A stretch of 64,000 bases of DNA from Hymenobacter radiodurans. GTDB taxonomy: Bacteria; Bacteroidota; Bacteroidia; Cytophagales; Hymenobacteraceae. The stretch spans positions 3,504,001 through 3,568,000 of the forward strand of contig NZ_CP037922.1 in assembly GCF_004355185.1 (NCBI RefSeq). Direction: 5' to 3'. Both the position numbers and the translations under genes were made by a program. Below the pieces are notes generated by a model, which saw only the letters and a list, made by a program, of their open reading frames with translations, had not been told where the DNA came from and searched no databases. Numbering within the stretch: position 1 is the first letter of the stretch; each line of letters begins with the position of its first letter. Shown one piece after another: positions 1 to 64,000 of this stretch.

Positions 1-1
1 A

Positions 2-247
2 CGCTCACTCCTTGCGGCCGCCGTGTTGCTGCTCGCTTCGCAGTGCGCTTCCACGCCCGAACAGGAAGCCCCAACCAAGTACAAGTCAACCCCATCGGCC
101 CGCCGAGCCATAGAGCGTGAGCCCGCCGCCCCCGCAACCTGGATTCCCTCAGCACGACCCCGCAGGATTCGACCCTTTAAAATAAGCTCAGTTATCTCAC
201 AAGGCGGTCATGCAGAGCGGCGCGAAGCATCTCGCCCGCGCCATTAG
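2..247 (+). CDS. 3' part of a probable lipoprotein gene (5' end outside window)
   Basis: The frame is open from the left edge. It first encodes a hydrophobic stretch (RSLLAAAVLLLASQC) that looks like the end of a lipoprotein signal peptide with Cys as the lipidated residue. A short Pro/Ala/Arg-rich tail with no recognisable domain follows. The start codon lies off the window. The last 15 or so codons run into the left arm of the inverted repeat at 202-303, so the natural stop may be earlier, with a base lost nearby as in other genes here. I do not recognise the protein. Codon use is plausible but the ORF is short, so confidence is low. Confidence 0.35.
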   Translation, partial: RSLLAAAVLLLASQCASTPEQEAPTKYKSTPSARRAIEREPAAPATWIPSARPRRIRPFKISSVISQGGHAERREASRPRH

Positions 248-303
248 ATTGCTACTCCTGTGTCAGCACGCGAGATGCTTCGCGCCGCTCTGCATGACCG
301 CCT
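202..303. repeat. Intergenic inverted repeat, family A, copy 1
   Basis: Two arms of about 33 bases that are nearly perfect reverse complements, containing GGCGGTCATGCAGAGCGG and GAAGCATCTCGC, separated by about 35 unpaired bases. The element sits between convergent genes. Related copies lie at 2447-2544 and 7803-7893, and a remnant at 48587-48625. Confidence 0.85.
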
Positions 304-324
304 GTTGGAATTTGAGCGGCATAC

Positions 325-1569
325 TTACTTACTACCCAACAACAGCTTCACATAGAAGCTAGGCTGCCGCAGCCGCTCGCGCAGGTTCAAATCCAAGAAC
401 ATATTGCTAATGGTTTCGGCCAGCGTGGGGTTGTTGGCGGCGCGATTGGCAACTACATTAAACAGCCACGGAAACGCTAAGAGGCGCTGCATAGCCCGAC
501 TCAGGCGCAACTCCTGCCACAGCCGATTATATACCGCTACATCATAGCCTTTGAGAAAGGCAGCCGAGAAATCATGCGCGGCTAGGGCCCGCGCGGCCCA
601 ATCAGCAGCGTGGCGGCCGCTTACCATCGCGTGACTGATACCTTCGCCGGAGAATGGATCAATGAGAGAGCCCGCGTCGCCGAGCAGCATGTAAGCCTCG
701 CCGGAAAGAGAGCGGCGTTTTGAACCCAGCGGCAAGCCGAAACCACGCACCGGACCTAAGCGCTCGGCATCTTTAAATCGCTCACGCAGGGCGGGGTGCG
801 TTTCCAGAATTTCGGTGAGGCGCTGACGCAAATTTATTTTCTTCTGGGAAACGGTTTTGCTCAGCATTCCTACGCCCACGTTGGCCTGTCCATTAGGCAA
901 CGGAAATACCCAGAGGTAACCGGGCAAAAATTCTTTGATGAAGTGCAGCTCGATAAAGTTGTCTTTGCTCAAGCCCGTTACGCCCTGATAATACGCCCGC
1001 AGGCCGGCGCAATGATGGTCAGGATCCAGTTGATGCCCGCCGATCTGCCGCGCAAACGCCGACTGCGCCCCGTTAGCCACGAGCAATAGTTTCGCGGTGA
1101 TTTCTATGGTGCCATCAGCGGTGCGCAGGTGCCAGCGGCCGTCAGCGGTGCGTTCGTGGTGAGTGATATCCACGCCTTCCAGCAGCTCAATTTCGGGGCG
1201 CTGGCGCACTTCTTCTACCAGAAAATTATCGAAGTCGATGCGTTTGGCGATGTGGCCGGCGGCGGGGTCGGTGGCTTTGTTAAAATGGGGCCGGAACGGA
1301 ATACCGAGCCGGCGACCGTTGGGCGCGAAAAAATCAATGCCCCAGGCGGGCAGCTGGGCAGCATCGGCGGCAAGTCTGGGGGGCAAATTTTCGTTGATGC
1401 GGCGCAGTTCACTTACGACTTTGCCGCTGAGCGCATCGCCACAGATTTTGTCGCGGGGGAAAGTGGCGCGGTCGAGTAGCAGGCAGCGCTGGCCGGCGTT
1501 GGCTAGGTGCAGGGCTGCTGTAGCACCACCGGGCCCAGCCCCAAGAATGCAGATGTCGGTTTCACGCAT
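325..1569 (-). CDS. FAD-dependent oxidoreductase, geranylgeranyl-reductase-like
   Basis: A 414-residue flavoprotein. The N-terminus carries the dinucleotide-binding GAGPGG motif (residues 11-16), followed by an acidic strand end and the RDKICGDALSG segment typical of the geranylgeranyl reductase/halogenase-like group, which binds FAD. A second FAD motif, LLGDAGSLIDPFSGEGI, lies around residues 293-309. Family members reduce isoprenoid double bonds or oxidise small molecules; the substrate here cannot be read from sequence. The gene is divergent from fabG and its -7 box TACCTTCG lies 10 bases before the ATG. It could equally be called a generic NAD(P)/FAD-dependent oxidoreductase. Confidence 0.85.
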   Translation of the reverse strand: MRETDICILGAGPGGATAALHLANAGQRCLLLDRATFPRDKICGDALSGKVVSELRRINENLPPRLAADAAQLPAWGIDFFAPNGRRLGIPFRPHFNKATDPAAGHIAKRIDFDNFLVEEVRQRPEIELLEGVDITHHERTADGRWHLRTADGTIEITAKLLLVANGAQSAFARQIGGHQLDPDHHCAGLRAYYQGVTGLSKDNFIELHFIKEFLPGYLWVFPLPNGQANVGVGMLSKTVSQKKINLRQRLTEILETHPALRERFKDAERLGPVRGFGLPLGSKRRSLSGEAYMLLGDAGSLIDPFSGEGISHAMVSGRHAADWAARALAAHDFSAAFLKGYDVAVYNRLWQELRLSRAMQRLLAFPWLFNVVANRAANNPTLAETISNMFLDLNLRERLRQPSFYVKLLLGSK

Positions 1570-1579
1570 AGATCAGGGG

Positions 1580-1587
1580 CGAAGGTA
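1580..1587 (-). promoter_or_regulatory. Bacteroidota -7 box for the FAD oxidoreductase
   Basis: TACCTTCG on the minus strand, one base off TAnnTTTG, ten bases upstream of the ATG at 1569. It is paired with the divergent box at 1654-1661. Confidence 0.6.
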
Positions 1588-1653
1588 CGATGCCTTTTGA
1601 ATGCCTACCAGCAGCGTTGCTGCAATTGGTTAGCGGATAATGCCCAGCCTTGC

Positions 1654-1661
1654 TACCTTCG
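1654..1661 (+). promoter_or_regulatory. -7 box of fabG, near-leaderless
   Basis: TACCTTCG followed by only five bases before the ATG at 1667. With transcription starting about 5-7 bases after this box, the mRNA would begin at or next to the start codon. This also favours 1667 over the in-frame start at 1640. Confidence 0.6.
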
Positions 1662-1666
1662 CCCAC

Positions 1667-2416
1667 ATGACAAAACTGCTCGACGGAAAAACCGCCCTCA
1701 TCACTGGCGCCTCCAAAGGAATCGGCCGCGCTATTGCTACCCATTTCGCCCAACTTGGCGCCAACATCGCCTTCACCTACCTCTCCAGCGTGGAGAAAGG
1801 CCAACAGCTCGAACAGGAGCTAGCTGCGCACGGCACCAAAATCAAAGGCTTCCGCTCCGACGCCTCCCTCTACGCCGAAGCCGAAAAGCTGGTCGATGAT
1901 GTGATGACCGAATTTGGCCGCTTGGATATTCTGGTCAACAACGCTGGTATCACCCAAGATGGCTTGCTCATGCGCATGAGCGAACAGAACTGGGACCAAG
2001 TGCTGGCCGTCAACCTAAAATCGGTGTTCAACCTAACCAAAGCCGCCATCAAGCCGATGATGCGCGCCAAAGCCGGCAGCATCATCAATATGACGTCGGT
2101 AGTAGGTATCAAAGGCAACGCGGGTCAGGCTAATTATGCGGCTTCGAAGTCGGGAATTATTGGCTTCACGAAGTCGGTGGCGTTGGAGCTGGGTTCGCGC
2201 AATATTCGCTGCAATGCCATTGCTCCCGGCTTCATCGAAACCGAAATGACCGACGCCCTCGACCCTAAGCAGGTAGATGAGTGGCGCAAGGCTATTCCGC
2301 TCAAGCGCGGCGGCACCCCCGAAGATGTAGCCAAAGCCACCGCCTTCCTAGCCTCCGATGACAGCAGCTACATCACCGGCCAAGTGTTGCAGGTAGACGG
2401 CGGCATGCTGACGTAG
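1667..2416 (+). CDS. fabG: 3-oxoacyl-[acyl-carrier-protein] reductase
   Basis: A short-chain dehydrogenase/reductase of 249 residues catalysing NADPH-dependent reduction of 3-oxoacyl-ACP in fatty acid synthesis, in the cytoplasm. Visible motifs: cofactor loop TGASKGIG near the N-terminus, NNAG structural motif, the Ser of INMTSVVG, the catalytic YAASKSG (Tyr-x3-Lys), and IAPGFIETEMT after it. The C-terminus has the usual SSYITGQVLQVDGGM. Length and motifs match FabG closely. An in-frame start at 1640 would add nine residues but would put the -7 box inside the gene, so 1667 is preferred. The gene is monocistronic, with an inverted repeat downstream. Confidence 0.93.
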   Translation: MTKLLDGKTALITGASKGIGRAIATHFAQLGANIAFTYLSSVEKGQQLEQELAAHGTKIKGFRSDASLYAEAEKLVDDVMTEFGRLDILVNNAGITQDGLLMRMSEQNWDQVLAVNLKSVFNLTKAAIKPMMRAKAGSIINMTSVVGIKGNAGQANYAASKSGIIGFTKSVALELGSRNIRCNAIAPGFIETEMTDALDPKQVDEWRKAIPLKRGGTPEDVAKATAFLASDDSSYITGQVLQVDGGMLT

Positions 2417-2446
2417 ACTGGGGCAGTCGGTAATTGCTTGGTAAAT

Positions 2447-2544
2447 GTCATGCAGAGGCGGAGCCGAAGCATCTCGCGTGAGGTCGTTGTACACACTGCT
2501 GCAACATCAGCAAGCGAGATGCTTCGGCTCCGCCTCTGCATGAC
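2447..2544. repeat. Intergenic inverted repeat, family A, copy 2
   Basis: Long near-perfect arms (GTCATGCAGAGGCGGAGC at the left, its complement at the right) enclosing GAAGCATCTCGC/GCGAGATGCTTC and a loop of about 37 bases. Lies 30 bases after the fabG stop and may act as its transcript end. Confidence 0.88.
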
Positions 2545-2763
2545 CGGCAAATAGCTTTACTGTCTAAATTTTTAATATCAATCAGTCGAATACGAGCCGT
2601 TTTATTATAGACATTCTCCAATAGGCTATTATTCTCACCGCTATTTGCCCTTTCAACATACTAGACTCCAACTCACTAACTTCGCCACCAAACCCAGCTT
2701 TTTCAGCGTCATGTATAGGGCGCGCAACTCTACAGCCTATTTCGGGGTTTTTGGTACTCACAC
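2545..2763 (+). other. AT-rich leader with weak promoter, no gene
   Basis: The stretch between the repeat and the vWA gene is AT-rich. It contains a -7-like TAACTTCG at 2677-2684. An ATG at 2711 opens only a 24-codon frame that is not in phase with the downstream gene. No RNA gene is seen. Confidence 0.4.
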
Positions 2764-5082
2764 TTGCTGCTATTCCTTTCTTTGATTTCTGTCGCTGCTT
2801 CTCCTTGGTTAATTTTAGTGTGCCTGGCCGTGGGCGCGGGCTACTCGGCGCTGCTCTACTCGGCCAAAGCGCCGTGGAGCAAAGGCCTGAATTATGGGCT
2901 GGCCGCGTTGCGCTTCGTAGTCGTGAGCTTTCTGTGCTTTCTACTACTCTCGCCCTTCGTCAAAACGACTACCACCACGACCGAAGATCCCACCATCGTG
3001 CTGGCCGTTGACAACTCTCAATCGGTAGGGCTGTTTACCCCGCCGGCGGTGCTGCGCCAGGCTACTACTGGTTTGCAGCAGTTGGCTACTACCTTGCGAG
3101 GCAAGGGTTTTCGGGTTGAGACGCAGGTTTTGCCCCCCAGCCCGGCTCGTGCTGTCCGGCCCGACTCGGTGCAGTTTCAGGCTCCTAGCTCTGACCTGGA
3201 TGCCTTGCTTACGGATGTGCGTGAGGCTTACGATGGGCGTAATCTGGCGGGCGTGGTGCTTGTGTCGGATGGGCTGGTGAACCAGGGCCGCTCGCCGGTG
3301 TACTCCGAGTTTAACTTCCCAATTTATAGCGTGGCCGTGGGCGACACCGTGCCGAAGCGCGACCTGAGCGTGCCTACTCTAAACTACAACCGCGTCGCTT
3401 TTAGTGGCAACCGCTTTCCTATTGAGGCCGAAATTGCCTACGAAGGTTTCGGGGGCGGCACGGCTACGGTGCAGTTGCGCGAAAACGGCCGCGTGCTGCA
3501 AACCAAGCAAGTGAATTTGCCCCCCGGTCAGCGCCGCCAGAAAACCACCTTCTTGCTAACTGCTCCTGCTCCCGGCAAGCGTCGCTACGAAATAGCGATT
3601 CAGCCCCAAAATGGCGAATTCACGACTCTGAACAATACCAAAAACGCGTATATCGAAGTAGTAAAAGGCAAGCTGCGGGTGCTACTGGCCGGCGCTGCGC
3701 CCCACCCGGACATTAAAGCGCTCCGGGGGGCAATTCTGCAGAACGACAACTTCGACCTGACCATTTATCTGCCCGGCATTGCGCCCTTAAAAGCGCAGGA
3801 TTATGATGTAGCTATTCTGCACCAATTGCCTGCTCGCTTGGGCGCGGGGAATGAGGTGCTAGCCCAAGTGCGCAGCCGCCGCATCCCAACCTTATTTATC
3901 ATTGGGGCGCAGTCCGATTTGAACGCCTACAATAACCTTGGTGCCGGCCTTACCATCGCGCCTCGCGGCCAGCAGACGGATGAGGTAACCCCCGTGTTGA
4001 ACACCTCATTTTCGCGGTTTTCGTTCGAGGAAGATGCGCTGCAACGCTTCGCAGCGTATCCGCCGGCGCCGGTGCCGTTTGGCGAATACCGATTGGGCGG
4101 CGGGGCCGAGGTAGCTCTGTACCAGCAAGTAGGCCGATTGAAAACGCAGAAGCCATTGCTGGTGTTTGGCGGCACGCCCGAGCAGCGCCGTGCTACCTTG
4201 CTTACCGACGGCGGCTGGCAGTGGCGCCTCCAAGAAGCCGCCGACCACGCCGACCGCCCCGATGCCTACGACCGCCTCATCAGTCGCACCCTGCAGCTAC
4301 TGACTGCCAACGCCAACAAGAAGCGCCTCGACGTGTACCCCACCCAGGATGCCTTCACCACCGCCGACGAAATCACTTTCGGGGCGGAAACCTACAACGC
4401 TATTTTCGAACGCATTTATGGCCAAAAAATCGAGCTAACGCTGACCGACGAGCAGCAGCGGACTCGCAATTATTCTTTCACGAATAGCGAAGATAGCGCG
4501 CCGCTGCGGCTGGGCACCTTGCCCGGCGGAGTGTACCGCTATGTGGCCCGTGCCACGCTTGGGGGGCAAAATCAGCAGGATCGGGGCGAATTGCTGGTGC
4601 AGGAGCAACAGCTTGAAGCTCTCAACGCCCGCGCCGACCACAACTTACTCTACCAGCTCGCCCGCCGTAGCGGTTCGCGGCTCTATTATCCGCAGCAATT
4701 CGACCAGCTTACCCAAGACATTCAGAAAGCGAATTACAAGCCCGTGATTTACAGCCAGGAAAACATTAAGGATTTAATAAATCTGAAGTGGCTGTTTTTC
4801 CTGCTGCTAGCTTTGGTAACAGCAGAGTGGGCTGCGCGCAAGTACTCGGGAGCATTTAGGCAGACTATTTTTATTGCTCTACGAAGGCATACATTGGTGT
4901 TGAGTACCACTTTGGTCTCTCCTTCAGATCAAGTAGCAGCAAAGCCAATAGAGATATATGCCACACACAGAACCGTTGACGAAAAGGCTTACGTTGGCTA
5001 TCAGTTGGCTTTTCGCTATCGGCTTTGTAAGCGTTACGCTCTGGATTTTTTATGGCGAAGTAGCTATCTATATTCGTCATGA
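2764..5082 (+). CDS. Membrane protein with vWA-like domain; C-terminus probably read through
   Basis: Two N-terminal membrane helices (about residues 2-30 and 40-62) are followed by a von Willebrand A-like domain with the metal-binding DNSQS (DxSxS) near residue 82. A long extracytoplasmic region comes next, then a C-terminal helix (about 670-690) ending in AARKYSGAF. Related Bacteroidota proteins usually end right after that helix. Here 75 more residues follow, without recognisable similarity, and overlap the next gene by 125 bases. A TAG lies one frame off at 4857-4859: a single extra T in the TTT at 4855-4857 would end the protein at SGAF (about 698 residues). The start is TTG; no ATG precedes it in frame. 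The function is unknown. Confidence 0.75.
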   Translation: MLLFLSLISVAASPWLILVCLAVGAGYSALLYSAKAPWSKGLNYGLAALRFVVVSFLCFLLLSPFVKTTTTTTEDPTIVLAVDNSQSVGLFTPPAVLRQATTGLQQLATTLRGKGFRVETQVLPPSPARAVRPDSVQFQAPSSDLDALLTDVREAYDGRNLAGVVLVSDGLVNQGRSPVYSEFNFPIYSVAVGDTVPKRDLSVPTLNYNRVAFSGNRFPIEAEIAYEGFGGGTATVQLRENGRVLQTKQVNLPPGQRRQKTTFLLTAPAPGKRRYEIAIQPQNGEFTTLNNTKNAYIEVVKGKLRVLLAGAAPHPDIKALRGAILQNDNFDLTIYLPGIAPLKAQDYDVAILHQLPARLGAGNEVLAQVRSRRIPTLFIIGAQSDLNAYNNLGAGLTIAPRGQQTDEVTPVLNTSFSRFSFEEDALQRFAAYPPAPVPFGEYRLGGGAEVALYQQVGRLKTQKPLLVFGGTPEQRRATLLTDGGWQWRLQEAADHADRPDAYDRLISRTLQLLTANANKKRLDVYPTQDAFTTADEITFGAETYNAIFERIYGQKIELTLTDEQQRTRNYSFTNSEDSAPLRLGTLPGGVYRYVARATLGGQNQQDRGELLVQEQQLEALNARADHNLLYQLARRSGSRLYYPQQFDQLTQDIQKANYKPVIYSQENIKDLINLKWLFFLLLALVTAEWAARKYSGAFRQTIFIALRRHTLVLSTTLVSPSDQVAAKPIEIYATHRTVDEKAYVGYQLAFRYRLCKRYALDFLWRSSYLYSS

Positions 5083-5371
5083 CTATACCATTGCACACGT
5101 CTTGCAAGTCTATCGCAGCAGGAAGTCTGGGTGGAATGTAAGTTATTACTATACAGTTAAGGGAATACGCTATGAACGCGGGAGTGATTGGGATGGGAAG
5201 GTGTTACCAGGTGAGCGGTATGTAGTGAAGTATGCAACGTATGCTCCTCATGGCAACGATTTTATCTGCAAACATCGAGTACCAGATAGCATTCAGCAGG
5301 CTAGTGGTCCTCAATGGCAGGCATTTCTTGTAAAAAGTCAGCTCTATTATAGAATTCCTAGCCATACATGA
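4958..5371 (+). CDS. Small unknown membrane protein
   Basis: A 137-residue protein with one membrane helix near the N-terminus (about residues 12-32, LAISWLFAIGFVSVTLWIF). A soluble domain rich in Tyr, Lys and Arg follows, with the segment LPGERYVVKY. The DNA is clearly more AT-rich than the flanking genes, which may reflect acquisition. It starts inside the extended 3' end of the vWA gene; if that gene really ends near 4859, this one has its own leader of about 100 bases. I do not recognise a family with confidence, though a DUF3592-like fold is possible. Confidence 0.6.
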   Translation: MPHTEPLTKRLTLAISWLFAIGFVSVTLWIFYGEVAIYIRHDYTIAHVLQVYRSRKSGWNVSYYYTVKGIRYERGSDWDGKVLPGERYVVKYATYAPHGNDFICKHRVPDSIQQASGPQWQAFLVKSQLYYRIPSHT

Positions 5372-5395
5372 TAAAGAACACCCATAACTGTTTAC

Positions 5396-5884
5396 ATGAT
5401 GAAATCTGGCTTTTTCTATTCTGTGGCACTAGCCATTTTGCTTAGCGCCTGCGAGCAAGCACCTGCCGAACACGCACAAGCAGCCGTGTCGGAATACGTG
5501 CAGCATGGCATGAGCAAAACGGGCAATTACCGCGCTGAAGCATTCTATATTCAGCCCTTCACACGTCAGGATTCGATTGCTTACGTGGTAAAAATGAATC
5601 AGCGCAACCAAGCCACCGCAGCTGTTACAACTGTAGCGGATGCTCCTCAAACTCCGACAGCTGATTTCACGCGCCGTACGCAGGAGCGTGAGCAGTTATT
5701 AGCTCGAAAGACTGACACCACGCGCATAGGCCTTTTTGTGCGCCATATTTACCGCAATGAAGATAGCGACGGTTCCACGCGCCGTGATAGCGTAGACGCA
5801 GTGGTTTATCCACCGCGCGAGGTAACGGTACTGTTCACTGGTCAGGTAGAATTGCAGCCGGGTAGCCGCGTAAAGGCCAAATAA
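5396..5884 (+). CDS. Putative lipoprotein of unknown function
   Basis: A 162-residue product with a lipoprotein signal peptide: Lys, a hydrophobic core, then LLSAC at about residues 15-19, making Cys19 the probable lipidated residue. The mature part is polar, and no domain is recognised. Two in-frame ATGs (5396 and 5399) are equally possible starts. It follows the small membrane protein with a gap of 24 bases, so the two may be cotranscribed. Likely anchored in a membrane facing the periplasm or the cell surface. Confidence 0.65.
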   Translation: MMKSGFFYSVALAILLSACEQAPAEHAQAAVSEYVQHGMSKTGNYRAEAFYIQPFTRQDSIAYVVKMNQRNQATAAVTTVADAPQTPTADFTRRTQEREQLLARKTDTTRIGLFVRHIYRNEDSDGSTRRDSVDAVVYPPREVTVLFTGQVELQPGSRVKAK

Positions 5885-6027
5885 AAGCCACCCAGTCGTC
5901 TTCTTTCTCCTTTAAGCCAGGTTCTAGCGCGAAAGCGGCTGGTTCTGCCGACCTTTGCTTTTTCGCTGCCTTTTGCGAATCTTGATGGAGGGCAGGGAAA
6001 CCCACTCTGCTTTACCCCTTCCGCCTT

Positions 6028-6808
6028 ATGCGCTACGTCCTGCTGAACAAACCTTTCGAAGTTCTCACCCAATTCACGGACGAAAACGGCCGCGCTACGC
6101 TCAAGGACTTTGTTCCCATCCCCAAGATTTATCCCGTCGGTCGGTTGGACTTTGACAGTGAAGGCCTCGTACTGCTCACCGACGACAAGCCCCTGCAGCA
6201 TCGCCTGTCGGAGCCGCGCTTTAAGGTGCCGAAAACGTATTGGGTGCAGGTAGAAGGGATACCGACGGAAGAGGCGATTGCTACTTTGCGGCGGGGGTTG
6301 ATATCAAAACTAGCTTCACTGCGCCAGCCGAAGTAGAACTCCTGCCCGAGCCACCCGCTATCTGGGAGCGCCCTAAGCCCATCCGCTTCCGGGCAAATAT
6401 TCCTACTTCTTGGCTGCAAATTACGATTTCACAGGGCATTAATCGGCAGGTGCGCAAGATGACGGCCGCCGTGGGTTTCCCTACGCTGCGCCTCGTTCGG
6501 GTGAAAATCGCGCATCTGGAAGTAGAAAATTTGGCCCCCGGTCAATGGCGCGAGCTAACCGCACCGGAAGCAGCCAAACTGAAAGCCGCTTTCTCGGCTA
6601 CCAAAATGCCCGCCGAGCGTCAAGTGCAATCGAAAGAGGCAAAGAGCAAACCCACTACTAGCTCCGCTGGGCCCAGCACTGGTGCGCCGGCCCGCAAAAC
6701 CTTCAAACCTGCTCCTTCCAACTTTAAGCGCCCGGCTGGCTCAGACCAAAGCACCAAAGGCGCGAGTGACCGACCCAAGCGCGGCCCCAAAACTTCCCGC
6801 CCCGATGA
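6028..6808 (+). CDS. rRNA large-subunit pseudouridine synthase (RluE/RsuA type), frame broken by one base
   Basis: The first frame gives [15 protein letters not shown] and [17 protein letters not shown]; the Asp of GRLDFDSEG is the family's catalytic residue. After LRRG it shifts and stops at 6336. The next frame continues the same protein as [17 protein letters not shown] (the C-terminal RQVRRM-like motif) and [11 protein letters not shown]. One missing G in the run at 6293-6297 explains the break. A basic Lys/Pro-rich tail follows. One further missing C in the run at 6800-6803 would place a TGA at 6806-6808, overlapping the next ATG as ATGA. Such enzymes isomerise a single uridine in 23S rRNA. 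The exact target is inferred. Confidence 0.8.
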
Positions 6809-7746
6809 AACGGAGCTGGCTGACCGCAGGTGCGTTGGCCCTCGTATTGGTCAACGCGGTAGCTTTTTTTCACGCCTGGCGCTTCACCCATTTTTCCGCC
6901 GAACCCGGCGCAAAGCAGGCGAGTCCCGAACAGCTTTCCGCGTTGCAGAAGGCGGCGCTGCTGCTTACGGGCGTCCAGAATCCGAAGCCGGTTAATCAGG
7001 CTACGCCGGCGTTTCCTTACGAAACCGTTTTGCTGGATAGCCCCAATGGGCGGTTGGAAGCCTGGTTTAGCCCCGTGCCCGATGCGCTGGGGCAGGTGGC
7101 GCTGTTTCATGGCTACACCGGCGACAAGTCGAAGCTCCTGACGGAGGCAGAGTTTTTTCGCACTCAAGGCTTTTCGGTGTTACTAATCGACTTTGCTGGC
7201 AATGGCGGCTCGGAAGGCGTGCAAACTACCGTAGGGTATCGCGAAGCCGACGACGTAGCGGCTGCTTTCGCTTTTTTGAAAGCGCAACAGCCAACGGCCC
7301 CTCTGTTTGTGTATGGGGTTTCGATGGGTGCGGTAGCAATTTTGCGGGCAGAGAGTGAGCTGGGTGTGCGACCAACGGCCGCGATCCTGGAATGCCCCTA
7401 CGGCAGCATGCTCCAGACCGCCAAAAACCGCTTTCACGCGCTCCAAGTGCCCGCATTCCCGCTGGCAAACTTGTTGGTATTCTGGGGCGGCGTGCAAAAC
7501 GGCTTCTGGGCTTTCGACCTAGATGCCCGCGCCTACGCCAGCCGTATTCAAACGCCCACTCTCCTACTCTACGGCCTCACCGACTCCCGCGTAACTCGCC
7601 AGGAAACGGATGCCATCTACGCCGCGTTAAGTGGCCCGAAGCAGCGCCGCTACTTTGCCGGCGTAGGTCACGAGCCCTACCATAGCAAACACCAAGTAGC
7701 GTGGCGCAGTACAATCCAGCGGTTTTTGCAGCGGAATATGCTGTAA
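6805..7746 (+). CDS. Alpha/beta hydrolase with N-terminal membrane anchor
   Basis: A 313-residue protein. After a basic start (MKRSW) comes a membrane helix at about residues 6-22, then an alpha/beta hydrolase domain. HGYTGDKSKL corresponds to the oxyanion region, GVSMGAVAIL carries the nucleophile elbow G-x-S-x-G, and GVGHEPY near the C-terminus supplies the catalytic His. The acid is probably in LLYGLTDSRV. It resembles the YqkD/FrsA-like hydrolases, whose substrates are mostly unknown. ATG 6805 is chosen because upstream codons belong to the pseudouridine synthase tail; the ATGA arrangement suggests translational coupling to it. Confidence 0.85.
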   Translation: MKRSWLTAGALALVLVNAVAFFHAWRFTHFSAEPGAKQASPEQLSALQKAALLLTGVQNPKPVNQATPAFPYETVLLDSPNGRLEAWFSPVPDALGQVALFHGYTGDKSKLLTEAEFFRTQGFSVLLIDFAGNGGSEGVQTTVGYREADDVAAAFAFLKAQQPTAPLFVYGVSMGAVAILRAESELGVRPTAAILECPYGSMLQTAKNRFHALQVPAFPLANLLVFWGGVQNGFWAFDLDARAYASRIQTPTLLLYGLTDSRVTRQETDAIYAALSGPKQRRYFAGVGHEPYHSKHQVAWRSTIQRFLQRNML

Positions 7747-7802
7747 AAAAGCCCCCCAACGCCTGCTATTTCTACGTGTCTGAAGTAATATAATTAGCCC
7801 GA

Positions 7803-7893
7803 CATGCAGAGCGGCAGCGAAGCATCTCGCGTGCTGATGTGAGAATAGTAATCTAATGGCGTGAGCGAGATGCTTCGGCTCCGCCTCTGCATG
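7803..7893. repeat. Intergenic inverted repeat, family A, copy 3
   Basis: Imperfect arms containing CATGCAGAGCGGCAGCG and GCGAGATGCTTCGG around an AT-rich loop. Same core as copies 1 and 2 (GAAGCATCTCGC / GCGAGATGCTTC). Lies between the hydrolase and dnaK, downstream of an unpaired AAAAAAGCCCCCC motif at 7745-7757. Confidence 0.85.
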
Positions 7894-8042
7894 ACAGAGC
7901 CGTATACAAGTCATAAGTTCGATCAATTAAACTTGGCTTCACCAGGCTATTTGTAGCCATCCCCGACCTGACAGACGACGCTACCTTAGTTCTTTATAAA
8001 AAGCCAGAGCGGCGGGAAATGGCCGATTGGGATATTCAAAAA

Positions 8043-8055
8043 TGACAATCTGTCA
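8043..8055. promoter_or_regulatory. Palindrome TGACA-N3-TGTCA upstream of dnaK
   Basis: A perfect 5-bp inverted repeat with a three-base spacer, centred about 30 bases before the sigma-54-type promoter. Its placement suits an activator or repressor site controlling dnaK. The binding protein is unknown. Confidence 0.5.
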
Positions 8056-8077
8056 CGGAAATGGGCTGGATTGCCTG

Positions 8078-8094
8078 CTGGTACGCTGCTTGCC
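8078..8094 (+). promoter_or_regulatory. Sigma-54-type promoter of dnaK
   Basis: CTGGTACGCTGCTTGCC matches the sigma-54 (-24/-12) consensus, with GG at 8080-8081, GC at 8092-8093 and the obligatory ten-base spacing. Transcription would start near 8105, giving a leader of about 58 bases before the ATG at 8163. I see no convincing TAnnTTTG box closer to dnaK. Confidence 0.55.
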
Positions 8095-8132
8095 ATTCAC
8101 CCCGAGCGAGCAAATCGCATTATACACTCTGA

Positions 8133-10108
<1,976 letters not shown>

Positions 10109-10119
10109 GTTGCTGCTTT

Positions 10120-10156
10120 AAAAAAGCCCCCAGCAATATGTTGGGGGGCTTTTTTT
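10120..10156 (+). terminator. Intrinsic terminator of dnaK
   Basis: A6-GCCCCC, an AT-rich loop, then GGGGGGC and a T run. The left arm has five Cs against six Gs on the right, so one base may be missing. Confidence 0.9.
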
Positions 10157-10178
10157 ATATGTTTTTGTTTGAAATCAG

Positions 10179-10271
10179 AACAGCGTAGAGACGCGTCGTC
10201 GCAGTCGTTGTGTATCCAGTGTAGCGCGAGTTGCTCACCTATTAGGCGCGACGACGCACCCTTACGCTGTT
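10179..10271. repeat. Intergenic inverted repeat, family B
   Basis: Arms AACAGCGTAGAGACGCG and, at the far end, the near complement of it (ending TTACGCTGTT), both also containing GCGTCGTCGC or its complement, around a loop of about 45 bases. Unrelated in sequence to the family A repeats. Confidence 0.75.
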
Positions 10272-10295
10272 CTATTTAAGCTATAGACACTAAGC

Positions 10296-11441
10296 ATGAA
10301 ATTCATCATCGCTGGGGCAGGAATTGGGGGATTAGCTACGGCGTTGGCCTTGCGCCAGCAGAACCACGACGTACAGGTAGTGGAAGCTGCGACTGAGCTG
10401 CGCGAAATCGGGGCGGGCGTAGTGTTGGGCGCCAATGCCATGCAGGCGCTCGACCGTTTGGGCGTGCACGATGCCGTGCGTGCTGCGGGTTTCCCCATTA
10501 CTCGGATTAGCTTGCTGGATCGCCACGGCCGTATCCTCAATGACATTGATACCACGCCCTTCACCCGCCGCCTCGGCTATGAAAACCTAGCCATTCACCG
10601 CGCCGACTTACAACGGATTCTGCTGGCAAATTTGCCCCCCGACGTCGTACAGCTAGGCAAGTCGCTGGAACGGTTTGAGGAAAAAGACAACCACGTAACT
10701 GCCTATTTCACCGATGGTGAGCATCTGGAAGCGCAGGCGTTGATTGGCGCTGATGGTATTCGGTCGCGAGTGCGGCGGCAGCTACTGCCCTTTTCGCAGC
10801 CGCGCTACGCGGGCTACACCTGCTGGCGGGGCGTAATAGAAGCACAGTCGCTGAACTTGCCCGCAGGTCGCTCTACCGAAACCTGGGGCGGCAACGGACG
10901 CTTTGGCGTGGTGCCGTTAGGCAACGGACAGGTGTATTGGTTTGCCTGCATTAATAGCGCCCAAGCGCAAAATCCACAGTACCGCGCTTTCCAGTTAGCC
11001 GATTTGCAGCGGCATTTTGCCGACTACCACTCCCCTATTCCCGAGCTGCTGGCACTCACTACAAATGAGCAAGTTATCTGGGGCGATATTATTGATTTGA
11101 AGCCATTGGGGCGCTTTAACTTTGGCCGAGTGCTGCTCCTTGGCGATGCAGCCCACGCCACTACACCCAACATGGGGCAGGGCGCGGGCCAAGCCGTAGA
11201 GGATGCTGCCGTATTAGCGAGTTGTCTGGTGCAAGCCAACGGCATTGAGTCCGCCTTTCAGGCCTTTGATACCCAGCGTCGGCCGCGCACAACTCGCATT
11301 GTCAATCAATCGTGGCAGTTAGGTAAAGTGGCCCAGATGGAACAGCCGTGGCTGGTGGGCCTGCGCAATGCCGTAATGCGCCGCGTGCCCGCCACCGTAA
11401 ATAATCATCAGATGGCTTTCCTGTACGAAACGGATATCTAG
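10296..11441 (+). CDS. FAD-dependent monooxygenase (salicylate/urate hydroxylase-like)
   Basis: A 381-residue class A flavoprotein monooxygenase. It has an N-terminal FAD-binding GAGIGGLATALAL (residues 7-19), the acidic end of strand 2 (VVEAA), and LIGADGIRSRVRR (the conserved DG motif contacting FAD and NAD(P)H). GDAAHATTPNMGQGAGQAVEDA follows near residue 285 and closes the flavin site. Family members hydroxylate aromatic or heteroaromatic substrates such as salicylate or urate, or inactivate tetracyclines; the substrate here is not predictable. The gene stands alone between the family B repeat and a convergent nuclease-like gene whose 3' end it overlaps by four bases. Confidence 0.88.
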   Translation: MKFIIAGAGIGGLATALALRQQNHDVQVVEAATELREIGAGVVLGANAMQALDRLGVHDAVRAAGFPITRISLLDRHGRILNDIDTTPFTRRLGYENLAIHRADLQRILLANLPPDVVQLGKSLERFEEKDNHVTAYFTDGEHLEAQALIGADGIRSRVRRQLLPFSQPRYAGYTCWRGVIEAQSLNLPAGRSTETWGGNGRFGVVPLGNGQVYWFACINSAQAQNPQYRAFQLADLQRHFADYHSPIPELLALTTNEQVIWGDIIDLKPLGRFNFGRVLLLGDAAHATTPNMGQGAGQAVEDAAVLASCLVQANGIESAFQAFDTQRRPRTTRIVNQSWQLGKVAQMEQPWLVGLRNAVMRRVPATVNNHQMAFLYETDI

Positions 11442-12607
11442 GTAGTCAACTCTTTCTTTTGGTCGGCGCCAGCGGCTTCCTCTAACTCCTCTTCGCGCTC
11501 CTCCTGGAAGCCATCCTTAATCTTTTCGGCGGCCTCTTCGTGGTCCTCAGCGTCGGCTTGCTCGGCATTCTCCTTCTGAATATGCTTATCGTGCGGTTCG
11601 TAGCTAAGCTTGATGTAGATGGGAAAATGGTCGGAGCCGACGTAATTGAGCCGTTGAATGTCGTCTACTTTGAAGTCGGGCGACACGAATACGTGGTCGA
11701 GGGGCCAGCGCAAAAGGGAATAGTCGGCGTGGAAAGTAGGGAGCAGACCGCGGCCCACGCGTGGGTCCATCAGACCGCTGATGCGCCGAAACAGCTCGGA
11801 CGTGTGTGACCATGCCACGTCGTTCATATCGCCAAACACAACCGTAGGCTCGTCTTTCTTCTCTATTTCTTTGCCCACCAGCAGCAACTCCGCATCACGC
11901 TTGGTGCTGGTTTTGGCTTCTTGGGGTGCTGGCGGCTTGGGGTGCAAGCCATACAGCCGAATCCAGGTTTTGCCATCAGGTAGCTGCACGTGCGTATGCA
12001 GGGAAGGTACATCATCGTCGAGCAGGTACTTGATGTGGCAGTCGCGGACGGGGAGGCGCGAGAAGAACAGCAGGCCGTAGGTGTTATCGAGCGGCTCGTG
12101 ACAGGTGTACGGATGGGTTTTCTCCAGCGGCCGCAGTTGCTCCAGCCACCATTTATCCGTCTCCACCGCCATGATAATATCCGGATCGATGCGCTCCAGC
12201 TCAGCCAGCGCTTCTTTGCCTTTCTTATTGAATTGCAGCACATTCATAACGGCCAGACTTAAGTGGCGGCCGTCATTATCAAGCTCCGTACTGTCGCCCA
12301 CTTGCTTGCTCGCTAGCGGTGTATAAGGCACAATACGAACCAGTTGATACACCACGGCTGCAGCCAGAGCCAACAAGAGCCCGATGCCCCAATAGTCAGG
12401 CAATTTGTGCCATTCCAATACCAATCCGCCGGCAAGAGTCAGGAGGGCCAAACCGACAATTTGCAGACGCGGAAAGTCAAATACCCGTATCCACCAGGCC
12501 TCCGCGCGAAGCAGAGGAAGAAGTGTGCCTACTAGTGCCGCAACCGAAAGCAGCAGCACGAGGCCGTGCGCAAGCAGAATCCAAAGTGGTGCATCGAGGT
12601 CAGGCAT
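11438..12607 (-). CDS. Membrane-anchored endonuclease/exonuclease/phosphatase-family protein
   Basis: Three hydrophobic segments in the first 100 residues anchor the protein. A domain of the endonuclease/exonuclease/phosphatase fold follows: LAVMNVLQFN, a metal-binding Glu in IIMAVETDKWW, LYGLHPKPP, VVFGDMNDVAW (the Asp-x-Asn of the active site) and YVGSDHFPIYIKL (the Asp-His pair) at the end. Together these keep the whole catalytic set. The last 50 residues are a very Glu/Lys-rich, probably disordered, tail. Targets of such anchored members are unknown; nucleic acid or inositol/sphingolipid phosphodiesters are possible. It lies downstream of purE on the same strand, separated by a terminator. 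Confidence 0.85.
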   Translation of the reverse strand: MPDLDAPLWILLAHGLVLLLSVAALVGTLLPLLRAEAWWIRVFDFPRLQIVGLALLTLAGGLVLEWHKLPDYWGIGLLLALAAAVVYQLVRIVPYTPLASKQVGDSTELDNDGRHLSLAVMNVLQFNKKGKEALAELERIDPDIIMAVETDKWWLEQLRPLEKTHPYTCHEPLDNTYGLLFFSRLPVRDCHIKYLLDDDVPSLHTHVQLPDGKTWIRLYGLHPKPPAPQEAKTSTKRDAELLLVGKEIEKKDEPTVVFGDMNDVAWSHTSELFRRISGLMDPRVGRGLLPTFHADYSLLRWPLDHVFVSPDFKVDDIQRLNYVGSDHFPIYIKLSYEPHDKHIQKENAEQADAEDHEEAAEKIKDGFQEEREEELEEAAGADQKKELTT

Positions 12608-12650
12608 GGGGCGGGAAATATTCGGAATATAAAATTTACTTGTTGAAAGA

Positions 12651-12684
12651 AAAAATGCCCCCCAACTGCAGCCGGGGGCATTTT
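12651..12684 (-). terminator. Intrinsic terminator of purE
   Basis: Read on the minus strand: AAAATGCCCCC, a short loop, then GGGGGGCATTTTTT directly after the purE stop. The arms differ by one base (five versus six). Confidence 0.8.
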
Positions 12685-12687
12685 ACG

Positions 12688-13242
12688 CTATTCTTCGTTA
12701 AAGCCACCCTTTCGCAGCTCATCAATGGTACGCATTACTTTATCCTTCAGCGAGGTACGGTATTTTTCCAACGCATCTACCAGGCGAGCATTAGACAGGC
12801 CCAGAATCTGGGTAGCTAGAATAGCGGCATTGGTGGCTCCATCAATAGCCACGGTGGCCACGGGTACGCCGGTTGGCATTTGCAGCATGGACAGCGTTGA
12901 GTCGAGGCCGCGAATGGAGGTAGTGGAATTGATGGGCACGCCTATAACTGGGATGGTAGTAAAAGAAGCCACCATGCCGGGCAGGTGAGCCGCGCCTCCC
13001 CCACCAGCAATTATCACGCGCAGCCCGCGCTTGCGGGCCGATTCAGCATACTCAATCAGGCGGTGCGGGGTGCGGTGGGCCGATACTAGTGTAAACTCGT
13101 GCGGAATATTGAACTGCCGCAGCAGCTCAGCGGCGGCCATCATTACTTTGATATCAGACTGACTGCCCATAATAATGCCCACAATGGGTGTATCACGGGT
13201 TTCTTCAACTGGACTTGGAGTAGCAGGTGCGTTGGTGCTCAT
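12688..13242 (-). CDS. purE: N5-carboxyaminoimidazole ribonucleotide mutase
   Basis: A 184-residue class I PurE, catalysing the N5-CAIR to CAIR rearrangement in purine synthesis. Motifs seen: GIIMGSQSD near residue 24, the catalytic His in SAHRTPHR, IIAGGGGAAHLPGM, and GVPINSTTSIRGLDSTLSM. The first 18 residues are a low-complexity Thr/Pro extension. An alternative downstream Met lacks context, so the given start is kept. It is the only purine gene here and is divergent from the MarC-family gene. Confidence 0.95.
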   Translation of the reverse strand: MSTNAPATPSPVEETRDTPIVGIIMGSQSDIKVMMAAAELLRQFNIPHEFTLVSAHRTPHRLIEYAESARKRGLRVIIAGGGGAAHLPGMVASFTTIPVIGVPINSTTSIRGLDSTLSMLQMPTGVPVATVAIDGATNAAILATQILGLSNARLVDALEKYRTSLKDKVMRTIDELRKGGFNEE

Positions 13243-13364
13243 AGGAAAAATGGAGAAACTATAGGTGCCTCTGACGGCTGTACGCGACTTGTACGCGGCA
13301 TTACCTCCGCGGTTGGTTCGTCAAACATAGCACTTTCCCGCCTTGCTCCTCTCCTGTCGCCTCG

Positions 13365-13372
13365 TACCTTTA
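13365..13372 (+). promoter_or_regulatory. -7 box of the MarC-family gene
   Basis: TACCTTTA, one base off TAnnTTTG, 26 bases before the ATG at 13399. It supports that start rather than the longer open frame reaching back to 13099. Confidence 0.5.
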
Positions 13373-13398
13373 GCCGCCTTCACCATGCTCCCCGCTTC

Positions 13399-14016
13399 AT
13401 GGAAATTCTGCTTGCCACGTTCACTACGCTGTTTTCGGTCGTAAATCCGTTTGGAGCCATGCCCGTCTTTCTGACTTTAACAGAAGAAGACTCCCCCCAG
13501 GAACGGCGCCAAATTGGACTACGGGCCTGCCTTTACATGATAGCTGTGCTGACCGTGTCGTTTTTTGCGGGCCAGTATGTACTCAACTTTTTCGGCATCA
13601 ATATTCACCATTTGCGCATCGCGGGGGGCATTTTGCTGATGCGCTCGGCCTTTGATCTGCTCACGCCTGGCGGCAACCGCGACCGAGTGTCGCCGGCCGC
13701 GCTGGAGGAGAGTATGCACAAGAACGATATTTCCTTCACCCCGCTGGCTATGCCGATGCTTTCCGGCCCAGGCTCTATTGCGGTGTGTATCAGCTTGTTC
13801 ACGGAGCGCCTCAGCTACTTCGATATGGGCTTGATCTTCGTAGGCTTCGTGCTGGTGGCGCTGGCGGCTTATATTATTCTGATGTCGTCGCTGCGGCTCA
13901 CCCGATTCTTGGGACGGCCTGGCATGGCTGCTCTGGCGCGAATTATGGGCTTTATTACGCTTGCCATCGGGGTCAATTTTATGGCTACGGCTATTAAGGC
14001 GCTGTTTCAGGAGTAG
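13399..14016 (+). CDS. MarC-family (UPF0056) membrane protein
   Basis: A 205-residue integral membrane protein with about six hydrophobic helices. The N-terminus TTLFSVVNPFGAMPVFLTL and the internal repeat LAMPMLSGPGSIAV are the two hallmark NPxG / PxxxGPG motifs of the MarC family. Despite the name, members have no proven drug-efflux role; some are linked to amino acid export. The frame is open 300 bases further upstream, overlapping purE, but only the segment from 13399 is MarC-like and a promoter box precedes it. It sits directly before hemE on the same strand but has its own promoter. Confidence 0.9.
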   Translation: MEILLATFTTLFSVVNPFGAMPVFLTLTEEDSPQERRQIGLRACLYMIAVLTVSFFAGQYVLNFFGINIHHLRIAGGILLMRSAFDLLTPGGNRDRVSPAALEESMHKNDISFTPLAMPMLSGPGSIAVCISLFTERLSYFDMGLIFVGFVLVALAAYIILMSSLRLTRFLGRPGMAALARIMGFITLAIGVNFMATAIKALFQE

Positions 14017-14123
14017 CAAAAACCGGCGGCTTAACTCGACTTTAAGCTGACGGCCGCATAGTAAGTTTCTGGGTTGTTGGAGCTATTGCTTTAGCCACGG
14101 CTGCATTCCTGCGTTGCTAGACG

Positions 14124-14131
14124 TACCTTTG
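14124..14131 (+). promoter_or_regulatory. -7 box of hemE
   Basis: Perfect TAnnTTTG (TACCTTTG), about 48 bases before the GTG start of hemE. Confidence 0.6.
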
Positions 14132-14178
14132 CTTCCACGCCGCTACCCGGCATAGCATCCGCCCAAATCAGCAACCCT

Positions 14179-15225
14179 GTGATTAAAAACGACCTCATAC
14201 TTCGGGCCGCCCGCGGCGAACAAACCGAGCGTACGCCCGTGTGGCTGATGCGCCAAGCTGGCCGTATTCTGCCTGAATATCGCGCCCTGCGTGCCCGCCT
14301 CAGCGGCTTTAAAGAACTGGTAGAAACGCCCGATCTAGCCGCTGAAGTCACGATTCAGCCCGTTGATGCGCTCGACGTCGACGCTGCCATCATCTTCTCC
14401 GACATTCTGGTGGTGCCCGATGCGATGGGCCTTACTTACGAGATGGTGGAAGCCCGCGGGCCGCTTTTCCCCGAAACCGTACGCTCCGCCGCCGACATTC
14501 AGAAGCTGCGCATCGCGGATCCGGAGGAGCATCTGGGTTATGTGCTGGAAGCTATTCGCGTTACCAAGCGCGCGCTGAATGGTCGGGTGCCGCTCATTGG
14601 TTTTGCCGGTGCTCCTTGGACTATTCTAGCGTATATGGTGGAGGGCCACGGCTCTAAAACGTTCTCTAAAGCGCGGCGCATGCTGTATGCCGAGCCGGCG
14701 TTAGCTCATCAGCTACTGGAGAAAATTACGGCTACCACTATCGCGTATTTGCAGGCGCAGGTGCAAGCGGGCGCTAATCTTATTCAGGTGTTCGACTCTT
14801 GGGCCGGGATTTTGCCCCCCAGTCATTACCGCGAGTTCAGCACCCGCTACATCGCCCAAATCTGTGAGGCGCTGCCCGATGTACCCGTGACGGTGTTTGC
14901 CAAAGGCGCTTTTTTCGCGCTGGAAGACTTCGCTCAGCTCGATTGTCAAACCATCGGCCTCGACTGGAACCAGGACCCCCGCGCCGCCCGCGCTATTATC
15001 GGCGACAACTATACGCTGCAAGGCAATCTCGACCCTTGTGCGCTCTACGGCTCCCCGGAGCAGGTGCAGGCCGCTACCATCGAGATGCTGCGCCAGTTTG
15101 GGCCTCAGCGCCACATCGCCAACCTCGGCCACGGCGTGTACCCCGATACTGATCCGGCGAATGTGCGCGTGTTTATCCAAACTGTGAAGGAGTTCAGCGC
15201 ATTGGCCCGCGAGGGAACCATATAG
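14179..15225 (+). CDS. hemE: Uroporphyrinogen decarboxylase
   Basis: A 348-residue enzyme that converts uroporphyrinogen III to coproporphyrinogen III in haem synthesis. Signatures: [17 protein letters not shown] near residue 18 (substrate-binding Arg residues), [14 protein letters not shown] (catalytic Asp), [16 protein letters not shown] (second family signature), FDSWAG, and a C-terminal [10 protein letters not shown] and [11 protein letters not shown]. Length is normal. The start is GTG; no ATG is available in frame before [12 protein letters not shown]. It ends at a bidirectional terminator shared with the convergent kinase gene. Confidence 0.96.
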
Positions 15226-15238
15226 TATTCAAACCCAT

Positions 15239-15275
15239 AAAAAAGCCCCCCAGATCATAGTCTGGGGGCTTTTTT
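15239..15275. terminator. Bidirectional terminator between hemE and the heptose kinase
   Basis: A6-GCCCCCCAGA, loop, TCTGGGGGC-T6. It is a symmetric hairpin with A and T runs on both sides, placed between convergent genes. The arms are six Cs and five Gs. Confidence 0.9.
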
Positions 15276-15294
15276 ACGAACTTATGCCTTAGTC

Positions 15295-16344
15295 TCAAAT
15301 TGAAACTGACCCTTCTGTTGGTACGATAACGCTTAGTAGGCCTGCTTCCTGAGCTTCTTCCAGCAATCGGTCTTTCTCAATTGGTACTACGCCAACCTGC
15401 TCGCAAACCAACCCGCCACCTAGGTTTGCCAGTGCGGCTAACACCGGCGCTTCCAGTCCTAAGGCCACGCATAAAGCAGCAATGCTGATAACGGTGTCGC
15501 CGGCCCCTGACACGTCGGAAATGGCGCGTAAGTGGGCAGGAATGTAGTTGCGACCCGTAGCCGGTGCGTCGCTGAATACACCGCGCTCAGAGAGCGTGAC
15601 CAGAATAATGGCGGGCGTGAGCAACTCACGCAGGCGCTGGACGGCAGCCTCAAACTGCGGACGGTCGGCGTCGGTATCGTTGAAGTCCAGCTTTAGGCCC
15701 TCGCGCAACTCTTTCAGGTTTGGCTTGAAGAGCGTGCAATAGCGATACGCCAGAAAGTTTTTGCGCTTCGGGTCAACGACGGTTGGGATGTTGCGCTGCC
15801 GGGCCTGCGCGATGAAATGCTGAATCAGACTCTCATTGAGCACGCCTTTGTCGTAATCTTCAAATACCACTACGTCGGCTTGGGGCAGCAGCGCCTCATA
15901 GCGTGCAATGAGGTCGGCGGCCTCGGTAGCGTTGAGGTCAGTTTCTACTTCTGAGTCGATGCGCAGCAGGTGCTGGCCGGCAGCCAGGATGCGCTGCTTG
16001 ACGGTGGTTGGCCGGTCGGCGCTGCGCACAATGCCTTTCGCCGACAAGTTTTTATCTTCCAACAAGCCTAGCAATTGGTCGCCGCCGGCATCCTCACCTA
16101 CCACCGCGCACAGCAAGGGCGTCGCGCCAAGGGCCTGCACATTCAGCGCCACATTGGCCGCGCCGCCGAGACGCTGCTCGGTGCGGCTCACGTGCACGAT
16201 AGGCACTGGCGCCTCGGGCGAAATGCGGCCAGCCTTGCCCCAAACGTAGGCATCCAGCATCACATCGCCCACAATGAGCACCGTGAGGCGGTTGAAGGCA
16301 GCAAATAATTCGGGCAGCGAAGTAGGCGGTACGGTGGGGGGCAT
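15295..16344 (-). CDS. rfaE1: D-glycero-beta-D-manno-heptose-7-phosphate kinase (HldE/RfaE kinase domain)
   Basis: A 349-residue PfkB-family sugar kinase. The N-terminal VGDVMLDAYVWGKAGRISPEAPVPIV and the GGAANVALNV motif are characteristic of the RfaE kinase domain, which phosphorylates heptose-7-phosphate at O-1 for ADP-heptose and lipopolysaccharide core synthesis. VVFEDYDKGV, VDPKRKN and VSGAGDTVIS (the PfkB anion hole and catalytic Asp) follow. There is no nucleotidyltransferase domain, so that partner must be elsewhere. ATG 16344 is chosen because a -7 box overlaps the first codon of the longer frame (start at 16374). Confidence 0.9.
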   Translation of the reverse strand: MPPTVPPTSLPELFAAFNRLTVLIVGDVMLDAYVWGKAGRISPEAPVPIVHVSRTEQRLGGAANVALNVQALGATPLLCAVVGEDAGGDQLLGLLEDKNLSAKGIVRSADRPTTVKQRILAAGQHLLRIDSEVETDLNATEAADLIARYEALLPQADVVVFEDYDKGVLNESLIQHFIAQARQRNIPTVVDPKRKNFLAYRYCTLFKPNLKELREGLKLDFNDTDADRPQFEAAVQRLRELLTPAIILVTLSERGVFSDAPATGRNYIPAHLRAISDVSGAGDTVISIAALCVALGLEAPVLAALANLGGGLVCEQVGVVPIEKDRLLEEAQEAGLLSVIVPTEGSVSI

Positions 16345-16371
16345 TTTGACGACTTTCGACGAAGGAAGCCG

Positions 16372-16379
16372 CAAAGGTA
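16372..16379 (-). promoter_or_regulatory. -7 box of the heptose kinase gene
   Basis: Perfect TACCTTTG on the minus strand, 27 bases before the ATG at 16344. It overlaps the alternative start at 16374 and so argues against it. Confidence 0.6.
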
Positions 16380-16582
16380 GAAACTAGCCCGATGTAACGC
16401 AGAGCATCGGCGCGTCGAATCCTTGCAGACGTTGCTTCAGGGATTCAACTTCTGCTTCACAAATCAACAAACCAAGCGCTGGGGGCTTTTCACGAACAAC
16501 CGCAACGGGCTACGAACTGAAGCACAGCGTTAGTCCCTCACCCAGTCCAACGATTTCCCAAGCTAAGCTGCTGCTTGTGGCT

Positions 16583-17803
16583 TTAGTGCAGCTTTTCCAG
16601 ACTTGCTTTAATGCGAATGAAGGCCTCGCGCAGCTTCTCATCGGCGGCGGCGGTACTGAAGCGCATGCAGCTAGGCGCTCCAAACGCCTCACCCGAAACG
16701 GCAGCTACATGTGCGTCATTCAGCAGAAACATCGCCAAATCGGTAGCGTTTTCGATTACGTCGCCTTGGGGGGCTTTTTTACCGAAATAGGCACTCACGT
16801 CCGGAAAAACGTAGAAAGCACCAGCCGGCGTTGGCGTCTGGAAGCCCGGAATTTCTTTGGCTAACTCCAACACCAAGTCGCGGCGGCGGTGGTAGGCGGT
16901 TACCATTTCATCGGCGGAACTACGGCCTCCTTCCAAGGCAGCCAGTGCGGCGCGTTGGGCAATGGAGCAGGTGCCCGAAGTAATCTGGCTCTGCATTTTC
17001 TCGCAAGCACTGGCAATTTCTTTACGCGCGGCCAGATAGCCCACGCGCCAACCCGTCATGGCGTAGCCTTTGGAAAAGCCGTTTACAGTAATTACCTGGT
17101 CTTTAATCTCATCAAATTCAGCCAAGCTCACATGCTCGCCCTCAAAGTTGATGTACTCATAAATCTCGTCGGCCATGGCAAACACCTGCGGATGACGCGC
17201 TAGTACGGCCGCAATGTCGGCTAGCTCTTCGCGCGAGAATACAGCACCCGTGGGGTTGCAGGGCGACGAATACATGATGAGTTTAGTACGGGGCGTAATG
17301 GCCTCCTCTATCTGCGCGGCCGTGGCTTTGTAGTCGTTTTCCAACGTGCCCATCACCCGCACTGATACACCTTCGGCTAGGCGCACCATTTCCTCGTAGC
17401 TTACCCAGTATGGAGCCAGCACAATTACTTCCTCGCCAGGATTTACCATGCTCATCACCGCATTAGCCAAGGCCTGCTTTGCGCCCGTACTCACTACGAT
17501 GTTCTCACACTGATACTCAAGGCGGTTTTCACGACGTAGCTTGTCGGCAATAGCTTGGCGTAGCTCTACGTAGCCGGGCACAGGCGTATACTTGGTATAT
17601 CCTTCGTCAAGCGCCCGCTTGGCGGCATCCTTGATGTACTGCGGCGTTTGAAAATCAGGCTCGCCAAAACTTAGGTTAATCACGTTGTGACCCTGAGCGG
17701 CGAGCTCACGCGATTTTTTGGCCATCGCAATGGTCTGCGACTCTTGTAGAGCGCTGATGCGATCAGAGAGAAACGTAGTAGCAAGCGTAGCGGAAGCTGA
17801 CAT
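16583..17803 (-). CDS. PLP-dependent class I aminotransferase (aspartate-type)
   Basis: A 406-residue fold-type I aminotransferase. Visible: INLSFGEPDFQTP, GYTKYTPVPGYVELRQAIA, the substrate-contacting Asn in SSPCNPTGAVFSREEL, DEIYEYI (Asp binding the pyridine N), VNGFSKGYAMTGWRVGY with the Schiff-base Lys, and the C-terminal MRFSTAAADEKLREA with the carboxylate-binding Arg. The subgroup matches bacterial aspartate/prephenate aminotransferases; the exact amino donor is not certain. It is preceded by its own -7 box and followed by about 240 bases without a gene. It may end in that spacer, though I see no clear terminator there. Confidence 0.92.
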   Translation of the reverse strand: MSASATLATTFLSDRISALQESQTIAMAKKSRELAAQGHNVINLSFGEPDFQTPQYIKDAAKRALDEGYTKYTPVPGYVELRQAIADKLRRENRLEYQCENIVVSTGAKQALANAVMSMVNPGEEVIVLAPYWVSYEEMVRLAEGVSVRVMGTLENDYKATAAQIEEAITPRTKLIMYSSPCNPTGAVFSREELADIAAVLARHPQVFAMADEIYEYINFEGEHVSLAEFDEIKDQVITVNGFSKGYAMTGWRVGYLAARKEIASACEKMQSQITSGTCSIAQRAALAALEGGRSSADEMVTAYHRRRDLVLELAKEIPGFQTPTPAGAFYVFPDVSAYFGKKAPQGDVIENATDLAMFLLNDAHVAAVSGEAFGAPSCMRFSTAAADEKLREAFIRIKASLEKLH

Positions 17804-17827
17804 AGACTGACGGGCTTTGGAGACATA

Positions 17828-17835
17828 CGAAAGTA
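17828..17835 (-). promoter_or_regulatory. -7 box of the aminotransferase gene
   Basis: TACTTTCG on the minus strand, 24 bases upstream of the ATG at 17803. Confidence 0.5.
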
Positions 17836-17894
17836 CGGATTCGAGTTGAACCGTTCCTTACATGCACACAACTCTATTTGAGAGGCTGCTACGG

Positions 17895-19865
17895 CTATTC
17901 CTGCCCCAGCCACCGAAAGCGGCGCACCAAGATATTAAGGTCAGTAGAGGGCGTATAATCTTTAGCATAGAGCAGCTCCAAGCGGCGGCGAGTGGCCTCA
18001 GGCAGCGGCGCGGCGGCCGTATCGGCAGAGTCGGCAGGAGAAAATACGGCCGGTGTGGTGCGGCGCGAGGCATCGGCATGGCGCAGGCCCACCCAGGTGC
18101 GCGTACCCAACAGAACCCGTAGACAGTTGCGCAGATAGCCCGCTTTTTCGCGGGCGAACCATACCAGCAACGGCGCCGCCAACAGTAAGCTCAAGCTGGT
18201 AAGCACGTCCAGCAGGCGCTTGGTGCGGGCACGTTGGGGCTGAAATAGGTTCAGGGCAATATCAAGGGCGTAATACTCGCCCGGCGCATCTTTCGAGGAG
18301 CTACCAATGATGTATTCACTGTCTTCGGGCAAAATCTTGTAGGCCACCGGCGGGTATTGCGGTAGCCGGATCATCAAGGAAATAATGCGGGTAGCCGACA
18401 GATCTTTGCCGCAGAAGATCAGCTCATCCAAGTCGTGAATTCGGATAATTTCATCAAGCTGATGGAGTTGGCCCAGCAAATAGCGACTTGGCGGAGCAGT
18501 TGGGTCGGCCACAGGAGTCACGTGGCCCACAATGCGCGCCTGTACGCTGGCCGTTTCAAGCAAGTGGCGCACGCGCCGACTTTCCTCTGCCGAGCCCACA
18601 ATGGCGATTTTTTTCTGGTGGCTCTGCATCAGACGCAGGTTGCGATGCTGCACCACATGGCTCACTAGCCGCCGACCAATAAGGGCCATAATACTCCAAA
18701 CGCCCCCCAGCAGAATCAGCGCATTGGAATAGCGATAAGACTCCAGAAAGTTGGAGCCCGCCGAGATAAGCACCGTACCAATCACAATGCCCCGAATGAT
18801 GCGCCACGCACTGAAAGGCTTATCATAGCTACCACTGAGGTAAGCGCAACCCAGCCACACGAGCACGTAAGCCGGCACGACCACCTCCATCAGCGGGGAT
18901 GGATAATCAGTTGGCCCTTGCTTCTGATACTCCTCCCAGTAGTTTTTCAGAAGATACATGCCGCCGTACAACAGGCCAGCATCCAACAGAATAGGCGCTA
19001 TGCTCGTGAGTACGCGGCGCCCGACGGCCATGCCCGCGCGCAACCAGATGGCCAAATGAATGAGCAGGGAGAAAACGCCGGCCTGATTGGGAGCAAAATG
19101 CTTGCGGGCAAACACAATCATGGCCCGATAAAATACGAACACGTAGTTGACGCTCGTGCGCTTTGTACTTTCGCCTTTGTAGTGAATGATGCGCGTGCCG
19201 GGGAAATAGTAGTTTTTCCAGCCGCCCCGGGTGAGCCGATACGAGAGGTCAATATCCTCGCCGTACATGAAGTAATCCTCATCGAGCAGGCCAACGGCAT
19301 CAAGGGCACTTTTGCGCAGGAGCATAAAGGCACCGCTCAGCACATCTACCTCGTGAGTTTGGTCTTTGTCGAGGTAGCCGAGGTGGTAGCGGCCAAAGGT
19401 GCGCGAACCGGGAAATAGCGCCGCTAGCCCAAAAACCTTGTAGAAAGCTACCCGCGGCGTAGGCAAGCCGCGCTTGCTTTCGGGCAAAAACTTCCCTTGC
19501 CCATCCAGCATCTTCACGCCCAGTCCGCCGCCGTCGGGGTGTTCGTCCAGAAACTCGCAGCAGGCGCGGAAGGTGTCTTCTTCCACTACGGTGTCGGGGT
19601 TGAGCAGTAGAACGTACTCGCCTTGGGCTTGCCGTATTGCTTGGTTGTTGGCCTTCGCGAAGCCGGGATTATGCTTGTTCTCCAGCAAGATGACCTCCGG
19701 AAACCGCGCCCGCACCATTGCCACGGAGCCATCAACGGAGTTATTATCGACTACAAATACCTCGGCGGGCGCATCCAGTTTTTGCAAAGCCCGCCGCACC
19801 GACAACAGCGTCTGGCTCAGGAAATAGCTGACGTTGTAGTTGACAATGATAACGGAGAGCTTCAC
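17895..19865 (-). CDS. GT2 glycosyltransferase fused to a degenerate polyprenyl-phosphate sugar transferase
   Basis: Residues 1-260 form a GT-A glycosyltransferase of the rhamnosyltransferase type: VIIVNYNVSYFL, FVVDNNSVDGS, LLLNPDTVVE (DxD-like) and YGEDIDLSYRL. Four membrane helices follow (about 270-410). A Rossmann-like segment (KKIAIVGSAEESRRV onwards) comes next, as in the middle domain of WcaJ/WbaP initiating transferases. The end (KRLLDVLTSLSLLLAAPLL, then GTRTWVGLRHADASRR) matches the start and the GPRP region of a phosphoglycosyl transferase, but the catalytic stretch between them is missing. It probably acts at the inner membrane in surface polysaccharide synthesis. Only the GT2 part looks active. 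Confidence 0.82.
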   Translation of the reverse strand: MKLSVIIVNYNVSYFLSQTLLSVRRALQKLDAPAEVFVVDNNSVDGSVAMVRARFPEVILLENKHNPGFAKANNQAIRQAQGEYVLLLNPDTVVEEDTFRACCEFLDEHPDGGGLGVKMLDGQGKFLPESKRGLPTPRVAFYKVFGLAALFPGSRTFGRYHLGYLDKDQTHEVDVLSGAFMLLRKSALDAVGLLDEDYFMYGEDIDLSYRLTRGGWKNYYFPGTRIIHYKGESTKRTSVNYVFVFYRAMIVFARKHFAPNQAGVFSLLIHLAIWLRAGMAVGRRVLTSIAPILLDAGLLYGGMYLLKNYWEEYQKQGPTDYPSPLMEVVVPAYVLVWLGCAYLSGSYDKPFSAWRIIRGIVIGTVLISAGSNFLESYRYSNALILLGGVWSIMALIGRRLVSHVVQHRNLRLMQSHQKKIAIVGSAEESRRVRHLLETASVQARIVGHVTPVADPTAPPSRYLLGQLHQLDEIIRIHDLDELIFCGKDLSATRIISLMIRLPQYPPVAYKILPEDSEYIIGSSSKDAPGEYYALDIALNLFQPQRARTKRLLDVLTSLSLLLAAPLLVWFAREKAGYLRNCLRVLLGTRTWVGLRHADASRRTTPAVFSPADSADTAAAPLPEATRRRLELLYAKDYTPSTDLNILVRRFRWLGQE

Positions 19866-19984
19866 GGTGGGTGGCAGCGGGAGTAGGAGGGGCCGGGGAA
19901 AGTTACGGACTAAACACCATCCCCAGATTCATATTTCACTTATCACGGAAGTTGCTCCGTGGAATTAGGCAAGAATAGCAGAAA

Positions 19985-20017
19985 TAAAAAAGGCCTGCCG
20001 CGTACGACAAGCCTTTT
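19985..20017 (-). terminator. Probable terminator of recR
   Basis: On the minus strand AAAAGGCTTG, loop, CAGGCCTTTTTT. It is an imperfect stem ending in a T run, 40 bases after the recR stop. Confidence 0.6.
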
Positions 20018-20054
20018 CAAATGAGTTTAGTGGCCAAAAAAGCCCCCAGCGCGG

Positions 20055-20663
20055 CTAACGAGCCTGGCGCTGCCGCTCTACAATGCTGCGGCCCAAGGTT
20101 ATTTCGTCGGCGTACTCCAATTCGCCCCCCACCGGGATGCCACGGGCAATGGTGCTGATGTGCACGTCGGGGAACTCACGGAGCTTACGGGTGAGGTAAA
20201 AAGCGGTGGTATCGCCCTCCATGGTGGGGCTGATGGCAAGAATAACTTCTTTGATTTCCGACTCCGGAATGCGCTTCAATAGCGAGTCAATCTGTAAATC
20301 GGAAGGGCCGATGCCTTCAATAGGGGAAATAACGCCCCCCAGCACGTGGTACACGCCTTGATATTGGCTGGTATTCTCAATGGCAATTACATCCCGAATG
20401 TCGGACACGACGCACACCATAGCGTGGTCGCGCAGCTTGTTAGCGCAAATGCTGCACTCCTCCGTATCGGCAATATTGTGGCAGGTGTGGCAATAGGTTA
20501 TCTCAAAGCGCATTTTTGCCAGCGCCTCAGCCAGCGAAGCCGTGCTGTCGCTCTCCGCCTTCAGCAAGTGCAGAGCCAAGCGCAGAGCCGTTTTGCGGCC
20601 AATGCCGGGCAGCTTAGAAAGCTCCGCTACGGCGTTTTCTATCAGTTTGGAAGGAAACTCCAT
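20055..20663 (-). CDS. recR: Recombination mediator protein RecR
   Basis: A 202-residue RecR that works with RecF/RecO to load RecA on gapped DNA. It has the N-terminal helix-hairpin-helix [20 protein letters not shown], the zinc-binding C4 motif (Cys58, Cys61, Cys70, Cys73), a Toprim domain starting at [15 protein letters not shown], and the C-terminal [20 protein letters not shown]. Length and order are standard. clpS lies 85 bases upstream on the same strand, but a box of its own is not obvious. Confidence 0.95.
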
Positions 20664-20667
20664 CTAA

Positions 20668-20704
20668 GTTGAATGAATGAACGGGCGAATGAGTAAGTGG
20701 GTGA
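20668..20704 (+). repeat. Short degenerate tetranucleotide tandem repeat
   Basis: Roughly nine units of GAAT/GAAC/GAGT/GGGT in a row between recR and clpS. Similar short-period arrays lie at 44419-44440 and 63968-63988. Confidence 0.5.
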
Positions 20705-20747
20705 ATGTTTATCGCACTAATAGTCACCAACTCACCCTTGCAGCCAT

Positions 20748-21029
20748 TTATAGAATATCGGCCGAGATACCACGGTCATGGATGGCAGTGCACATACCAG
20801 CCAGCTCATCGTAGGCGCCGTGCTTTACAGTGCACTGGCCTTTGTAATGAATCAGCAGGGTGCACTGTTCGGCCTGTTCGGGCTCGTGCCCGCACACATC
20901 GATGAGGGTTTTGATTACGTGGTCGAAGGTATTCACGTCATCGTTGTACACGATCAGGTCGCGAACGTCGATGGTTTCTTCGAGCAGTAAAACGTCCTCG
21001 TTATAGTCAATCTGCGGCTTGGTGTTCAT
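20748..21029 (-). CDS. clpS: ATP-dependent Clp protease adaptor ClpS
   Basis: A 93-residue adaptor that delivers N-degron substrates to ClpAP/ClpCP. The core LIVYNDDVNTFDHVIKTLIDVCGHEPEQAEQ holds the conserved Asn-Asp-Asp and Thr-Phe residues. CTVKHGAYDELAGMC follows, covering the hydrophobic N-end-rule pocket. The acidic N-terminus (YNEDVLLLEET) is usual for Bacteroidota. ATG 21029 is chosen over the upstream in-frame start (21080) because a perfect -7 box sits only four bases before it. Confidence 0.94.
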   Translation of the reverse strand: MNTKPQIDYNEDVLLLEETIDVRDLIVYNDDVNTFDHVIKTLIDVCGHEPEQAEQCTLLIHYKGQCTVKHGAYDELAGMCTAIHDRGISADIL

Positions 21030-21033
21030 AGCG

Positions 21034-21041
21034 CAAAAGTA
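21034..21041 (-). promoter_or_regulatory. Leaderless promoter of clpS
   Basis: TACTTTTG, a perfect TAnnTTTG, with just four bases between it and the ATG at 21029. The transcript would start at the A of ATG. Confidence 0.65.
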
Positions 21042-21190
21042 CGGATTATCAAGGAAAAAGGCGCAGATTTGGGCCCGCACCGGTCTAGTATAACCACCAC
21101 GCGGGCAGATTCGTTTCGGGGTTTAGACAATCATTTATAGTGTAGCGCACAGCGTCAGACACGGCGGTCCGCTTGCCCCTCCTCCCTCCT

Positions 21191-21748
21191 ATGCCCGTTC
21201 CCTCCACAGATTTTAAAAAAGCGCTAAAGCAACTCCCCGATAAGGAAAAAGAAGCCTTGTTGCTGCGCGCGGTGCGCCGCGACGCGGAGCTCTACGAAAC
21301 ATTCGCCTACGAGCTGCTGCCCGATGTGACCGTGGAGCAGGTGTATGAGCAAACCGCCGACCGCATTCACGAGCTATTCAACGTGGCCGTTACGGGGCGG
21401 CTGCTCAACCGCAGCCTCAATAAAGCGCTGAGCAAAGCCACCAAAGAAACCGCCCGCGCCCGCCGCATTACCAAAGACAAGCGCCTCGAAATCGACCTGA
21501 TTCTGTATACGCTGCGCCTGATTTTTGACAACTACACCGGCCAGTTTGATAGCCCTTACAACGGTTTTTACGTCAGCACCGCCCGTATGGCAACGCGGGC
21601 GGTGCAGCTTGTGCTCACCAACCTGCACGAGGATTTGTGGCTGGAATACAAATCGGAACTAGACGACTTTCTGACCCAGTTGCACAACCGTAGCAAAAGC
21701 CGAAACCTACGCTTCGAGCTGCCGCGCGAGCTGGTTATACCGGACTAA
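21191..21748 (+). CDS. Conserved-looking cytoplasmic protein of unknown function
   Basis: A 185-residue, highly charged and largely helical protein without signal peptide or membrane helix. It opens with DFKKALKQLPDKEKEALLLRAVRRD and has a central basic stretch (SKATKETARARRITKDKRLE) that could contact nucleic acid. I do not recognise a named domain. The frame is open to a TTG at 21173, but ATG 21191 is the natural start. The stop codon (21746-21748) lies inside the A-tract of the terminator, so the mRNA has no 3' untranslated region beyond the hairpin. Confidence 0.7.
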   Translation: MPVPSTDFKKALKQLPDKEKEALLLRAVRRDAELYETFAYELLPDVTVEQVYEQTADRIHELFNVAVTGRLLNRSLNKALSKATKETARARRITKDKRLEIDLILYTLRLIFDNYTGQFDSPYNGFYVSTARMATRAVQLVLTNLHEDLWLEYKSELDDFLTQLHNRSKSRNLRFELPRELVIPD

Positions 21749-21782
21749 AAAAGCCCCCAGACTAGGTCTGGGGGGCTTTTTT
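21747..21782. terminator. Bidirectional terminator with embedded stop codon
   Basis: A6-GCCCCCAGAC, loop, GTCTGGGGGGC-T6 between convergent genes. The A-tract overlaps the TAA of the upstream gene. Arms are five Cs and six Gs. Confidence 0.92.
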
Positions 21783-21803
21783 GACTTAGTGAAATTGGGC
21801 TAC

Positions 21804-22475
21804 TTAGTTAGCAGCAACGCCATTGCCTTTCTTGGCAATTACGTTGAAGCTCAACGTGAACTCGTCGTAGATAGCTTTGTCGCCAATGCCTTCGAAGAAC
21901 GACTTCGAGCCGTATTTGATGTCGTACTTAGTGCGGTCGATAGTAGCAACGCCCGTGGCAGCAGCCATACCGTTCTTCACGCCAATTTTAGCGGGGAAAG
22001 TGATTGGCTTGGTAATGCCTTTGATGGTCAGGTCGCCGGTGATAGTGGCGTTGTTGGCATCGGCAGCAGCACCTTTAATAGGCGTGATGTTCGTGATTTT
22101 GAAGGTAGCCGTTGGGTTTTTCTCCACACCGAAGAAGTCATCAGCCTTCAGGTGACCTACCAACTTGCCATTGCTGTCAGCATCCTTCAGGTCGGTTACT
22201 TTCAGCGAGTTCATATCTACCACGAAAGTGCCGCCTACGAGTTGGTTGCCGCGCACCAGTACGTTGCCTTCTTTGAACTGTACATTACCGCTGTGCTCGC
22301 CGGTTACTTTTTTACCTACCCAACCCAAGGTGCTGAGCTGAGGCTGAACTGCGTAAGCCGCGCCAGCAGCTTTGGCCGTACCGGGAGTAGTTTTCTTAAC
22401 GGCTGGCTGTTGAGCCATTGCGGGAGCAGTAAACAGAGCAGCAACGAAGAGGGCTGACAGAGCAATTTTTTTCAT
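21804..22475 (-). CDS. YceI-family periplasmic lipid-binding-like protein
   Basis: A 223-residue protein with a clear signal peptide (MKKIALSALFVAALFTAPAMA). The YceI beta-barrel is recognised by STLGWVGKKVTGEHSGNVQF, GGTFVVDMNSLKVTD, HLKADDFFGVEKNPTATFKIT, GDLTIKGITKPITFPAKI and a final YDEFTLSFNVIAKK. YceI folds bind long isoprenoid-like lipids in the periplasm; the ligand here is unknown. It follows the marR-type gene on the same strand about 50 bases away. This YceI/MarR pairing is common in Bacteroidota and suggests control by that regulator. Confidence 0.9.
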   Translation of the reverse strand: MKKIALSALFVAALFTAPAMAQQPAVKKTTPGTAKAAGAAYAVQPQLSTLGWVGKKVTGEHSGNVQFKEGNVLVRGNQLVGGTFVVDMNSLKVTDLKDADSNGKLVGHLKADDFFGVEKNPTATFKITNITPIKGAAADANNATITGDLTIKGITKPITFPAKIGVKNGMAAATGVATIDRTKYDIKYGSKSFFEGIGDKAIYDEFTLSFNVIAKKGNGVAAN

Positions 22476-22524
22476 GATTGAGAGAGAAAAAATGGAGAAT
22501 TAAATTTGAGTTAACTGAGAGCCG

Positions 22525-22986
22525 TCAGTCACGGATTTTATCAAGCAAGTCGCTGAGTTGAGCGGCTTCTTCGGGGGTAAGATTGTGCAGGCCCGTATTC
22601 TGATGACTAACCACGCTTTCCATATTGCGCAGCAGCTCTAGTCCAGCTTCGGTAATATGAATATCGACGGCGCGGCGGTTGCTGGGGCACACGGTGCGGG
22701 TAGCTAAATTTTTGGCAACCAGTTTATCCACAATACGGGAGGCGTTACTGGTTTTGTCCAGCATCCGCTCAATCAGCAGATTTACGGTTGAAGCCTTGGG
22801 GTGCTGACCGCGCAGAATGCGTAAAACATTGTACTGCGGCAGCGTAACGTCAAACTCGCGGAAAGCCGCTGCCTGACGCAGTTGGATCCAGCCCGTGGTG
22901 TATATCAAATTGATATGGGCTTTTTGGTAGTCGTCTTTGAATGTTGGCTGTTTGATTTCGTCTTCGATTTTCATGAGCGTTGGCAT
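22525..22986 (-). CDS. MarR-family transcriptional regulator
   Basis: A 153-residue winged-helix regulator. The helix-turn-helix region spans LPQYNVLRILRGQHPKASTVNLLIERMLDKTSNASRIVDKLVAKNLATRTVCPSNRRAVDIHITEAG, with the wing Arg residues of SNRRAVDI. ATG 22986 is chosen; ATG 22974 is also possible. A longer frame from 23025 would swallow the palindrome at 23013-23022 and is unlikely. It probably represses itself and the following yceI gene. Confidence 0.88.
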   Translation of the reverse strand: MPTLMKIEDEIKQPTFKDDYQKAHINLIYTTGWIQLRQAAAFREFDVTLPQYNVLRILRGQHPKASTVNLLIERMLDKTSNASRIVDKLVAKNLATRTVCPSNRRAVDIHITEAGLELLRNMESVVSHQNTGLHNLTPEEAAQLSDLLDKIRD

Positions 22987-23012
22987 ACTCCTGCCCAATG
23001 ATGCTACAAATA

Positions 23013-23022
23013 TATGTACATA
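23013..23022. promoter_or_regulatory. Candidate MarR operator 1
   Basis: Perfect palindrome TATGTACATA in AT-rich DNA, 27 bases upstream of the regulator start. Confidence 0.45.
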
Positions 23023-23028
23023 CATTTA

Positions 23029-23040
23029 ATGTTGCAACAT
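23029..23040. promoter_or_regulatory. Candidate MarR operator 2
   Basis: Perfect 12-base palindrome ATGTTGCAACAT seven bases beyond the first palindrome. The close pair suggests a double operator. Confidence 0.45.
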
Positions 23041-23380
23041 AGTTTGCAAGAATATTTTTTTTATTAAGTATTATATATATTAATTATCGTCACATTGTTT
23101 CAAGGTCAGCAAGCTTAAGACTGTTTTATCTCGTCTCAGGATCAAACATAGGCGAAAGTCTCTATTACGCTGCGGAAGTTGCATGGCCCCAGCCCGACTG
23201 ACTACCGCGGGCGTTTTGTTAATCAGCAATCCGATACCTAATTTAATACGCTATCCAGCAACAGGTTAGCCAACCTTAGAAACAGTTATTTCATTCACTT
23301 AAGGGCAATATCAGAGAGGCCATTTAGCATGCTCACGATGAAAAGCCGATCAATCAGAATGACTCTTCTCGTTGCCCGTC
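23041..23380. other. AT-rich intergenic region without a gene
   Basis: About 340 bases, with a strongly AT-rich block at 23051-23095. No credible ORF, RNA gene or terminator was seen. It probably holds the promoters of the marR-type gene and, on the other side, of the DUF3667 gene. Confidence 0.5.
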
Positions 23381-24160
23381 ATGTCAACTGATACTACTGC
23401 TGCCTGTTTAAATTGCCAGCAGCAGCTTTCTGCTGGCTCTTTCTGCCCTAACTGCGGGCAGCGCCGCCCCCACCGCCTTACGGTAGGTCATGTGGCGCAC
23501 GAGGTGTTCCACGTTTTTACCCACGCCGACAATACCATTCTGGGATACATACCGCAGGTATTATTCAATCCGGGCCGGGTGGTAGAAGACTATCTGGCGG
23601 GCCGACGCAAGCGTTACTTCAACCCGTTCCAATTTCTGCTGCTGGTGCTGGGCCTGACTACCTTAGTAGCCGTGGCCTTGCATTACTATGAAGCCACGGG
23701 CCTCGAAATACAGCAGCGGCTTGCCGGTCGAATGCCGGCTGCCGAACTGGCGCGCATGGTGCAGTACTTTCATTACCTAGGCAAATATTACAACCTATGG
23801 TGGTTGCTGCTGGCTCTGCCCATGTACTCATTTTTTACGTGGCTGGTGTACCGCAGCCGCGGCGTCAACTACGCTGAAGCTTTCTTCGTGCACGTTGTCA
23901 TCGGCTCGGCCGCCAACCTCTATTCCGTTCTGATATTATTGGGAATATGGCTCGCGGACCTTAAAGCCTCGGCCAGCACCAATATTAACAGCAGCTTGCA
24001 GGTAGTTGTCGGGTTGCTTTACCTGATTTTTATAGGCAAGCACGCCTTTGAGCTTAGCTGGCCGGGCGCAATATGGCGGGCCTTCTTAGCCGTTCTGCTC
24101 AGTATGGCTGGCAGTTATGCTATCAATACATTGGCCTTCCGCTGGTACGTATTTGGGTAA
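23381..24160 (+). CDS. DUF3667-type membrane protein with zinc ribbon
   Basis: A 259-residue protein. The N-terminus has a zinc ribbon (CLNCQQQLSAGSFCPNCGQ, two CxxC pairs). HEVFHVFTHADNTILGY and LFNPGRVVEDYLAGRRKRYFNPFQFLLLVLG follow, a combination typical of DUF3667. Four or five membrane helices follow. No biochemical function is established. ATG 23381 is used because the in-frame TTG at 23372 has nothing in its favour. The AraC regulator begins 22 bases downstream and may be cotranscribed. Confidence 0.85.
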   Translation: MSTDTTAACLNCQQQLSAGSFCPNCGQRRPHRLTVGHVAHEVFHVFTHADNTILGYIPQVLFNPGRVVEDYLAGRRKRYFNPFQFLLLVLGLTTLVAVALHYYEATGLEIQQRLAGRMPAAELARMVQYFHYLGKYYNLWWLLLALPMYSFFTWLVYRSRGVNYAEAFFVHVVIGSAANLYSVLILLGIWLADLKASASTNINSSLQVVVGLLYLIFIGKHAFELSWPGAIWRAFLAVLLSMAGSYAINTLAFRWYVFG

Positions 24161-24182
24161 GGCACGCATTTGAGTGAGAGTT

Positions 24183-25025
24183 ATGGTAAAACCATTCTGC
24201 CAATTTTACCGCCCCTGTGCTGCGCTTCAACCCTTCGTCAGCAACTACATGCTCATGCATGTTCAGTTGAATCCGTGTGCGCCTAGGGTGGTAAATCCTT
24301 ATCCTACCAACCCAGAGCAATGCTTATTTTTCTACGCTCGCGACCCCATTGAAATATTTAACTATCGTAAAGGCCAAGAAATTACCAGCCCCTATAGCGT
24401 GATAGTTGGCCCCCAAGTAGCGCGGGTAAACCTGCGGATGGGCTATAATCAGCTCACAATAAAGGTGGGTTTTCAGCCTGGGGGGCTTTTTCGGCTGTTT
24501 CGCACTCCCATGTGGCAGTTGCTTGATCAGACGGTGGATAGCTATGATTTGGTAGGGCGCGAAATCAACCAAGTGAATGAGCGACTGCAAGCGCTAAACG
24601 ACTACGCGCAGATGATTGCCTTGGTAGAAACCTACCTGCTGAGCAAAGTAGCCGCGCTCAAAACCGACGCGCACGCAGTAGATAAACTAGCGCAACTCAT
24701 GCTGCAGAGCCATTCACGGCAGTTCTCCCTAGACTGGTTAGCTGATCAAGCCTGCCTGAGTTCACGCCAGTTTGAGCGAAAATTTTTAGAACGTATTGGC
24801 ATGAGTCCAAAGCTATTTATGCGCATCGTTCGTTTTGCGCAGGCTTACCGCTTAAAGGACCGGCAGCCGGAGCTTGATTGGCAAGATATTGTACAGCAGT
24901 GTGGCTACTACGACCAGATGCACTTGATAAAGGATTTCAAGCTGTTTGCCGCCGTCACGCCTACTATTCTCCTAAAAGAAGAAGCTGCTTCTCCCCTGCG
25001 GCTCTTTGCGGGCAGCCCGTTTTAA
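24183..25025 (+). CDS. AraC-family transcriptional regulator
   Basis: A 280-residue regulator. The N-terminal half is an unclassified sensor domain; the C-terminal 100 residues are an AraC DNA-binding domain with two helix-turn-helix units (FSLDWLADQACLSSRQFERKFLERIGMSPKLFMRIVRFAQA, then DIVQQCGYYDQMHLIKDFKLFAAVTP). The layout suits the DUF6597-type AraC regulators of Bacteroidota. A GTG nine bases upstream could also start translation; ATG 24183 is preferred. It could control the adjacent NTF2-like gene. Confidence 0.88.
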   Translation: MVKPFCQFYRPCAALQPFVSNYMLMHVQLNPCAPRVVNPYPTNPEQCLFFYARDPIEIFNYRKGQEITSPYSVIVGPQVARVNLRMGYNQLTIKVGFQPGGLFRLFRTPMWQLLDQTVDSYDLVGREINQVNERLQALNDYAQMIALVETYLLSKVAALKTDAHAVDKLAQLMLQSHSRQFSLDWLADQACLSSRQFERKFLERIGMSPKLFMRIVRFAQAYRLKDRQPELDWQDIVQQCGYYDQMHLIKDFKLFAAVTPTILLKEEAASPLRLFAGSPF

Positions 25026-25099
25026 ACGTCGTTTTTTTACTATTTCTCCCCTGGCTGGCTCTCTACCTTCGATTCATCACTTTAAAACGATGAAACGAA

Positions 25100-25606
25100 A
25101 TGAAAAAGCTACTCAGTCTCCTTCTGATTTTGTGCCTGGCCGCCACTACTCATGCCCAAACCACTACCAAGTATTCAGCCGATGAGAAGGCGGTTCTGCA
25201 AGTAAATGAAGGCATTGCCGAGGCATGGAACAAGCACGATACGGACCTGTATTTCAGTTACTTTGCCCCCGATGCGCAGTGGGTAAATGTGGTGGGCATG
25301 TGGTGGCGCAATGCAGCGGAGCACAAATACGCCCTGGACATCTTCATGAAGGTCATGTTCAACAAAACCAAGCATAACATCCTGCAAACGGAGGTGAGAA
25401 TGCTGCGGCCCGACTTAGCCTTGGTGCGCCACAACTGGGAGTTGGAAGGCTGGGTAATGCCCGATGGCCGCGACATGAGCGATGTATCCACCGGCGTAAT
25501 GACGCTAATGCTTGAAAAACGCAAAGGCAAATGGCTTGTCATCGACGGACACAACACATCCATTGATAAAAAGGCCCAGGACCCTGTATTGACAATGAAG
25601 AAATAA
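25100..25606 (+). CDS. Secreted NTF2-like (SnoaL/DUF4440-type) protein
   Basis: A 168-residue protein with a signal peptide (MKKLLSLLLILCLAATTHAQ) and an NTF2-like fold: VLQVNEGIAEAWNKHDTDLYFSYFAPDAQWVNVVGMWWRN, a central LALVRHNWELEG, and GVMTLMLEKRKGKWLVIDGHNT. These small cone-shaped domains are annotated as SgcJ/EcaC-family; some are isomerases or binding proteins. The role here is unknown. Exported to the periplasm by inference. It lies 74 bases after the AraC gene. Confidence 0.82.
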   Translation: MKKLLSLLLILCLAATTHAQTTTKYSADEKAVLQVNEGIAEAWNKHDTDLYFSYFAPDAQWVNVVGMWWRNAAEHKYALDIFMKVMFNKTKHNILQTEVRMLRPDLALVRHNWELEGWVMPDGRDMSDVSTGVMTLMLEKRKGKWLVIDGHNTSIDKKAQDPVLTMKK

Positions 25607-25625
25607 GGGCCGGTAAGAAAATGAT

Positions 25626-25659
25626 AGCCGCTCGCCTAGGTTATTTCTAGCGAGCGGCT
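25626..25659. terminator. Hairpin between convergent genes, possible terminator
   Basis: AGCCGCTCGC, loop of 14, GCGAGCGGCT. It is a perfect 10-bp stem, 20 bases after the NTF2-like gene, without a good T run. Confidence 0.5.
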
Positions 25660-25707
25660 GCCCTATTTCAATTGCTACCCATAAAGCAGAATACTTGTTG
25701 GGAAACG

Positions 25708-26739
25708 CTACTTCTCAAGATCAGGGACAGCGGTTTGAGCCCGAAGCAGGCCGTTCGTTTCCTGCACCAGCCCAAATGGCTCGTCGCGGATGATGATGAA
25801 CCCATCTAGGTCGCATACTTGGGCTTGGCTGCTTATCTGCATTGCCCCCCAGATGCCCAGCGTCGTTTCCACCATGCAGCCAATCATCGTATCAAGGCCG
25901 TGGGCGCGGGTTTGCTGGAGTAGGCGCAACCCGTTGCGGTAGCCACCGGCTTTCATTAGCTTCATATTCACACCGTGAAACTGCTGGGCGATGTCGGCAA
26001 AATCGGCGTCGTTGGTTACCGACTCATCGGCGAAAACCGGATACGGTGAGCGGCTGCGTAGGTAGCGGTAGTGGTCGGTGCAGGCAGCAGGCAAGGGCTG
26101 CTCCAGCAACCGAACCGCAAGGCCGGGCAGGGGGGCAATTTTTTCCAGAAACTGCAACAGCGCATCGGCGTCAGTCCAGGCTTCGTTGCCATCAATAATC
26201 AGTTGGCGACCTGGGAGCGCGCGTGTTACCTCGCGTAGAAGGTCGTAGCCGCTGGCTTGATCAACCTTTATTTTAAGAATCGAAAAACGCCCCATATCCT
26301 GCTCCTGGATGAAGCTTGCCACATCGCCGGGGGGCATAATGGGGAGCGTAAGCGCAGTAGGAACGGACGCCGCCGGTTCGGGCAAGCCCAGCACCGCCGC
26401 CACCGATTGCCCCGTATGCGCGGCCTGCCAGTGCACGTAGGCCGATTCCAAGGCGAAGCTCAGGGCGTGCGCTACGGAGTGATGTACCAAGAACTCCGTG
26501 AGTTCATCCAATGAGGTTACGCGGCTCAGTCCATCAGCAGCCAAGCGCTCAAACTCAGCTTGCAGTCCCTCCGGCGACTCACCGTAGCGCACATTGGGTG
26601 CGGCCTCGCCCCAGCCTACAGCACCGCCAGCTTCTTGCTGCACCCGTACCAATAGGTTGGTTTTGGCAGTAGAAGCGTTGCGCGATATTTTCCAGGTGTA
26701 GCGTAGCGGCAACTCACGCGTTTCGATGGTCCAGAGCAT
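25708..26739 (-). CDS. Dipeptide epimerase (enolase superfamily)
   Basis: A 343-residue member of the muconate-lactonising/AE-epimerase group. The barrel keeps the catalytic set: KIKVD (Lys-x-Lys), IIDGNEAW (first metal Asp), LLEQPLP (Glu), VFADESVT (Asp-Glu) and the opposite Lys in MKLMKAGG. Such enzymes epimerise L-Ala-D/L-Glu and similar dipeptides, usually for recycling of murein peptides. Substrate range is inferred. ATG 26739 (MLWTIETRELPLRY) fits the family's beginning; the frame extends 16 codons further but without similarity. Confidence 0.87.
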   Translation of the reverse strand: MLWTIETRELPLRYTWKISRNASTAKTNLLVRVQQEAGGAVGWGEAAPNVRYGESPEGLQAEFERLAADGLSRVTSLDELTEFLVHHSVAHALSFALESAYVHWQAAHTGQSVAAVLGLPEPAASVPTALTLPIMPPGDVASFIQEQDMGRFSILKIKVDQASGYDLLREVTRALPGRQLIIDGNEAWTDADALLQFLEKIAPLPGLAVRLLEQPLPAACTDHYRYLRSRSPYPVFADESVTNDADFADIAQQFHGVNMKLMKAGGYRNGLRLLQQTRAHGLDTMIGCMVETTLGIWGAMQISSQAQVCDLDGFIIIRDEPFGLVQETNGLLRAQTAVPDLEK

Positions 26740-26898
26740 GAAATAGAGTATTGAGGCTGGCCGCCAGCATATCACGACCGAGCGCAAAGCTACTTTTATA
26801 CGGCACTAAAATCAGCGCTGCAGCGCACTATAAAAAGCCCCCCGCCACGATTAAATAGCTGCACACTATGCAAACCCTCTAACTGTTGACTGAAAACT

Positions 26899-26906
26899 TA
26901 TCTTTG
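26899..26906 (+). promoter_or_regulatory. -7 box of the dicarboxylate symporter gene
   Basis: TATCTTTG, a perfect TAnnTTTG, 34 bases before the ATG at 26941. Confidence 0.55.
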
Positions 26907-26940
26907 CTGACAATCCCCAGTAATCTCCACCCTACTCTGC

Positions 26941-28356
26941 ATGAAGTTTTCGCGCATCGTTCCGCTCATTCTGATTCTGTCCTTGGTGGCCATTGTGCTC
27001 ACCGTGCTGTCAGCTTATAATATAGTGGCGCTGCCGCTCGCTGTGCCCCGCATAGCCCGCTGGCTAGCCCTGGCCGCAATGGTAGTATATGCCTATCAGC
27101 GCCGCTCCCTTACTTTCTGGATAGTCGTCAGCATGTTCGTGGGGGCCGAAATTGGTAATGACTATCCGGTTTTTGCCCAAAACCTGAAGGTGCTCAGCGA
27201 CGTGTTTCTGCGCTTAGTAAAAACCATTATTGCTCCTCTGGTTTTTGCCACGCTGGTGGTAGGCATCGCTGGCCACGCCGATTTGAAGCAGGTAGGCAAA
27301 ATGGGTATTAAAGCGCTAGTGTACTTTGAGGTTGTTACTACGTTTGCTCTCTTCATCGGCTTGGCAGCCATTAACTTGAGCAAAGCCGGCGTCGGCATCA
27401 GCCAAGCCGGAGCTGATACAAGTGAGAAACTGCAAACCGTAGAACAATCTACTTCCGATATTATTCTACACATCTTCCCCGAAAATATTGCCAAGTCGGT
27501 AGCGGAAGGGCAAGTTTTACAGGTAGTTGTGTTTGCTATCATCTTCGCAATTGGCTTGGCCATGGTGCACGGCAAGCACCGCCGGCCGATGCTGGAGGTG
27601 ATGGAAAGCCTGTCGGAGGTTATGTTCAAATTCACCAATGTGGTGATGTTTTTTGCCCCCCTGGGCGTCGGTGGTGCCCTGGCTTATACTGTGGGTAAAA
27701 TGGGTTTTGCGCCGCTGTTCAACGCTTTTCAGCTTCTGCTTACCCTGTATGTGGCGCTCATTGCCTTTTTGCTGATTGTACTGCTTCCTATTGCCTTTTT
27801 CGCCCGTATTCCGATTAAGCGCTTTATCCAAGCCATTGCAGAGCCAGTAAGTATTGCCTTTGCCACTACCAGTTCGGAGGCCGCATTACCGCGGGCCATG
27901 GAAGCAATGGAAAGCATCGGGGTGCCGCGTCGCATCGTGGCCTTCGTCATGCCGACTGGCTATTCCTTTAATCTTGATGGCACCACGCTTTACCTTTCGC
28001 TCGCAGCCGTATTTGTGGCACAAGCGGCGGGCGTAGAACTAAGCTTCGGTCAGCAATTGGTCATGGTATTTACGCTGATGCTTACCAGCAAAGGCGTAGC
28101 TGGCGTGCCCCGCGCTTCTCTCGTTATTCTGCTGGCGACGGTAGCTTCTTTTAACCTCCCCTCGTGGCCAGTCTTTATCATTCTGGGCATCGATGCGCTC
28201 ATGGATATGGCCCGTACTGCCGTGAACGTAATCGGTAACTGCCTAGCAACAGCCGTAGTAGCTCGTTGGGAAGGTGAGTTTGTAGACAACTATGTAGCCC
28301 CGCCCGTCGATGAACTCGCCGAAGCAGACAGTGCCCTAGCGCAGCACACTCACTAA
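26941..28356 (+). CDS. Dicarboxylate/amino acid:cation symporter (DAACS)
   Basis: A 471-residue inner-membrane carrier of the GltP/DctA family, which takes up glutamate, aspartate or C4-dicarboxylates with sodium or protons. Visible motifs: LVKTIIAPLVFATLVVGIAG, the serine-rich loop FATTSSEAALPRAMEAME (re-entrant hairpin 1), PTGYSFNLDGTTLYLS (the NLDGT substrate/ion motif), GVAGVPRASLVIL (hairpin 2) and DMARTAVNVIGNCLAT (the DRxRT-like ligand-binding helix). Two extra N-terminal helices precede the core. A perfect -7 box lies upstream and a symmetric terminator downstream. Confidence 0.93.
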   Translation: MKFSRIVPLILILSLVAIVLTVLSAYNIVALPLAVPRIARWLALAAMVVYAYQRRSLTFWIVVSMFVGAEIGNDYPVFAQNLKVLSDVFLRLVKTIIAPLVFATLVVGIAGHADLKQVGKMGIKALVYFEVVTTFALFIGLAAINLSKAGVGISQAGADTSEKLQTVEQSTSDIILHIFPENIAKSVAEGQVLQVVVFAIIFAIGLAMVHGKHRRPMLEVMESLSEVMFKFTNVVMFFAPLGVGGALAYTVGKMGFAPLFNAFQLLLTLYVALIAFLLIVLLPIAFFARIPIKRFIQAIAEPVSIAFATTSSEAALPRAMEAMESIGVPRRIVAFVMPTGYSFNLDGTTLYLSLAAVFVAQAAGVELSFGQQLVMVFTLMLTSKGVAGVPRASLVILLATVASFNLPSWPVFIILGIDALMDMARTAVNVIGNCLATAVVARWEGEFVDNYVAPPVDELAEADSALAQHTH

Positions 28357-28434
28357 TTTACTCGACGACTAACTTGTCATTCAATAGATTGTCGATTTAA
28401 CGACACTGGGTTGAGTTGCTAAATTATTAGAATA

Positions 28435-28474
28435 ATGAAAGAGGCCTACTTAGAAATAAGTAGGCCTCTTTCAT
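28435..28474. terminator. Symmetric hairpin terminator
   Basis: ATGAAAGAGGCCTACTTA, 4-base loop, perfect complement. It is an 18-bp perfect stem about 80 bases after the symporter. It differs from the poly-C type used elsewhere. Confidence 0.75.
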
Positions 28475-28586
28475 GTGCAAAACATTAGCCTACCGTATAC
28501 ATAGGCAATCTGGTATTTAATCAATTAAATGTATTATTTATTGAATAACCGTATATAACGCTTCATATTCGGTGCTAAAGTTGTCT

Positions 28587-28594
28587 TATTTTTG
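28587..28594 (+). promoter_or_regulatory. -7 box upstream of the lipoprotein gene at 28621
   Basis: TATTTTTG (perfect TAnnTTTG) 26 bases before the first ATG of the lipoprotein. Confidence 0.5.
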
Positions 28595-28620
28595 ATATAG
28601 CCATGCGCTTATCGCTCTGA

Positions 28621-29283
28621 ATGACAACGCTTATGAGACACACTCTACGGTACTTAGTTTTCTTTCTACTGTCAGGAATTATCCTAGCAAGCTGCAAATC
28701 GGCGGATAAAGTATTGTTTAAAGCCACGCCAGCCAGCCTTACCAGCCGCTTGCCAGCTCTGCAGGTCGATGTTGACAATAGTCTACTCATGGTATCGGAG
28801 GCCACCGAGTATGACGATGCGCGTAAGATGTTTGAACAGGAGCTGAATCAAAACATCATTGATGCTGATGACAGTACCAAGTTTGGCTACGTGAAGCTTC
28901 AAATAATGGAAGCGTCGGTGTCTCGCCCAAGGAGGGCCGTGCAGGTTTTTCAGATGATGACCTTGCTTACGCCTTCTATGCTGGGCGTGCCGCTGGGCTG
29001 GTATTGCAGTCGGGTGAGAGCCGAAGTGCAACTCTATGATGCGCATGGCGAATTGCTGGGCACGTATGCCGGCACGGGCCAATCGTCGGTGCGGGTGGCG
29101 ATGTACCACGGATATTCCCAGAGCGACGCTCCCCGCCTAGCCGATATAATAGCGCTTCGCCATGCACTCGACCAGATTCGGCCCCAACTGGAAGTAGACG
29201 CCGCCGCCCTAAAAACTGAATTCGCAAATCGTGGTCCCGTCGAAGTTATCATGGGCCAGACCGTAGCCACGAGCCCACACTAA
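28621..29283 (+). CDS. Putative lipoprotein of unknown function
   Basis: A 220-residue protein with a lipoprotein signal peptide; the lipobox ILASC puts the lipidated Cys at about residue 25. The mature part has an alternating pattern suggesting an alpha/beta fold. It contains an EYDDARKMFEQELNQN helix and a hydrophobic segment FQMMTLLTPSMLGVPLGW that may be buried or membrane-associated. No known family is recognised with confidence. ATG 28633 (MRHTLRY) is an alternative start. The TAA stop is part of the terminator's A-tract. Confidence 0.7.
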   Translation: MTTLMRHTLRYLVFFLLSGIILASCKSADKVLFKATPASLTSRLPALQVDVDNSLLMVSEATEYDDARKMFEQELNQNIIDADDSTKFGYVKLQIMEASVSRPRRAVQVFQMMTLLTPSMLGVPLGWYCSRVRAEVQLYDAHGELLGTYAGTGQSSVRVAMYHGYSQSDAPRLADIIALRHALDQIRPQLEVDAAALKTEFANRGPVEVIMGQTVATSPH

Positions 29284-29319
29284 AAAAAGCCCCCAGCAAC
29301 GTTACTGGGGGCTTTTTTA
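29282..29319 (+). terminator. Intrinsic terminator with embedded stop codon
   Basis: A7-GCCCCCAGCAACGTTACTGGGGGC-T6. Perfect 5 C/5 G stem; the TAA of the lipoprotein gene overlaps the A-tract. Confidence 0.92.
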
Positions 29320-29534
29320 TGAAACTCCCTGAAGCGGCTGATGCCTCAAACAATGGCGGATACTCCCCTTTGTCCAGACAAGCCAGGCTACATTATAACC
29401 GGTAGCGTCGCGCCCAAAGTCCACAATGAGCCAAGTTAAGAGCCTCTGAAGAAGTTAGCAGACTTTCTCACAGCGATGTTCGTTAAGCGATTGCGCTGGG
29501 GGGCTTTTCTCCTACTATCCTCGGCGCAGCTACT

Positions 29535-29542
29535 TATCTTTA
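29535..29542 (+). promoter_or_regulatory. -7 box, near-leaderless, of the gene at 29549
   Basis: TATCTTTA with six bases to the ATG at 29549. Confidence 0.5.
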
Positions 29543-29548
29543 CCGGCT

Positions 29549-30145
29549 ATGAGGCGTAACTTATTTACTTGGATGCTGGGGCTATTGGTAGCTATGGCAG
29601 TAAGTGCCTGCTGCGGCAGCGTATCCTGCGAGTGCGACGATACCCTGGAAGATGCTGTCTATTTTCAGTTTAACCTCGCTGACTCGTTGGGCGCCACTGG
29701 CTTCCGCGCTGCCGATGTAGATACCGTCGTGCTAGTACGCTACCCATATGTTGATCCGTTGGTACAGCTGCCACCAAACGCGCCCGAAGTACCCAATGAT
29801 ACCGCCCGCATTATTCGCTCGCGCAGCCTGGCCGCCGAGCCTATCGTGCTCAATACTTCCGCACCCTTCACTGCGGGCGGCGGGCGCAAACTTGATGCGT
29901 ACAAGTATCAGCTATTTGTCGTTCGCCATTTTTCAGCCGGCATCAGTCCTCAACCGGTTTACTTCTCGCTTGACTCCATCAGCCTAGCAGGTAGATTTGT
30001 AGGTGATGGCTGCTGCACCTGCTATCAAAACGAGGGCAAAAAGCTGCGCGTGACAAAGGCCGAAAAACCTGGCACTTCGGGCACAATTATAGATATAACC
30101 TCAGCCGTAGGTGCCGAGCCCAAGCCCGTTGTTCTTAGCCGCTAG
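29549..30145 (+). CDS. Cys-rich putative lipoprotein
   Basis: A 198-residue product with a signal peptide whose lipobox is AVSAC (residues 17-21). It is immediately followed by a Cys-rich patch CGSVSCECDD, and a second pair of adjacent Cys appears late (GDGCCTCYQNEGKK). The body is beta-rich, with no domain recognised. The Cys clusters suggest disulfides or metal binding, which is inference. It has its own promoter box only six bases from the ATG. The single motif GGGGGGCTTTT at 29498 lies upstream without a pairing arm. Confidence 0.68.
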   Translation: MRRNLFTWMLGLLVAMAVSACCGSVSCECDDTLEDAVYFQFNLADSLGATGFRAADVDTVVLVRYPYVDPLVQLPPNAPEVPNDTARIIRSRSLAAEPIVLNTSAPFTAGGGRKLDAYKYQLFVVRHFSAGISPQPVYFSLDSISLAGRFVGDGCCTCYQNEGKKLRVTKAEKPGTSGTIIDITSAVGAEPKPVVLSR

Positions 30146-30271
30146 CGTACTGGTAATGAACGTGTGACTAACGGCATTCAGACTTACTTATCTTGCGTAT
30201 ACTAACAGTGCCGTGCTAATTGGCTGCTGTTCGTAAATCAATTAATCATTACCGGGGTTATACGCTTTGTC

Positions 30272-32599
30272 ATGCTGAAAGAACTATCACCCCACGTCGC
30301 CACGGCCTTTCCTTTCACCACTACCCTGAGTCTGGAGCCGCTGATTGCGTACTGGCACGCCCGTGAAACCGATCCAAATCCGGGGGTGGCGCTCTTGGCT
30401 CGCTCCATCGGCGAGCAGGTGGCCGCCGCCGAGTGGGCGCGTGGCCCTATCATCGACCACGCTACCATTGAGTGCAACTGCGACTTAGTGGAAACGCTGA
30501 TGCTGGCCGTTATTCCGGCGGCGTCTTTTCATACAGCCATCAGCGGCGTTATTCCGCCTTTCCAACGCTACAGCTTCTATCATACGCCGCGCTTTGCGGA
30601 AGTGCTCCTCAATCCACAGCAGAACATTAAGCAGCCCCTGAATGTGGATGCGCGCACCATGGAAGTTTACATGGCGCGAATGGCTTATGCCCTGATTCTG
30701 GATAAGATATACGGCGTACAGTTGCCTATCACGGGCTCCATTACGTTTACTGTTCCCGATTATAACATCGGCCTGTATCGGCACTACAGTGTCGATTTTG
30801 ACTCTACCTTTCTGGATGTTCGCCTGCTTGGTGAGCGGCCCGCGCTAACGTCGGCGCAGCTGGATACGCTGACGCACAACCTGCACCGCACCGACTTATG
30901 GCAGGAGCTTTTGCCCCCCAGCAGCTTTGAGCTAGTTGGCTTTAACATCCTGAACCTGGCGGATGTAACGGAGCAGGAAATTCTCTCGGAGCTGAAGTAC
31001 GACCTGCTGGAGCGCGATGTACTGCAAGCCTCCGACCGGCTGGAGCAGATTCAGGAAAAGCTGCGGGTGCTATTTGGCCGCCCTTTTTTACAATTGGGCA
31101 TTGCGGCCTACGATGAGAAGAAAAAGGCCTTCGTTGACTTTGGCCGCAAAATCAACCACAGCTTTCTGACCAAGCAACTGGCTCACCAAGAGGCAGGTAG
31201 CGGCTTCCGCCAAATCTATTCCCAGCTTTGGCAAGACCGCCAGCCGCTGGTACTGGAAGATGTGGAGCAGGCTGATATTCCCGAAGATTTGCGTCAGCAA
31301 ATTCTGGGCATTGGCATTCGCAGCGCCATTCTAGCCCTACTGCCGTACGGCGACGACACGGTGGGCTTGCTTGAACTGGGCTCGCCGAACGTGAACGATC
31401 TGGACGAGTTTTGCCTAGAGAAAGTAAATCAGTTTGTGCCTCTATTCGCGGTGGCTGTAAAGCGCAATGCAGAAGAGATTCAGACGCGCGTGCAGGCAAT
31501 TATTAAGGAAAAATTCACGGCCATCCATCCCACCATGGAATGGCGCTTCACCGATGCAGCCCTGAACCTGCTGGCCAAGGTGGAAGAAGGCAATAAGAAC
31601 GCTGAGATAGAGCCCATTGTGTTTCATGACGTGTATCCGCTACACGGCTCCAGCGACATTCGCAGCAGCAGTACCGCTCGCAACGACGCCATTCAGGGTG
31701 ACTTGATCGAGCATCTTACTTTGGCTAATAAAGTGCTGAAAAAAGCCTCCGAGTTTCAGGCGCTGCCTATTCTGGATGAGCTCAAGTTTTACGTGTCGAA
31801 GCACCTGCGCCGCCTGCGGCAAGGTATTTTGACTGGTGATGAAGTAAGCATTTTCGAGTCGCTGAAGACGGAAGTAGAGCCCCTGTTCGATTATTTGTCT
31901 CAGAATACTCCCGATTTGCGACCTGTCATTGCGAATTATTGGTCTAATATGGACCCTGATCTGGGTATTCTGTATAAGCGCCGCAAGGAGTTTGAGCAAA
32001 GCGTAACGCTGCTCAATGATACCGTAAGCGACTACCTTGATGAGGAAGAGGAAAAGGCGCAGGAAATGTTTCCCCACTACTTTCAGCGCCTCAAAACCGA
32101 CGGTGTAGAGCACAACATTTACGTAGGTGCTTCGCTGGTAGAGAACAAGCCTTTTGACTTGGTTTTCCTAAAAAACCTGCGCCTGTGGCAGTTGCTGGTA
32201 ATGATAGAAATTACTCGCCGGACGACTGCGCTTCGGGATCAGCTACCGGTGCCACTAGAAACCACCCAGCTGATTCTTATTCATGGTCAGCCGCTTAACA
32301 TCCGTTTCCGCCTTGATGAGCGGCAGTTTGATGTGGATGGCGCCTACAACATCCGCTATGAGATTATCAAGAAGCGGATTGACAAAGCCACTGTATTGGG
32401 CACTGGCGAGCGACTAACGCAGCCAGGCTATATTGCCCTCGTTTACGCGCAGCAGCGCGAAGCTGATGAGTATCTGGAGTACCTCGATTATTTGCAAGAC
32501 CGCGGCCTTTTGGAGCCGGAAGTAGAAGAGTTAGAATTGGAAGAATTGCAGGGCGTAAAGGGTCTGCTGGCGCTTCGGGTGAAAGTGAAGCTCGGCTAA
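30272..32599 (+). CDS. Large soluble protein with a central GAF-like domain
   Basis: A 775-residue cytoplasmic protein. Residues 1-250 are an unclassified N-terminal region. A GAF-like domain (about 255-415) is recognised by FLQLGIAAYDE, DRQPLVLEDVEQADIPEDLRQQILGIGIRSAILALLPYGDDTVGLLELGS. A long helical region follows, then an acidic end EVEELELEELQG. There is no kinase, cyclase, HD or DNA-binding domain visible, so any output must be through partners. The helix joining the GAF to the rest (VAVKRNAEEIQTRVQAIIKEKFTAIHP) suits dimerisation. Its ligand and role are unknown. ATG 30272 is the only good start. Confidence 0.78.
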   Translation: MLKELSPHVATAFPFTTTLSLEPLIAYWHARETDPNPGVALLARSIGEQVAAAEWARGPIIDHATIECNCDLVETLMLAVIPAASFHTAISGVIPPFQRYSFYHTPRFAEVLLNPQQNIKQPLNVDARTMEVYMARMAYALILDKIYGVQLPITGSITFTVPDYNIGLYRHYSVDFDSTFLDVRLLGERPALTSAQLDTLTHNLHRTDLWQELLPPSSFELVGFNILNLADVTEQEILSELKYDLLERDVLQASDRLEQIQEKLRVLFGRPFLQLGIAAYDEKKKAFVDFGRKINHSFLTKQLAHQEAGSGFRQIYSQLWQDRQPLVLEDVEQADIPEDLRQQILGIGIRSAILALLPYGDDTVGLLELGSPNVNDLDEFCLEKVNQFVPLFAVAVKRNAEEIQTRVQAIIKEKFTAIHPTMEWRFTDAALNLLAKVEEGNKNAEIEPIVFHDVYPLHGSSDIRSSSTARNDAIQGDLIEHLTLANKVLKKASEFQALPILDELKFYVSKHLRRLRQGILTGDEVSIFESLKTEVEPLFDYLSQNTPDLRPVIANYWSNMDPDLGILYKRRKEFEQSVTLLNDTVSDYLDEEEEKAQEMFPHYFQRLKTDGVEHNIYVGASLVENKPFDLVFLKNLRLWQLLVMIEITRRTTALRDQLPVPLETTQLILIHGQPLNIRFRLDERQFDVDGAYNIRYEIIKKRIDKATVLGTGERLTQPGYIALVYAQQREADEYLEYLDYLQDRGLLEPEVEELELEELQGVKGLLALRVKVKLG

Positions 32600-32609
32600 A
32601 TGAGTGGAT

Positions 32610-32639
32610 GAAGAAGTGAATTCAATCAGTCACTTCTTC
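32610..32639. repeat. Hairpin at the junction of two convergent genes
   Basis: GAAGAAGTGA, ten-base loop, TCACTTCTTC; it overlaps the 3' end of the PAP2 gene. It could end transcription but lacks a T run. Confidence 0.4.
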
Positions 32640-33308
32640 CTCCAATATGGCTTTCTCGCGCCACCATAGGTGCAAGCCTGCCCGCAGTAGAATGAGCCAC
32701 GCCAAACCTGCGGCGAAACCTGCCAGCACATCCGTAAAGTAGTGCACGTGCAGATACACCCGGCTCATGCCAATCAGAAAGGCCCACAGAAATAGTAGCG
32801 CCGCCCAGGCCGGGTGGCGGCGATGACGCCACAGCAGCCAGGCCAAACAGCCATACAGTGCTAACCCAATCATGGCGTGGCCGCTGGGAAAGCTCAGACC
32901 ATACTGCTGCAACAAGGCAGTATCGGGGCGCAGACGGTGGAAATGGGTTTTTAGTAATTGATTAAGTAGTGCCGCACCCGCAATAGCCCAAAACACTTCC
33001 AACCCTTCGCGACGGTGGTTGCGTAGGGCTAGGCCTGCTGGCAACAGAATGGCAGTAGCCACCAGAAACGGCGCTGAAGCAAAAAACGTAATTCCGCGGA
33101 TCCACGGCGTGAGTGCGGGCCACTGGGCTCGGTGGGCATCCATCCATTGGAAGGCAGCTTCATCGAGTGCCCCCGACTGCTGCTCAAAGACGATACGTGT
33201 CAGGTAAAAAAACACCACAAACGCTGCCAGAAACAGCACACTCACCAGCACAATCTCTACTGTTAGCAGCCCTAAAAGCTTCAGGAGTTTGGTGGTGAGG
33301 GTTTTCAT
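32622..33308 (-). CDS. PAP2-family membrane phosphatase (copy 1)
   Basis: A 228-residue integral membrane protein with about six helices. It holds the three PAP2 active-site motifs: KTHFHRLRP (K-x6-RP), SFPSGHAMIG (PSGH) and SRVYLHVHYFTDVLAG (SR-x5-H-x3-D). Such enzymes remove phosphate from lipids, for example undecaprenyl pyrophosphate, phosphatidate or phosphatidylglycerophosphate; the substrate is not fixed by sequence. It is clearly paralogous to the gene at 33700-34419 and lies beyond the tRNA on the same strand. Confidence 0.9.
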   Translation of the reverse strand: MKTLTTKLLKLLGLLTVEIVLVSVLFLAAFVVFFYLTRIVFEQQSGALDEAAFQWMDAHRAQWPALTPWIRGITFFASAPFLVATAILLPAGLALRNHRREGLEVFWAIAGAALLNQLLKTHFHRLRPDTALLQQYGLSFPSGHAMIGLALYGCLAWLLWRHRRHPAWAALLFLWAFLIGMSRVYLHVHYFTDVLAGFAAGLAWLILLRAGLHLWWREKAILEEEVTD

Positions 33309-33461
33309 ACCGGAAAATAGCGCTTCAACTGTTTTCTTCTCATCATTCTTTCCTCTGAAGAATGAGCAAGCCAGCTTTTTAGCGTTTAGGTTTTATACCT
33401 GAGTCTTGTACATCAAAGCCCAAAAACGGATTCTGGGGGGCTTTTCGCTGGCCCAAAAACA

Positions 33462-33497
33462 AAAAAAGCTGACCCTCATGGGTCAGCTTTTTTTGTT
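33462..33497 (-). terminator. Terminator after tRNA-Leu
   Basis: A7-GCTGACCC, short loop, GGGTCAGC-T7, directly behind the tRNA 3' end on the minus strand. It is symmetric and so could work both ways. Confidence 0.88.
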
Positions 33498-33498
33498 G

Positions 33499-33580
33499 TG
33501 CGCTCGGGGAGACTCGAACTCCCACACCTTGCGGAACTGCCGCCTGAAGACAGCGCGTCTACCAATTTCGCCACAAGCGC
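33499..33580 (-). tRNA. tRNA-Leu, anticodon CAG
   Basis: The 82-base sequence folds as a class II tRNA. The acceptor is GCGCTTG/CGAGCGC with discriminator A, and the D arm holds TGGTAGAC. The anticodon stem is CTGTC/GGCAG with loop TTCAGGC, giving anticodon CAG. There is a variable arm (GTTCCGCAAGGTG region) and a T arm with GTTCGAGTC. CCA is not encoded. It reads CUG codons, which are frequent in this GC-rich genome. Confidence 0.95.
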
Positions 33581-33699
33581 AGCATTAGTTAACTGGCACT
33601 TTCCTCATTGGAGGTGTCTTTTAACGCTGCAAAGATAGGAGCAGCCGAGGCTTTTCGACAATTCTTTTCTCAAAAATTTCTACCCAACAAGCTCCTAGC

Positions 33700-34419
33700 T
33701 TAGCTTGCAGGCTGTTCTTCAAGGGATTGCAAGCGGCGAGCAAGACGTTTTTTTGTCTGGATTTCAAGGCGCCGAAGCACTGGAATTGCGACTAGCAACC
33801 AGACTATGCCAGCGGTGAAGCCAGCCAGCACGTCGGTGGCGTAGTGCACCCGCAGATACACGCGCGTTAGGCCAATGAGCAGAATTAAGGAGCCCAAGAG
33901 AGTAATCAGAAGCCAGCGCCAGATGGGGCGGCGCACGTGGGTATATACCAGATAAATCAGCAGACCATAGAAGGAAGCACTGATCATGGCGTGGCCGCTG
34001 GGAAAGCTGAGCCCGGATGCGGAGGTAAGCGGCAGCAACGGCCGCGGCCGATTGTAAAAACTCTTGAGTACCAGATTGAGGGAGATGCTACCGAGCGCGA
34101 CGACTGGAACCAGAAGCGAATACCACCGATGGCGGCGGCGCAGCAGAAACCAGCCAATCAGGGCTAATGCTACCGCGGTAATGAAATTGCGGGAGGCCAG
34201 AAATGTGATAGTTTCGACCCACACCTGCCGCTCGGGCCCCAGCAGATTACGTGCCCAGCGAAATGCCTGCGCATCAAAATGAGCCGCGTCCTGATCGAAT
34301 ACCTCTCGACTGACAGCCAAAAAGAATAGTACGCCCACAACTCCCAAAGTGAGCGTAATGGCAAATTCGGTGATGAATAATAACAAGCCCGCCAATATGC
34401 GGCGCAACGTATTCGTCAT
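33700..34419 (-). CDS. PAP2-family membrane phosphatase (copy 2)
   Basis: A 239-residue paralogue of copy 1 with the same topology and motifs: KSFYNRPRP, SFPSGHAMIS and TRVYLRVHYATDVLAG. In the third motif Thr-Arg replaces Ser-Arg, which is tolerated in the family. A basic C-terminal tail (TKKRLARRLQSLEE) is specific to this copy. The two copies lie on either side of tRNA-Leu, on the same strand, and probably arose by duplication. The gene is divergent from the methyltransferase gene. Confidence 0.9.
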   Translation of the reverse strand: MTNTLRRILAGLLLFITEFAITLTLGVVGVLFFLAVSREVFDQDAAHFDAQAFRWARNLLGPERQVWVETITFLASRNFITAVALALIGWFLLRRRHRWYSLLVPVVALGSISLNLVLKSFYNRPRPLLPLTSASGLSFPSGHAMISASFYGLLIYLVYTHVRRPIWRWLLITLLGSLILLIGLTRVYLRVHYATDVLAGFTAGIVWLLVAIPVLRRLEIQTKKRLARRLQSLEEQPAS

Positions 34420-34541
34420 AAAGGGTAACTACGGGTGCTGAAGTGAGTACGCTGCAAACTTTGGTATGTTTACGCAACGCAGGCAGGGAAGCGTTGGGTA
34501 TCAGTGCCTTGGTTAAAAGCGGTTTTTGAAGCTGCCGCCGC

Positions 34542-35231
34542 TTGCTTTCAATAACTACACCATCCACGTCAAACGCGGTACTCATCGAACGCAGATCCGG
34601 CTCTTTCGACTTTGTAGCGGCCTTTTACGATCCGCTGGCCCGCTTGGTGTTTGGCTCGGCTTTGCAGCGGGCACAGCAAGCGGCATTAGCACATTTGCCC
34701 CCCGCCGCGCCGTACATCCTGATTGTGGGTGGCGGTACGGGCTGGGTACTACTCGAAACGCTAAAGCAGCGGCCCACGGCGCGCATTCTGTACCTAGAAG
34801 CCTCGGCGGTGATGCTGCGCAAGTCGCAGGTATTGTTGGTGCAACAAGCGCCTGCTCAGGCTGCGCAGGTTGAGTTTAGGCTCGGTACAGAGGCAGATTT
34901 GCCCCCCGACGCCCAGTTCGACGCACTACTCACGTTTTTTCTGCTCGATTTATTTACTCTTCCTGATTTGAGGCAGCTGCTCCAGCGTTTGCAAGCAGTT
35001 TGTAAGCCCGGCGCGACATGGCTGGTGGCTGATTTTTGCCCCCCACAAGTGTTGTGGCAACGCGGGCTCCTGAAGGTGATGTACACGTTTTTTCGCCTTA
35101 CAGCCAACCTTAAGGCTCGGCGTCTGCCGCCATGGCCCGAGGAGGTGGCGCGGCTAGGGCTGAGTCGGGTAAGTCGGGAGCATTTCTTTGGTGGGCTGAT
35201 AGAGGCTTCCGCTTTCCGGTTTCCTTCCTAA
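34542..35231 (+). CDS. Class I SAM-dependent methyltransferase
   Basis: A 229-residue Rossmann-fold methyltransferase. ILIVGGGTGWVLLETL (motif I, SAM-binding Gly loop) is followed by ARILYLEASAVMLRKSQ (acidic residue binding the ribose). A middle strand FDALLTFFLLDLFTLPDLRQLLQRL matches motif III/IV, and GATWLVADFCPP follows. It resembles UbiE/Methyltransf_25-like enzymes acting on small molecules. The acceptor is unknown. The start may be a few codons further downstream; no obvious promoter box lies close to it. Confidence 0.83.
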   Translation: MLSITTPSTSNAVLIERRSGSFDFVAAFYDPLARLVFGSALQRAQQAALAHLPPAAPYILIVGGGTGWVLLETLKQRPTARILYLEASAVMLRKSQVLLVQQAPAQAAQVEFRLGTEADLPPDAQFDALLTFFLLDLFTLPDLRQLLQRLQAVCKPGATWLVADFCPPQVLWQRGLLKVMYTFFRLTANLKARRLPPWPEEVARLGLSRVSREHFFGGLIEASAFRFPS

Positions 35232-35388
35232 TGCTTCTTTGCTAAAAAAACTGCTGGCCTTTTGGTCTAAAAAGCTCGTTTGGGCAGAGTTTGCGCATTG
35301 GGGGGCTTTTTAGAATATATATTCCGCTAAAGGGTCTGAAAATTCACCCATTTTTACCTTTCCAACCTTCCTATTCACACCTGTTCCT

Positions 35389-37209
35389 ATGCGGAAAATT
35401 GCTACTTCCCTCTTCGCTATTCTCGCTATTTCCAGTGCCGCGCTTGCCCAAACGCCGGTGCAATACACTGTGGCTTTTCCGAATGCAGTGCACCACGAAG
35501 CGCAAGTGACGGTGGTTTTTTCCGATCTAAAACCCGGTTCGTTACAAGTTCGGATGGCGCGCAGCTCGCCCGGCCGCTATGCCTTGCATGAGTTTGCCAA
35601 GAATGTATATGCCGTAAAAGCCACCGATTCCAAAGGCAAAGCCTTGACCATCACGCGCCCTGATCCATCGGGCTGGGATGTTGCCGGCCACGACGGCACC
35701 GTGCGCTTCAGCTACACGCTTTTCGGCGACCGTACCGATGGCACCTACGCGGGCATCGACGAGCGCCACGCCCACCTGAATATTCCTGCTACGTTGGCTT
35801 ACGCTCGCGGCCTCGAAGAGCGCCCTGCCCAAGTGCGGTTCGACTTGCCTACCGGCTGGCAGGTAGCCACTCAGCTGCGCCCCGAAGCAGCCACCAACAC
35901 GTTTTTTGCCCCCCACCTGCAATACCTCATGGACTCGCCCACTTCCTTGGGTGCTCAGCAGGTGCGCACGTGGCAAGAGCAAGGCAAAACCATTGAGCTG
36001 GCGGTGCTACATGAGGGCACGGCCGCTGAACTGGATTCCTACGCCGACCAGACGAAGAAGATTGTGCGCGAGGCCAGCGCTGTTTTTGGTGAGTTGCCGG
36101 CTTTCGATTACGGTCGTTATACCTTCATTGCCAACTACTTCCCCCAGACCAGCGGCGACGGTATGGAGCATCGCAACTCCACCTCTCTCACCAGTTCCCG
36201 CCCGTTGCGCGGCCAACAGGCAATTGATAACCTCGGCACCGTATCGCACGAGTTTTTTCACGCCTGGAATGTGGAGCGCATTCGGCCTAAGTCGCTGGAG
36301 CCGTTTGAGTTCGACCGCGCTAATCAGAGTGAGGCGCTGTGGTTCGCAGAAGGATTTACGATGTATTACGGCGATTTGCTGTTGCGCCGCGCCGGCGTTC
36401 TGACAGAGACGCAGTACATGCAGGAGCTGACAACCATCGTCAATAGCATGGTGAATTCGCCGGGTGCCAGCTCCTACTCGCCGGTGCAGATGAGCCAGCA
36501 GGCGCCTTTCGTGGATGCCGCGGCGGCCATCGACCCAAATAACCGCATAAATACTTACCTCTCTTATTACACCATTGGAGGAGCCAATGCGCTGGCGCTC
36601 GACCTGATGCTGCGCCAGAACTATAAGACCGATCTGGACACTTACATGCGTGCTATATGGCAGCAACATGGTAAAGCTCAGCAGAATTTTGCCCCCCAGC
36701 GCCCCTACACGCTCCCTGATTTGCAGCGTATTTTGGGCGAGGTAGCCCGCGACACGGCTTTTGCCGGACAGTTTTTCCGCACTCATATTACTGGCCACGA
36801 ACTACCCAAGTATGAAGAGCTATTGGCTCCGGCTGGCCTGCTGGTACGCCGCGCTCGTCCCGGCCAACCCTCTTTGGGGTTTGTAGACCTAACTTTTGCC
36901 CCTCAGGGCGCTACAATCAACGGCAGCACTTTGGTCGGCAGTCCGCTTTACATAGCCGGCATCGATCGGGAAGACGTACTGCTAAAGCTCGACGGCAAGA
37001 AGCTTAAGGATCGGGAGGAAATGCAGAAACTACTTAAAAAACACAAGCCTGGTGACGTGGTACCCGTAGAGGTACGCACTCGCACCGGCGTGCGCACCGT
37101 ACAAGTAACACTGGCTGAGGTACCAGCGGTGGAAGTGGCACCAGCTCCCACGGCTACGCCCGAGCAACTGGCGTTTCGGGCGGCATGGCTGGGCAGTAAG
37201 GTAAAGTAG
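35389..37209 (+). CDS. M61-family metallopeptidase with PDZ domain
   Basis: A 606-residue exported protease: signal peptide MRKIATSLFAILAISSAALAQ, an N-terminal beta domain, then the M61 (glycyl aminopeptidase-like) catalytic domain. The zinc motif HEFFH is at residues 287-291 with NVERIRP after it, and a downstream Glu in WFAEGFTMYYGD supplies the third ligand. GDGMEHRNS corresponds to the aminopeptidase GxMEN-like motif. A PDZ domain at about 490-575 (IDREDVLLKLDGKKLKDREEMQKLL) follows. M61 enzymes favour N-terminal Gly or Ala. Likely periplasmic. Confidence 0.93.
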   Translation: MRKIATSLFAILAISSAALAQTPVQYTVAFPNAVHHEAQVTVVFSDLKPGSLQVRMARSSPGRYALHEFAKNVYAVKATDSKGKALTITRPDPSGWDVAGHDGTVRFSYTLFGDRTDGTYAGIDERHAHLNIPATLAYARGLEERPAQVRFDLPTGWQVATQLRPEAATNTFFAPHLQYLMDSPTSLGAQQVRTWQEQGKTIELAVLHEGTAAELDSYADQTKKIVREASAVFGELPAFDYGRYTFIANYFPQTSGDGMEHRNSTSLTSSRPLRGQQAIDNLGTVSHEFFHAWNVERIRPKSLEPFEFDRANQSEALWFAEGFTMYYGDLLLRRAGVLTETQYMQELTTIVNSMVNSPGASSYSPVQMSQQAPFVDAAAAIDPNNRINTYLSYYTIGGANALALDLMLRQNYKTDLDTYMRAIWQQHGKAQQNFAPQRPYTLPDLQRILGEVARDTAFAGQFFRTHITGHELPKYEELLAPAGLLVRRARPGQPSLGFVDLTFAPQGATINGSTLVGSPLYIAGIDREDVLLKLDGKKLKDREEMQKLLKKHKPGDVVPVEVRTRTGVRTVQVTLAEVPAVEVAPAPTATPEQLAFRAAWLGSKVK

Positions 37210-37223
37210 GGAGGCTTACTGTT

Positions 37224-38456
37224 TTGATTCAAAACTCCCGTCTTGCGCTTATTTACGCGGTTATTCTGCTCGATGTGATTGTGGGCTCGGCTATCGGACC
37301 GATTCTGCCAGAGTATGTGCGCGCGTTGCCGCAACCGCAGCTTTGGCTGTCGCTGGGTACGGGGTTGTTTCTGGGAGTACAGCTGTTTTCGGCCCCGCTC
37401 CTGGGTCGCCTTTCCGATGGCTACGGCCGCCGTCCCATTCTGATTTTGTCGGCGGCAGGAACCTTGCTGGCCACGGCTTTGCTGCTGCCGGTGCGCACGG
37501 GTTTGTACTTCGTCAATCGGCTGAGCGATGGCCTCACCAACGGCATGTATTCCACTATTCGCTCCGCCATTACCGATATTTCGAACAAAGACGACCTGTT
37601 CAAAAACCTGGGCATTGAGGGGGCAATCATTTCTTTGGGCTTCGTGCTGGGCCCCATGGCTTCGGGCCTGCTCCTAACCACCCTGGACGTGCCCCCAGCC
37701 GAGGAAGCAACCTATGTGGCAGCCTTGGCGGTGAGTTTGGCCGCGGTGAATGTGGTGCTTAGCTTTCTTCTCCCCGAAACTCACCGCCAGCGCTCACCCG
37801 TGCGCGGGGCCGAGTTGCGCGCCGAGCTAAGCCGCGGCCTGAACCCCTTGACGCTCTGGGCCCGGCTGCGCGCCAACGATACCCCAAGTGGCGACCTGCG
37901 GCGCATCGTACTCATGCAAGTGGCGCTCACGCTGAGCACGGGATATTATTTTTACTTCGTGCCCTTTGTGAGCTTAGGCGAGCAGCAGATGAATGCGCAA
38001 GAAATATCCTACTTCTTTATGTTCTTCGGCACGTTGAGCATTGGGCTTAACTATGTATTCTACACCTACTTTGCCGACCGCATCAATCAACAAAGGGCTA
38101 TTTTCTGGTTGGCGGCGCTGGGCGTGCCGGTGCTAGCGGCCTACGGACTTATCGGATCGTCGCGGGTGGGCCTATACGTGCTGGTCACGCTGGATTGCAT
38201 GACCTTTTCCCTGATCCAGGGCTTGCTGGAAGGCCTACTAGCCCAACGCACCACGGAGGCAAATCGGGGCGAAGTTTTTGGCCTGAATCAGGCGTTGCAG
38301 GGATTGGCCAGCTTCGCAACCACGCTGGTATTCGCTGGTTTGTCGGTGCTGGATTTGCGGCTGCCGTGGGCTTGGTTTGCGCTGTGCCTAGCGGCCGTGG
38401 CGTGGCAGGCACGCCGGGGAGCAGCGTTGGGCCCCGTAACTCAGCCGTCAATCTAA
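37224..38456 (+). CDS. MFS transporter, TetA-like
   Basis: A 410-residue major facilitator with 12 predicted helices. The loop 2-3 signature is APLLGRLSDGYGRRPILI (G-x3-D-x-GRR-x6), the helix 4 region is FVNRLSDGLTNGMYSTIRSAITDIS, and helix 5 has LGFVLGPMASGLL. It groups with the drug-proton antiporter (tetracycline-resistance-like) MFS proteins, but the substrate cannot be told. The start is TTG, 14 bases after the peptidase stop, so the two genes are probably cotranscribed. No in-frame ATG exists before the first helix. Confidence 0.88.
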   Translation: MIQNSRLALIYAVILLDVIVGSAIGPILPEYVRALPQPQLWLSLGTGLFLGVQLFSAPLLGRLSDGYGRRPILILSAAGTLLATALLLPVRTGLYFVNRLSDGLTNGMYSTIRSAITDISNKDDLFKNLGIEGAIISLGFVLGPMASGLLLTTLDVPPAEEATYVAALAVSLAAVNVVLSFLLPETHRQRSPVRGAELRAELSRGLNPLTLWARLRANDTPSGDLRRIVLMQVALTLSTGYYFYFVPFVSLGEQQMNAQEISYFFMFFGTLSIGLNYVFYTYFADRINQQRAIFWLAALGVPVLAAYGLIGSSRVGLYVLVTLDCMTFSLIQGLLEGLLAQRTTEANRGEVFGLNQALQGLASFATTLVFAGLSVLDLRLPWAWFALCLAAVAWQARRGAALGPVTQPSI

Positions 38457-38577
38457 AGCACTACCAAGGGCTTTTCTTTGCTGGAAAGAGCAACCAATTC
38501 GGCCTAAGTAGGGTCTGATAGTTTGCGGCTTCGTACCTTGAAGCTGCTTTCCAGATTTGCGTTTCTTGTTTCGACCT

Positions 38578-39156
38578 ATGCTATCTAAAGTATCTGCTTT
38601 CCTTATTGGAGCCTGCCTTTTTCTCACAGGCAGCGCCCTGGCCCAAACGCCCATTGAGGCAGGAGCGAGTCCGGCAGCGCCTAGCTTGCTACGCTCACGC
38701 GTGTCGTACAATCTGGATGCGGGCGCTACCTTCGCGGGACGTTATGGCTCTGCTACTTACCTAAGTCCCACGGCCAGCTACCAAGTGAATAACCGTCTGC
38801 GTTTGTTTACCGGCCTCACGTTTCTGCGCATGTTACCGGGCGCCGTTTATTCCCGATCCTCCGATAACCTTCTGGCTACAACGCCGATGGTTACCAATCA
38901 TTACCTAATGCAGGCGGGCGCTGAATATGCGCTGAGTCCGCGCGTGTCGCTGACCGGCACCGCTTGGCGCGATTTCTCAAATTTGCCCCCCGCACCCGGC
39001 ATTCGCGGCTTTAGTGGCGGCAACATGGGCTCAGGCTTCAATATGCGCGCCGACTACAAAATCACGGAAAACATTTCCGTTTCGGGTGGCGTGCGCTACT
39101 CAACGGGTGCAACGCCCGGCCTTGGTATGGGCCCCGGCTATCCGTATGGCTGGTAA
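38578..39156 (+). CDS. Putative outer-membrane beta-barrel protein
   Basis: A 192-residue protein with a signal peptide (MLSKVSAFLIGACLFLTGSALAQ). Alternating, aromatic-capped strands follow: ATYLSPTASYQVNNRLRLFTGLTFLR, YLMQAGAEYALSPRVSLTGTAWRDF, MRADYKITENISVSGGVRYS. These are typical of a small outer-membrane barrel. A Gly/Pro-rich end (GLGMGPGYPYGW) closes it. No family is assigned. ATG 38578 is chosen because the in-frame start at 38557 would give a poor signal peptide. Confidence 0.72.
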   Translation: MLSKVSAFLIGACLFLTGSALAQTPIEAGASPAAPSLLRSRVSYNLDAGATFAGRYGSATYLSPTASYQVNNRLRLFTGLTFLRMLPGAVYSRSSDNLLATTPMVTNHYLMQAGAEYALSPRVSLTGTAWRDFSNLPPAPGIRGFSGGNMGSGFNMRADYKITENISVSGGVRYSTGATPGLGMGPGYPYGW

Positions 39157-39179
39157 CCCTTTGCACTATTCCAAACACT

Positions 39180-39216
39180 AAAAAAGCCCCCCAGCCACGG
39201 TTGGGGGGCTTTTTTA
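39180..39216 (+). terminator. Intrinsic terminator
   Basis: A6-GCCCCCCAGCC, loop, GGTTGGGGGGC-T6. Full six C/six G stem. Confidence 0.93.
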
Positions 39217-39279
39217 GCTTTCTGAACGGGTTGTTTGTTTACCTTTCTACGTCGCTTCCAACTTCTATTTCGCCTTTTT

Positions 39280-40293
39280 ATGGCCGCTCACACTACGTAT
39301 CGTCGCAACGAGAACCTGAAAACCATTCGCCCCAATTATCCTGGTAACAAGATGATTGGTAGCGAGTTCTGCAACGGCGAAGTACTGTATGAGCCCAAAT
39401 TCAGCAACGTAATCCGCTGGCAGCTAACCGAGAACCCGCAAAAAGCCGAGAAGAAAGCGGACACGTGGGCGCCTGCCGTTGTGCCGTGCGCCGATGCTTT
39501 CACCTCCTCCGATGACATGCTGGTGTGGCTGGGTCACGCCACCTTTCTGTGGCGGGTAGCGGGCATCACGCTGCTTTTCGACCCAGTACTGTACTCATCT
39601 TTGGGGCTTCGTCACCGACACGCGCTGCCTTGTCGCCCCGAAGACATCAAGGGCATTGACTACCTGCTCCTTTCCCACGGTCACCGCGACCATCTGGATG
39701 AGGCTTCCATCAAGACAATAGTCCGGCAGAACCCCAATATGCAGGTGCTCGCTCCGCTTAATATGACCAAACTACTGCGCGGCATGGCTCCCAATGTGTC
39801 AGTGCAGGAAGCGGGTTGGTGGCAGCAATATAATCTGGGGGGCAATTCTGGGCTAGAAATTACCTACTTGCCCGCCTCGCATTGGCACCGCCGCGGCCTT
39901 ACAGATATGAACCACATACTTTGGGGCAGCTTTATGCTGCGCGTGGGAGACAGGCTGCTCTACTTCTGTGGCGACAGTGGCTTCGGGGGGCATTTTGAGG
40001 AAATAGAAAAGCAATTTGGCCCCCTTGATGTCTGCATAATGCCTATCGGGGCTTACAAGCCATCCTTTATGATGCAGCTCAGCCACATGGACCCGCACGA
40101 GGCCGCAAAAGCCGCCAATATTCTGCGCGCCGGCCACGTTGTTCCCATGCACTACGGCACCTTCGACCTCTCCGATGAGCCTGCCTCTGAGCCCCTACGC
40201 ACCCTTCAAGAAGTAGCCAACGGCCAAATGCTGCGGGGCGAGTTGCATGCCCCGGCCGTAGGTGAAATTATGCGCTGGCAGGACTGGGAATAG
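39280..40293 (+). CDS. MBL-fold metallo-hydrolase (NAPE-PLD/UlaG-like)
   Basis: A 337-residue metallo-beta-lactamase-fold enzyme. Motifs: VWLGHATFLWRVAGITLLFDPVL, LLLSHGHRDHLDEASIK (HxHxDH), LPASHWHRRG (third His) and YFCGDSGFGGHF (bridging Asp), with VVPMHYGTFDLS (final His). The pattern of DP-x-L and HRDHLDEASI matches the NAPE-phospholipase D-like branch, some of which act on lipids; UlaG-like lactonases are the alternative. ATG 39280 is preferred over the in-frame TTG at 39235. Confidence 0.88.
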   Translation: MAAHTTYRRNENLKTIRPNYPGNKMIGSEFCNGEVLYEPKFSNVIRWQLTENPQKAEKKADTWAPAVVPCADAFTSSDDMLVWLGHATFLWRVAGITLLFDPVLYSSLGLRHRHALPCRPEDIKGIDYLLLSHGHRDHLDEASIKTIVRQNPNMQVLAPLNMTKLLRGMAPNVSVQEAGWWQQYNLGGNSGLEITYLPASHWHRRGLTDMNHILWGSFMLRVGDRLLYFCGDSGFGGHFEEIEKQFGPLDVCIMPIGAYKPSFMMQLSHMDPHEAAKAANILRAGHVVPMHYGTFDLSDEPASEPLRTLQEVANGQMLRGELHAPAVGEIMRWQDWE

Positions 40294-40479
40294 CTGATCT
40301 GCACAAGCGGCGAAAACAGATACGGCTGAGTGACTGTTGTGTGGAGCTAACGCGCACCAGCTACGGCCTAGTGAGTTGAGTGCGTCAGTAGGGCACGACC
40401 CACTATATCGTGGCCAGAATGCGGTTTATCGTGGATTGCATTCATCTCACCGGCCCGATCTTTTTCACTCTTCCAGTAC

Positions 40480-41496
40480 ATGGCGTCACGTTCCCCCAGC
40501 TTAGCCCCTCCCCCTACTCCTTGGCAGCGCCTGACCGGTATGCTGGATTCCGAACGTAAGACTATTCGCTTTATTCTTATTTATGCCATTATCACTGGCC
40601 TGATTAGCCTTACGCTGCCGCTCGGAACCCAGGCCGTTTTCAACCTTGTGTCGACGGGCGCCATCTTTGGCTCCACGTACATTCTGATTGGCGTGGTTGT
40701 GCTAGGCTTACTGCTGGGCGGTATCCTGTTAATTGGCCAGATGACAATGGTGGAAGCCATTGAGCAGCGCTTATTTGCTAAAGCAGCCCTGGAGTTTGCG
40801 TATCGCCTGCCGCGTATTCAGCCCGAGTCCTTGAATGGTCAAAACCCACCAGAACTTGTCAATCGCTTTTTTGACATTCTGACGGTTCAAAAAGGACTAA
40901 GTAAGCTGCTGATTGACTTAATGTTTGGCGCCTTTCAGATAGTCTTCGGGCTGCTCGTTTTGTCTTTTTACCACCCCATCTTTATTGCTTTTGGGCTGTT
41001 CACCATCCTGATGCTGGTGCTGATTTACGTTATGCACTACCGGCGGGCACTACGCACGAGCATTCAGGAATCGGCTCATAAGTATGAAGTGGTCGATTGG
41101 CTGGAACAGGTAGCTAGCCGGCTGCCGGAGTTTCGCCATAATAAGGAGCAGCAACGAGCGGCCATCATGCGCACCGACGAGCTGACTGCCGAGTATCTGC
41201 GCTCCCGCAACGGCCATTTCAAGGTGCTGAAATACTATTTCGGCTACGCGATTTTCCTGCGCACTATCCTCATAGGAGGGTTGCTCATCGCCGGCACGCT
41301 GTTCGTGGTGTCGCGGCAAATGAGTCTGGGGCAGTTTGTAGCCGCTGAGGTCATCATTGTGCAAGTCAGCAATGCTATCGAGAAGCTGGTCACCAGTATC
41401 GGTACCATCTTCGACATGCTGACTGGTGTGGAAAAGCTTGCGGGCGTAACAGATTTACCCTTACTCGACAACGCTACGACGGAAACGCATGCTTAA
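40480..41496 (+). CDS. ABC exporter transmembrane subunit lacking an ATPase domain
   Basis: A 338-residue protein corresponding to the membrane domain of a type I secretion ABC exporter: five or six helices (from IRFILIYAIITGLISLTLPLGTQAVF to LIAGTLFVVSRQMSLGQFVAAEVII). The closing VEKLAGVTDLPLLDNAT is where such proteins normally lead into the nucleotide-binding domain. Here the gene stops at once, and the next one begins eight bases before its end, so no Walker A, signature or Walker B motif exists in this operon. Either a separate ATPase is supplied from elsewhere or the subunit works without one. It is the first gene of a three-gene operon with HlyD- and TolC-type partners. Confidence 0.82.
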   Translation: MASRSPSLAPPPTPWQRLTGMLDSERKTIRFILIYAIITGLISLTLPLGTQAVFNLVSTGAIFGSTYILIGVVVLGLLLGGILLIGQMTMVEAIEQRLFAKAALEFAYRLPRIQPESLNGQNPPELVNRFFDILTVQKGLSKLLIDLMFGAFQIVFGLLVLSFYHPIFIAFGLFTILMLVLIYVMHYRRALRTSIQESAHKYEVVDWLEQVASRLPEFRHNKEQQRAAIMRTDELTAEYLRSRNGHFKVLKYYFGYAIFLRTILIGGLLIAGTLFVVSRQMSLGQFVAAEVIIVQVSNAIEKLVTSIGTIFDMLTGVEKLAGVTDLPLLDNATTETHA

Positions 41497-42877
41497 TGTA
41501 TCCAAACAGAACATATCCCGGAAGGCGTGGGAAGAGTTTTCCCTTACTACTCGTCAGGAGCTGCTCGACCCTAAAAGCGGGCGCCGCTTGGGCCACGTCC
41601 TACTCGTGATCGGTATTGCTTTTATAATTGTCCTGTTTCTGCCCTGGCGCCAGACCATTCAGGGTACCGGCCGCCTCACCGCCCTCACACCCCAAGACCG
41701 CCCCCAAACGGTACAGAATGCCATTGCGGGCCGCATTGAGCGCTGGGCCGTGCGCGAAGGAGAGCTTGTAAACAAGGGGGATACGTTGTTGACAATCTCC
41801 GAAATTCAGGACGAATATTTCGATCCTAACCTACCGGAGCGCCTACGCGAGCAGCTGGCTGCCAAGCGCGGTAACGTGGCCGCTAGTGCCGCCCAGATTG
41901 CTGCCTCTAACCAGCAAATCGAAGCTCTCCAAACCGGCCTGACCGTGCAGCTAGCCGCTGCTGGAAACCGGGTGCAGCAGGCCCGGAACACCGTTACCAT
42001 CGACAGCGCCGATTTGGTGGCTGTCACCAACTTCTACCAGATTGCCCAAAATCGGCTGGCACGTTACGAAGAAGGGTTTAAGAATGGCCTATTTTCTCTC
42101 ACTGATATTGAAACGCGGCGCTTAAAGCTTCAGGAGGATTTGGCCAAAGTGGTAGCCCAGCGCAACAAGCTGCTGAATACCCGCCAATCGTTCAGCAATG
42201 CGCGCATTGAGCTGGCGGAAATTCGAGCGAAGTACCAGGAAACATTAGCCAAGACGCAGTCCGACCGCAGCTCGGCCGTGTCTAGCCGGGCTAGCTCGGA
42301 GGGCGAAGTAGCGGCCTTGCGCAACCGCATCAGCAACGTGGAAGTGCGACGCGGGCTCTACATCGTGCGTGCTCCCCAAACCGGCTATGTTGTGCGTACG
42401 CTCAAAGCTGGCATCGGCGAAACCATCAAGCAGGGAGAATCTATTGCTACTCTCCAACCTGAAGCCCCTGTGCTAGCGGCTGAGTTGTACGTGCGGGCCA
42501 TGGATGTACCGCTCATTCAGCGGGGCCGGCAAACCAGGATACAGTTCGACGGTTGGCCCGCTATTCAATTTTCGGGCTGGCCCTCCGTGGCAGTTGGCAC
42601 GTTTGGGGGCGAAGTGGCAGTGATCGACGTAGTCAGCAACACCGATGGCCGTTACCGGCTACTCATTCGCCCCTCCCGAACGCGCCAAAAAGACCACGCT
42701 TGGCCCCAGCAGCTGCGAATTGGGTCAGGCGTATACGGTTGGGTAATTCTGGATTCGGTGCCGGTGTGGTACGAAATCTGGCGGCAGCTCAATGGGTTCC
42801 CTCCCAGCCTGCAAGCTGAGCCTAAAAACATTACACCTACTCAGGGACCACCCGACGAAATGGTAAGTTCGTCATGA
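41489..42877 (+). CDS. HlyD-family membrane fusion protein
   Basis: A 462-residue periplasmic adaptor. One membrane helix (about residues 33-52) is followed by a half-lipoyl motif (IAGRIERWAVREGELVNKGDTLLTI). A long alpha-hairpin coiled coil (about 110-270, rich in Ala, Gln, Lys and Glu) comes next, then the second lipoyl half (YIVRAPQTGYVVRTLKAGIGETIKQGESIATLQPE) and a beta-barrel region. It links an inner-membrane exporter to a TolC channel. Its start overlaps the ABC subunit gene by eight bases, and its TGA overlaps the TolC start as ATGA. These are tight overlaps that imply coupled translation. Confidence 0.92.
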   Translation: MLNVSKQNISRKAWEEFSLTTRQELLDPKSGRRLGHVLLVIGIAFIIVLFLPWRQTIQGTGRLTALTPQDRPQTVQNAIAGRIERWAVREGELVNKGDTLLTISEIQDEYFDPNLPERLREQLAAKRGNVAASAAQIAASNQQIEALQTGLTVQLAAAGNRVQQARNTVTIDSADLVAVTNFYQIAQNRLARYEEGFKNGLFSLTDIETRRLKLQEDLAKVVAQRNKLLNTRQSFSNARIELAEIRAKYQETLAKTQSDRSSAVSSRASSEGEVAALRNRISNVEVRRGLYIVRAPQTGYVVRTLKAGIGETIKQGESIATLQPEAPVLAAELYVRAMDVPLIQRGRQTRIQFDGWPAIQFSGWPSVAVGTFGGEVAVIDVVSNTDGRYRLLIRPSRTRQKDHAWPQQLRIGSGVYGWVILDSVPVWYEIWRQLNGFPPSLQAEPKNITPTQGPPDEMVSSS

Positions 42878-44408
42878 GGTCTTCTACCTATTCGAACCGA
42901 GTAATTGGCTTGCTGGGGGCTTTTTCCAGTTCCTGATTTTGCTCATCATAGCGTGGTCCGCTATGGTTGTGCAAGCTGTGGCTCAGCAGTTGCCGGCCTC
43001 ACAGCCACTCCCAAGCCAAAGCGCACTACTAGCTGAGCCGCAACTCGTTGATACGGCCCGAGTATTTTCGCTACAGGACCTTGCCGAAATAGTATTTGCG
43101 CATCATCCCATTGTAAAACAGGCGGCGCTGCTGAGCGCTAAGGCGCAGGCAGAAGTACTGGAAGCTCGCGGCGGCTTTGATCCGCAGCTGGGCGCAGGCT
43201 TCAACCGTAAAGTATTTGGCGGCACCAACTATTATAATAAATGGGCTAACGAGCTCACAGTGCCACTGTGGCCCGGCGGCATCGACCTGACAGCCGGCTA
43301 CGACCGGTACGTAGGCACGTACGTCAACCCCGAAACGAAGACTCCGGTGGCGGGGCTGGCGGGAGTTGGTTTGTCGGTACCATTAGGACAAGGCTTATTG
43401 ATTGATGCCCGACGCAGCACTTTGCGGCAGGCACGCATCTTGGTGACGGCCGCCGAGGCCGATCGCGTAAAGAAAATCAACGAAGTGTGGCTCCAAGTGG
43501 CCAAAGATTACTGGAGCTGGTATTACGCTTATCAGCAGGCGGCGCTCATTCAAGAAGGCCTGGATTTGGCTGAAACTCGCTTCCTGGCCATTAGCCGCAA
43601 AGTAGACCTGGGCGACGAGGCTCCTATTGATTCCGTGGAGGCCCGCATTATTGCTCAAGACCGGCTTGTAGAGGCCGAACGGTTGCAGCTGGAACTGCAA
43701 AACGCCCGTCTTGTGCTCTCCAACCATCTCTGGAACCAGAATGCGCAGCCCGTGGAGCTTCCCGACCGCGCTGTGCCCCAGCCCGCTCGCCGAGACGGGG
43801 TAAGCGCTCAGGAGTTTAGCCGGCTCACCGATCAGGCGGCAAAGCAGCATCCAACGCTGATCCGTTTGGGGGCCGAAATCCGGCAGCTGGGTATAGAGGA
43901 ACGCTACCGGCGCGAGTTGCTGAAACCCCGCATCAATGTGAGCGGCACGCTGCTAAGCCAAGGCGACTTTTACCGCACAGAATTGTCCCCCACGTACGAT
44001 TTTGGCCGCAATAATTATAAGCTGGGAGTAGACTTCGCGTTTCCGCTGTTCCTGCGGCAGCAGCGCGGCCAGCTTCAGCAGGTGCGCTTTCAGGTACAGG
44101 AGACGGTGCTGGAACAGCAGCAAAGCCAGCGCACTATTCTCAACCAACTTACGGCTGCCTACAACACGCTTAGGGCCTACGAACGTCAGCTCACGGTTCA
44201 GGCGCTCACTATCGCCAATCAGCGCACCCTGCTACAGGCTGAGCTGGAAAAGTACGACCTGGGCGAAAGCACTATCTTCCTCATCAACAGCCGGGAAACG
44301 AAGCTAATTGACCTGCGCATCAAGCAGGAAAGTATGCGGGCTAACTACGAAAAATCGTTGGCCGAGCTATATTATTATGCCGGCACCCGCCTGACAGGCC
44401 TGGAGTAA
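42874..44408 (+). CDS. TolC-family outer membrane channel, signal peptide frame broken by one base
   Basis: From 42939 onwards the frame is a TolC-type efflux protein: two repeats of long helices (FSLQDLAEIVFAHHPIVKQAALLSAKAQAEVLEARGGFDP; LEKYDLGESTIFLINSRETKLIDLRIKQESMRANYEKSLAELYYYAG) and strands between. The natural start is ATG 42874, overlapping the hlyD stop. That frame runs MRSSTYSNRVIGLLG and then breaks at GGGGG (42915-42919). With a sixth G it continues GFFQFLILLIIAW into the rest, giving a normal signal peptide. The corrected length is about 511 residues. Last gene of the export operon. Confidence 0.88.
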
Positions 44409-44418
44409 GCTGATTATA

Positions 44419-44440
44419 GTTGTCGGTTGTTGGCCGTTAG
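44419..44440 (+). repeat. Degenerate heptamer tandem repeat
   Basis: About three units of GTTGTCG/GTTGTTG/GCCGTTA after the TolC gene. Of the same kind as the arrays near 20668 and 63968. Confidence 0.4.
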
Positions 44441-44542
44441 ATAGTAGCTTTGGTTTTCCGTAGCGTCTAGCTACCGGCCCACCTGCTGGTTTCTACCAAA
44501 CCGAAACCGGCACCTGACCACCACTAACCGGCAACTCAATTT

Positions 44543-46036
44543 ATGTCGCCCACCCTTATTCTGAGCCTGATTGCGGGCTACTTTGTCATTCTTATCGTCA
44601 TTGCGCTGCTTACTTCGCGCAAAGCTACCAGTGAGAGTTTCTTCGTTGCCAACCGAAATGCCCCCTGGTACATGGTGGCCTTCGCCATGATTGGCACCTC
44701 GCTATCGGGCGTCACGTTTATTTCGGTGCCGGGCATGGTGCAGTCCCAATCGTGGAGCTATATGGCGGTAGTCATGGGGTATCTGGTTGGCTACCTAGTC
44801 ATCGGTTTGGTACTTATGCCGTTGTATTACCGCTTGCGGCTGATGTCAATTTATGGGTATCTGGAGCAGCGCTTTGGGTTTTGGAGCTACAAGACCGGGG
44901 CGCTTTTCTTTTTGATTTCGCGGGCGGCGGGCTCGGCCTTGCGCTTATACTTGGTGGCGGGTGTGCTCCAGCTAGCCGTGTTCGATGATATGGGCGTGCC
45001 GTTTGTGGTCACGGTGATTGTCAGCATAATGCTTATTTACCTCTACACCTTCCGTGGGGGGCTAAAAACCATTCTCTGGACCGACACTTTCCAGACCCTG
45101 GCCATGCTCACCTGCGTGGGCGTGAGCATTTACTTGGTGTCGTCGGAGTTGAATCTGGGCTTCGCTGACTTGGTGCGCACCGTGAAAGAGAGCGACATGT
45201 CACAGATCTACTTCTCCGATGTCAAAGACGACAAGTTTTTCTGGAAGCAATTCGCCTCTGGTGCATTCATCACCATCGTAATGACTGGCCTCGACCAGGA
45301 TCTAATGCAGAAAAACCTGAGTTGCCGCAGCCTCGGCGACGCTCAGAAGAATATGTTCTGGTTTACGCTCGTGCTGGTTTTCGTCAATATTCTGTTCCTC
45401 ACGCTGGGCGTGTTGCTCTATAAGTTTGCCGCCGTAAAGGGCATTCAATTGCCTACCAACGCCGCAGGCAAAATCATCGGCGATGACGTATTCCCGCTGC
45501 TGGCCACTGAGCACTTTACCTTGTTTGCGGGCATCATCTTCATTCTGGGTATTGTAGCCGTCACCTACGCCTCCGCCGACTCGGCCCTCACGGCGCTTAC
45601 TACCTCGTTTTGCGTCGATTTCCTCTCCATTCGCCAGTACCCCGAGGCTAAGCAGACGCAGTTGCGTCAATTCACCCACCTGGGTTTCTCAGTGGTGCTC
45701 ATTGTTATCATCCTGATTTTCCGGGCCATCAACGACCAGAGCCTTATCACGGCGGTATTTAAGCTGGCGGGCTACACATATGGGCCGCTGCTGGGCTTGT
45801 TTTCCTTTGGCATCCTAACCACTCGGATGCTGCGCGAGCCGCTTGTGCTGCCAGTATGCATCGCGGCGCCGCTTCTCACCTTACTCATCAATGCCAACTC
45901 AGAGGCGTGGCTAGGGGGCTATAAGTTCGGATTTGAAATCCTGCTGCTCAACGGATTAATTACGTTCCTGGGATTATTGGCTATTTCGCGGTCGGCAGTA
46001 CCAGAAGCAGTGCCGGAGTTGAACCCTGCGCGCTAA
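44543..46036 (+). CDS. Sodium:solute symporter (SSS family), copy 1
   Basis: A 497-residue membrane carrier with about 13 helices. It has the SSS features SESFFVANRNAPWYMVAFAMIGTSLSGVTFISVPGMV (helix 1, unwound region) and VMGYLVGYLVIGLVLMPLYYRL. Also present are YLEQRFGFWSYKTGALFFLISRAAGSALRLYL and, later, AVTYASADSALTALTTSFCVDFL with the Ser/Thr residues of the Na2 site. The substrate could be a sugar, sialic acid, proline or similar; the sequence does not decide. Distinct from the frameshifted copy at 49686-51387. Confidence 0.9.
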   Translation: MSPTLILSLIAGYFVILIVIALLTSRKATSESFFVANRNAPWYMVAFAMIGTSLSGVTFISVPGMVQSQSWSYMAVVMGYLVGYLVIGLVLMPLYYRLRLMSIYGYLEQRFGFWSYKTGALFFLISRAAGSALRLYLVAGVLQLAVFDDMGVPFVVTVIVSIMLIYLYTFRGGLKTILWTDTFQTLAMLTCVGVSIYLVSSELNLGFADLVRTVKESDMSQIYFSDVKDDKFFWKQFASGAFITIVMTGLDQDLMQKNLSCRSLGDAQKNMFWFTLVLVFVNILFLTLGVLLYKFAAVKGIQLPTNAAGKIIGDDVFPLLATEHFTLFAGIIFILGIVAVTYASADSALTALTTSFCVDFLSIRQYPEAKQTQLRQFTHLGFSVVLIVIILIFRAINDQSLITAVFKLAGYTYGPLLGLFSFGILTTRMLREPLVLPVCIAAPLLTLLINANSEAWLGGYKFGFEILLLNGLITFLGLLAISRSAVPEAVPELNPAR

Positions 46037-46073
46037 TAGTTGTTGGAAAAAGGATAGCCCGCTAACTGGTTCG

Positions 46074-46081
46074 TACCTTTG
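46074..46081 (+). promoter_or_regulatory. -7 box of the TonB-like gene
   Basis: Perfect TACCTTTG, 57 bases ahead of the GTG at 46139. Confidence 0.5.
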
Positions 46082-46138
46082 CCGTACGCACCTAGTTGGG
46101 GCAATTTGCCCCCCAGTCTGGTTTATCCCTTTCGCCAC

Positions 46139-46615
46139 GTGAAAACATTTCTTCTTCTGTTGCTGCTTGTAAGTTTGCCGGCTGTTGTATGGGCGCAGCA
46201 GACTACCAAAGCTCCCGTCGTGTTAAAGCCTGGCCAAATGCAGGCGCAGGCCAAACCTGCCGCCAATCGGCCCGATGTACCCCCGCAGTTTCCGGGTGGC
46301 GCACAGGCAATGAATGATTTTTTTCAGAAGCAGGTAAAGTATCCGGCCGTCGCGCGCGACAAGTCTATTACGGGCAACGTGGTCACGACTTTTACTGTGG
46401 AGGCAGATGGGCGCTTCAGCAACCCCGCGGTTATTACCGGCCTGTCACCGGAGTGCGACGCCGAAGCGCTGCGCGTGCTTTCGCAGATGCCGGCGTGGAA
46501 GCCAGCAACCCGCAAAGGGCAGCCAGTAGCCGTGCAAGTACGCTTGCCTGTGCCATTCAGCAATTCATCGATTATTGAAGTGGAGAAGCCGAAAGGCAAA
46601 ATGAAATACCAATAA
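46139..46615 (+). CDS. TonB-like C-terminal domain protein with signal peptide
   Basis: A 158-residue product: a signal peptide or single anchor (KTFLLLLLLVSLPAVVWAQ), a linker, then a TonB C-terminal domain: VPPQFPGGAQAMNDFFQKQVKYPAVARDKSITGNVVTTFTVEADGRFSNPAVITGLSPECDAEALRVLSQMPAWKPATRKGQPVAVQVRLPVPF. There is no ExbB-contacting N-terminal helix with the usual Ser-His, so it may be a periplasmic TonB-domain protein and not an energy transducer. GTG 46139 is chosen because it opens the signal peptide; the frame extends 20 codons further. Confidence 0.85.
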   Translation: MKTFLLLLLLVSLPAVVWAQQTTKAPVVLKPGQMQAQAKPAANRPDVPPQFPGGAQAMNDFFQKQVKYPAVARDKSITGNVVTTFTVEADGRFSNPAVITGLSPECDAEALRVLSQMPAWKPATRKGQPVAVQVRLPVPFSNSSIIEVEKPKGKMKYQ

Positions 46616-46732
46616 GTAACGAAGATCAAGACATGAGTATAGGCAGATAAGAAGCAAGCATTGGTTGTACGGCACTGCCATCATTGGCCTGCACCTTAGC
46701 CTCGCTTCTTCTACTTACTTCTAATATAAAGA

Positions 46733-48568
46733 ATGGCCAGAAGTGGAATGAACACCAGCGGCACGACCCTTGATCCGGACGTGCCTAAGAAGAAATTAAC
46801 CAAGGAAAGCTTCAAACAAGGTTTGCGGATTTTCCGCTATGTACTGCCCTACCGCACCAAATTCATCGTGGGGATGGTGCTACTGGCTTTGTCCAGCGCC
46901 ACGGTGATGGCCTTTCCCTGGGTTATTGGCAAACTAACCGACGCGGCCAATGGGCGGCCGTTTGTGATGCCGAATGGCGGCGCGCTTACCATTGATACTA
47001 TCGCGGTGGGCCTGTTTGTGATCATTCTGTTCCAGGGCATCTTCTCCTTTGGGCGGATTTGGTTTTTCACGCAGGTAAGTGAGTTTACGGTGCGTGACAT
47101 TCGGCAGGCCCTGTACCGGAAGTTCGTAACGCTGCCCATTCCCTACTTCGAGAAAAACCGCGTCGGCGCCATCACCTCACGCATCACTTCCGATGTGGGC
47201 CAGATTCAGGACACCTTCTCACTTACGCTAGCCGAGCTTTTTCGCCAAATCACGACGCTGGTGGTGGGTACCGTTTTTATCATGATGGTATCGGTGAAAC
47301 TGTCGCTGTTTATGCTGGCGACGTTTCCGCCTATCGTGCTGTTGGCCATGTTCTTCGGGCGAAAAATCCGGGTACTAGCCAAGGCGACGCAGGATGAGCT
47401 GGCCAAAACCAACGTTATCGTTGAAGAAACCCTGCAGGGAATCAATACGGTGAAGGCGTTTACCAACGAGCAGTTTGAAACCAACCGCTATACCGCTTCG
47501 CTTACCAATACCGTAAGAGCTGCCTTGCGTAGCAACCGCTACCGTGGTGGCTTTGTGTCGTTTGTGATTGTTGGGCTGTTCGGGGGCATTATTCTGGTGC
47601 TATGGCGGGCGGCCACGCTGGTTGCAGCCGGGCAGATGACTATTGGTGATCTAACGTCATTTGCGCTTTACACCATCTTCATTGGCGCCTCGGTAGGTGG
47701 TCTGGGTGAGCTTTACGGCAAAGTTCAAACGACGCTGGGTGCTTCGGAGCGTATCCTCGAAATCCTCGACGAGCCGTCGGAGCCGACGCATCGCCCCCGC
47801 ATGGCGGGTATTGCCCCCTTGCAAGTGCGCGGCGACATCGATTATCAAAACGTGGCATTCAGCTACCCTACCCGCCCTGATCTGCCGGTGCTCAAGGATA
47901 TCAGCTTTGATATTCAGGCCGGCGAGAAGATTGCTTTGGTAGGCCCTAGCGGCGCGGGCAAAAGCACCATTGTGCAGTTGCTCATGCAGTTTTATGAGTT
48001 GAGCGCGGGCAAAATCCTTATCGATGGCCGTGATGTGCGCCTGTTCGACCTCACGGAGTTGCGCAGCCACATTGGTATTGTCCCCCAGGAAACTTTACTT
48101 TTCGGCGGCTCTATTCGGGAGAACATCGCCTATGGCAAAACCGACGCTACCGACGCCGAAATCACGGAAGCAGCGCGCAAGGCGAACGCTTGGCAGTTTA
48201 TTTCCTCCTTCCCCGAAGGCCTAGATACGGTGGTGGGCGAACGGGGTATCAAACTCTCGGGCGGCCAGCGCCAGCGCGTCGCTATTGCCCGCGCCATCCT
48301 GAAAAACCCCGCCATCCTCATCCTCGACGAAGCTACTTCTTCCCTCGATTCGGAGTCGGAAAAACTGGTGCAGGATGCGATGGATGAGTTGATGAAAAAC
48401 CGCACCAGCATTATCATCGCTCACCGCCTCAGCACCATCCGCAAAGTGGACAAGATTCTGGTTATCGATGGCGGCCGCATTGTGGAGCAAGGCCGGCACG
48501 AGGAGCTCTCAAACAGCGAGAATGGGCTGTACGCAAACCTGTTGAAGCTACAGTTCGAGCTGTCGTAG
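46733..48568 (+). CDS. ABC exporter, full half-transporter (MsbA/BmrA-like)
   Basis: A 611-residue protein with a six-helix membrane domain and an ATPase. Walker A is GPSGAGKST, followed by the Q-loop in VPQETLLFGGSIRENIAYG, the signature LSGGQRQR, Walker B AILILDEATSS and the H-loop IIAHRLSTI. The homodimer would export lipids, peptides or drugs. The lipid flippase MsbA is one option but the family is broad. In contrast to the subunit at 40480 the ATPase is present and complete, so this protein cannot simply be the missing domain of that operon. Single gene, ending at the inverted repeat 48587-48625. Confidence 0.93.
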   Translation: MARSGMNTSGTTLDPDVPKKKLTKESFKQGLRIFRYVLPYRTKFIVGMVLLALSSATVMAFPWVIGKLTDAANGRPFVMPNGGALTIDTIAVGLFVIILFQGIFSFGRIWFFTQVSEFTVRDIRQALYRKFVTLPIPYFEKNRVGAITSRITSDVGQIQDTFSLTLAELFRQITTLVVGTVFIMMVSVKLSLFMLATFPPIVLLAMFFGRKIRVLAKATQDELAKTNVIVEETLQGINTVKAFTNEQFETNRYTASLTNTVRAALRSNRYRGGFVSFVIVGLFGGIILVLWRAATLVAAGQMTIGDLTSFALYTIFIGASVGGLGELYGKVQTTLGASERILEILDEPSEPTHRPRMAGIAPLQVRGDIDYQNVAFSYPTRPDLPVLKDISFDIQAGEKIALVGPSGAGKSTIVQLLMQFYELSAGKILIDGRDVRLFDLTELRSHIGIVPQETLLFGGSIRENIAYGKTDATDAEITEAARKANAWQFISSFPEGLDTVVGERGIKLSGGQRQRVAIARAILKNPAILILDEATSSLDSESEKLVQDAMDELMKNRTSIIIAHRLSTIRKVDKILVIDGGRIVEQGRHEELSNSENGLYANLLKLQFELS

Positions 48569-48586
48569 ACTTATTGAAACACATGG

Positions 48587-48625
48587 AAGGCGGTCATGTT
48601 GCATCGTGCGCAGCATGACCGCCTT
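48587..48625 (+). repeat. Short inverted repeat related to family A, likely terminator
   Basis: AAGGCGGTCATG, loop, CATGACCGCCTT followed by T5. The GGCGGTCATG arm is shared with copy 1 of family A, while the AAGCATCTCGC core is missing. It sits right after the ABC exporter gene. Confidence 0.7.
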
Positions 48626-48677
48626 TTTCAGTTTAGACTTAATATGTTTGCTGTTCGTGCCTATCGTGCAGTTTGCC

Positions 48678-48685
48678 TACTTTTA
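48678..48685 (+). promoter_or_regulatory. -7 box of the DUF2911 gene
   Basis: TACTTTTA, one base off TAnnTTTG, 30 bases before the ATG at 48716. Confidence 0.45.
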
Positions 48686-48715
48686 CTGCGTTCAAACACC
48701 CATCAATTACCTCCA

Positions 48716-49597
48716 ATGACTAATTTTTTCAAAACTACAAGCGCCGCTCTAGCTTTAAGCGCTCTGTTGCTAGTCGGCAGTGCCGAAGCCCAAATCAACA
48801 CGCCCCAGCCAAGCCCGCTCAGCACCGTTACGCAGCGCGTGGGCCTGACGGACATTACGATTACCTATTCGCGCCCCAGCGCGAAAGGCCGCACCGTAGC
48901 CGGCAACCTTATTCCGATGGGAAAGCGCTGGCGCACGGGTGCCAATGCCACCACCAAAATCAAGTTTTCGGACGAGGTAATTCTGGAAGGCAAGAAGGTG
49001 CCAGCGGGCGAATATGGCTTGTACACCATTCCCAACAAGGATAAGTGGACGGTAGTATTGAGCAAGAACACCAAGCAAGGCGCCAACGTTGACGGCTTCA
49101 AGGACGAGGAAAACGTAGCTTCCATCTCGGCTAAGACGTACAACCTAGCTAACAAGGTGGAAACCTTTACGATGAACTTCAGCGACCTTACCCCTGCTAC
49201 TGCCAATGTGGACATGCAGTGGGAAAATATCGGCGCTAAGTTTCGCATCACGACAGAAGTTGACGCCAAGGTGATGGCTCAGATCAACGAGAAAGTAGTC
49301 AACGGGGCTGCCACTGCTACTCCTGCCGATTACGCCGCTGCTGCCGTGTACTACCTCGACAACGACAAGGATATGAAGCAGGCGTTGGCCTGGATGCAGA
49401 AAGCCAACGAGAAAGATCCTAAGTTCTGGAACGTACACACAGAGGCCAAAATCCGCATGAAAATGAAGGATTACAAAGGCGCTACCACTGCCGCTGAGCA
49501 GTCGAAGAAACTAGCTACCGAAGCCAAGAACGACGACTACGTGAAGATGAACGACGAGCTGATCACTAGCGCCAAGAAAGGCGGCGCTACGAAGTAG
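48716..49597 (+). CDS. DUF2911-family exported protein
   Basis: A 293-residue protein with a signal peptide (MTNFFKTTSAALALSALLLVGSAEAQ). The DUF2911 domain is recognised by TQRVGLTDITITYSRPSAKGRTV, LIPMGKRWRTGANATTKIKFSDEVILEGKKVPAGEYGLYTIP and KWTVVLSKNT. A C-terminal part (about 205-290) holds repeat-like helices resembling TPR units (AAVYYLDNDKDMKQALAWMQKANEKDPKFWNVHTEAKI). No activity is established. The frame is open 40 codons further upstream, but that part overlaps the inverted repeat and lacks a signal peptide. Confidence 0.88.
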   Translation: MTNFFKTTSAALALSALLLVGSAEAQINTPQPSPLSTVTQRVGLTDITITYSRPSAKGRTVAGNLIPMGKRWRTGANATTKIKFSDEVILEGKKVPAGEYGLYTIPNKDKWTVVLSKNTKQGANVDGFKDEENVASISAKTYNLANKVETFTMNFSDLTPATANVDMQWENIGAKFRITTEVDAKVMAQINEKVVNGAATATPADYAAAAVYYLDNDKDMKQALAWMQKANEKDPKFWNVHTEAKIRMKMKDYKGATTAAEQSKKLATEAKNDDYVKMNDELITSAKKGGATK

Positions 49598-49614
49598 TTT
49601 CGCCTTTTTAATCC

Positions 49615-49648
49615 AAAAAGCCCCCAGCCTAGGCTGGGGGGCTTTTTT
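49615..49648. terminator. Bidirectional terminator
   Basis: A5-GCCCCCAGCC, TAGG loop, GGCTGGGGGGC-T6 between the DUF2911 gene and the convergent symporter gene. Arms are five and six. Confidence 0.9.
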
Positions 49649-49685
49649 ATTACTAGGATGGCTGTTACACTCGGGGTAGCTACTG

Positions 49686-51387
49686 CTACCTACCTACCTG
49701 AGGGCCTCTGGGCAGCACTTGCTGGCCTATAGTTGCCAACAACATTACCAGGGCGCACCCAATGATATTGTACCACAGATAGGCAATGGTTGTGGTCTGA
49801 AAGAGCAAGAATGTTACTGCTTGTGTAACTACAGCGGCCCAGAAAACGGCGTTTCCCCCAATTTTCTTCATGAAAAAGGCCACCACGAAAATACCCAGAA
49901 TAGTGCCGTAAAACAGGGAGCCCAAGATGTTAACCGCCTGAATCAAGTTTTCCAAGCGGGCGGCATACAGAGCGAAGGCAATGCCCAGCACACCCCACGT
50001 AATAGTGGCCCAACGCGAAACGCCTACGTAGTGCCGCTCATCGGAGCGAGGGCGGGCAGGCTTATACAAGTCGATGACGGTGGTGGAGGCCAGAGCATTG
50101 AGGCCAGCGGCGGCACTGCTCATGGCCGCACTCAGCACCACCGCAATCAGCAAGCCTACTAAGCCGCGAGGCATATACTGAAGCACGAAGGTGAGAAAAA
50201 CGTAATCGGTGTCTTTGGCTTCTACTAAAGGAGCGGCCTTCTTGAAAAATTTCTTTGTCTCGGCGCGCAACTCCTGAATGGCTTTTTGAGCGGTTTCTAA
50301 CTGGGTTTGGGCCGCAGCCAATTGGCCTGCATTATCCTGTTGCAGTGCCGCCACTACTTGCTCAGTGGCGGCGCGCTTTCCTTCGAAAAGCGACGCGTGG
50401 CGCTGCTCCAACGCCTGGAGTTGAGGGGCAAATTCAGCTTGCCTAGCTATTTGCTCGCGAACGGGTCGGTTAAAGGTGAGAGGCGGCTGATTGAACTGAT
50501 AAAACACGAACAACAGCACACCAATCAGCAGAATCCCGAACTGCATCGGCACTTTCACCAGGCCATTCATCAGCAATCCTAAGCGGCTTTCAGTTATGCT
50601 GCGGCCGGCCAAGTAGCGCTGCACTTGGCTCTGATCAGTGCCGAAGTACGACAAAGCCAGAAAAAGCCCCCCAGTCATGCCCGTCCAGAAATTATAGCGG
50701 TCGGTGAGGTCAAACGTGAAATCGATGAGGTTGAGCTTACCTTGGTTTCCCGCTACCTGCATGGCTTCACTAAAACCCACATTGGGGGGCAAATAATGCA
50801 CAAGCAGATAGCCCGCTACCACCATACCCGTGAAAATAACGGCTACCTGACCTTGCTGCGTAACAGCCACCGCACGAGTGCCGCCCGCTACGGTGTAGCT
50901 GATCATGAGCCCCCAATCAGCCAAACGGTGAGGTTGATATTCCAGCCCAGAATAGCCGATAGCACAAGCGCCGGCGCGTACAGCGACAAACCGTTGCTCA
51001 GGCCGCGCTGCACCAGAAACAAGCCAGCCGCCAGCGTCCGGGTGCGCCGGTCGAAGCGCGTTTCGAGGTATTCGTAGGCCGTAAAAACCCGCAGGCGGTG
51101 ATAAATAGGCACGGCCACGGCCGCAATGAGCACCATGGCCACCGGCAACCCAAAGTAGAACTGAATGAAGCGCATCCCGTCATCGTACGCCTGCCCCGGC
51201 GTACTGAGAAAGGTGATGGCGCTGGCTTGGGTAGCAATAATGCTGAGCCCTATCCCCCACCAGTTGGCCTGGCGCCCACCTAATAAGTAGCCGTCGAGGG
51301 TGCGGCCGGCAGTACGCGTGCGCCACGTACCATAGCCTACAATAAACAGCAGCGTGCCCCGAGTACCAGCCAATCGAGTGCACTCAC
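49686..51387 (-). CDS. Sodium:solute symporter, copy 2, with two apparent single-base losses
   Basis: An SSS carrier of about 567 residues when repaired. Part 1 (GTG 51387) gives MSALDWLVLG and shifts at CCCC 51357-51360 (plus strand). Part 2 runs TLLFIVGYGTWRTR, YLLGGRQANWWGIGLSIIATQASAITFLSTPGQAYDDG, YEYLETRFDRRTR and WLIGG, then shifts at CCCCC 50910-50914. Part 3 continues LMISYTVAGGTRAVAVTQ to the end and includes a long hydrophilic insert of alternating Gln, Ala and Glu (about 330-390). Each break is mended by one extra G in the coding strand. The GTG start overlaps the stop of the small membrane gene upstream. Substrate unknown. Confidence 0.85.
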
Positions 51388-51536
51388 GCGAACCAGTAAG
51401 TTAAAAGTGTGAACCCGACCAGCTCAACCACCAAGGCGCTTATAACCAACGTGTACCAGCCGCGCCATGTGGCAAAAAGCGGCGGTTTGTTTGTATCGAT
51501 GAGCAGTGGGGCGGACGATTCAGGGGTGGGGGGCAT
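51384..51536 (-). CDS. 50-residue single-helix membrane protein, partner of the symporter
   Basis: A short ORF starting ATG at 51536 encodes a polar Pro/Ser-rich N-terminus, then TWRGWYTLVISALVVELVG and FTLLTYWFA, a single strongly hydrophobic helix. Its TGA overlaps the GTG of the symporter as GTGA, so the two are translationally coupled. Small helix proteins ahead of SSS carriers are known (for example YhdT/DUF997 next to PanF, DUF4212 next to acetate-type symporters). This one resembles them in size and place, not clearly in sequence. The unpaired motif GGGGGGCATTTTT spans the start codon. Confidence 0.65.
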   Translation of the reverse strand: MPPTPESSAPLLIDTNKPPLFATWRGWYTLVISALVVELVGFTLLTYWFA

Positions 51537-51625
51537 TTTTACTGGTGAAACGATGGGCGGGGAACAGTAAGGAGCGAGCGGGCGGCGGAAGGTTGCTTTC
51601 GGGTAAAGAGCATGGTTGGAGCCGC

Positions 51626-54222
51626 TTACTTACCCAACGAAATCATATTCGTGAGCAAGCGGTAAGCACCGGGTACGCCGGCTGGCAATTCTCTGAAAAA
51701 CGACAATCCCGTATAGATATAGTGGCCTTTGCCATAGTCAGCAACCAGAATAGCACCGTCCTTGGGCGACTCGCCGGGGTCGTTGCTGCTGATAACAGGT
51801 TGATACTTCGCGTCCCACTGGCTCGGGTAATACAAGCCCTGCTCCTGCACCCAACCTTGAAAGTCGCGGCTGGTAATCTTGTTTGGCGTGTTGAGTAGCG
51901 GATGCTGAGGCTTCAGGAAGCGTACTTCCGCATTTTCAACTGTTACGCGGTCGCTGGACAACTTGAATGGATACGGCCCAATTTCGGGTAATACGGTACC
52001 CCGATTCACGGTGTATTGCACAATGAGGTTGCCGCCGTTCTGCACGTATTCCAAGAGCACAGTTTGCAAAAACCGCAGTCGATCCACCGTATTATAGGCA
52101 CGCACGCCCAACAGTACGGCATCAAAGCGGCGCAGATTTTCGGCCGTCAGGTCCGTTTCTTTAAGCATCGTAACCTGATACCCAATCTGACGCAACGCAT
52201 CTGGCACCTCGTCGCCGGCGCCCATTAGGTAGCCAATCTCGTTGCCTTTACGCTTCAGGTCGAGCTTAATAAGTGGCGCCGCAGCCTCCGGGAAAAGGGT
52301 TTGGGTAGGAATATGCGTATACACAATCGGCTGATAACCGCGAGCGTAGGCCTGCCCATCCACAGTAGCTACGGCCCGAAGCTGGCCCGCACTTTCGGTA
52401 GTGCCAGTCGGCCGCACCCGAAACTCCAGTGTTTGCTCTTGCTCCTTGTTTTGCAGGGTAAACGGTAATGAAGCAGGCTCAGACACCCAACCGGGGGGCA
52501 AATTCAGAGCGACAGTGCCGCGCACTCCTGCCCGCCCGGCTTTCACCGTAACAGGCACCAGCTTCGACTGATTTTCAGCAAAGACATACGCTTTGCCGCC
52601 AATGTTTACTGCCACGGGCGGCACTACCTTCAGCGGCCGATACAGCTCGCCTTCCACCGGATCGGTGCGCTTGTACTGCACAGGCACGCTATAGAAAATG
52701 GGCGTGCCGGCAACGTTCAGCAAGCAACCAACATAGGCACTGGCCGGATTTTCGGGTGTACCAATAAGGTTTTGCCGATTGATCAGCAGGGCAGCAGGTT
52801 CTTTTTGCCCCCCAACCGGGACTAAGCGCTGACCAGTTACGGGCCCGAGCAAGGCGGAGGAACCGCTTTCGGCTACCAGCAGCTTTTCCGGCACCGCATA
52901 CATTCCCACCGTACCCGGCAAGCGCAACCAATAGGGCTGCGATGCCTCTACCCGCGAGCTAACCTGGAAGCGCAGCCGCACCCGGTTTAGTTCGTTCATC
53001 GTCAGAGGCTTATTCAACGTAGTATCGCGCTGATACGCTATCAACCCAGTTCCAACCCATGTAACGGGTACAGCAGAGCGATTTATAGCTTCTACCGTCA
53101 CAGCAACGGGCTGGCCTGGCGCGGTGGTAGCCTCAGCAGCCGTAGCCTCCAGGTACACTCCCAGACAAGCTTTTATCAGTTGCTCTACCTGCTCCTGCTT
53201 TTCCTTTTTCCAAAATCCATCATCTGGCGCCTTTAGTAACGCTTCACGCACTTTCAACAAGCTGGCTACGCTGGCGGCCGGATTAGCAGGATCAAATTCC
53301 TTTATAGTCTGGCTTACCAGCTTGCCCACTGGCGCACCACCTTTTATGCGGTTCCAACTCAGATCAACGCCTTCCAGAAAATCTTTCTGGGCCTTCTCCC
53401 CTTTCAACGGTTCCAGGTATTCAATAGCCTCTCCGCGCGTGGCGGCCGAGCCAAAGCCCTGGCTTTTGTGCTGAGAGCGGCTGGTAGCCGCAATTTCGCC
53501 ATAGCTTTTGCCTAGCAGCGCATTGTAGCTGCCCGCATCCACGACAATCTTACCGGTAGCATCGAATTTTTGGCCCTGTTGCAGAAAGAAGGAAGACGTA
53601 TTCCAGAATAGCCGTTTCGGTTGCCAGGCCTGCACATACTGCAACTGCTCCGGAAAGCGCTTGGGGTCGCCAGCCGCATCGAAGGCATCAAGAGCGAGTT
53701 GGGCGCTGGCGGTATGGTGACCATGCGTGCCGCTGGGCTGGGGCGAAAAGCGTGTAATTAGTACATCCGGGCGGCGCTGCCGAATAACCCAGACCATATC
53801 GGCTAGCACTTGTTCCCGGTCCCAAATGGTAAATGTTTCCTCGGGGTTTTGGAGAAGCCAAAATCGTTGGCACGGGTAAAAAACTGTCGGCCTCCATCGG
53901 TGCGGCGGGCCGCCAGCAACTCCTGCGTCCGAATGACACCTAGCCCCTCCCGAATCTCCGGCCCTACTAAATTTTGCCCCCCATCGCCGCGCGTACAACT
54001 CAGGTAACCCGTTTCGAGCAATCGTCCATTGGCGAGGTAAGCAATCAGCCGGGTATTCTCATCGTCGGGGTGAGCAGCAACGTAGAGCGCCGAGCCTAGC
54101 ACGTTCAATTTGCGCAAGCCCAAAGCAATGTCGGCAGCTGAGTATGATTTAGGAGTTTGTGCTGAAGCCAGTAGCGGCAAGAAAAGCAGAAGCAGCGCAG
54201 CGCGCGAAAAAATGACAGTCAT
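51626..54222 (-). CDS. Large PIG-L family deacetylase-like protein, frame broken by one base
   Basis: The first frame encodes a signal peptide (LLLLFLPLLASA) and the PIG-L start: LGSALYVAAHPDDENTRLIAYLANG (AHPDDE zinc motif) and LSCTRGDGGQN. It breaks at the A4C4 run (plus strand 53843-53850). The next frame continues with EETFTIWDREQVLADMVWVIRQRRPDVLITRFSP and GTHGHHTASAQLALDAF, which supplies the third zinc His. About 600 further residues hold beta-sandwich regions and a C-terminal domain resembling class I glutamine amidotransferases (FDAVLLGVRAYN, GGNLIVQYTVN). Repaired length is about 865 residues. PIG-L enzymes remove N-acetyl groups from sugars; the target is unknown. Predicted periplasmic. 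Confidence 0.87.
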
Positions 54223-54247
54223 TTGGTGGCAGTTAGCAGCAGGAAGC

Positions 54248-54255
54248 CAAAGGTA
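54248..54255 (-). promoter_or_regulatory. -7 box of the PIG-L gene
   Basis: Perfect TACCTTTG on the minus strand, 25 bases before the ATG at 54222. Confidence 0.55.
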
Positions 54256-54401
54256 GTTGATAAAAGAAGGCAGGAGAAATACACTATTCGGACTACCTAC
54301 AATCCTCTCGTTAAGATTATATAATATCTTATAAATAGCACTTTACTTACATTTACTAATTTTAAAGACAATAATTATACAAAATAATATAACTTCTTAC
54401 C

Positions 54402-54409
54402 TACATTTG
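54402..54409 (+). promoter_or_regulatory. -7 box of the first T9SS-protein gene
   Basis: TACATTTG, perfect TAnnTTTG, in a strongly AT-rich region 34 bases before the ATG at 54444. Confidence 0.55.
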
Positions 54410-54443
54410 CCCGTATCAGGACTTTAAAAACAATTCTGCCTAT

Positions 54444-56915
54444 ATGAAATCTTTACATATTGCACTAACGGCTTTGGGGGCCGTTTTTCTCTCGCTCGGC
54501 GCGCCGCAGGGAGCCCATGCGCAGTTCCGCACCCCTACTGTTGACGGGATTTCAAGTCTTGCCGAATATGGCAATGAGTACAGAAGTCCAAATAATAGTG
54601 ATCCTGATCTGCTCTGGCGAGTCACTTGGGATGACACTAACTTATACGTAGCCATTGAAGACGCTAATCTTCAGGAGGGTGCTGCTGTGTATATTGACAT
54701 CGACCCCCAACTAGTAGTGAACGCACCAGGCGGGAATCAGCAAAAAGGATTCAATAACTACCTGAATACCAACGGCAACTTACCTATACAGGCCGACGTC
54801 GTTATCTATGCGGAGAAATTTTACCGCGAATACCGTTTATATAATAAAGAGACTAATAACTGGGAGGGCAAGCAAGAGTGGGCACTAACAGGAACCGAAA
54901 ATATCGGCCAGTATGCTGATAATGCCACCGGTGAAGAAACCGAGGAGGATCCTACGGATGATGATAAATGGAGTAAGAACAATCCTGACAGAAATTTTCC
55001 TGGTACAGTAAAAGAATTTTCTCTTCCTTGGTCAAGAATCGGTGTCCTTACTGATCCTTCTAACCCCAGCAGCCCACGTAAGCGCCCGGAGAACTTCAAT
55101 TGGTTCGGCCAAGTGCATTATGCCTACGACCCCATTGGCCCAGGCGTACCAAACCCCAATGCAGGCGGTATCTATGGCCAAGTGCCAGTAGAAAACGAAA
55201 GAGGTGACCGCGCTAATGGTGCTCTGTATCGTGACTTTAACTGGTCGTATTACTTCACTGTTCTCAATACATCGGCTGGTTCGGACAACAGTGCTTTTGG
55301 TCCCCGCCTAGGTCCAAATAACAGTTTTCTGTCCAGCTATTCGCACACTGGTGGTAGTATAGCCAACTTCGGCAGCATTCGAGCTTATGATTTCACGCTC
55401 AATACATCAGGAGTCACTATTACCCGCACGGACGCCGTTGTTACCCCTCCTAATACCGTAGAGTGGAATATCTTGGGCAATTTGGTGGTAGGTGCTGGTA
55501 GCACTCTGAATTTTAATCCTTCAACTGCTCCCCTCAATCTATCCGGCGATCTGATAATTGATCCATCAGGGTCATTTACTTTTCAGAACGCTACTGCTGG
55601 CCGTTTCCGGGCGGGTGGCGATATAATCTTTACAAACCCCACTTCGTTCCAGACTAACGCAGAAGTAATCTTGACGGGTACCACTAATCAAACTATCACA
55701 GGCGGTACTTACCGGGCGCTGGTTGTTGAGGGCTCTGGTGTTAAGACTTTAACTAGTAACACTACCATCACATCCTCTTTAGCTGTTAATGCCGGGACGC
55801 TTGCTACGGTTGCTAATACTGTAACCCTAGGTAATGGAGCTACTTTCTCGGAAAATGGCGGCTATTTGTTAGGTAGAATATCTGCCTCAACGCCTACGTC
55901 CGGATCTCCCTTAGCAGCCCAGGGAGGTACATATGCTTTCGGAGGTATCGGTTTGTCACTTACAATACGCGGTAATGACCCTCTACTTAGTGCAAATGTC
56001 CTGCGTATAACTGGTGGTCGAGGACTTCTTGCGGCAGGCACGCCGAGCAACGCTCTTCAGACTATTTCTCGGCGCTTCTTAGTTAATGCAATTCCTGCGT
56101 CGGGCAATACCAATACGAACAGACCTCTAGATGTTGCGCTAGCGTTCAACTATCGTATTGAAAACCCAAATGAATTAAATGGCAATAATGAGGCATCATT
56201 ATCCCTTTATTCAACTAACTCAACTGATCCAACTGTAGGGCCTTATACTTTAGTTAACACCATTGGCAACAACCCTCCTCCTTCACGCAACTTAACAACC
56301 CACACGCTGACCTTTCAAGGCCCGTTGCGGTTAGATAATACTTATTTCTCCTTAGCTGATGGCACTGCTCCCCTACCAGTCGAGCTAATCAGCTTTACAG
56401 GCAAAGCCGAAAACAACGTTGTCCGTCTAACTTGGGCTACGGCTTCGGAGAGGCAGAACAAAGGTTTCGAAATCGAGCGTCGCACTGACCAGAGTGAGTG
56501 GCAGACCTTAGGATTTGTGGCCGGCAATGGCACGACCAACCAGCGAAACAACTATACTTATGTCGACCGCTTAGCGGTAGCTGGCGTGAATAACTATTAC
56601 CGCTTGCGCCAGATTGACTTAGACGGTAAGTCGGTTTATACGCAGCCCGTAACGGTGCAGCTTCGCGGTGCAGGTCCAGTAGCTTTCTCCGTAAGCCCCG
56701 TGCCTACTACCGATGTTTTAACCCTCAATGGGTTGGGAGCCGGTAAACATGTGGCGGAGATCTACAATGCCCGCGGCCAGCGGGTGTTGAGTCAAGAATT
56801 TAAGGATTCGGCTCCTGCTACGCTCTCCGTGCGGACGCTGCCCGTGGGTGTGTATATGGTGCGCGTGCTCGGCCCCAACCGCAGCACCCACACTGCCCGC
56901 TTCATCAAGCAATAA
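54444..56915 (+). CDS. T9SS-secreted protein with N-terminal CBM9-like domain (copy 1)
   Basis: An 823-residue secreted protein: signal peptide (LHIALTALGAVFLSLGAPQGAHAQ) and a CBM9-like sugar-binding domain (FRTPTVDG, EY, then LLWRVTWDDTNLYVAIEDANLQEGAAVYIDIDP). An acidic insert (EETEEDPTDDDKW) is absent from copy 2. A middle region of repeated beta-strands (INLSG/NLVVGAGSTLNF, TITSSLAVNAGTL) follows. The C-terminal type IX secretion sorting domain ends SVRTLPVGVYMVRV and ARFIKQ. Between them PVELISFTGKAENNVVRLTWATASERQNKGFEIERR is a fibronectin-like module commonly placed before such sorting domains. Probably cell-surface attached. Confidence 0.9.
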   Translation: MKSLHIALTALGAVFLSLGAPQGAHAQFRTPTVDGISSLAEYGNEYRSPNNSDPDLLWRVTWDDTNLYVAIEDANLQEGAAVYIDIDPQLVVNAPGGNQQKGFNNYLNTNGNLPIQADVVIYAEKFYREYRLYNKETNNWEGKQEWALTGTENIGQYADNATGEETEEDPTDDDKWSKNNPDRNFPGTVKEFSLPWSRIGVLTDPSNPSSPRKRPENFNWFGQVHYAYDPIGPGVPNPNAGGIYGQVPVENERGDRANGALYRDFNWSYYFTVLNTSAGSDNSAFGPRLGPNNSFLSSYSHTGGSIANFGSIRAYDFTLNTSGVTITRTDAVVTPPNTVEWNILGNLVVGAGSTLNFNPSTAPLNLSGDLIIDPSGSFTFQNATAGRFRAGGDIIFTNPTSFQTNAEVILTGTTNQTITGGTYRALVVEGSGVKTLTSNTTITSSLAVNAGTLATVANTVTLGNGATFSENGGYLLGRISASTPTSGSPLAAQGGTYAFGGIGLSLTIRGNDPLLSANVLRITGGRGLLAAGTPSNALQTISRRFLVNAIPASGNTNTNRPLDVALAFNYRIENPNELNGNNEASLSLYSTNSTDPTVGPYTLVNTIGNNPPPSRNLTTHTLTFQGPLRLDNTYFSLADGTAPLPVELISFTGKAENNVVRLTWATASERQNKGFEIERRTDQSEWQTLGFVAGNGTTNQRNNYTYVDRLAVAGVNNYYRLRQIDLDGKSVYTQPVTVQLRGAGPVAFSVSPVPTTDVLTLNGLGAGKHVAEIYNARGQRVLSQEFKDSAPATLSVRTLPVGVYMVRVLGPNRSTHTARFIKQ
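56820..56915 (+). repeat. 96-bp segment shared with the paralogue at 60175-60270
   Basis: The last 96 bases of this gene and of the second T9SS-protein gene differ by one base (T/C at the third position of a Gly codon), while the DNA just upstream is clearly diverged. Suggests gene conversion or recent recombination. Confidence 0.85.
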
Positions 56916-56937
56916 GTACCTCTTTTCTCCTTCCCAT

Positions 56938-56979
56938 AGCTTCGGCGCAGTGGCTTCCACTGTGCCGAAGCTTTTTTTA
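56938..56979 (+). terminator. Intrinsic terminator of T9SS gene 1
   Basis: AGCTTCGGCGCAGTGG, three-base loop, CCACTGTGCCGAAGCT followed by T7. One mismatch in a 16-bp stem. Confidence 0.9.
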
Positions 56980-57022
56980 TGGAACCTTTATCTTGAATGA
57001 ACGGCGCATTTGTCGGACTTCT

Positions 57023-57030
57023 TACCTTCG
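57023..57030 (+). promoter_or_regulatory. Leaderless promoter of the MOSC gene
   Basis: TACCTTCG with four bases (CCGC) between it and the ATG at 57035, the same spacing as at clpS. Confidence 0.55.
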
Positions 57031-57034
57031 CCGC

Positions 57035-57852
57035 ATGGCTACTACTCTGCATCTCCAAGACCTCTATATTTATCCAATTAAGTCGCTGGGGGCATTCGTG
57101 TGCAGGAAGCCACTGTTGAAGCCCGCGGCTTGCGCTACGACCGTCGCTGGCTGATCGTAAATGAGCGCAACCAGTTTATGACGCAGCGCCAGACCGCCGA
57201 AATGGCCTTACTGCAAGTAGCACCGGCGCATAATGGCTTTCTTGTTACTCATCGCACCCGCCCTGATTTATTGCCCTTATTTGTACCCTTTGACGCTACG
57301 CCTGAGCGCAGCTTATTCGTGACCATTTGGGATGACTTTGTATTTGCGTGGCGCGGAGAGGTTGCCGCCGATCAGTGGCTTTCGGAAGCGCTTGGGTGCA
57401 CCTGTCGGTTGGTGCACATGTCGGATATGGCCATGCGCCCCGTCGATCCAACCTTAAATTCAGCCGACGCAGTGGTGAGTTTTGCTGATGCTTACCCATT
57501 CTTACTTATCGGGCAAGGTTCGCTGGACGAGTTGAATAGTCGTCTAGCTGATCCGGTACCGATGAATCAATTTCGGCCTAATCTTGTATTTAGCGGCGGC
57601 TCGGCCCATGCTGAAGACACATGGCATGAGTTCCAAATAGGCGAACTACGCTTCAAAGCCGTCGAAGCCTGCGGCCGTTGCGTAGTTACAACAATTGACC
57701 AGATAAGTGGGCGCAAAAACCCTGAAACATTGCGCACGCTGGCCTCTTACCGCACCCTGGGGGGCAAAGTTATGTTTGGTCAAAACGTAACAGGACCGGG
57801 CTATGGCCAACTGCATATTGGTGACGCCCTGACAGTAGTCAGCTACAAATAG
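57035..57852 (+). CDS. MOSC-domain protein (YcbX-like), frame broken by one base
   Basis: The ATG at 57035 opens MATTLHLQDLYIYPIKSLG, the conserved beta-strand start of the MOSC N-terminal domain, and shifts at GGGGG (57088-57092). With six Gs it reads GIRVQEATVEARGLRYDRRWLIVNE and continues in the next frame. The MOSC domain includes MNQFRPNLVFSGGSAHAEDTW and FKAVEACGRCVVTTIDQ with the Cys that binds the molybdenum cofactor or reactive group. YcbX-type proteins are Moco-dependent reductases of N-hydroxylated compounds. The repaired length is 272 residues. It lies between the two T9SS paralogues. Confidence 0.88.
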
Positions 57853-58074
57853 ACAATCGATTTCTTACCTGTCTTCAGCCTTAGTCTAACTTCGGATCAA
57901 GGACAAGAATCTGCGCACAAAAAATTATTAAGCCCCACCTTATAAGAAACATATAGGGGCGTAAATAATTTGCACTTATAGATGAATGTTTGTTATATCT
58001 AATTTGGCAAGCACAACATTATCTGGTTTACAATCTATATTGCATGGGTTATAACCTTAATAAATATCGCCTAT

Positions 58075-60270
58075 ATGAAATTTTTACCTGCTGTAATGAC
58101 AGCCCTCGGGGCAGCTTGTCTTACGCTAAGCCTAACTCAAACCGCTCAGGCTCAATTCAGAACACCTACTGTTGATGGAGTTATCAGCGGGGGTGAATAC
58201 GATAACCAATATCGTAGCCCAAGCGGCCCTGCTGCTGATCAGGATCCTAATCTGACTTGGCGAATAACGTGGAACAATTCGGATCTTTTTATTGCCATTT
58301 CGGATGCCCGACTTGCTGAAGGAGCAGTTGTATACCTAGACCTTGATCCGCAAACCATCGTAAATGCTCCCGGTAGTGGCACATCTCAGGGCCTGCCGCA
58401 GAGCTATGAGGGATCAACGGGTACACTTCCTTTTCAAGCAGATGCCATTCTGTTTATCAGAAGTGATTACCGCGAAGTTCGGACCTTTAACAGAGAAACA
58501 AATCAGTGGCGGGATGCGGTAATATATCCTGGGCAATATGCACAGGTGGGCACCGATGCCCGCGACCAACCACGGGTACGGGAATTTTCTATTCCCTGGG
58601 CTACTATAAATGGTGCAGCTGGCCGACCTGCCAACTTCAACTGGCTGGGTTATATAGCCTTTCCGGGAGGTGGTGCTTATGGTCAGGTACCCATAGCCAA
58701 TCCAAAAGGTATTATCGGTACGAGCGCCAATTTCGTTCGCTACTTCACTGTACTGAATACCGCAGTTGGAAGTGCTTCGAATGCATTTGGACCAAATGGT
58801 TTAGACAGCTATTCACATTCTGGCCCAAATGAAAATACTTTCGGGGCCATCAACGTCTATGACTTCACTTTAAACACAGCCGGTGGGTTTATCACCCGGG
58901 CTGGTGATGGTTCTGCGTGGAATATTCAAGGAAATTTGCGTGTCGGAAACGGTACTCTCAACCTTGGTAATTCAGTTGCCGCTGTTCAGGTAGCGGGCGA
59001 CTTGACTTTCACTGATCCTGCGGCGTTTACTTCTGGCAATGCGCCTATTATTCTTAACGGCAACGGCAACCAAACGATCAGTGGAGATACCTACAGCTCC
59101 CTAACTATTCAAGGAACTGGCGTCAAAACTATCACGAGTGATCTGACCATTACCCAATCGCTCATAATAAACAATGGCACCTTAGCAACTGGCCCTAATA
59201 CGGTGATTCTAGGGTCGACAGGACGGCTAAGCGAATCGGCAACTGGTTATTTATTAGGAAGAGTTTCTGCCTTAACGCCTACTCCTTTAGCCAGTGAGGG
59301 TGCATCCTCTGATTTTGGTGGTATTGGCTTACGACTAACCCAGCGCCAGCCCCAGGGCCAGGGGCAGAGCGCCTTTCTAAATACTGTAAGCGCGGTACGT
59401 ATAACAGGCTTCCCAGGTACTCTACAAGGAGGATCTGATCTTAAAAGAACGATAAGCCGCCGCTACAGTATCAATGCTAATCTTAACAACAACCCTGGTA
59501 ACCGGTCCTACGAAGTAGCCATGGACTTTGCCTATCGTAGAAGCCCAATTGATGAGTTAGGTGGCAACGATCCATCTTTATTGGAGTTGTACCAATCTGA
59601 AAGTGCCTCTAACTTTAATGGTACCTACAGTAAAGTCAATGGTGTAGCATACAACCGCAATACGACTAATGTAGTGGGGGCCACTGGCTCGCTTCGGCTT
59701 GATGGCGCCTTTTTCTCGCTTGCCGATGGAGCAACGCCTTTACCAGTTGAGCTAATCAGCTTCGCGGGCAAAGCCGAAAACAATGCGGTGCGCCTGACCT
59801 GGGCCACAGCTTCCGAGAAGCAGAATAAAGGTTTTGATATAGAACACCGCTCGGATCAAAGCGAGTGGAGTAAAATTGGTTTCGTGGCGGGTAACGGCAC
59901 GACCAACCAGCGTAACAACTATAGCTATATTGATCGCGCAGCCAGTGCCGGCAATAATTACTACCGCCTGCGTCAAGTTGATCTGGATGGCAAATCAGTA
60001 TACTCGCAGCCTGTAACGGTGCAGGTAGGTGCAATTGCCTTTTCGCTCAGCCCAGTACCGACGACGGATGTGCTAACGCTACATGGCTTGTCGGCAGGCC
60101 GGCACGTAGCGGAGATTTATAATGCCCGTGGCCAGCGGGTGCTGAGCCAGCCGTTGCAGGATGCGGCCGCGGCCACGCTCTCCGTGCGGACGCTGCCCGT
60201 GGGCGTGTATATGGTGCGCGTGCTCGGCCCCAACCGCAGCACCCACACTGCCCGCTTCATCAAGCAATAA
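58075..60270 (+). CDS. T9SS-secreted protein with N-terminal CBM9-like domain (copy 2)
   Basis: A 731-residue paralogue of the protein at 54444. It has a signal peptide (ALGAACLTLSLTQTAQAQ) and a CBM9-like domain (FRTPTVDGVISGGEYDNQY; LTWRITWNNSDLFIAISDARLAEGAVVYLDLDP) without the acidic insert of copy 1. A strand-rich middle (AWNIQGNLRVGNGTLNLG, DLTITQSLIINNGTLATG) follows. The linker module is PVELISFAGKAENNAVRLTWATASEKQNKGFDIEHR, and the sorting domain ends in RFIKQ. Both copies begin with the DNA string GCCTATATGAAAT. The likely role is polysaccharide or surface binding after secretion through the type IX system. No catalytic domain is recognised. Confidence 0.9.
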   Translation: MKFLPAVMTALGAACLTLSLTQTAQAQFRTPTVDGVISGGEYDNQYRSPSGPAADQDPNLTWRITWNNSDLFIAISDARLAEGAVVYLDLDPQTIVNAPGSGTSQGLPQSYEGSTGTLPFQADAILFIRSDYREVRTFNRETNQWRDAVIYPGQYAQVGTDARDQPRVREFSIPWATINGAAGRPANFNWLGYIAFPGGGAYGQVPIANPKGIIGTSANFVRYFTVLNTAVGSASNAFGPNGLDSYSHSGPNENTFGAINVYDFTLNTAGGFITRAGDGSAWNIQGNLRVGNGTLNLGNSVAAVQVAGDLTFTDPAAFTSGNAPIILNGNGNQTISGDTYSSLTIQGTGVKTITSDLTITQSLIINNGTLATGPNTVILGSTGRLSESATGYLLGRVSALTPTPLASEGASSDFGGIGLRLTQRQPQGQGQSAFLNTVSAVRITGFPGTLQGGSDLKRTISRRYSINANLNNNPGNRSYEVAMDFAYRRSPIDELGGNDPSLLELYQSESASNFNGTYSKVNGVAYNRNTTNVVGATGSLRLDGAFFSLADGATPLPVELISFAGKAENNAVRLTWATASEKQNKGFDIEHRSDQSEWSKIGFVAGNGTTNQRNNYSYIDRAASAGNNYYRLRQVDLDGKSVYSQPVTVQVGAIAFSLSPVPTTDVLTLHGLSAGRHVAEIYNARGQRVLSQPLQDAAAATLSVRTLPVGVYMVRVLGPNRSTHTARFIKQ
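60175..60270 (+). repeat. 96-bp segment shared with the paralogue at 56820-56915
   Basis: 95 of 96 bases identical to the end of T9SS gene 1; the region encodes the tail of the sorting domain. Confidence 0.85.
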
Positions 60271-60290
60271 ATCTCTTTTAGTTTTTTGCC

Positions 60291-60332
60291 GCATCGGCGT
60301 TCTGGGCTATCCAGAACGCCGATGCTGTTTTT
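60291..60332 (+). terminator. Intrinsic terminator of T9SS gene 2
   Basis: GCATCGGCGTTCTGG, five-base loop, perfect complement, then a T-rich tract ending in TTTTTATGGAACCTT, which is shared with the region after T9SS gene 1. Confidence 0.9.
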
Positions 60333-60421
60333 ATGGAACCTTACAAGTTGACAGACTATTGTTTGCTCGACAGTAATTTACAAAGACACTAATACATCTG
60401 GCAGATACCCTTACCAACCGG

Positions 60422-61111
60422 ATGTTCATCGAAAGTAGCCTCATGAATCTTGCACCCGTTCTGAGTTTTTTGCGCGAATTGGCCGATAACAATAACAAAC
60501 CTTGGATGGACGCCCACCGGGGGGAGTACCAGCGAGCGCGGGCCGAGTTTACTGCCTTAGTTCACACGACGCTACAGGGCTTGCAGCAGTTTGAACCAGA
60601 GGTAGCAGGCCTTACTGCCGCCGCCAGTCAGTACCGCATCAACAAAAACGACCGGTTTCAGCAAAGCGACGAGCCCTACAAGAAACACATGGGCGCAGGC
60701 TTTGCCCGCGATGGGCGGCACTCGCCCTGGGCAGGCTATTTTTTGGCCGTTGGTCCTAATGGAGCCAGTTGGGTAGGAGCTGGTAAGTGGCGGCCTGAAA
60801 CGCCAGCCGTAGCGCGTATCCGGCAGGAAATTCACTACAACGCGCCTGCATTTCATGCGCTGCGCCAAGAGGCAGAAATGATGCGCTATTACCCTGATGG
60901 CTTAGAAGGTGACCGGCTCCAGCGTCCGCCCAAAGGTTATGATAAGAACGACCCGGATCTGGAGTGGCTGAAGCTCAAAGATTTCTTTGTATCGCGCTCC
61001 TTTACGGATGCGCAGGTGCTTAAGCCCAACTTCGCGCAGGAAGTGGTAGCGTCACTGAAGGCTGCCCAGCCTCTAGTTCGCTTTCTGAATCAGGCGCTTA
61101 CGGAGGGCTAG
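60422..61111 (+). CDS. DUF2461-family protein
   Basis: A 229-residue cytoplasmic protein of the DUF2461 family: VLSFLRELADNNNKPWMDAHRGEYQRAR, SQYRINKNDRFQQSDEPYKKHMGAGFARDGRHSPWAGYFLAVGPNGASWVGAGKW, then PPKGYDKNDPDLEWLKLKDFFVSRSF. This order and the YRINKDxRFS-like core are characteristic. No activity has been shown. Two starts are possible (60422 and ATG 60443, MNLAPV); the second fits the family better. A full terminator follows. Confidence 0.88.
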   Translation: MFIESSLMNLAPVLSFLRELADNNNKPWMDAHRGEYQRARAEFTALVHTTLQGLQQFEPEVAGLTAAASQYRINKNDRFQQSDEPYKKHMGAGFARDGRHSPWAGYFLAVGPNGASWVGAGKWRPETPAVARIRQEIHYNAPAFHALRQEAEMMRYYPDGLEGDRLQRPPKGYDKNDPDLEWLKLKDFFVSRSFTDAQVLKPNFAQEVVASLKAAQPLVRFLNQALTEG

Positions 61112-61154
61112 TTGCGCACTCGACTCCTTAAGGCTGTTGCTTGTTCGCTGACAC

Positions 61155-61191
61155 AAAAAAGCCCCCCAGAATACTTCTGGGGGGCTTTTTT
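61155..61191. terminator. Bidirectional terminator
   Basis: A6-GCCCCCCAGA, ATACT loop, TCTGGGGGGC-T6 between convergent genes. Full six/six stem. Confidence 0.94.
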
Positions 61192-61207
61192 GTATAGGTG
61201 CTTATCC

Positions 61208-61831
61208 CTAGAACAAACCAAACAAGGTACTGTTGATGCGCTCGATAATGACGCCTAAGTCCTCCGGGTTATTGACGTAATCGAGGTTGTTTACGTCAAT
61301 AATGAGCAGCTTGCCTTCTTTGTAGCTCCCAATCCACTGCTCGTAATGCTCGTTGAGGTGCTTGAGATACTCAATTTTGATGTTGTTTTCGTAATCGCGG
61401 TTGCGGCGCTCAATCTGCTGAATGAGTTTCGGCAAATCGGCGCGCAGGTAGAGCAATAAGTCCGGCGGATCGACCATGCTGATCATGGAATCGAAGAGGC
61501 TGCGATAATTGTCGTAGTCGCGCTCGGCCATCAGGCCCGACTGGTGCAGGTTGGTGGCGAAAATATGCGCATCCTCGTAGATCGTGCGGTCCTGAATAAC
61601 ACCTTTATTCGCCGTCTGAATTTGCTTAATGCGCTGGGTCTGGCGGAAGCGGCTGTTGAGAAAATACACCTGCAAATGAAACGCCCAGCGGGGCATATCA
61701 TCGTAGAAATCCTTCAGATAAGGATTATGATCAACGTCTTCGAGAAATACTTCCCAATTGAAGTGATGCGCTAGCTTATTGGCCAGTGTGGTTTTGCCGG
61801 CTCCAATGTTTCCGACGATGGCGATGTGCAT
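61208..61831 (-). CDS. Deoxynucleoside kinase
   Basis: A 207-residue P-loop kinase of the deoxyguanosine/deoxyadenosine kinase type that salvages deoxynucleosides. Features: P-loop GNIGAGKTT (residues 7-15), EDVDHNPYLKDFYDDMPRWAFHLQVYFLNSRF with the substrate-contacting Glu and Gln, the DRTIYEDAHIFA motif (DRS-like, catalytic), and the lid RRNRDYENNI. Such genes are widespread in Bacteroidota. The -7 box TACTTTTG lies 30 bases upstream of the ATG. Confidence 0.93.
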   Translation of the reverse strand: MHIAIVGNIGAGKTTLANKLAHHFNWEVFLEDVDHNPYLKDFYDDMPRWAFHLQVYFLNSRFRQTQRIKQIQTANKGVIQDRTIYEDAHIFATNLHQSGLMAERDYDNYRSLFDSMISMVDPPDLLLYLRADLPKLIQQIERRNRDYENNIKIEYLKHLNEHYEQWIGSYKEGKLLIIDVNNLDYVNNPEDLGVIIERINSTLFGLF

Positions 61832-61861
61832 GAGCGAGGGGGACAGCTAAAATGTGAGGCG

Positions 61862-61869
61862 CAAAAGTA
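61862..61869 (-). promoter_or_regulatory. -7 box of the deoxynucleoside kinase gene
   Basis: Perfect TACTTTTG on the minus strand, 30 bases before the ATG at 61831. Confidence 0.6.
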
Positions 61870-61934
61870 GCGCATCCACACCGAAGCCCACCTACTATCT
61901 CCCACGAACCGCCTCAACTCGCTCAAATAGCGGC

Positions 61935-62594
61935 TCAGCGGTTATCGATGACTTCTTTTACGTCGCGGGCCTTTTCCAGCGTCCGAAATTCGGCCTGCCA
62001 CGACCGCACGCGCAGGCGCTCTTCCGTGGGCAGTTGGGTCCGCACTTCCTCGTAGCGCGCATTGAGGCGGGCCAGCACCGCGGAGGCCTCGCTCCATTCG
62101 GCGGCCGTCCAGCGGCGGCGCTGGTCGCGGGTATTTTCCAGCAGACGAGCATACAAATCAGGCAATTCAGTAGCGCGGGCCCGGTTGATATCTACTTTTT
62201 CGCCCAGCAGTCGGCTTTGCGTATCTGCTACGGTAGCGGGCTCGTTGGCGGCGCTATCGAGGCGTTGCTGCTCGGCGGCCCACACTTTGTAGCGGGCTTT
62301 TTGGGTAGCATACTCGCGGCGCGACTGTACCGACAGGCTATCGGTGGCCCGGTCGAGGCGAGCGCTTTGACGGTCATAGTCGGCCATTACGCTGGGCCAC
62401 TCGCGGCGGGCACCATCTTCCGCCTTGGTAACTTTCTCACTTACCCAATCGCTGAAGCGGCGCAGGTCGCGCTCCACGGCAGAAACTGGTTTGGTAGAAG
62501 TAGAAGACTGTTGCGTCTGTTGGGCGGTGGCCGCCAACGGAGCGAGTACTAAGCTAGCGGCTCCGAAGACCGTTGAAAGCAAAATATTTTTCAT
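61935..62594 (-). CDS. Exported helical protein of unknown function
   Basis: A 219-residue protein with a signal peptide (MKNILLSTVFGAASLVLAPLAATAQQ). An almost wholly helical, Arg/Glu/Ala-rich chain follows, with coiled-coil character (AVERDLRRFSDWVSEKVTKAEDGARREWPSVMADYDRQSARLDRATDSL; AAEWSEASAVLARLNARYEEVRTQL). It resembles the periplasmic DUF6565-like helical proteins of Hymenobacteraceae, but I am not certain of that. ATG 62594 is chosen because the 26 codons upstream do not fit a signal peptide and contain the unpaired motif GCCCCCC at 62624. Confidence 0.68.
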   Translation of the reverse strand: MKNILLSTVFGAASLVLAPLAATAQQTQQSSTSTKPVSAVERDLRRFSDWVSEKVTKAEDGARREWPSVMADYDRQSARLDRATDSLSVQSRREYATQKARYKVWAAEQQRLDSAANEPATVADTQSRLLGEKVDINRARATELPDLYARLLENTRDQRRRWTAAEWSEASAVLARLNARYEEVRTQLPTEERLRVRSWQAEFRTLEKARDVKEVIDNR

Positions 62595-62732
62595 GGTGAT
62601 TAGGGAAAGAGTAGCGTGAAAACGCCCCCCAGGGGGCAATTTATTGCTGGCACAATACAATTTCCGTCCCAAAATGCCCCCCAGACCGAAGAATGCACGT
62701 TTGTTATCTTAAAATTTGCGTTTTTGCAGCCT

Positions 62733-63254
62733 ATGCCCGCCACCGATACCGCTTCCGTCAGCATTCAGCCGGCCACCTTGGCTGATATCCCGACTATTAT
62801 TCAGTTGGCCGAAGCCACCTGGGAGCCCACTTACCGCTTCATTATTTCGAAGGAACAGATTGATTACATGTACCGCGTCATTTATACGCCGGCCTCGCTG
62901 GAACGCCAAATGACTACCGAAGGGCATGTATTTTTGCTGTTGCGCACCGATGGACAGCCAGCCGGCTACGCCTCCTTTTCTCGTTTGTCGGTGCCCACTG
63001 AAACCGTTTTTAAGCTGCACAAGATTTACGTTCTGCCTTCCCATCAGGGGCAGCAGTTGGGGCAGCAGCTGGTACTGGCGGTGGAGAAAGCAGCCCGGGC
63101 CGCCGGTGGCCAAGCCTTAGAACTGAACGTAAATCGGTATAACCCAGCCATCAGCTTCTACGAGCGGCAAGGCTTCCAGCAGCACCGCGAGGAGGACGTT
63201 CCCATTGGGCCCTACTGGATGAACGACTACGTGATGCGCAAGGAGCTGAAGTAA
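62733..63254 (+). CDS. GNAT-family N-acetyltransferase
   Basis: A 173-residue acetyltransferase. IQPATLADIPTIIQLAEATWEPTY opens the fold; VFKLHKIYVLPSHQGQQLGQQLVLAVEKAARAAGGQALELNV is motif A with the acetyl-CoA pyrophosphate loop (Q-x-x-G-x-Q/G). NRYNPAISFYERQGFQQHRE is motif B, with the Asn-Pro-Ala-x3-Tyr signature. The substrate may be a small amine or a protein N-terminus. ATG 62733 is preferred; the open frame further upstream has no similarity and includes two of the unpaired poly-C motifs. Confidence 0.92.
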   Translation: MPATDTASVSIQPATLADIPTIIQLAEATWEPTYRFIISKEQIDYMYRVIYTPASLERQMTTEGHVFLLLRTDGQPAGYASFSRLSVPTETVFKLHKIYVLPSHQGQQLGQQLVLAVEKAARAAGGQALELNVNRYNPAISFYERQGFQQHREEDVPIGPYWMNDYVMRKELK

Positions 63255-63361
63255 GCTTTTCCGTTTTCAGTATTCAATCGTATAGGGTATGGCTTAACGC
63301 GCCACCAATCTTTATGGGCTCATTGCTCTTCACCAGATAAAACTTATCAACCAACCAAAAC

Positions 63362-63583
63362 ATGGCTACTAAACTCACTGTGCTCAGCAACGGCTCTCTC
63401 CGCGTGGAGGGCGATATCGAACTCGTTGACGCCCAAGGCAATGCCTACGGCCTCGGCGGCCGCGAACGAATCAGCATTTGCCGCTGCGGACTTTCCAGCA
63501 ACAAACCTTTCTGCGACGGCTCGCACAAAGGCCATTTTGAGCACGATGCTACGGCCTTCGATTTGCCTGCCCCAAAAGTGTAG
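63362..63583 (+). CDS. CDGSH-type iron-sulfur protein
   Basis: A 73-residue protein with one complete CDGSH motif: Cys40, Cys42, Cys51 and His55 in CRCGLSSNKPFCDGSHKGHF, which binds a 2Fe-2S cluster through three Cys and one His. The 39 residues before it form a small beta region. Such stand-alone bacterial proteins are thought to take part in electron transfer or cluster delivery. Soluble and cytoplasmic; no signal or membrane helix. Confidence 0.94.
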   Translation: MATKLTVLSNGSLRVEGDIELVDAQGNAYGLGGRERISICRCGLSSNKPFCDGSHKGHFEHDATAFDLPAPKV

Positions 63584-63601
63584 GCTCTAATTTTTCGGCA
63601 C

Positions 63602-63636
63602 AAAAAAGCCCCCAGAAAGTATCTGGGGGCTTTTTT
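63602..63636. terminator. Bidirectional terminator
   Basis: A6-GCCCCCAGA, loop, TCTGGGGGC-T6 between the convergent CDGSH and ACBP genes. Five/five stem. Confidence 0.92.
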
Positions 63637-63667
63637 GGTGTCTGAGAATAAATGGTTGACAGCTGAT

Positions 63668-63925
63668 TTATGCGTCAGCCAGAAACTTTACCAGATCCAC
63701 ATACTCCTGGCGGGCCGCGTCCTGCGACTTACCGCTGATGCCAGCCCAAGCGTCATATTTGGCAATAGCCTTAAAGTCGAAGCCGCCGGGCCGGTCGCCG
63801 GATACGTCGCCTTCGGTTGCTTGCTTATAGAGGGCGTAAAGCTGGAGCAATACTAAGTTGGAGGGCTTGGTGGGCAGCTGTTGGGCGCGCTGCGCGGCAG
63901 CTTCAAACTCTTCGGTAGTGGCCAT
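63668..63925 (-). CDS. Acyl-CoA-binding protein
   Basis: An 85-residue four-helix ACBP. EEFEAAAQRAQQLPTKPSNLVLLQLYALYKQATEGDVSGDRPGGFDFKAIAKYDAWAGISG contains the ligand-binding signature (YALYKQATEGD, with the Lys that contacts CoA phosphates, and KYDAWAG). It binds long-chain acyl-CoA esters in the cytoplasm. ACBPs are common in eukaryotes and found in a minority of bacteria, including some Bacteroidota. It is a single gene on the minus strand, sharing a terminator with the CDGSH gene. Confidence 0.94.
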   Translation of the reverse strand: MATTEEFEAAAQRAQQLPTKPSNLVLLQLYALYKQATEGDVSGDRPGGFDFKAIAKYDAWAGISGKSQDAARQEYVDLVKFLADA

Positions 63926-63967
63926 GAAGGTCAGGTTTTGAGGTAGGAATTACAGGTTATCTACTAG

Positions 63968-63988
63968 GAGTTGCGAGTTACGAGTTTT
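63968..63988 (+). repeat. Degenerate heptamer tandem repeat at the right edge
   Basis: GAGTTGC-GAGTTAC-GAGTTTT, three units, upstream of the ACBP gene. Of the same kind as the array at 44419-44440. Confidence 0.5.
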
Positions 63989-64000
63989 CTGCTGCACCTT

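Follow-up and report, generated by a model that had tools for sequence, protein, structure and literature searches.

The known DUS and USS systems make use of type IV pili, and pilin receptors have been named for them. In the part of the literature at hand, only two families, the Neisseriaceae and the Pasteurellaceae, are described as having uptake sequences, and the origin and change of such sequences are therefore hard to study. According to the available portion of PMC2397512, DUS are over-represented in the core genome, highly conserved, and absent from recently acquired genes; inverted DUS pairs are terminators, and spacing is approximately 1.1-1.5 kb. The Neisseriaceae carry DUS dialects, with 943-5,918 DUS per genome (excerpt of PMC3630211), and USS are evenly spaced (excerpt of PMC1939737). 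Two further systems, as presented in sections of the respective reports, are the cyanobacterial HIPs, which are palindromes and for which relatives switch to wholly different words (PMC4390886), and transformation in Riemerella anatipestifer, which is non-canonical and requires ComEC (PMC8459023).

The window, the whole 64-kb stretch of Hymenobacter DNA analyzed here, carries an iterated motif of about 15 bp, composed of an A-then-T tract, a GCCCCCC core, and a trailing A(G), approximately 5'-AAAWWT-GCCCCCC-AG, whose pattern resembles the 'self' tags by which some bacteria recognize DNA of their own kind. Like the DUS, as far as the consulted sections of PMC3630211 and PMC2397512 describe them, it displays inverted pairs, a core-genome bias, strong conservation, spacing of about 1-1.5 kb, lineage dialects, and a copy number of the same order (PMC3630211); it is also hugely over-represented, at about one per kb on both strands, the exact word being far above its one-mismatch forms and conserved above its surroundings. 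However, it belongs to the phylum Bacteroidota and to genomes without a detected type IV pilus ATPase, and its dialects diverge far more, some being palindromic. The USS, in the portion of PMC1939737 consulted, share with it a short core plus an A/T-rich tract, even spacing, and a frequency of about one per kb or two; the core is nevertheless unrelated, the printed USS consensus involves two tracts as opposed to one here, and pilus genes were not found in the Hymenobacter genomes searched.

The window holds 52 cores (28 GCCCCCC and 24 GGGGGGC), against 13.7 expected under a third-order Markov model (Poisson P = 2.4e-15). A first-pass annotation of this DNA had estimated about 40 copies outside terminators, close to the 42 that are left when the 10 with an opposed arm are subtracted, and the 25 coordinates that it listed are all exact (14/14 forward, 11/11 reverse). 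Its description of A/T on the G side holds, with three A/T ahead of the core G in 48/52 cores; the trailing AG that it proposed is a preference (23/52, with A after C6 in 39/52) and not a fixed component. All sites below were located by core match, hairpin arms additionally by a hairpin scan, and occurrence in L050, L021, and L022 by alignment.

1378..1384, minus, motif core
3132..3138, plus, motif core
3519..3525, plus, motif core
3725..3731, minus, motif core
4561..4567, minus, motif core
7751..7757, plus, motif core
10143..10149, minus, motif core, arm of terminator-like hairpin
10634..10640, plus, motif core
12657..12663, plus, motif core, hairpin arm
13623..13629, minus, motif core
14814..14820, plus, motif core
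15245..15251, plus, motif core, hairpin arm
16336..16342, minus, motif core
16768..16774, minus, motif core
18702..18708, plus, motif core, C (not A/T) before G
20124..20130, plus, motif core, C (not A/T) before G
20334..20340, plus, motif core, C (not A/T) before G
21770..21776, minus, motif core, hairpin arm
24480..24486, minus, motif core
25844..25850, plus, motif core
26130..26136, minus, motif core
26329..26335, minus, motif core
26837..26843, plus, motif core
27655..27661, plus, motif core
29498..29504, minus, motif core
30913..30919, plus, motif core
33435..33441, minus, motif core
34697..34703, plus, motif core
34901..34907, plus, motif core
35038..35044, plus, motif core
35300..35306, minus, motif core
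35908..35914, plus, motif core
36691..36697, plus, motif core; in L021, not L022, L050 unaligned
38985..38991, plus, motif core; in L050, L021, L022
39186..39192, plus, motif core, convergent with 39203; in L050, L021, L022
39203..39209, minus, motif core, convergent with 39186; in L050, L021, not L022
39837..39843, minus, motif core; in L050, L021, L022
39985..39991, minus, motif core; in L021, not L050 or L022
45056..45062, minus, motif core; in L021, not L050 or L022
46108..46114, plus, motif core; in L050, L021, L022
49636..49642, minus, motif core, hairpin arm; in L050, not L022, L021 unaligned
50666..50672, plus, motif core; in L050, L021, L022
50784..50790, minus, motif core; in L050, L021, not L022
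51528..51534, minus, motif core; in L050, L021, L022
52493..52499, minus, motif core; in L050, L021, L022
52807..52813, plus, motif core; in L021, not L050 or L022
53976..53982, plus, motif core; in L050, L021, not L022
57759..57765, minus, motif core; not in L021 or L022, L050 unaligned
61161..61167, plus, motif core, convergent with 61179
61179..61185, minus, motif core, convergent with 61161
62624..62630, plus, motif core, C before G, opposed arm nearby
62676..62682, plus, motif core

The word is sharply defined. The exact form, WWW plus core plus A, is seen 279 times vs 2.3 expected, and its 21 one-base variants, when pooled, 127 times vs 50.7, with 13 of the 21 lying within threefold of expectation. 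Exact C6/G6 runs number 54 in the window, 52 of them being the GCCCCCC core, and runs of C7 or longer are absent from these 64 kb. The whole-genome count that had been proposed as a check yields 3,251 copies of WGCCCCCCD vs 317 of the reversed control, and the motif is confirmed as genuine and stronger than the first reading had perceived.

Predicted genes hold 260 of the 349 motif sites in 464 kb. In predicted genes, 240 motifs are seen vs 36.9 (SD 5.5) after synonymous shuffling, a 6.5-fold excess, and a DNA-level signal is confirmed by this shuffle and by conservation (see below). Codon or dipeptide usage together with terminator arms, involving nothing beyond ordinary composition, could be read into the dominance of two of the three reading frames among in-gene motifs and into those terminator-like hairpins that employ the word as an arm. 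Such an origin is scarcely credible, being already contradicted by the shuffle, by the spectrum of exact and one-off words, and by counts across 120 genomes of the genus, where each carrier exceeds every other congener more than fivefold. Terminators themselves had been thought to use the word as their arm in most cases; within window positions 1-60000, however, CCCCC/GGGGG arms appear at five places among the terminator-like patterns, of which 38, 32, and 27 were listed, many being equal to chance by shuffles. An opposed arm close to every copy, as for an intrinsic terminator arm, is absent, a GGGGGC/GCCCCC arm occurring within ~45 bp of only 10/52 window cores. Descent from a mobile terminator arm is also unsupported as the main source, because 260/349 sites lie in genes and retention in relatives is above background. 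Convergent pairs number 9 among 89 spacer sites (464 kb); these inverted pairs recall those of DUS and would serve as terminators.

Replication-linked and Chi-like roles had also been proposed, and orientation does not agree with either. In a 524-kb sample in which the origin was not located and replichore axes were tried at 100-kb steps, replichore polarity is absent, the best split showing 54% in one orientation (P 0.55), and no orientation bias of the Chi or KOPS/FtsK type was found. A Chi-like recombination hotspot, or another self-marker read by a helicase-nuclease, would suit the thousands of copies, the higher density in shared DNA, the mosaic between carriers, and the lineage-specific words. 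Chi is usually leading-strand biased, however, and the missing polarity, the lack of a strong strand preference in genes (sense/antisense 117/143), the spread of information over ~15 bp including the A-tract, and the palindromic words found elsewhere make this quite unlikely.

Mean spacing between motifs is 1,350 bp, and counts per 10 kb are more even than Poisson (VMR 0.60, P 0.010). Furthermore, in-gene flanks follow the A-then-T arrangement, without TpA, in 193/263 cases vs 83 expected. Both observations, as well as the higher density in shared DNA and the sparseness on replicon C1 described below, could reflect a selected, evenly spaced array of sites for a chromosome-organizing or nucleoid protein that bends A-tract/G-tract junctions. 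This proposal is improbable, since a housekeeping protein should hold its site genus-wide, yet 116 of 120 genomes lack enrichment; a close low-copy relative stands at the synonymous-shuffle expectation (4 seen vs 4.0), and the differing words of congeners would demand repeated, fast re-targeting.

Motif enrichment is found in 4 of 120 Hymenobacter genomes, with 2,709-3,788 copies, the other 116 containing 85-477. The four carriers, namely the window genome, BT188, H. roseosalivarius, and H. qilianensis, group together with 100/100 support as a clade of their own in a single-protein tree of 39 rows. Orthologue comparison, also suggested in the first-pass annotation, reveals high conservation within this clade: 60/77 sites (78%) are kept in BT188 vs 0.45 for G/C-only control 7-mers, 63/76 (83%) in H. 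roseosalivarius vs 0.42, and 48/83 in H. qilianensis vs 0.42, other controls (all 7-mers, C5 cores, 6C+1G permutations) giving 0.32-0.51. BT730, a close low-copy relative, keeps 2/15 vs 0.16 in the control, which is background. Sites per kb climb from 0.20 through 0.36 and 0.46 to 0.78 for DNA aligned to 0, 1, 2, and 3 of three relatives, a trend stated without a statistical test and with small samples outside shared DNA. The second replicon C1, whose GC and size suggest that it was acquired, holds 14 WWW-motifs in 190 kb vs 342 in 524 kb of chromosome, and is low yet not empty (36 WGCCCCCCD vs 10 reversed). A lineage-specific mutational or biased-repair process generating the word would be in line with its abundance in one clade only and with lost sites being often one substitution away (14/17 in BT188, 8/13 in H. 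roseosalivarius); the sharp target of ~15 bp, the near absence of C7-or-longer runs (5 in 464 kb), and the sparseness of the motif on C1 and in DNA unshared with relatives render it very unlikely. Density bias and conservation would equally be expected from some other chromosomal job of the motif.

The first reading missed both this confinement to 4 of 120 genomes and the fact that other Hymenobacter carry other words. ACCTAGGT is present in 3,262, 1,867, and 1,815 copies in three genomes, in 492 and 450 in two, and in 0-60 in the other 115, while CCCTACCC reaches 2,643 and 2,751 copies in two of ten genomes. Others occur in sampled genomes, and seven words listed as dialects of the genus are AAAWWTGCCCCCCAG, AACCTAGGTT, CCCTAGGG, CCCTACCC, CCTACCCCC, WGGCCTAS, and GGGGCCCC, five of them having CCTA in common. 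Several Hymenobacter words are palindromes, whereas the GCCCCCC motif is asymmetric. Such a very abundant word, replaced by wholly different words in relatives, recalls HIP1, as do the palindromes (PMC4390886, in the part consulted), and the Hymenobacter words could be tied to a DNA methyltransferase or another marking enzyme and maintained for the sake of replication, repair, or recombination; lineages would change word along with enzyme, as some cyanobacteria do. This is an unlikely account: the asymmetric window word, with its 6-bp A/T tract, does not look like a usual methylase site, and the two families searched, C5 methylases (PF00145) and N6/N4 methylases (PF01555), do not track the words, neither being found in the window genome, BT188, citatus, or crusticola, and profundi and citatus having a word in common but differing in PF00145. 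Signals polar to replication, codon choice, terminators by themselves, and methyltransferases of PF00145 or PF01555 were all considered and fit poorly.

Among the readings listed in the first-pass annotation, of which a DNA-level signal stands and polarity and a terminator relic do not, an uptake-like role fits best. By analogy, the motif may be a lineage-specific sequence for self-recognition, functioning in the manner of the DUS and USS of Neisseriaceae and Pasteurellaceae, an explanation to which we give slightly under an even chance. The motif would be read by a DNA-binding protein of the competence apparatus, located at the surface or in the periplasm, that prefers DNA bearing it; such DNA would then enter by way of the ComEC channel and be recombined into the chromosome. 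Motif-bearing alleles, slightly favored at each transfer, would build up by molecular drive, accumulating in tolerant spots of the core genome and then being retained; maintenance would presumably be due to this drive rather than to site-by-site selection. Changes of receptor could found new 'dialects', giving rise to the different words of other lineages. Palindromic dialects, unlike the printed DUS and USS consensus sequences, speak against an uptake role.

Profile searches covered 16 genomes, 15 from Hymenobacter and one from Adhaeribacter. ComEC is present in 16/16, including genomes in which no iterated word was found, so that its presence does not discriminate. A PilB/PilT/GspE-type ATPase (PF00437) was above cut-off in 0/16; type IV pili thus seem to be missing, and the uptake reading therefore requires a non-canonical machine, perhaps of the Riemerella kind. 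R. anatipestifer is likewise a member of the Bacteroidota and needs the ComEC found here in 16/16 genomes (PMC8459023, in part); DUF5689 (PF18942), a domain of one essential Riemerella surface protein, is above cut-off in 5/16 genomes, but in 0/4 carriers.

We know of no natural competence in Hymenobacter, nor of any uptake-sequence system outside Neisseriaceae and Pasteurellaceae. A pilus-free system, if true, would be the first known outside these two families, its dialects being caught in many sequenced congeners at varied stages of gain and loss. There is, in our estimate, somewhat less than an even chance that Hymenobacter practices sequence-selective uptake without a type IV pilus through a fast-evolving receptor, dialects sweeping to thousands of copies and limiting exchange to their own speakers. 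A single genus displays several dialects: the GCCCCCC word is sharply on in four carriers and off in 116 congeners, genomes with 450 and 492 ACCTAGGT are intermediate, and the carriers show signs of having exchanged DNA homologously. Molecular drive vs selection for uptake words becomes directly testable here; should the function differ, a genome-wide word repeatedly replaced within a genus would be equally unexplained. A mosaic between carriers could also come from other transfer routes. It is visible as identity to BT188 that climbs to 93-97% in two blocks and as shifts in quartet topology.

The GCCCCCC core and its reverse GGGGGGC occur 52 times in the window, where 13.7 copies are expected under a third-order Markov model, and the 25 motif coordinates named in the first-pass annotation all proved exact (25/25) when rechecked against the window. 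Over the whole 4.92-Mb genome, the search form WGCCCCCCD is present in 1,642 + 1,609 copies, versus 162 + 155 for a reversed control. Alignment of 352 sites, drawn from the window (C2:3504001-3568000) and from 20 other 20-kb stretches set at even intervals along the chromosome, C2 (464 kb in all), yields a profile in which A-rich positions -6 to -4 and A/T positions -3 to -1 precede a G and exactly six C, followed by A (77%) or G (18%) and, at the next position, by G in 50% of sites. When the sample was enlarged by three stretches to 524 kb, with 297 sites in predicted genes, the tract was found to run from A's to T's without a TpA step at 193 of 263 genic sites, versus 83 predicted by the A/T runs that precede G elsewhere; such an arrangement is a trait of rigid or bent A-tracts. 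The motif is sharp, its exact form standing far above one-base variants: WWW-GCCCCCC-A reaches 279 copies versus 2.3 expected, while all 21 single-substitution cores pooled reach 127 versus 50.7, 13 of them lying within threefold of expectation and the remaining eight having 6-15 copies each. Runs of seven or more C are nearly absent (5 in 464 kb of C2).

Predicted genes in the 464-kb sample hold 260 sites (0.66 per kb), 117 in sense and 143 in antisense, with every frame used and two dominating; spacers hold 89 (1.27 per kb), 9 convergent pairs among them. Codon usage as the source of the motif is ruled out by synonymous-codon shuffling of 390 predicted genes, which leaves 36.9 copies (sd 5.5, maximum 52, 200 shuffles) of the 240 observed. 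The core is also conserved at the DNA level: orthologous DNA of Hymenobacter sp. BT188 keeps it intact at 60 of 77 sites, versus a fraction of 0.45 for G/C-only 7-mers (odds ratio 4.3, P 9e-9), and that of H. roseosalivarius at 63 of 76, versus 0.42 (odds ratio 6.8, P 5e-13); the remaining controls (all 7-mers, shorter C5 cores and 6C+1G permutations) give 0.32-0.51. Lost sites lie one substitution away in 14/17 and 8/13 cases, respectively. For H. qilianensis the figure is 48/83 (odds ratio 1.9, P 0.006), which is taken as a lower bound because indels occur at 23 of the 83 aligned sites (loci L161-L166). At 21 of these a single core base is gapped, usually through shortening of the C/G run. 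These gaps are most likely homopolymer miscalls of that assembly, in which the motif would be undercounted, and given the indels the large loss in this species may be only apparent. In the close relative BT730, 2 of 15 aligned sites match versus 0.16 for control 7-mers, that is, they behave like controls, in an alignment of only 23 kb.

Within the genus, WGCCCCCCD is abundant in only four of 120 genomes: the window genome (3,251 copies) and those of Hymenobacter sp. BT188, H. qilianensis and H. roseosalivarius DSM 11622, which between them account for the counts of 2,709, 3,440 and 3,788. The other 116 genomes have 85-477. The four carriers group as one clade (support 100/100) in a 39-row phylogeny of a single ABC transporter. 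BT730 has only 163 copies, and its genic count of 4 equals the synonymous-shuffle mean of 4.0 (predicted genes of three 20-kb samples).

Along approximately 128 kb of joined alignment, the grouping of the window with roseosalivarius versus BT188 with qilianensis is favoured in 17 of 27 four-kb bins, and that of the window with BT188 in 10. The latter signal is strongest at about 20-28 kb and 100-112 kb (e.g., 128 sites versus 14), where identity between the window and BT188 climbs to 93-97%, compared to 75-94% in two-kb bins elsewhere. The simplest reading of these alignments is homologous recombination among carrier species, whatever its route. A phage origin of the motif is unsupported, since the 15-mer AAATTTGCCCCCCAG, one exact form, occurs once each in 12 stretches of viral contigs and is never repeated within them.

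Motifs are distributed more evenly than a Poisson process would predict (mean 6.98 over 52 bins of 10 kb, none of them empty; variance/mean 0.60; lower-tail P 0.010), with a mean spacing of 1,350 bp. A site array for a chromosome-binding protein is one of the two main rival explanations of the motif. A replication-polar signal is ruled out by orientation counts, as the best of all axes tried places 54% of sites in one orientation (P 0.55) and the sampled C2 DNA is without strand bias. The first 20 kb of the chromosome (L001, G000:C2:1-20000) carry 2 forward and 14 reverse motifs, the most one-sided of 20 stretches; genome-wide polarity is absent. Density is 0.20, 0.36, 0.46 and 0.78 per kb in DNA aligning to 0, 1, 2 and 3 of three relatives, an apparent gradient based on 1, 3, 8 and 73 sites in 4.9, 8.2, 17.3 and 93.6 kb, the first three samples being small. 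The 190-kb second replicon, C1 (GC 0.60), has 14 tract-bearing sites versus 342 in 524 kb of C2 (P 8e-30); when the tract is not required, C1 shows 36 motifs versus 10 reversed, and is thus low in the motif rather than empty. This replicon (190065 bp), poor in motifs and with a GC content above the 0.54 of the window, may be a plasmid of more recent acquisition; the look at its gene content covered the ORF list of one stretch.

A k-mer scan of 20-kb loci around the ABC transporter, plus larger samples, revealed other iterated words in other lineages.

Iterated words in k-mer samples (copies observed versus expected)
H. cavernae: AACCTAGG, 51 versus 3.0
H. polaris: CCCTAGGG, 47 versus 1.2
H. 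profundi: CCCTACCC, 35 versus 4.2
H. citatus: CCCTACCC, 28 versus 4.9
H. wooponensis: CTAGGCCA, 47 versus 4.3
H. nivis: GGGGCCCC, 45 versus 8.8
H. crusticola: CCTAGG forms, weaker
Adhaeribacter terrigena: AACGSTA, 25.6 kb only

Genome-wide counts across many genomes come from 120 genomes apiece for ACCTAGGT and the window's word, and from 10 for CCCTACCC; for CCCTAGGG, GGGGCCCC, TAGGCC, CCTACCCC and the Adhaeribacter word the data are samples of 20-66 kb. Two of the other words are borne out at genome scale: CCCTACCC occurs 2,643 times in profundi and 2,751 in citatus, while its count in eight further genomes is 91-347, and ACCTAGGT reaches 3,262, 1,867 and 1,815 in three of 120 genomes and 492 and 450 in two more, the 115 that are left having 0-60. 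For each of the six other words tested, the observed copies outnumber those left after synonymous shuffling, 4.0- to 22-fold (observed/shuffled 76/3.4, 77/4.3, 63/7.5, 31/6.5, 171/43.2 and 112/23.5). About 4 kb of wooponensis and 9 kb of BT730 were counted twice in the larger k-mer samples, from overlapping loci; the conservation and shuffling results are free of this double counting.

The 20-kb survey, usable in 18 of 20 and 38 of 40 loci (four were too short), leaves out 64 of the 120 genus genomes, including the four carriers; by judgement, a dialect-like top word is present in about 14 of the 56 usable samples, among which some genomes may appear twice. Score by itself is insufficient for such a call, simulated second-order sequences reaching 10.1 and ordinary triplet words such as CAGCAGCA 33.8; the latter were discounted as coding bias, and a few words (loci L234 and L278) as possible local repeats. 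Additional congeners display CTACCCCC, ACCTAGGG and ACCTAGCT in 20-kb samples. Two loci (L268 and L287, of genomes G014 and G034) carry an iterated CCTACCCC(C), whose form falls between that of CCCTACCC and that of the GCCCCCC word of the window. Locus L057 of Adhaeribacter terrigena, a small sample, has an iterated AAACGSTA with A's ahead and T-rich positions behind, hinting that the phenomenon extends past Hymenobacter. CCTA is common to ACCTAGGT, CCCTAGGG, CCCTACCC, CCTACCCC and WGGCCTAS and absent from the window's word and GGGGCCCC, reminiscent of the CTG common to Neisseriaceae uptake-sequence dialects (PMC3630211). The three CCTAGG rows are not a single clade in the one-protein transporter tree.

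Profile searches for uptake and methylation machinery covered 15 Hymenobacter genomes and one Adhaeribacter. ComEC (PF03772) is present in all 16. T2SSE/PilB/PilT (PF00437) exceeds the cut-off in none, carriers included, with two weak matches; since all 14 control genomes were matched, 13 over the cut-off, canonical type IV pili look absent from the 16. DUF5689, a domain of one of the proteins that Riemerella anatipestifer requires for transformation (PMC8459023), is over the cut-off in 5/16 genomes and 0/4 carriers. The other main rival explanation is a methylation-linked word, similar to the highly iterated palindromes (HIP) of cyanobacteria. C5 methylases (PF00145) were found in 5/16 genomes and 0/4 carriers, and N6/N4 methylases (PF01555) in 7/16, including two carriers; the window genome and BT188 lack both families, which rules out methylation of the motif by either in these two.

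Polar and composition-based explanations of the motif fail, and it displays the tested distributional hallmarks of DNA uptake sequences (DUS/USS), namely a bias towards the core genome, conservation of sites, even spacing, inverted pairs and dialects (PMC2397512, PMC1939737 and PMC3630211). With these hallmarks present and the usual pilus not found, the motif is filed as uptake-sequence-like rather than as a proven member of the DUS/USS family; that it works like an uptake sequence is a tentative reading, to which we give slightly less than an even chance. Among the papers listed by a search of the open-access literature, with subscription journals mostly outside it and broad topics covered by their top-ranked papers, none dealt with iterated words of Hymenobacter or with uptake words of any Bacteroidota.

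Among other features of the window, an HSP70 (DnaK-like) gene is split into overlapping frames, 8163-8531 and 8513-10108, corresponding to positions 1-112 and 116-598 of the profile. The split falls close to a short run of C, so that it may reflect a frameshift or a homopolymer miscall. An interspersed, MITE-like unit whose inverted ends pair, GTCATGCAGAG...CGAAGCATCTCGC, occurs at 208-297, 2448-2543 and 7818-7894, and words resembling it rank high in the H. polaris k-mer sample.
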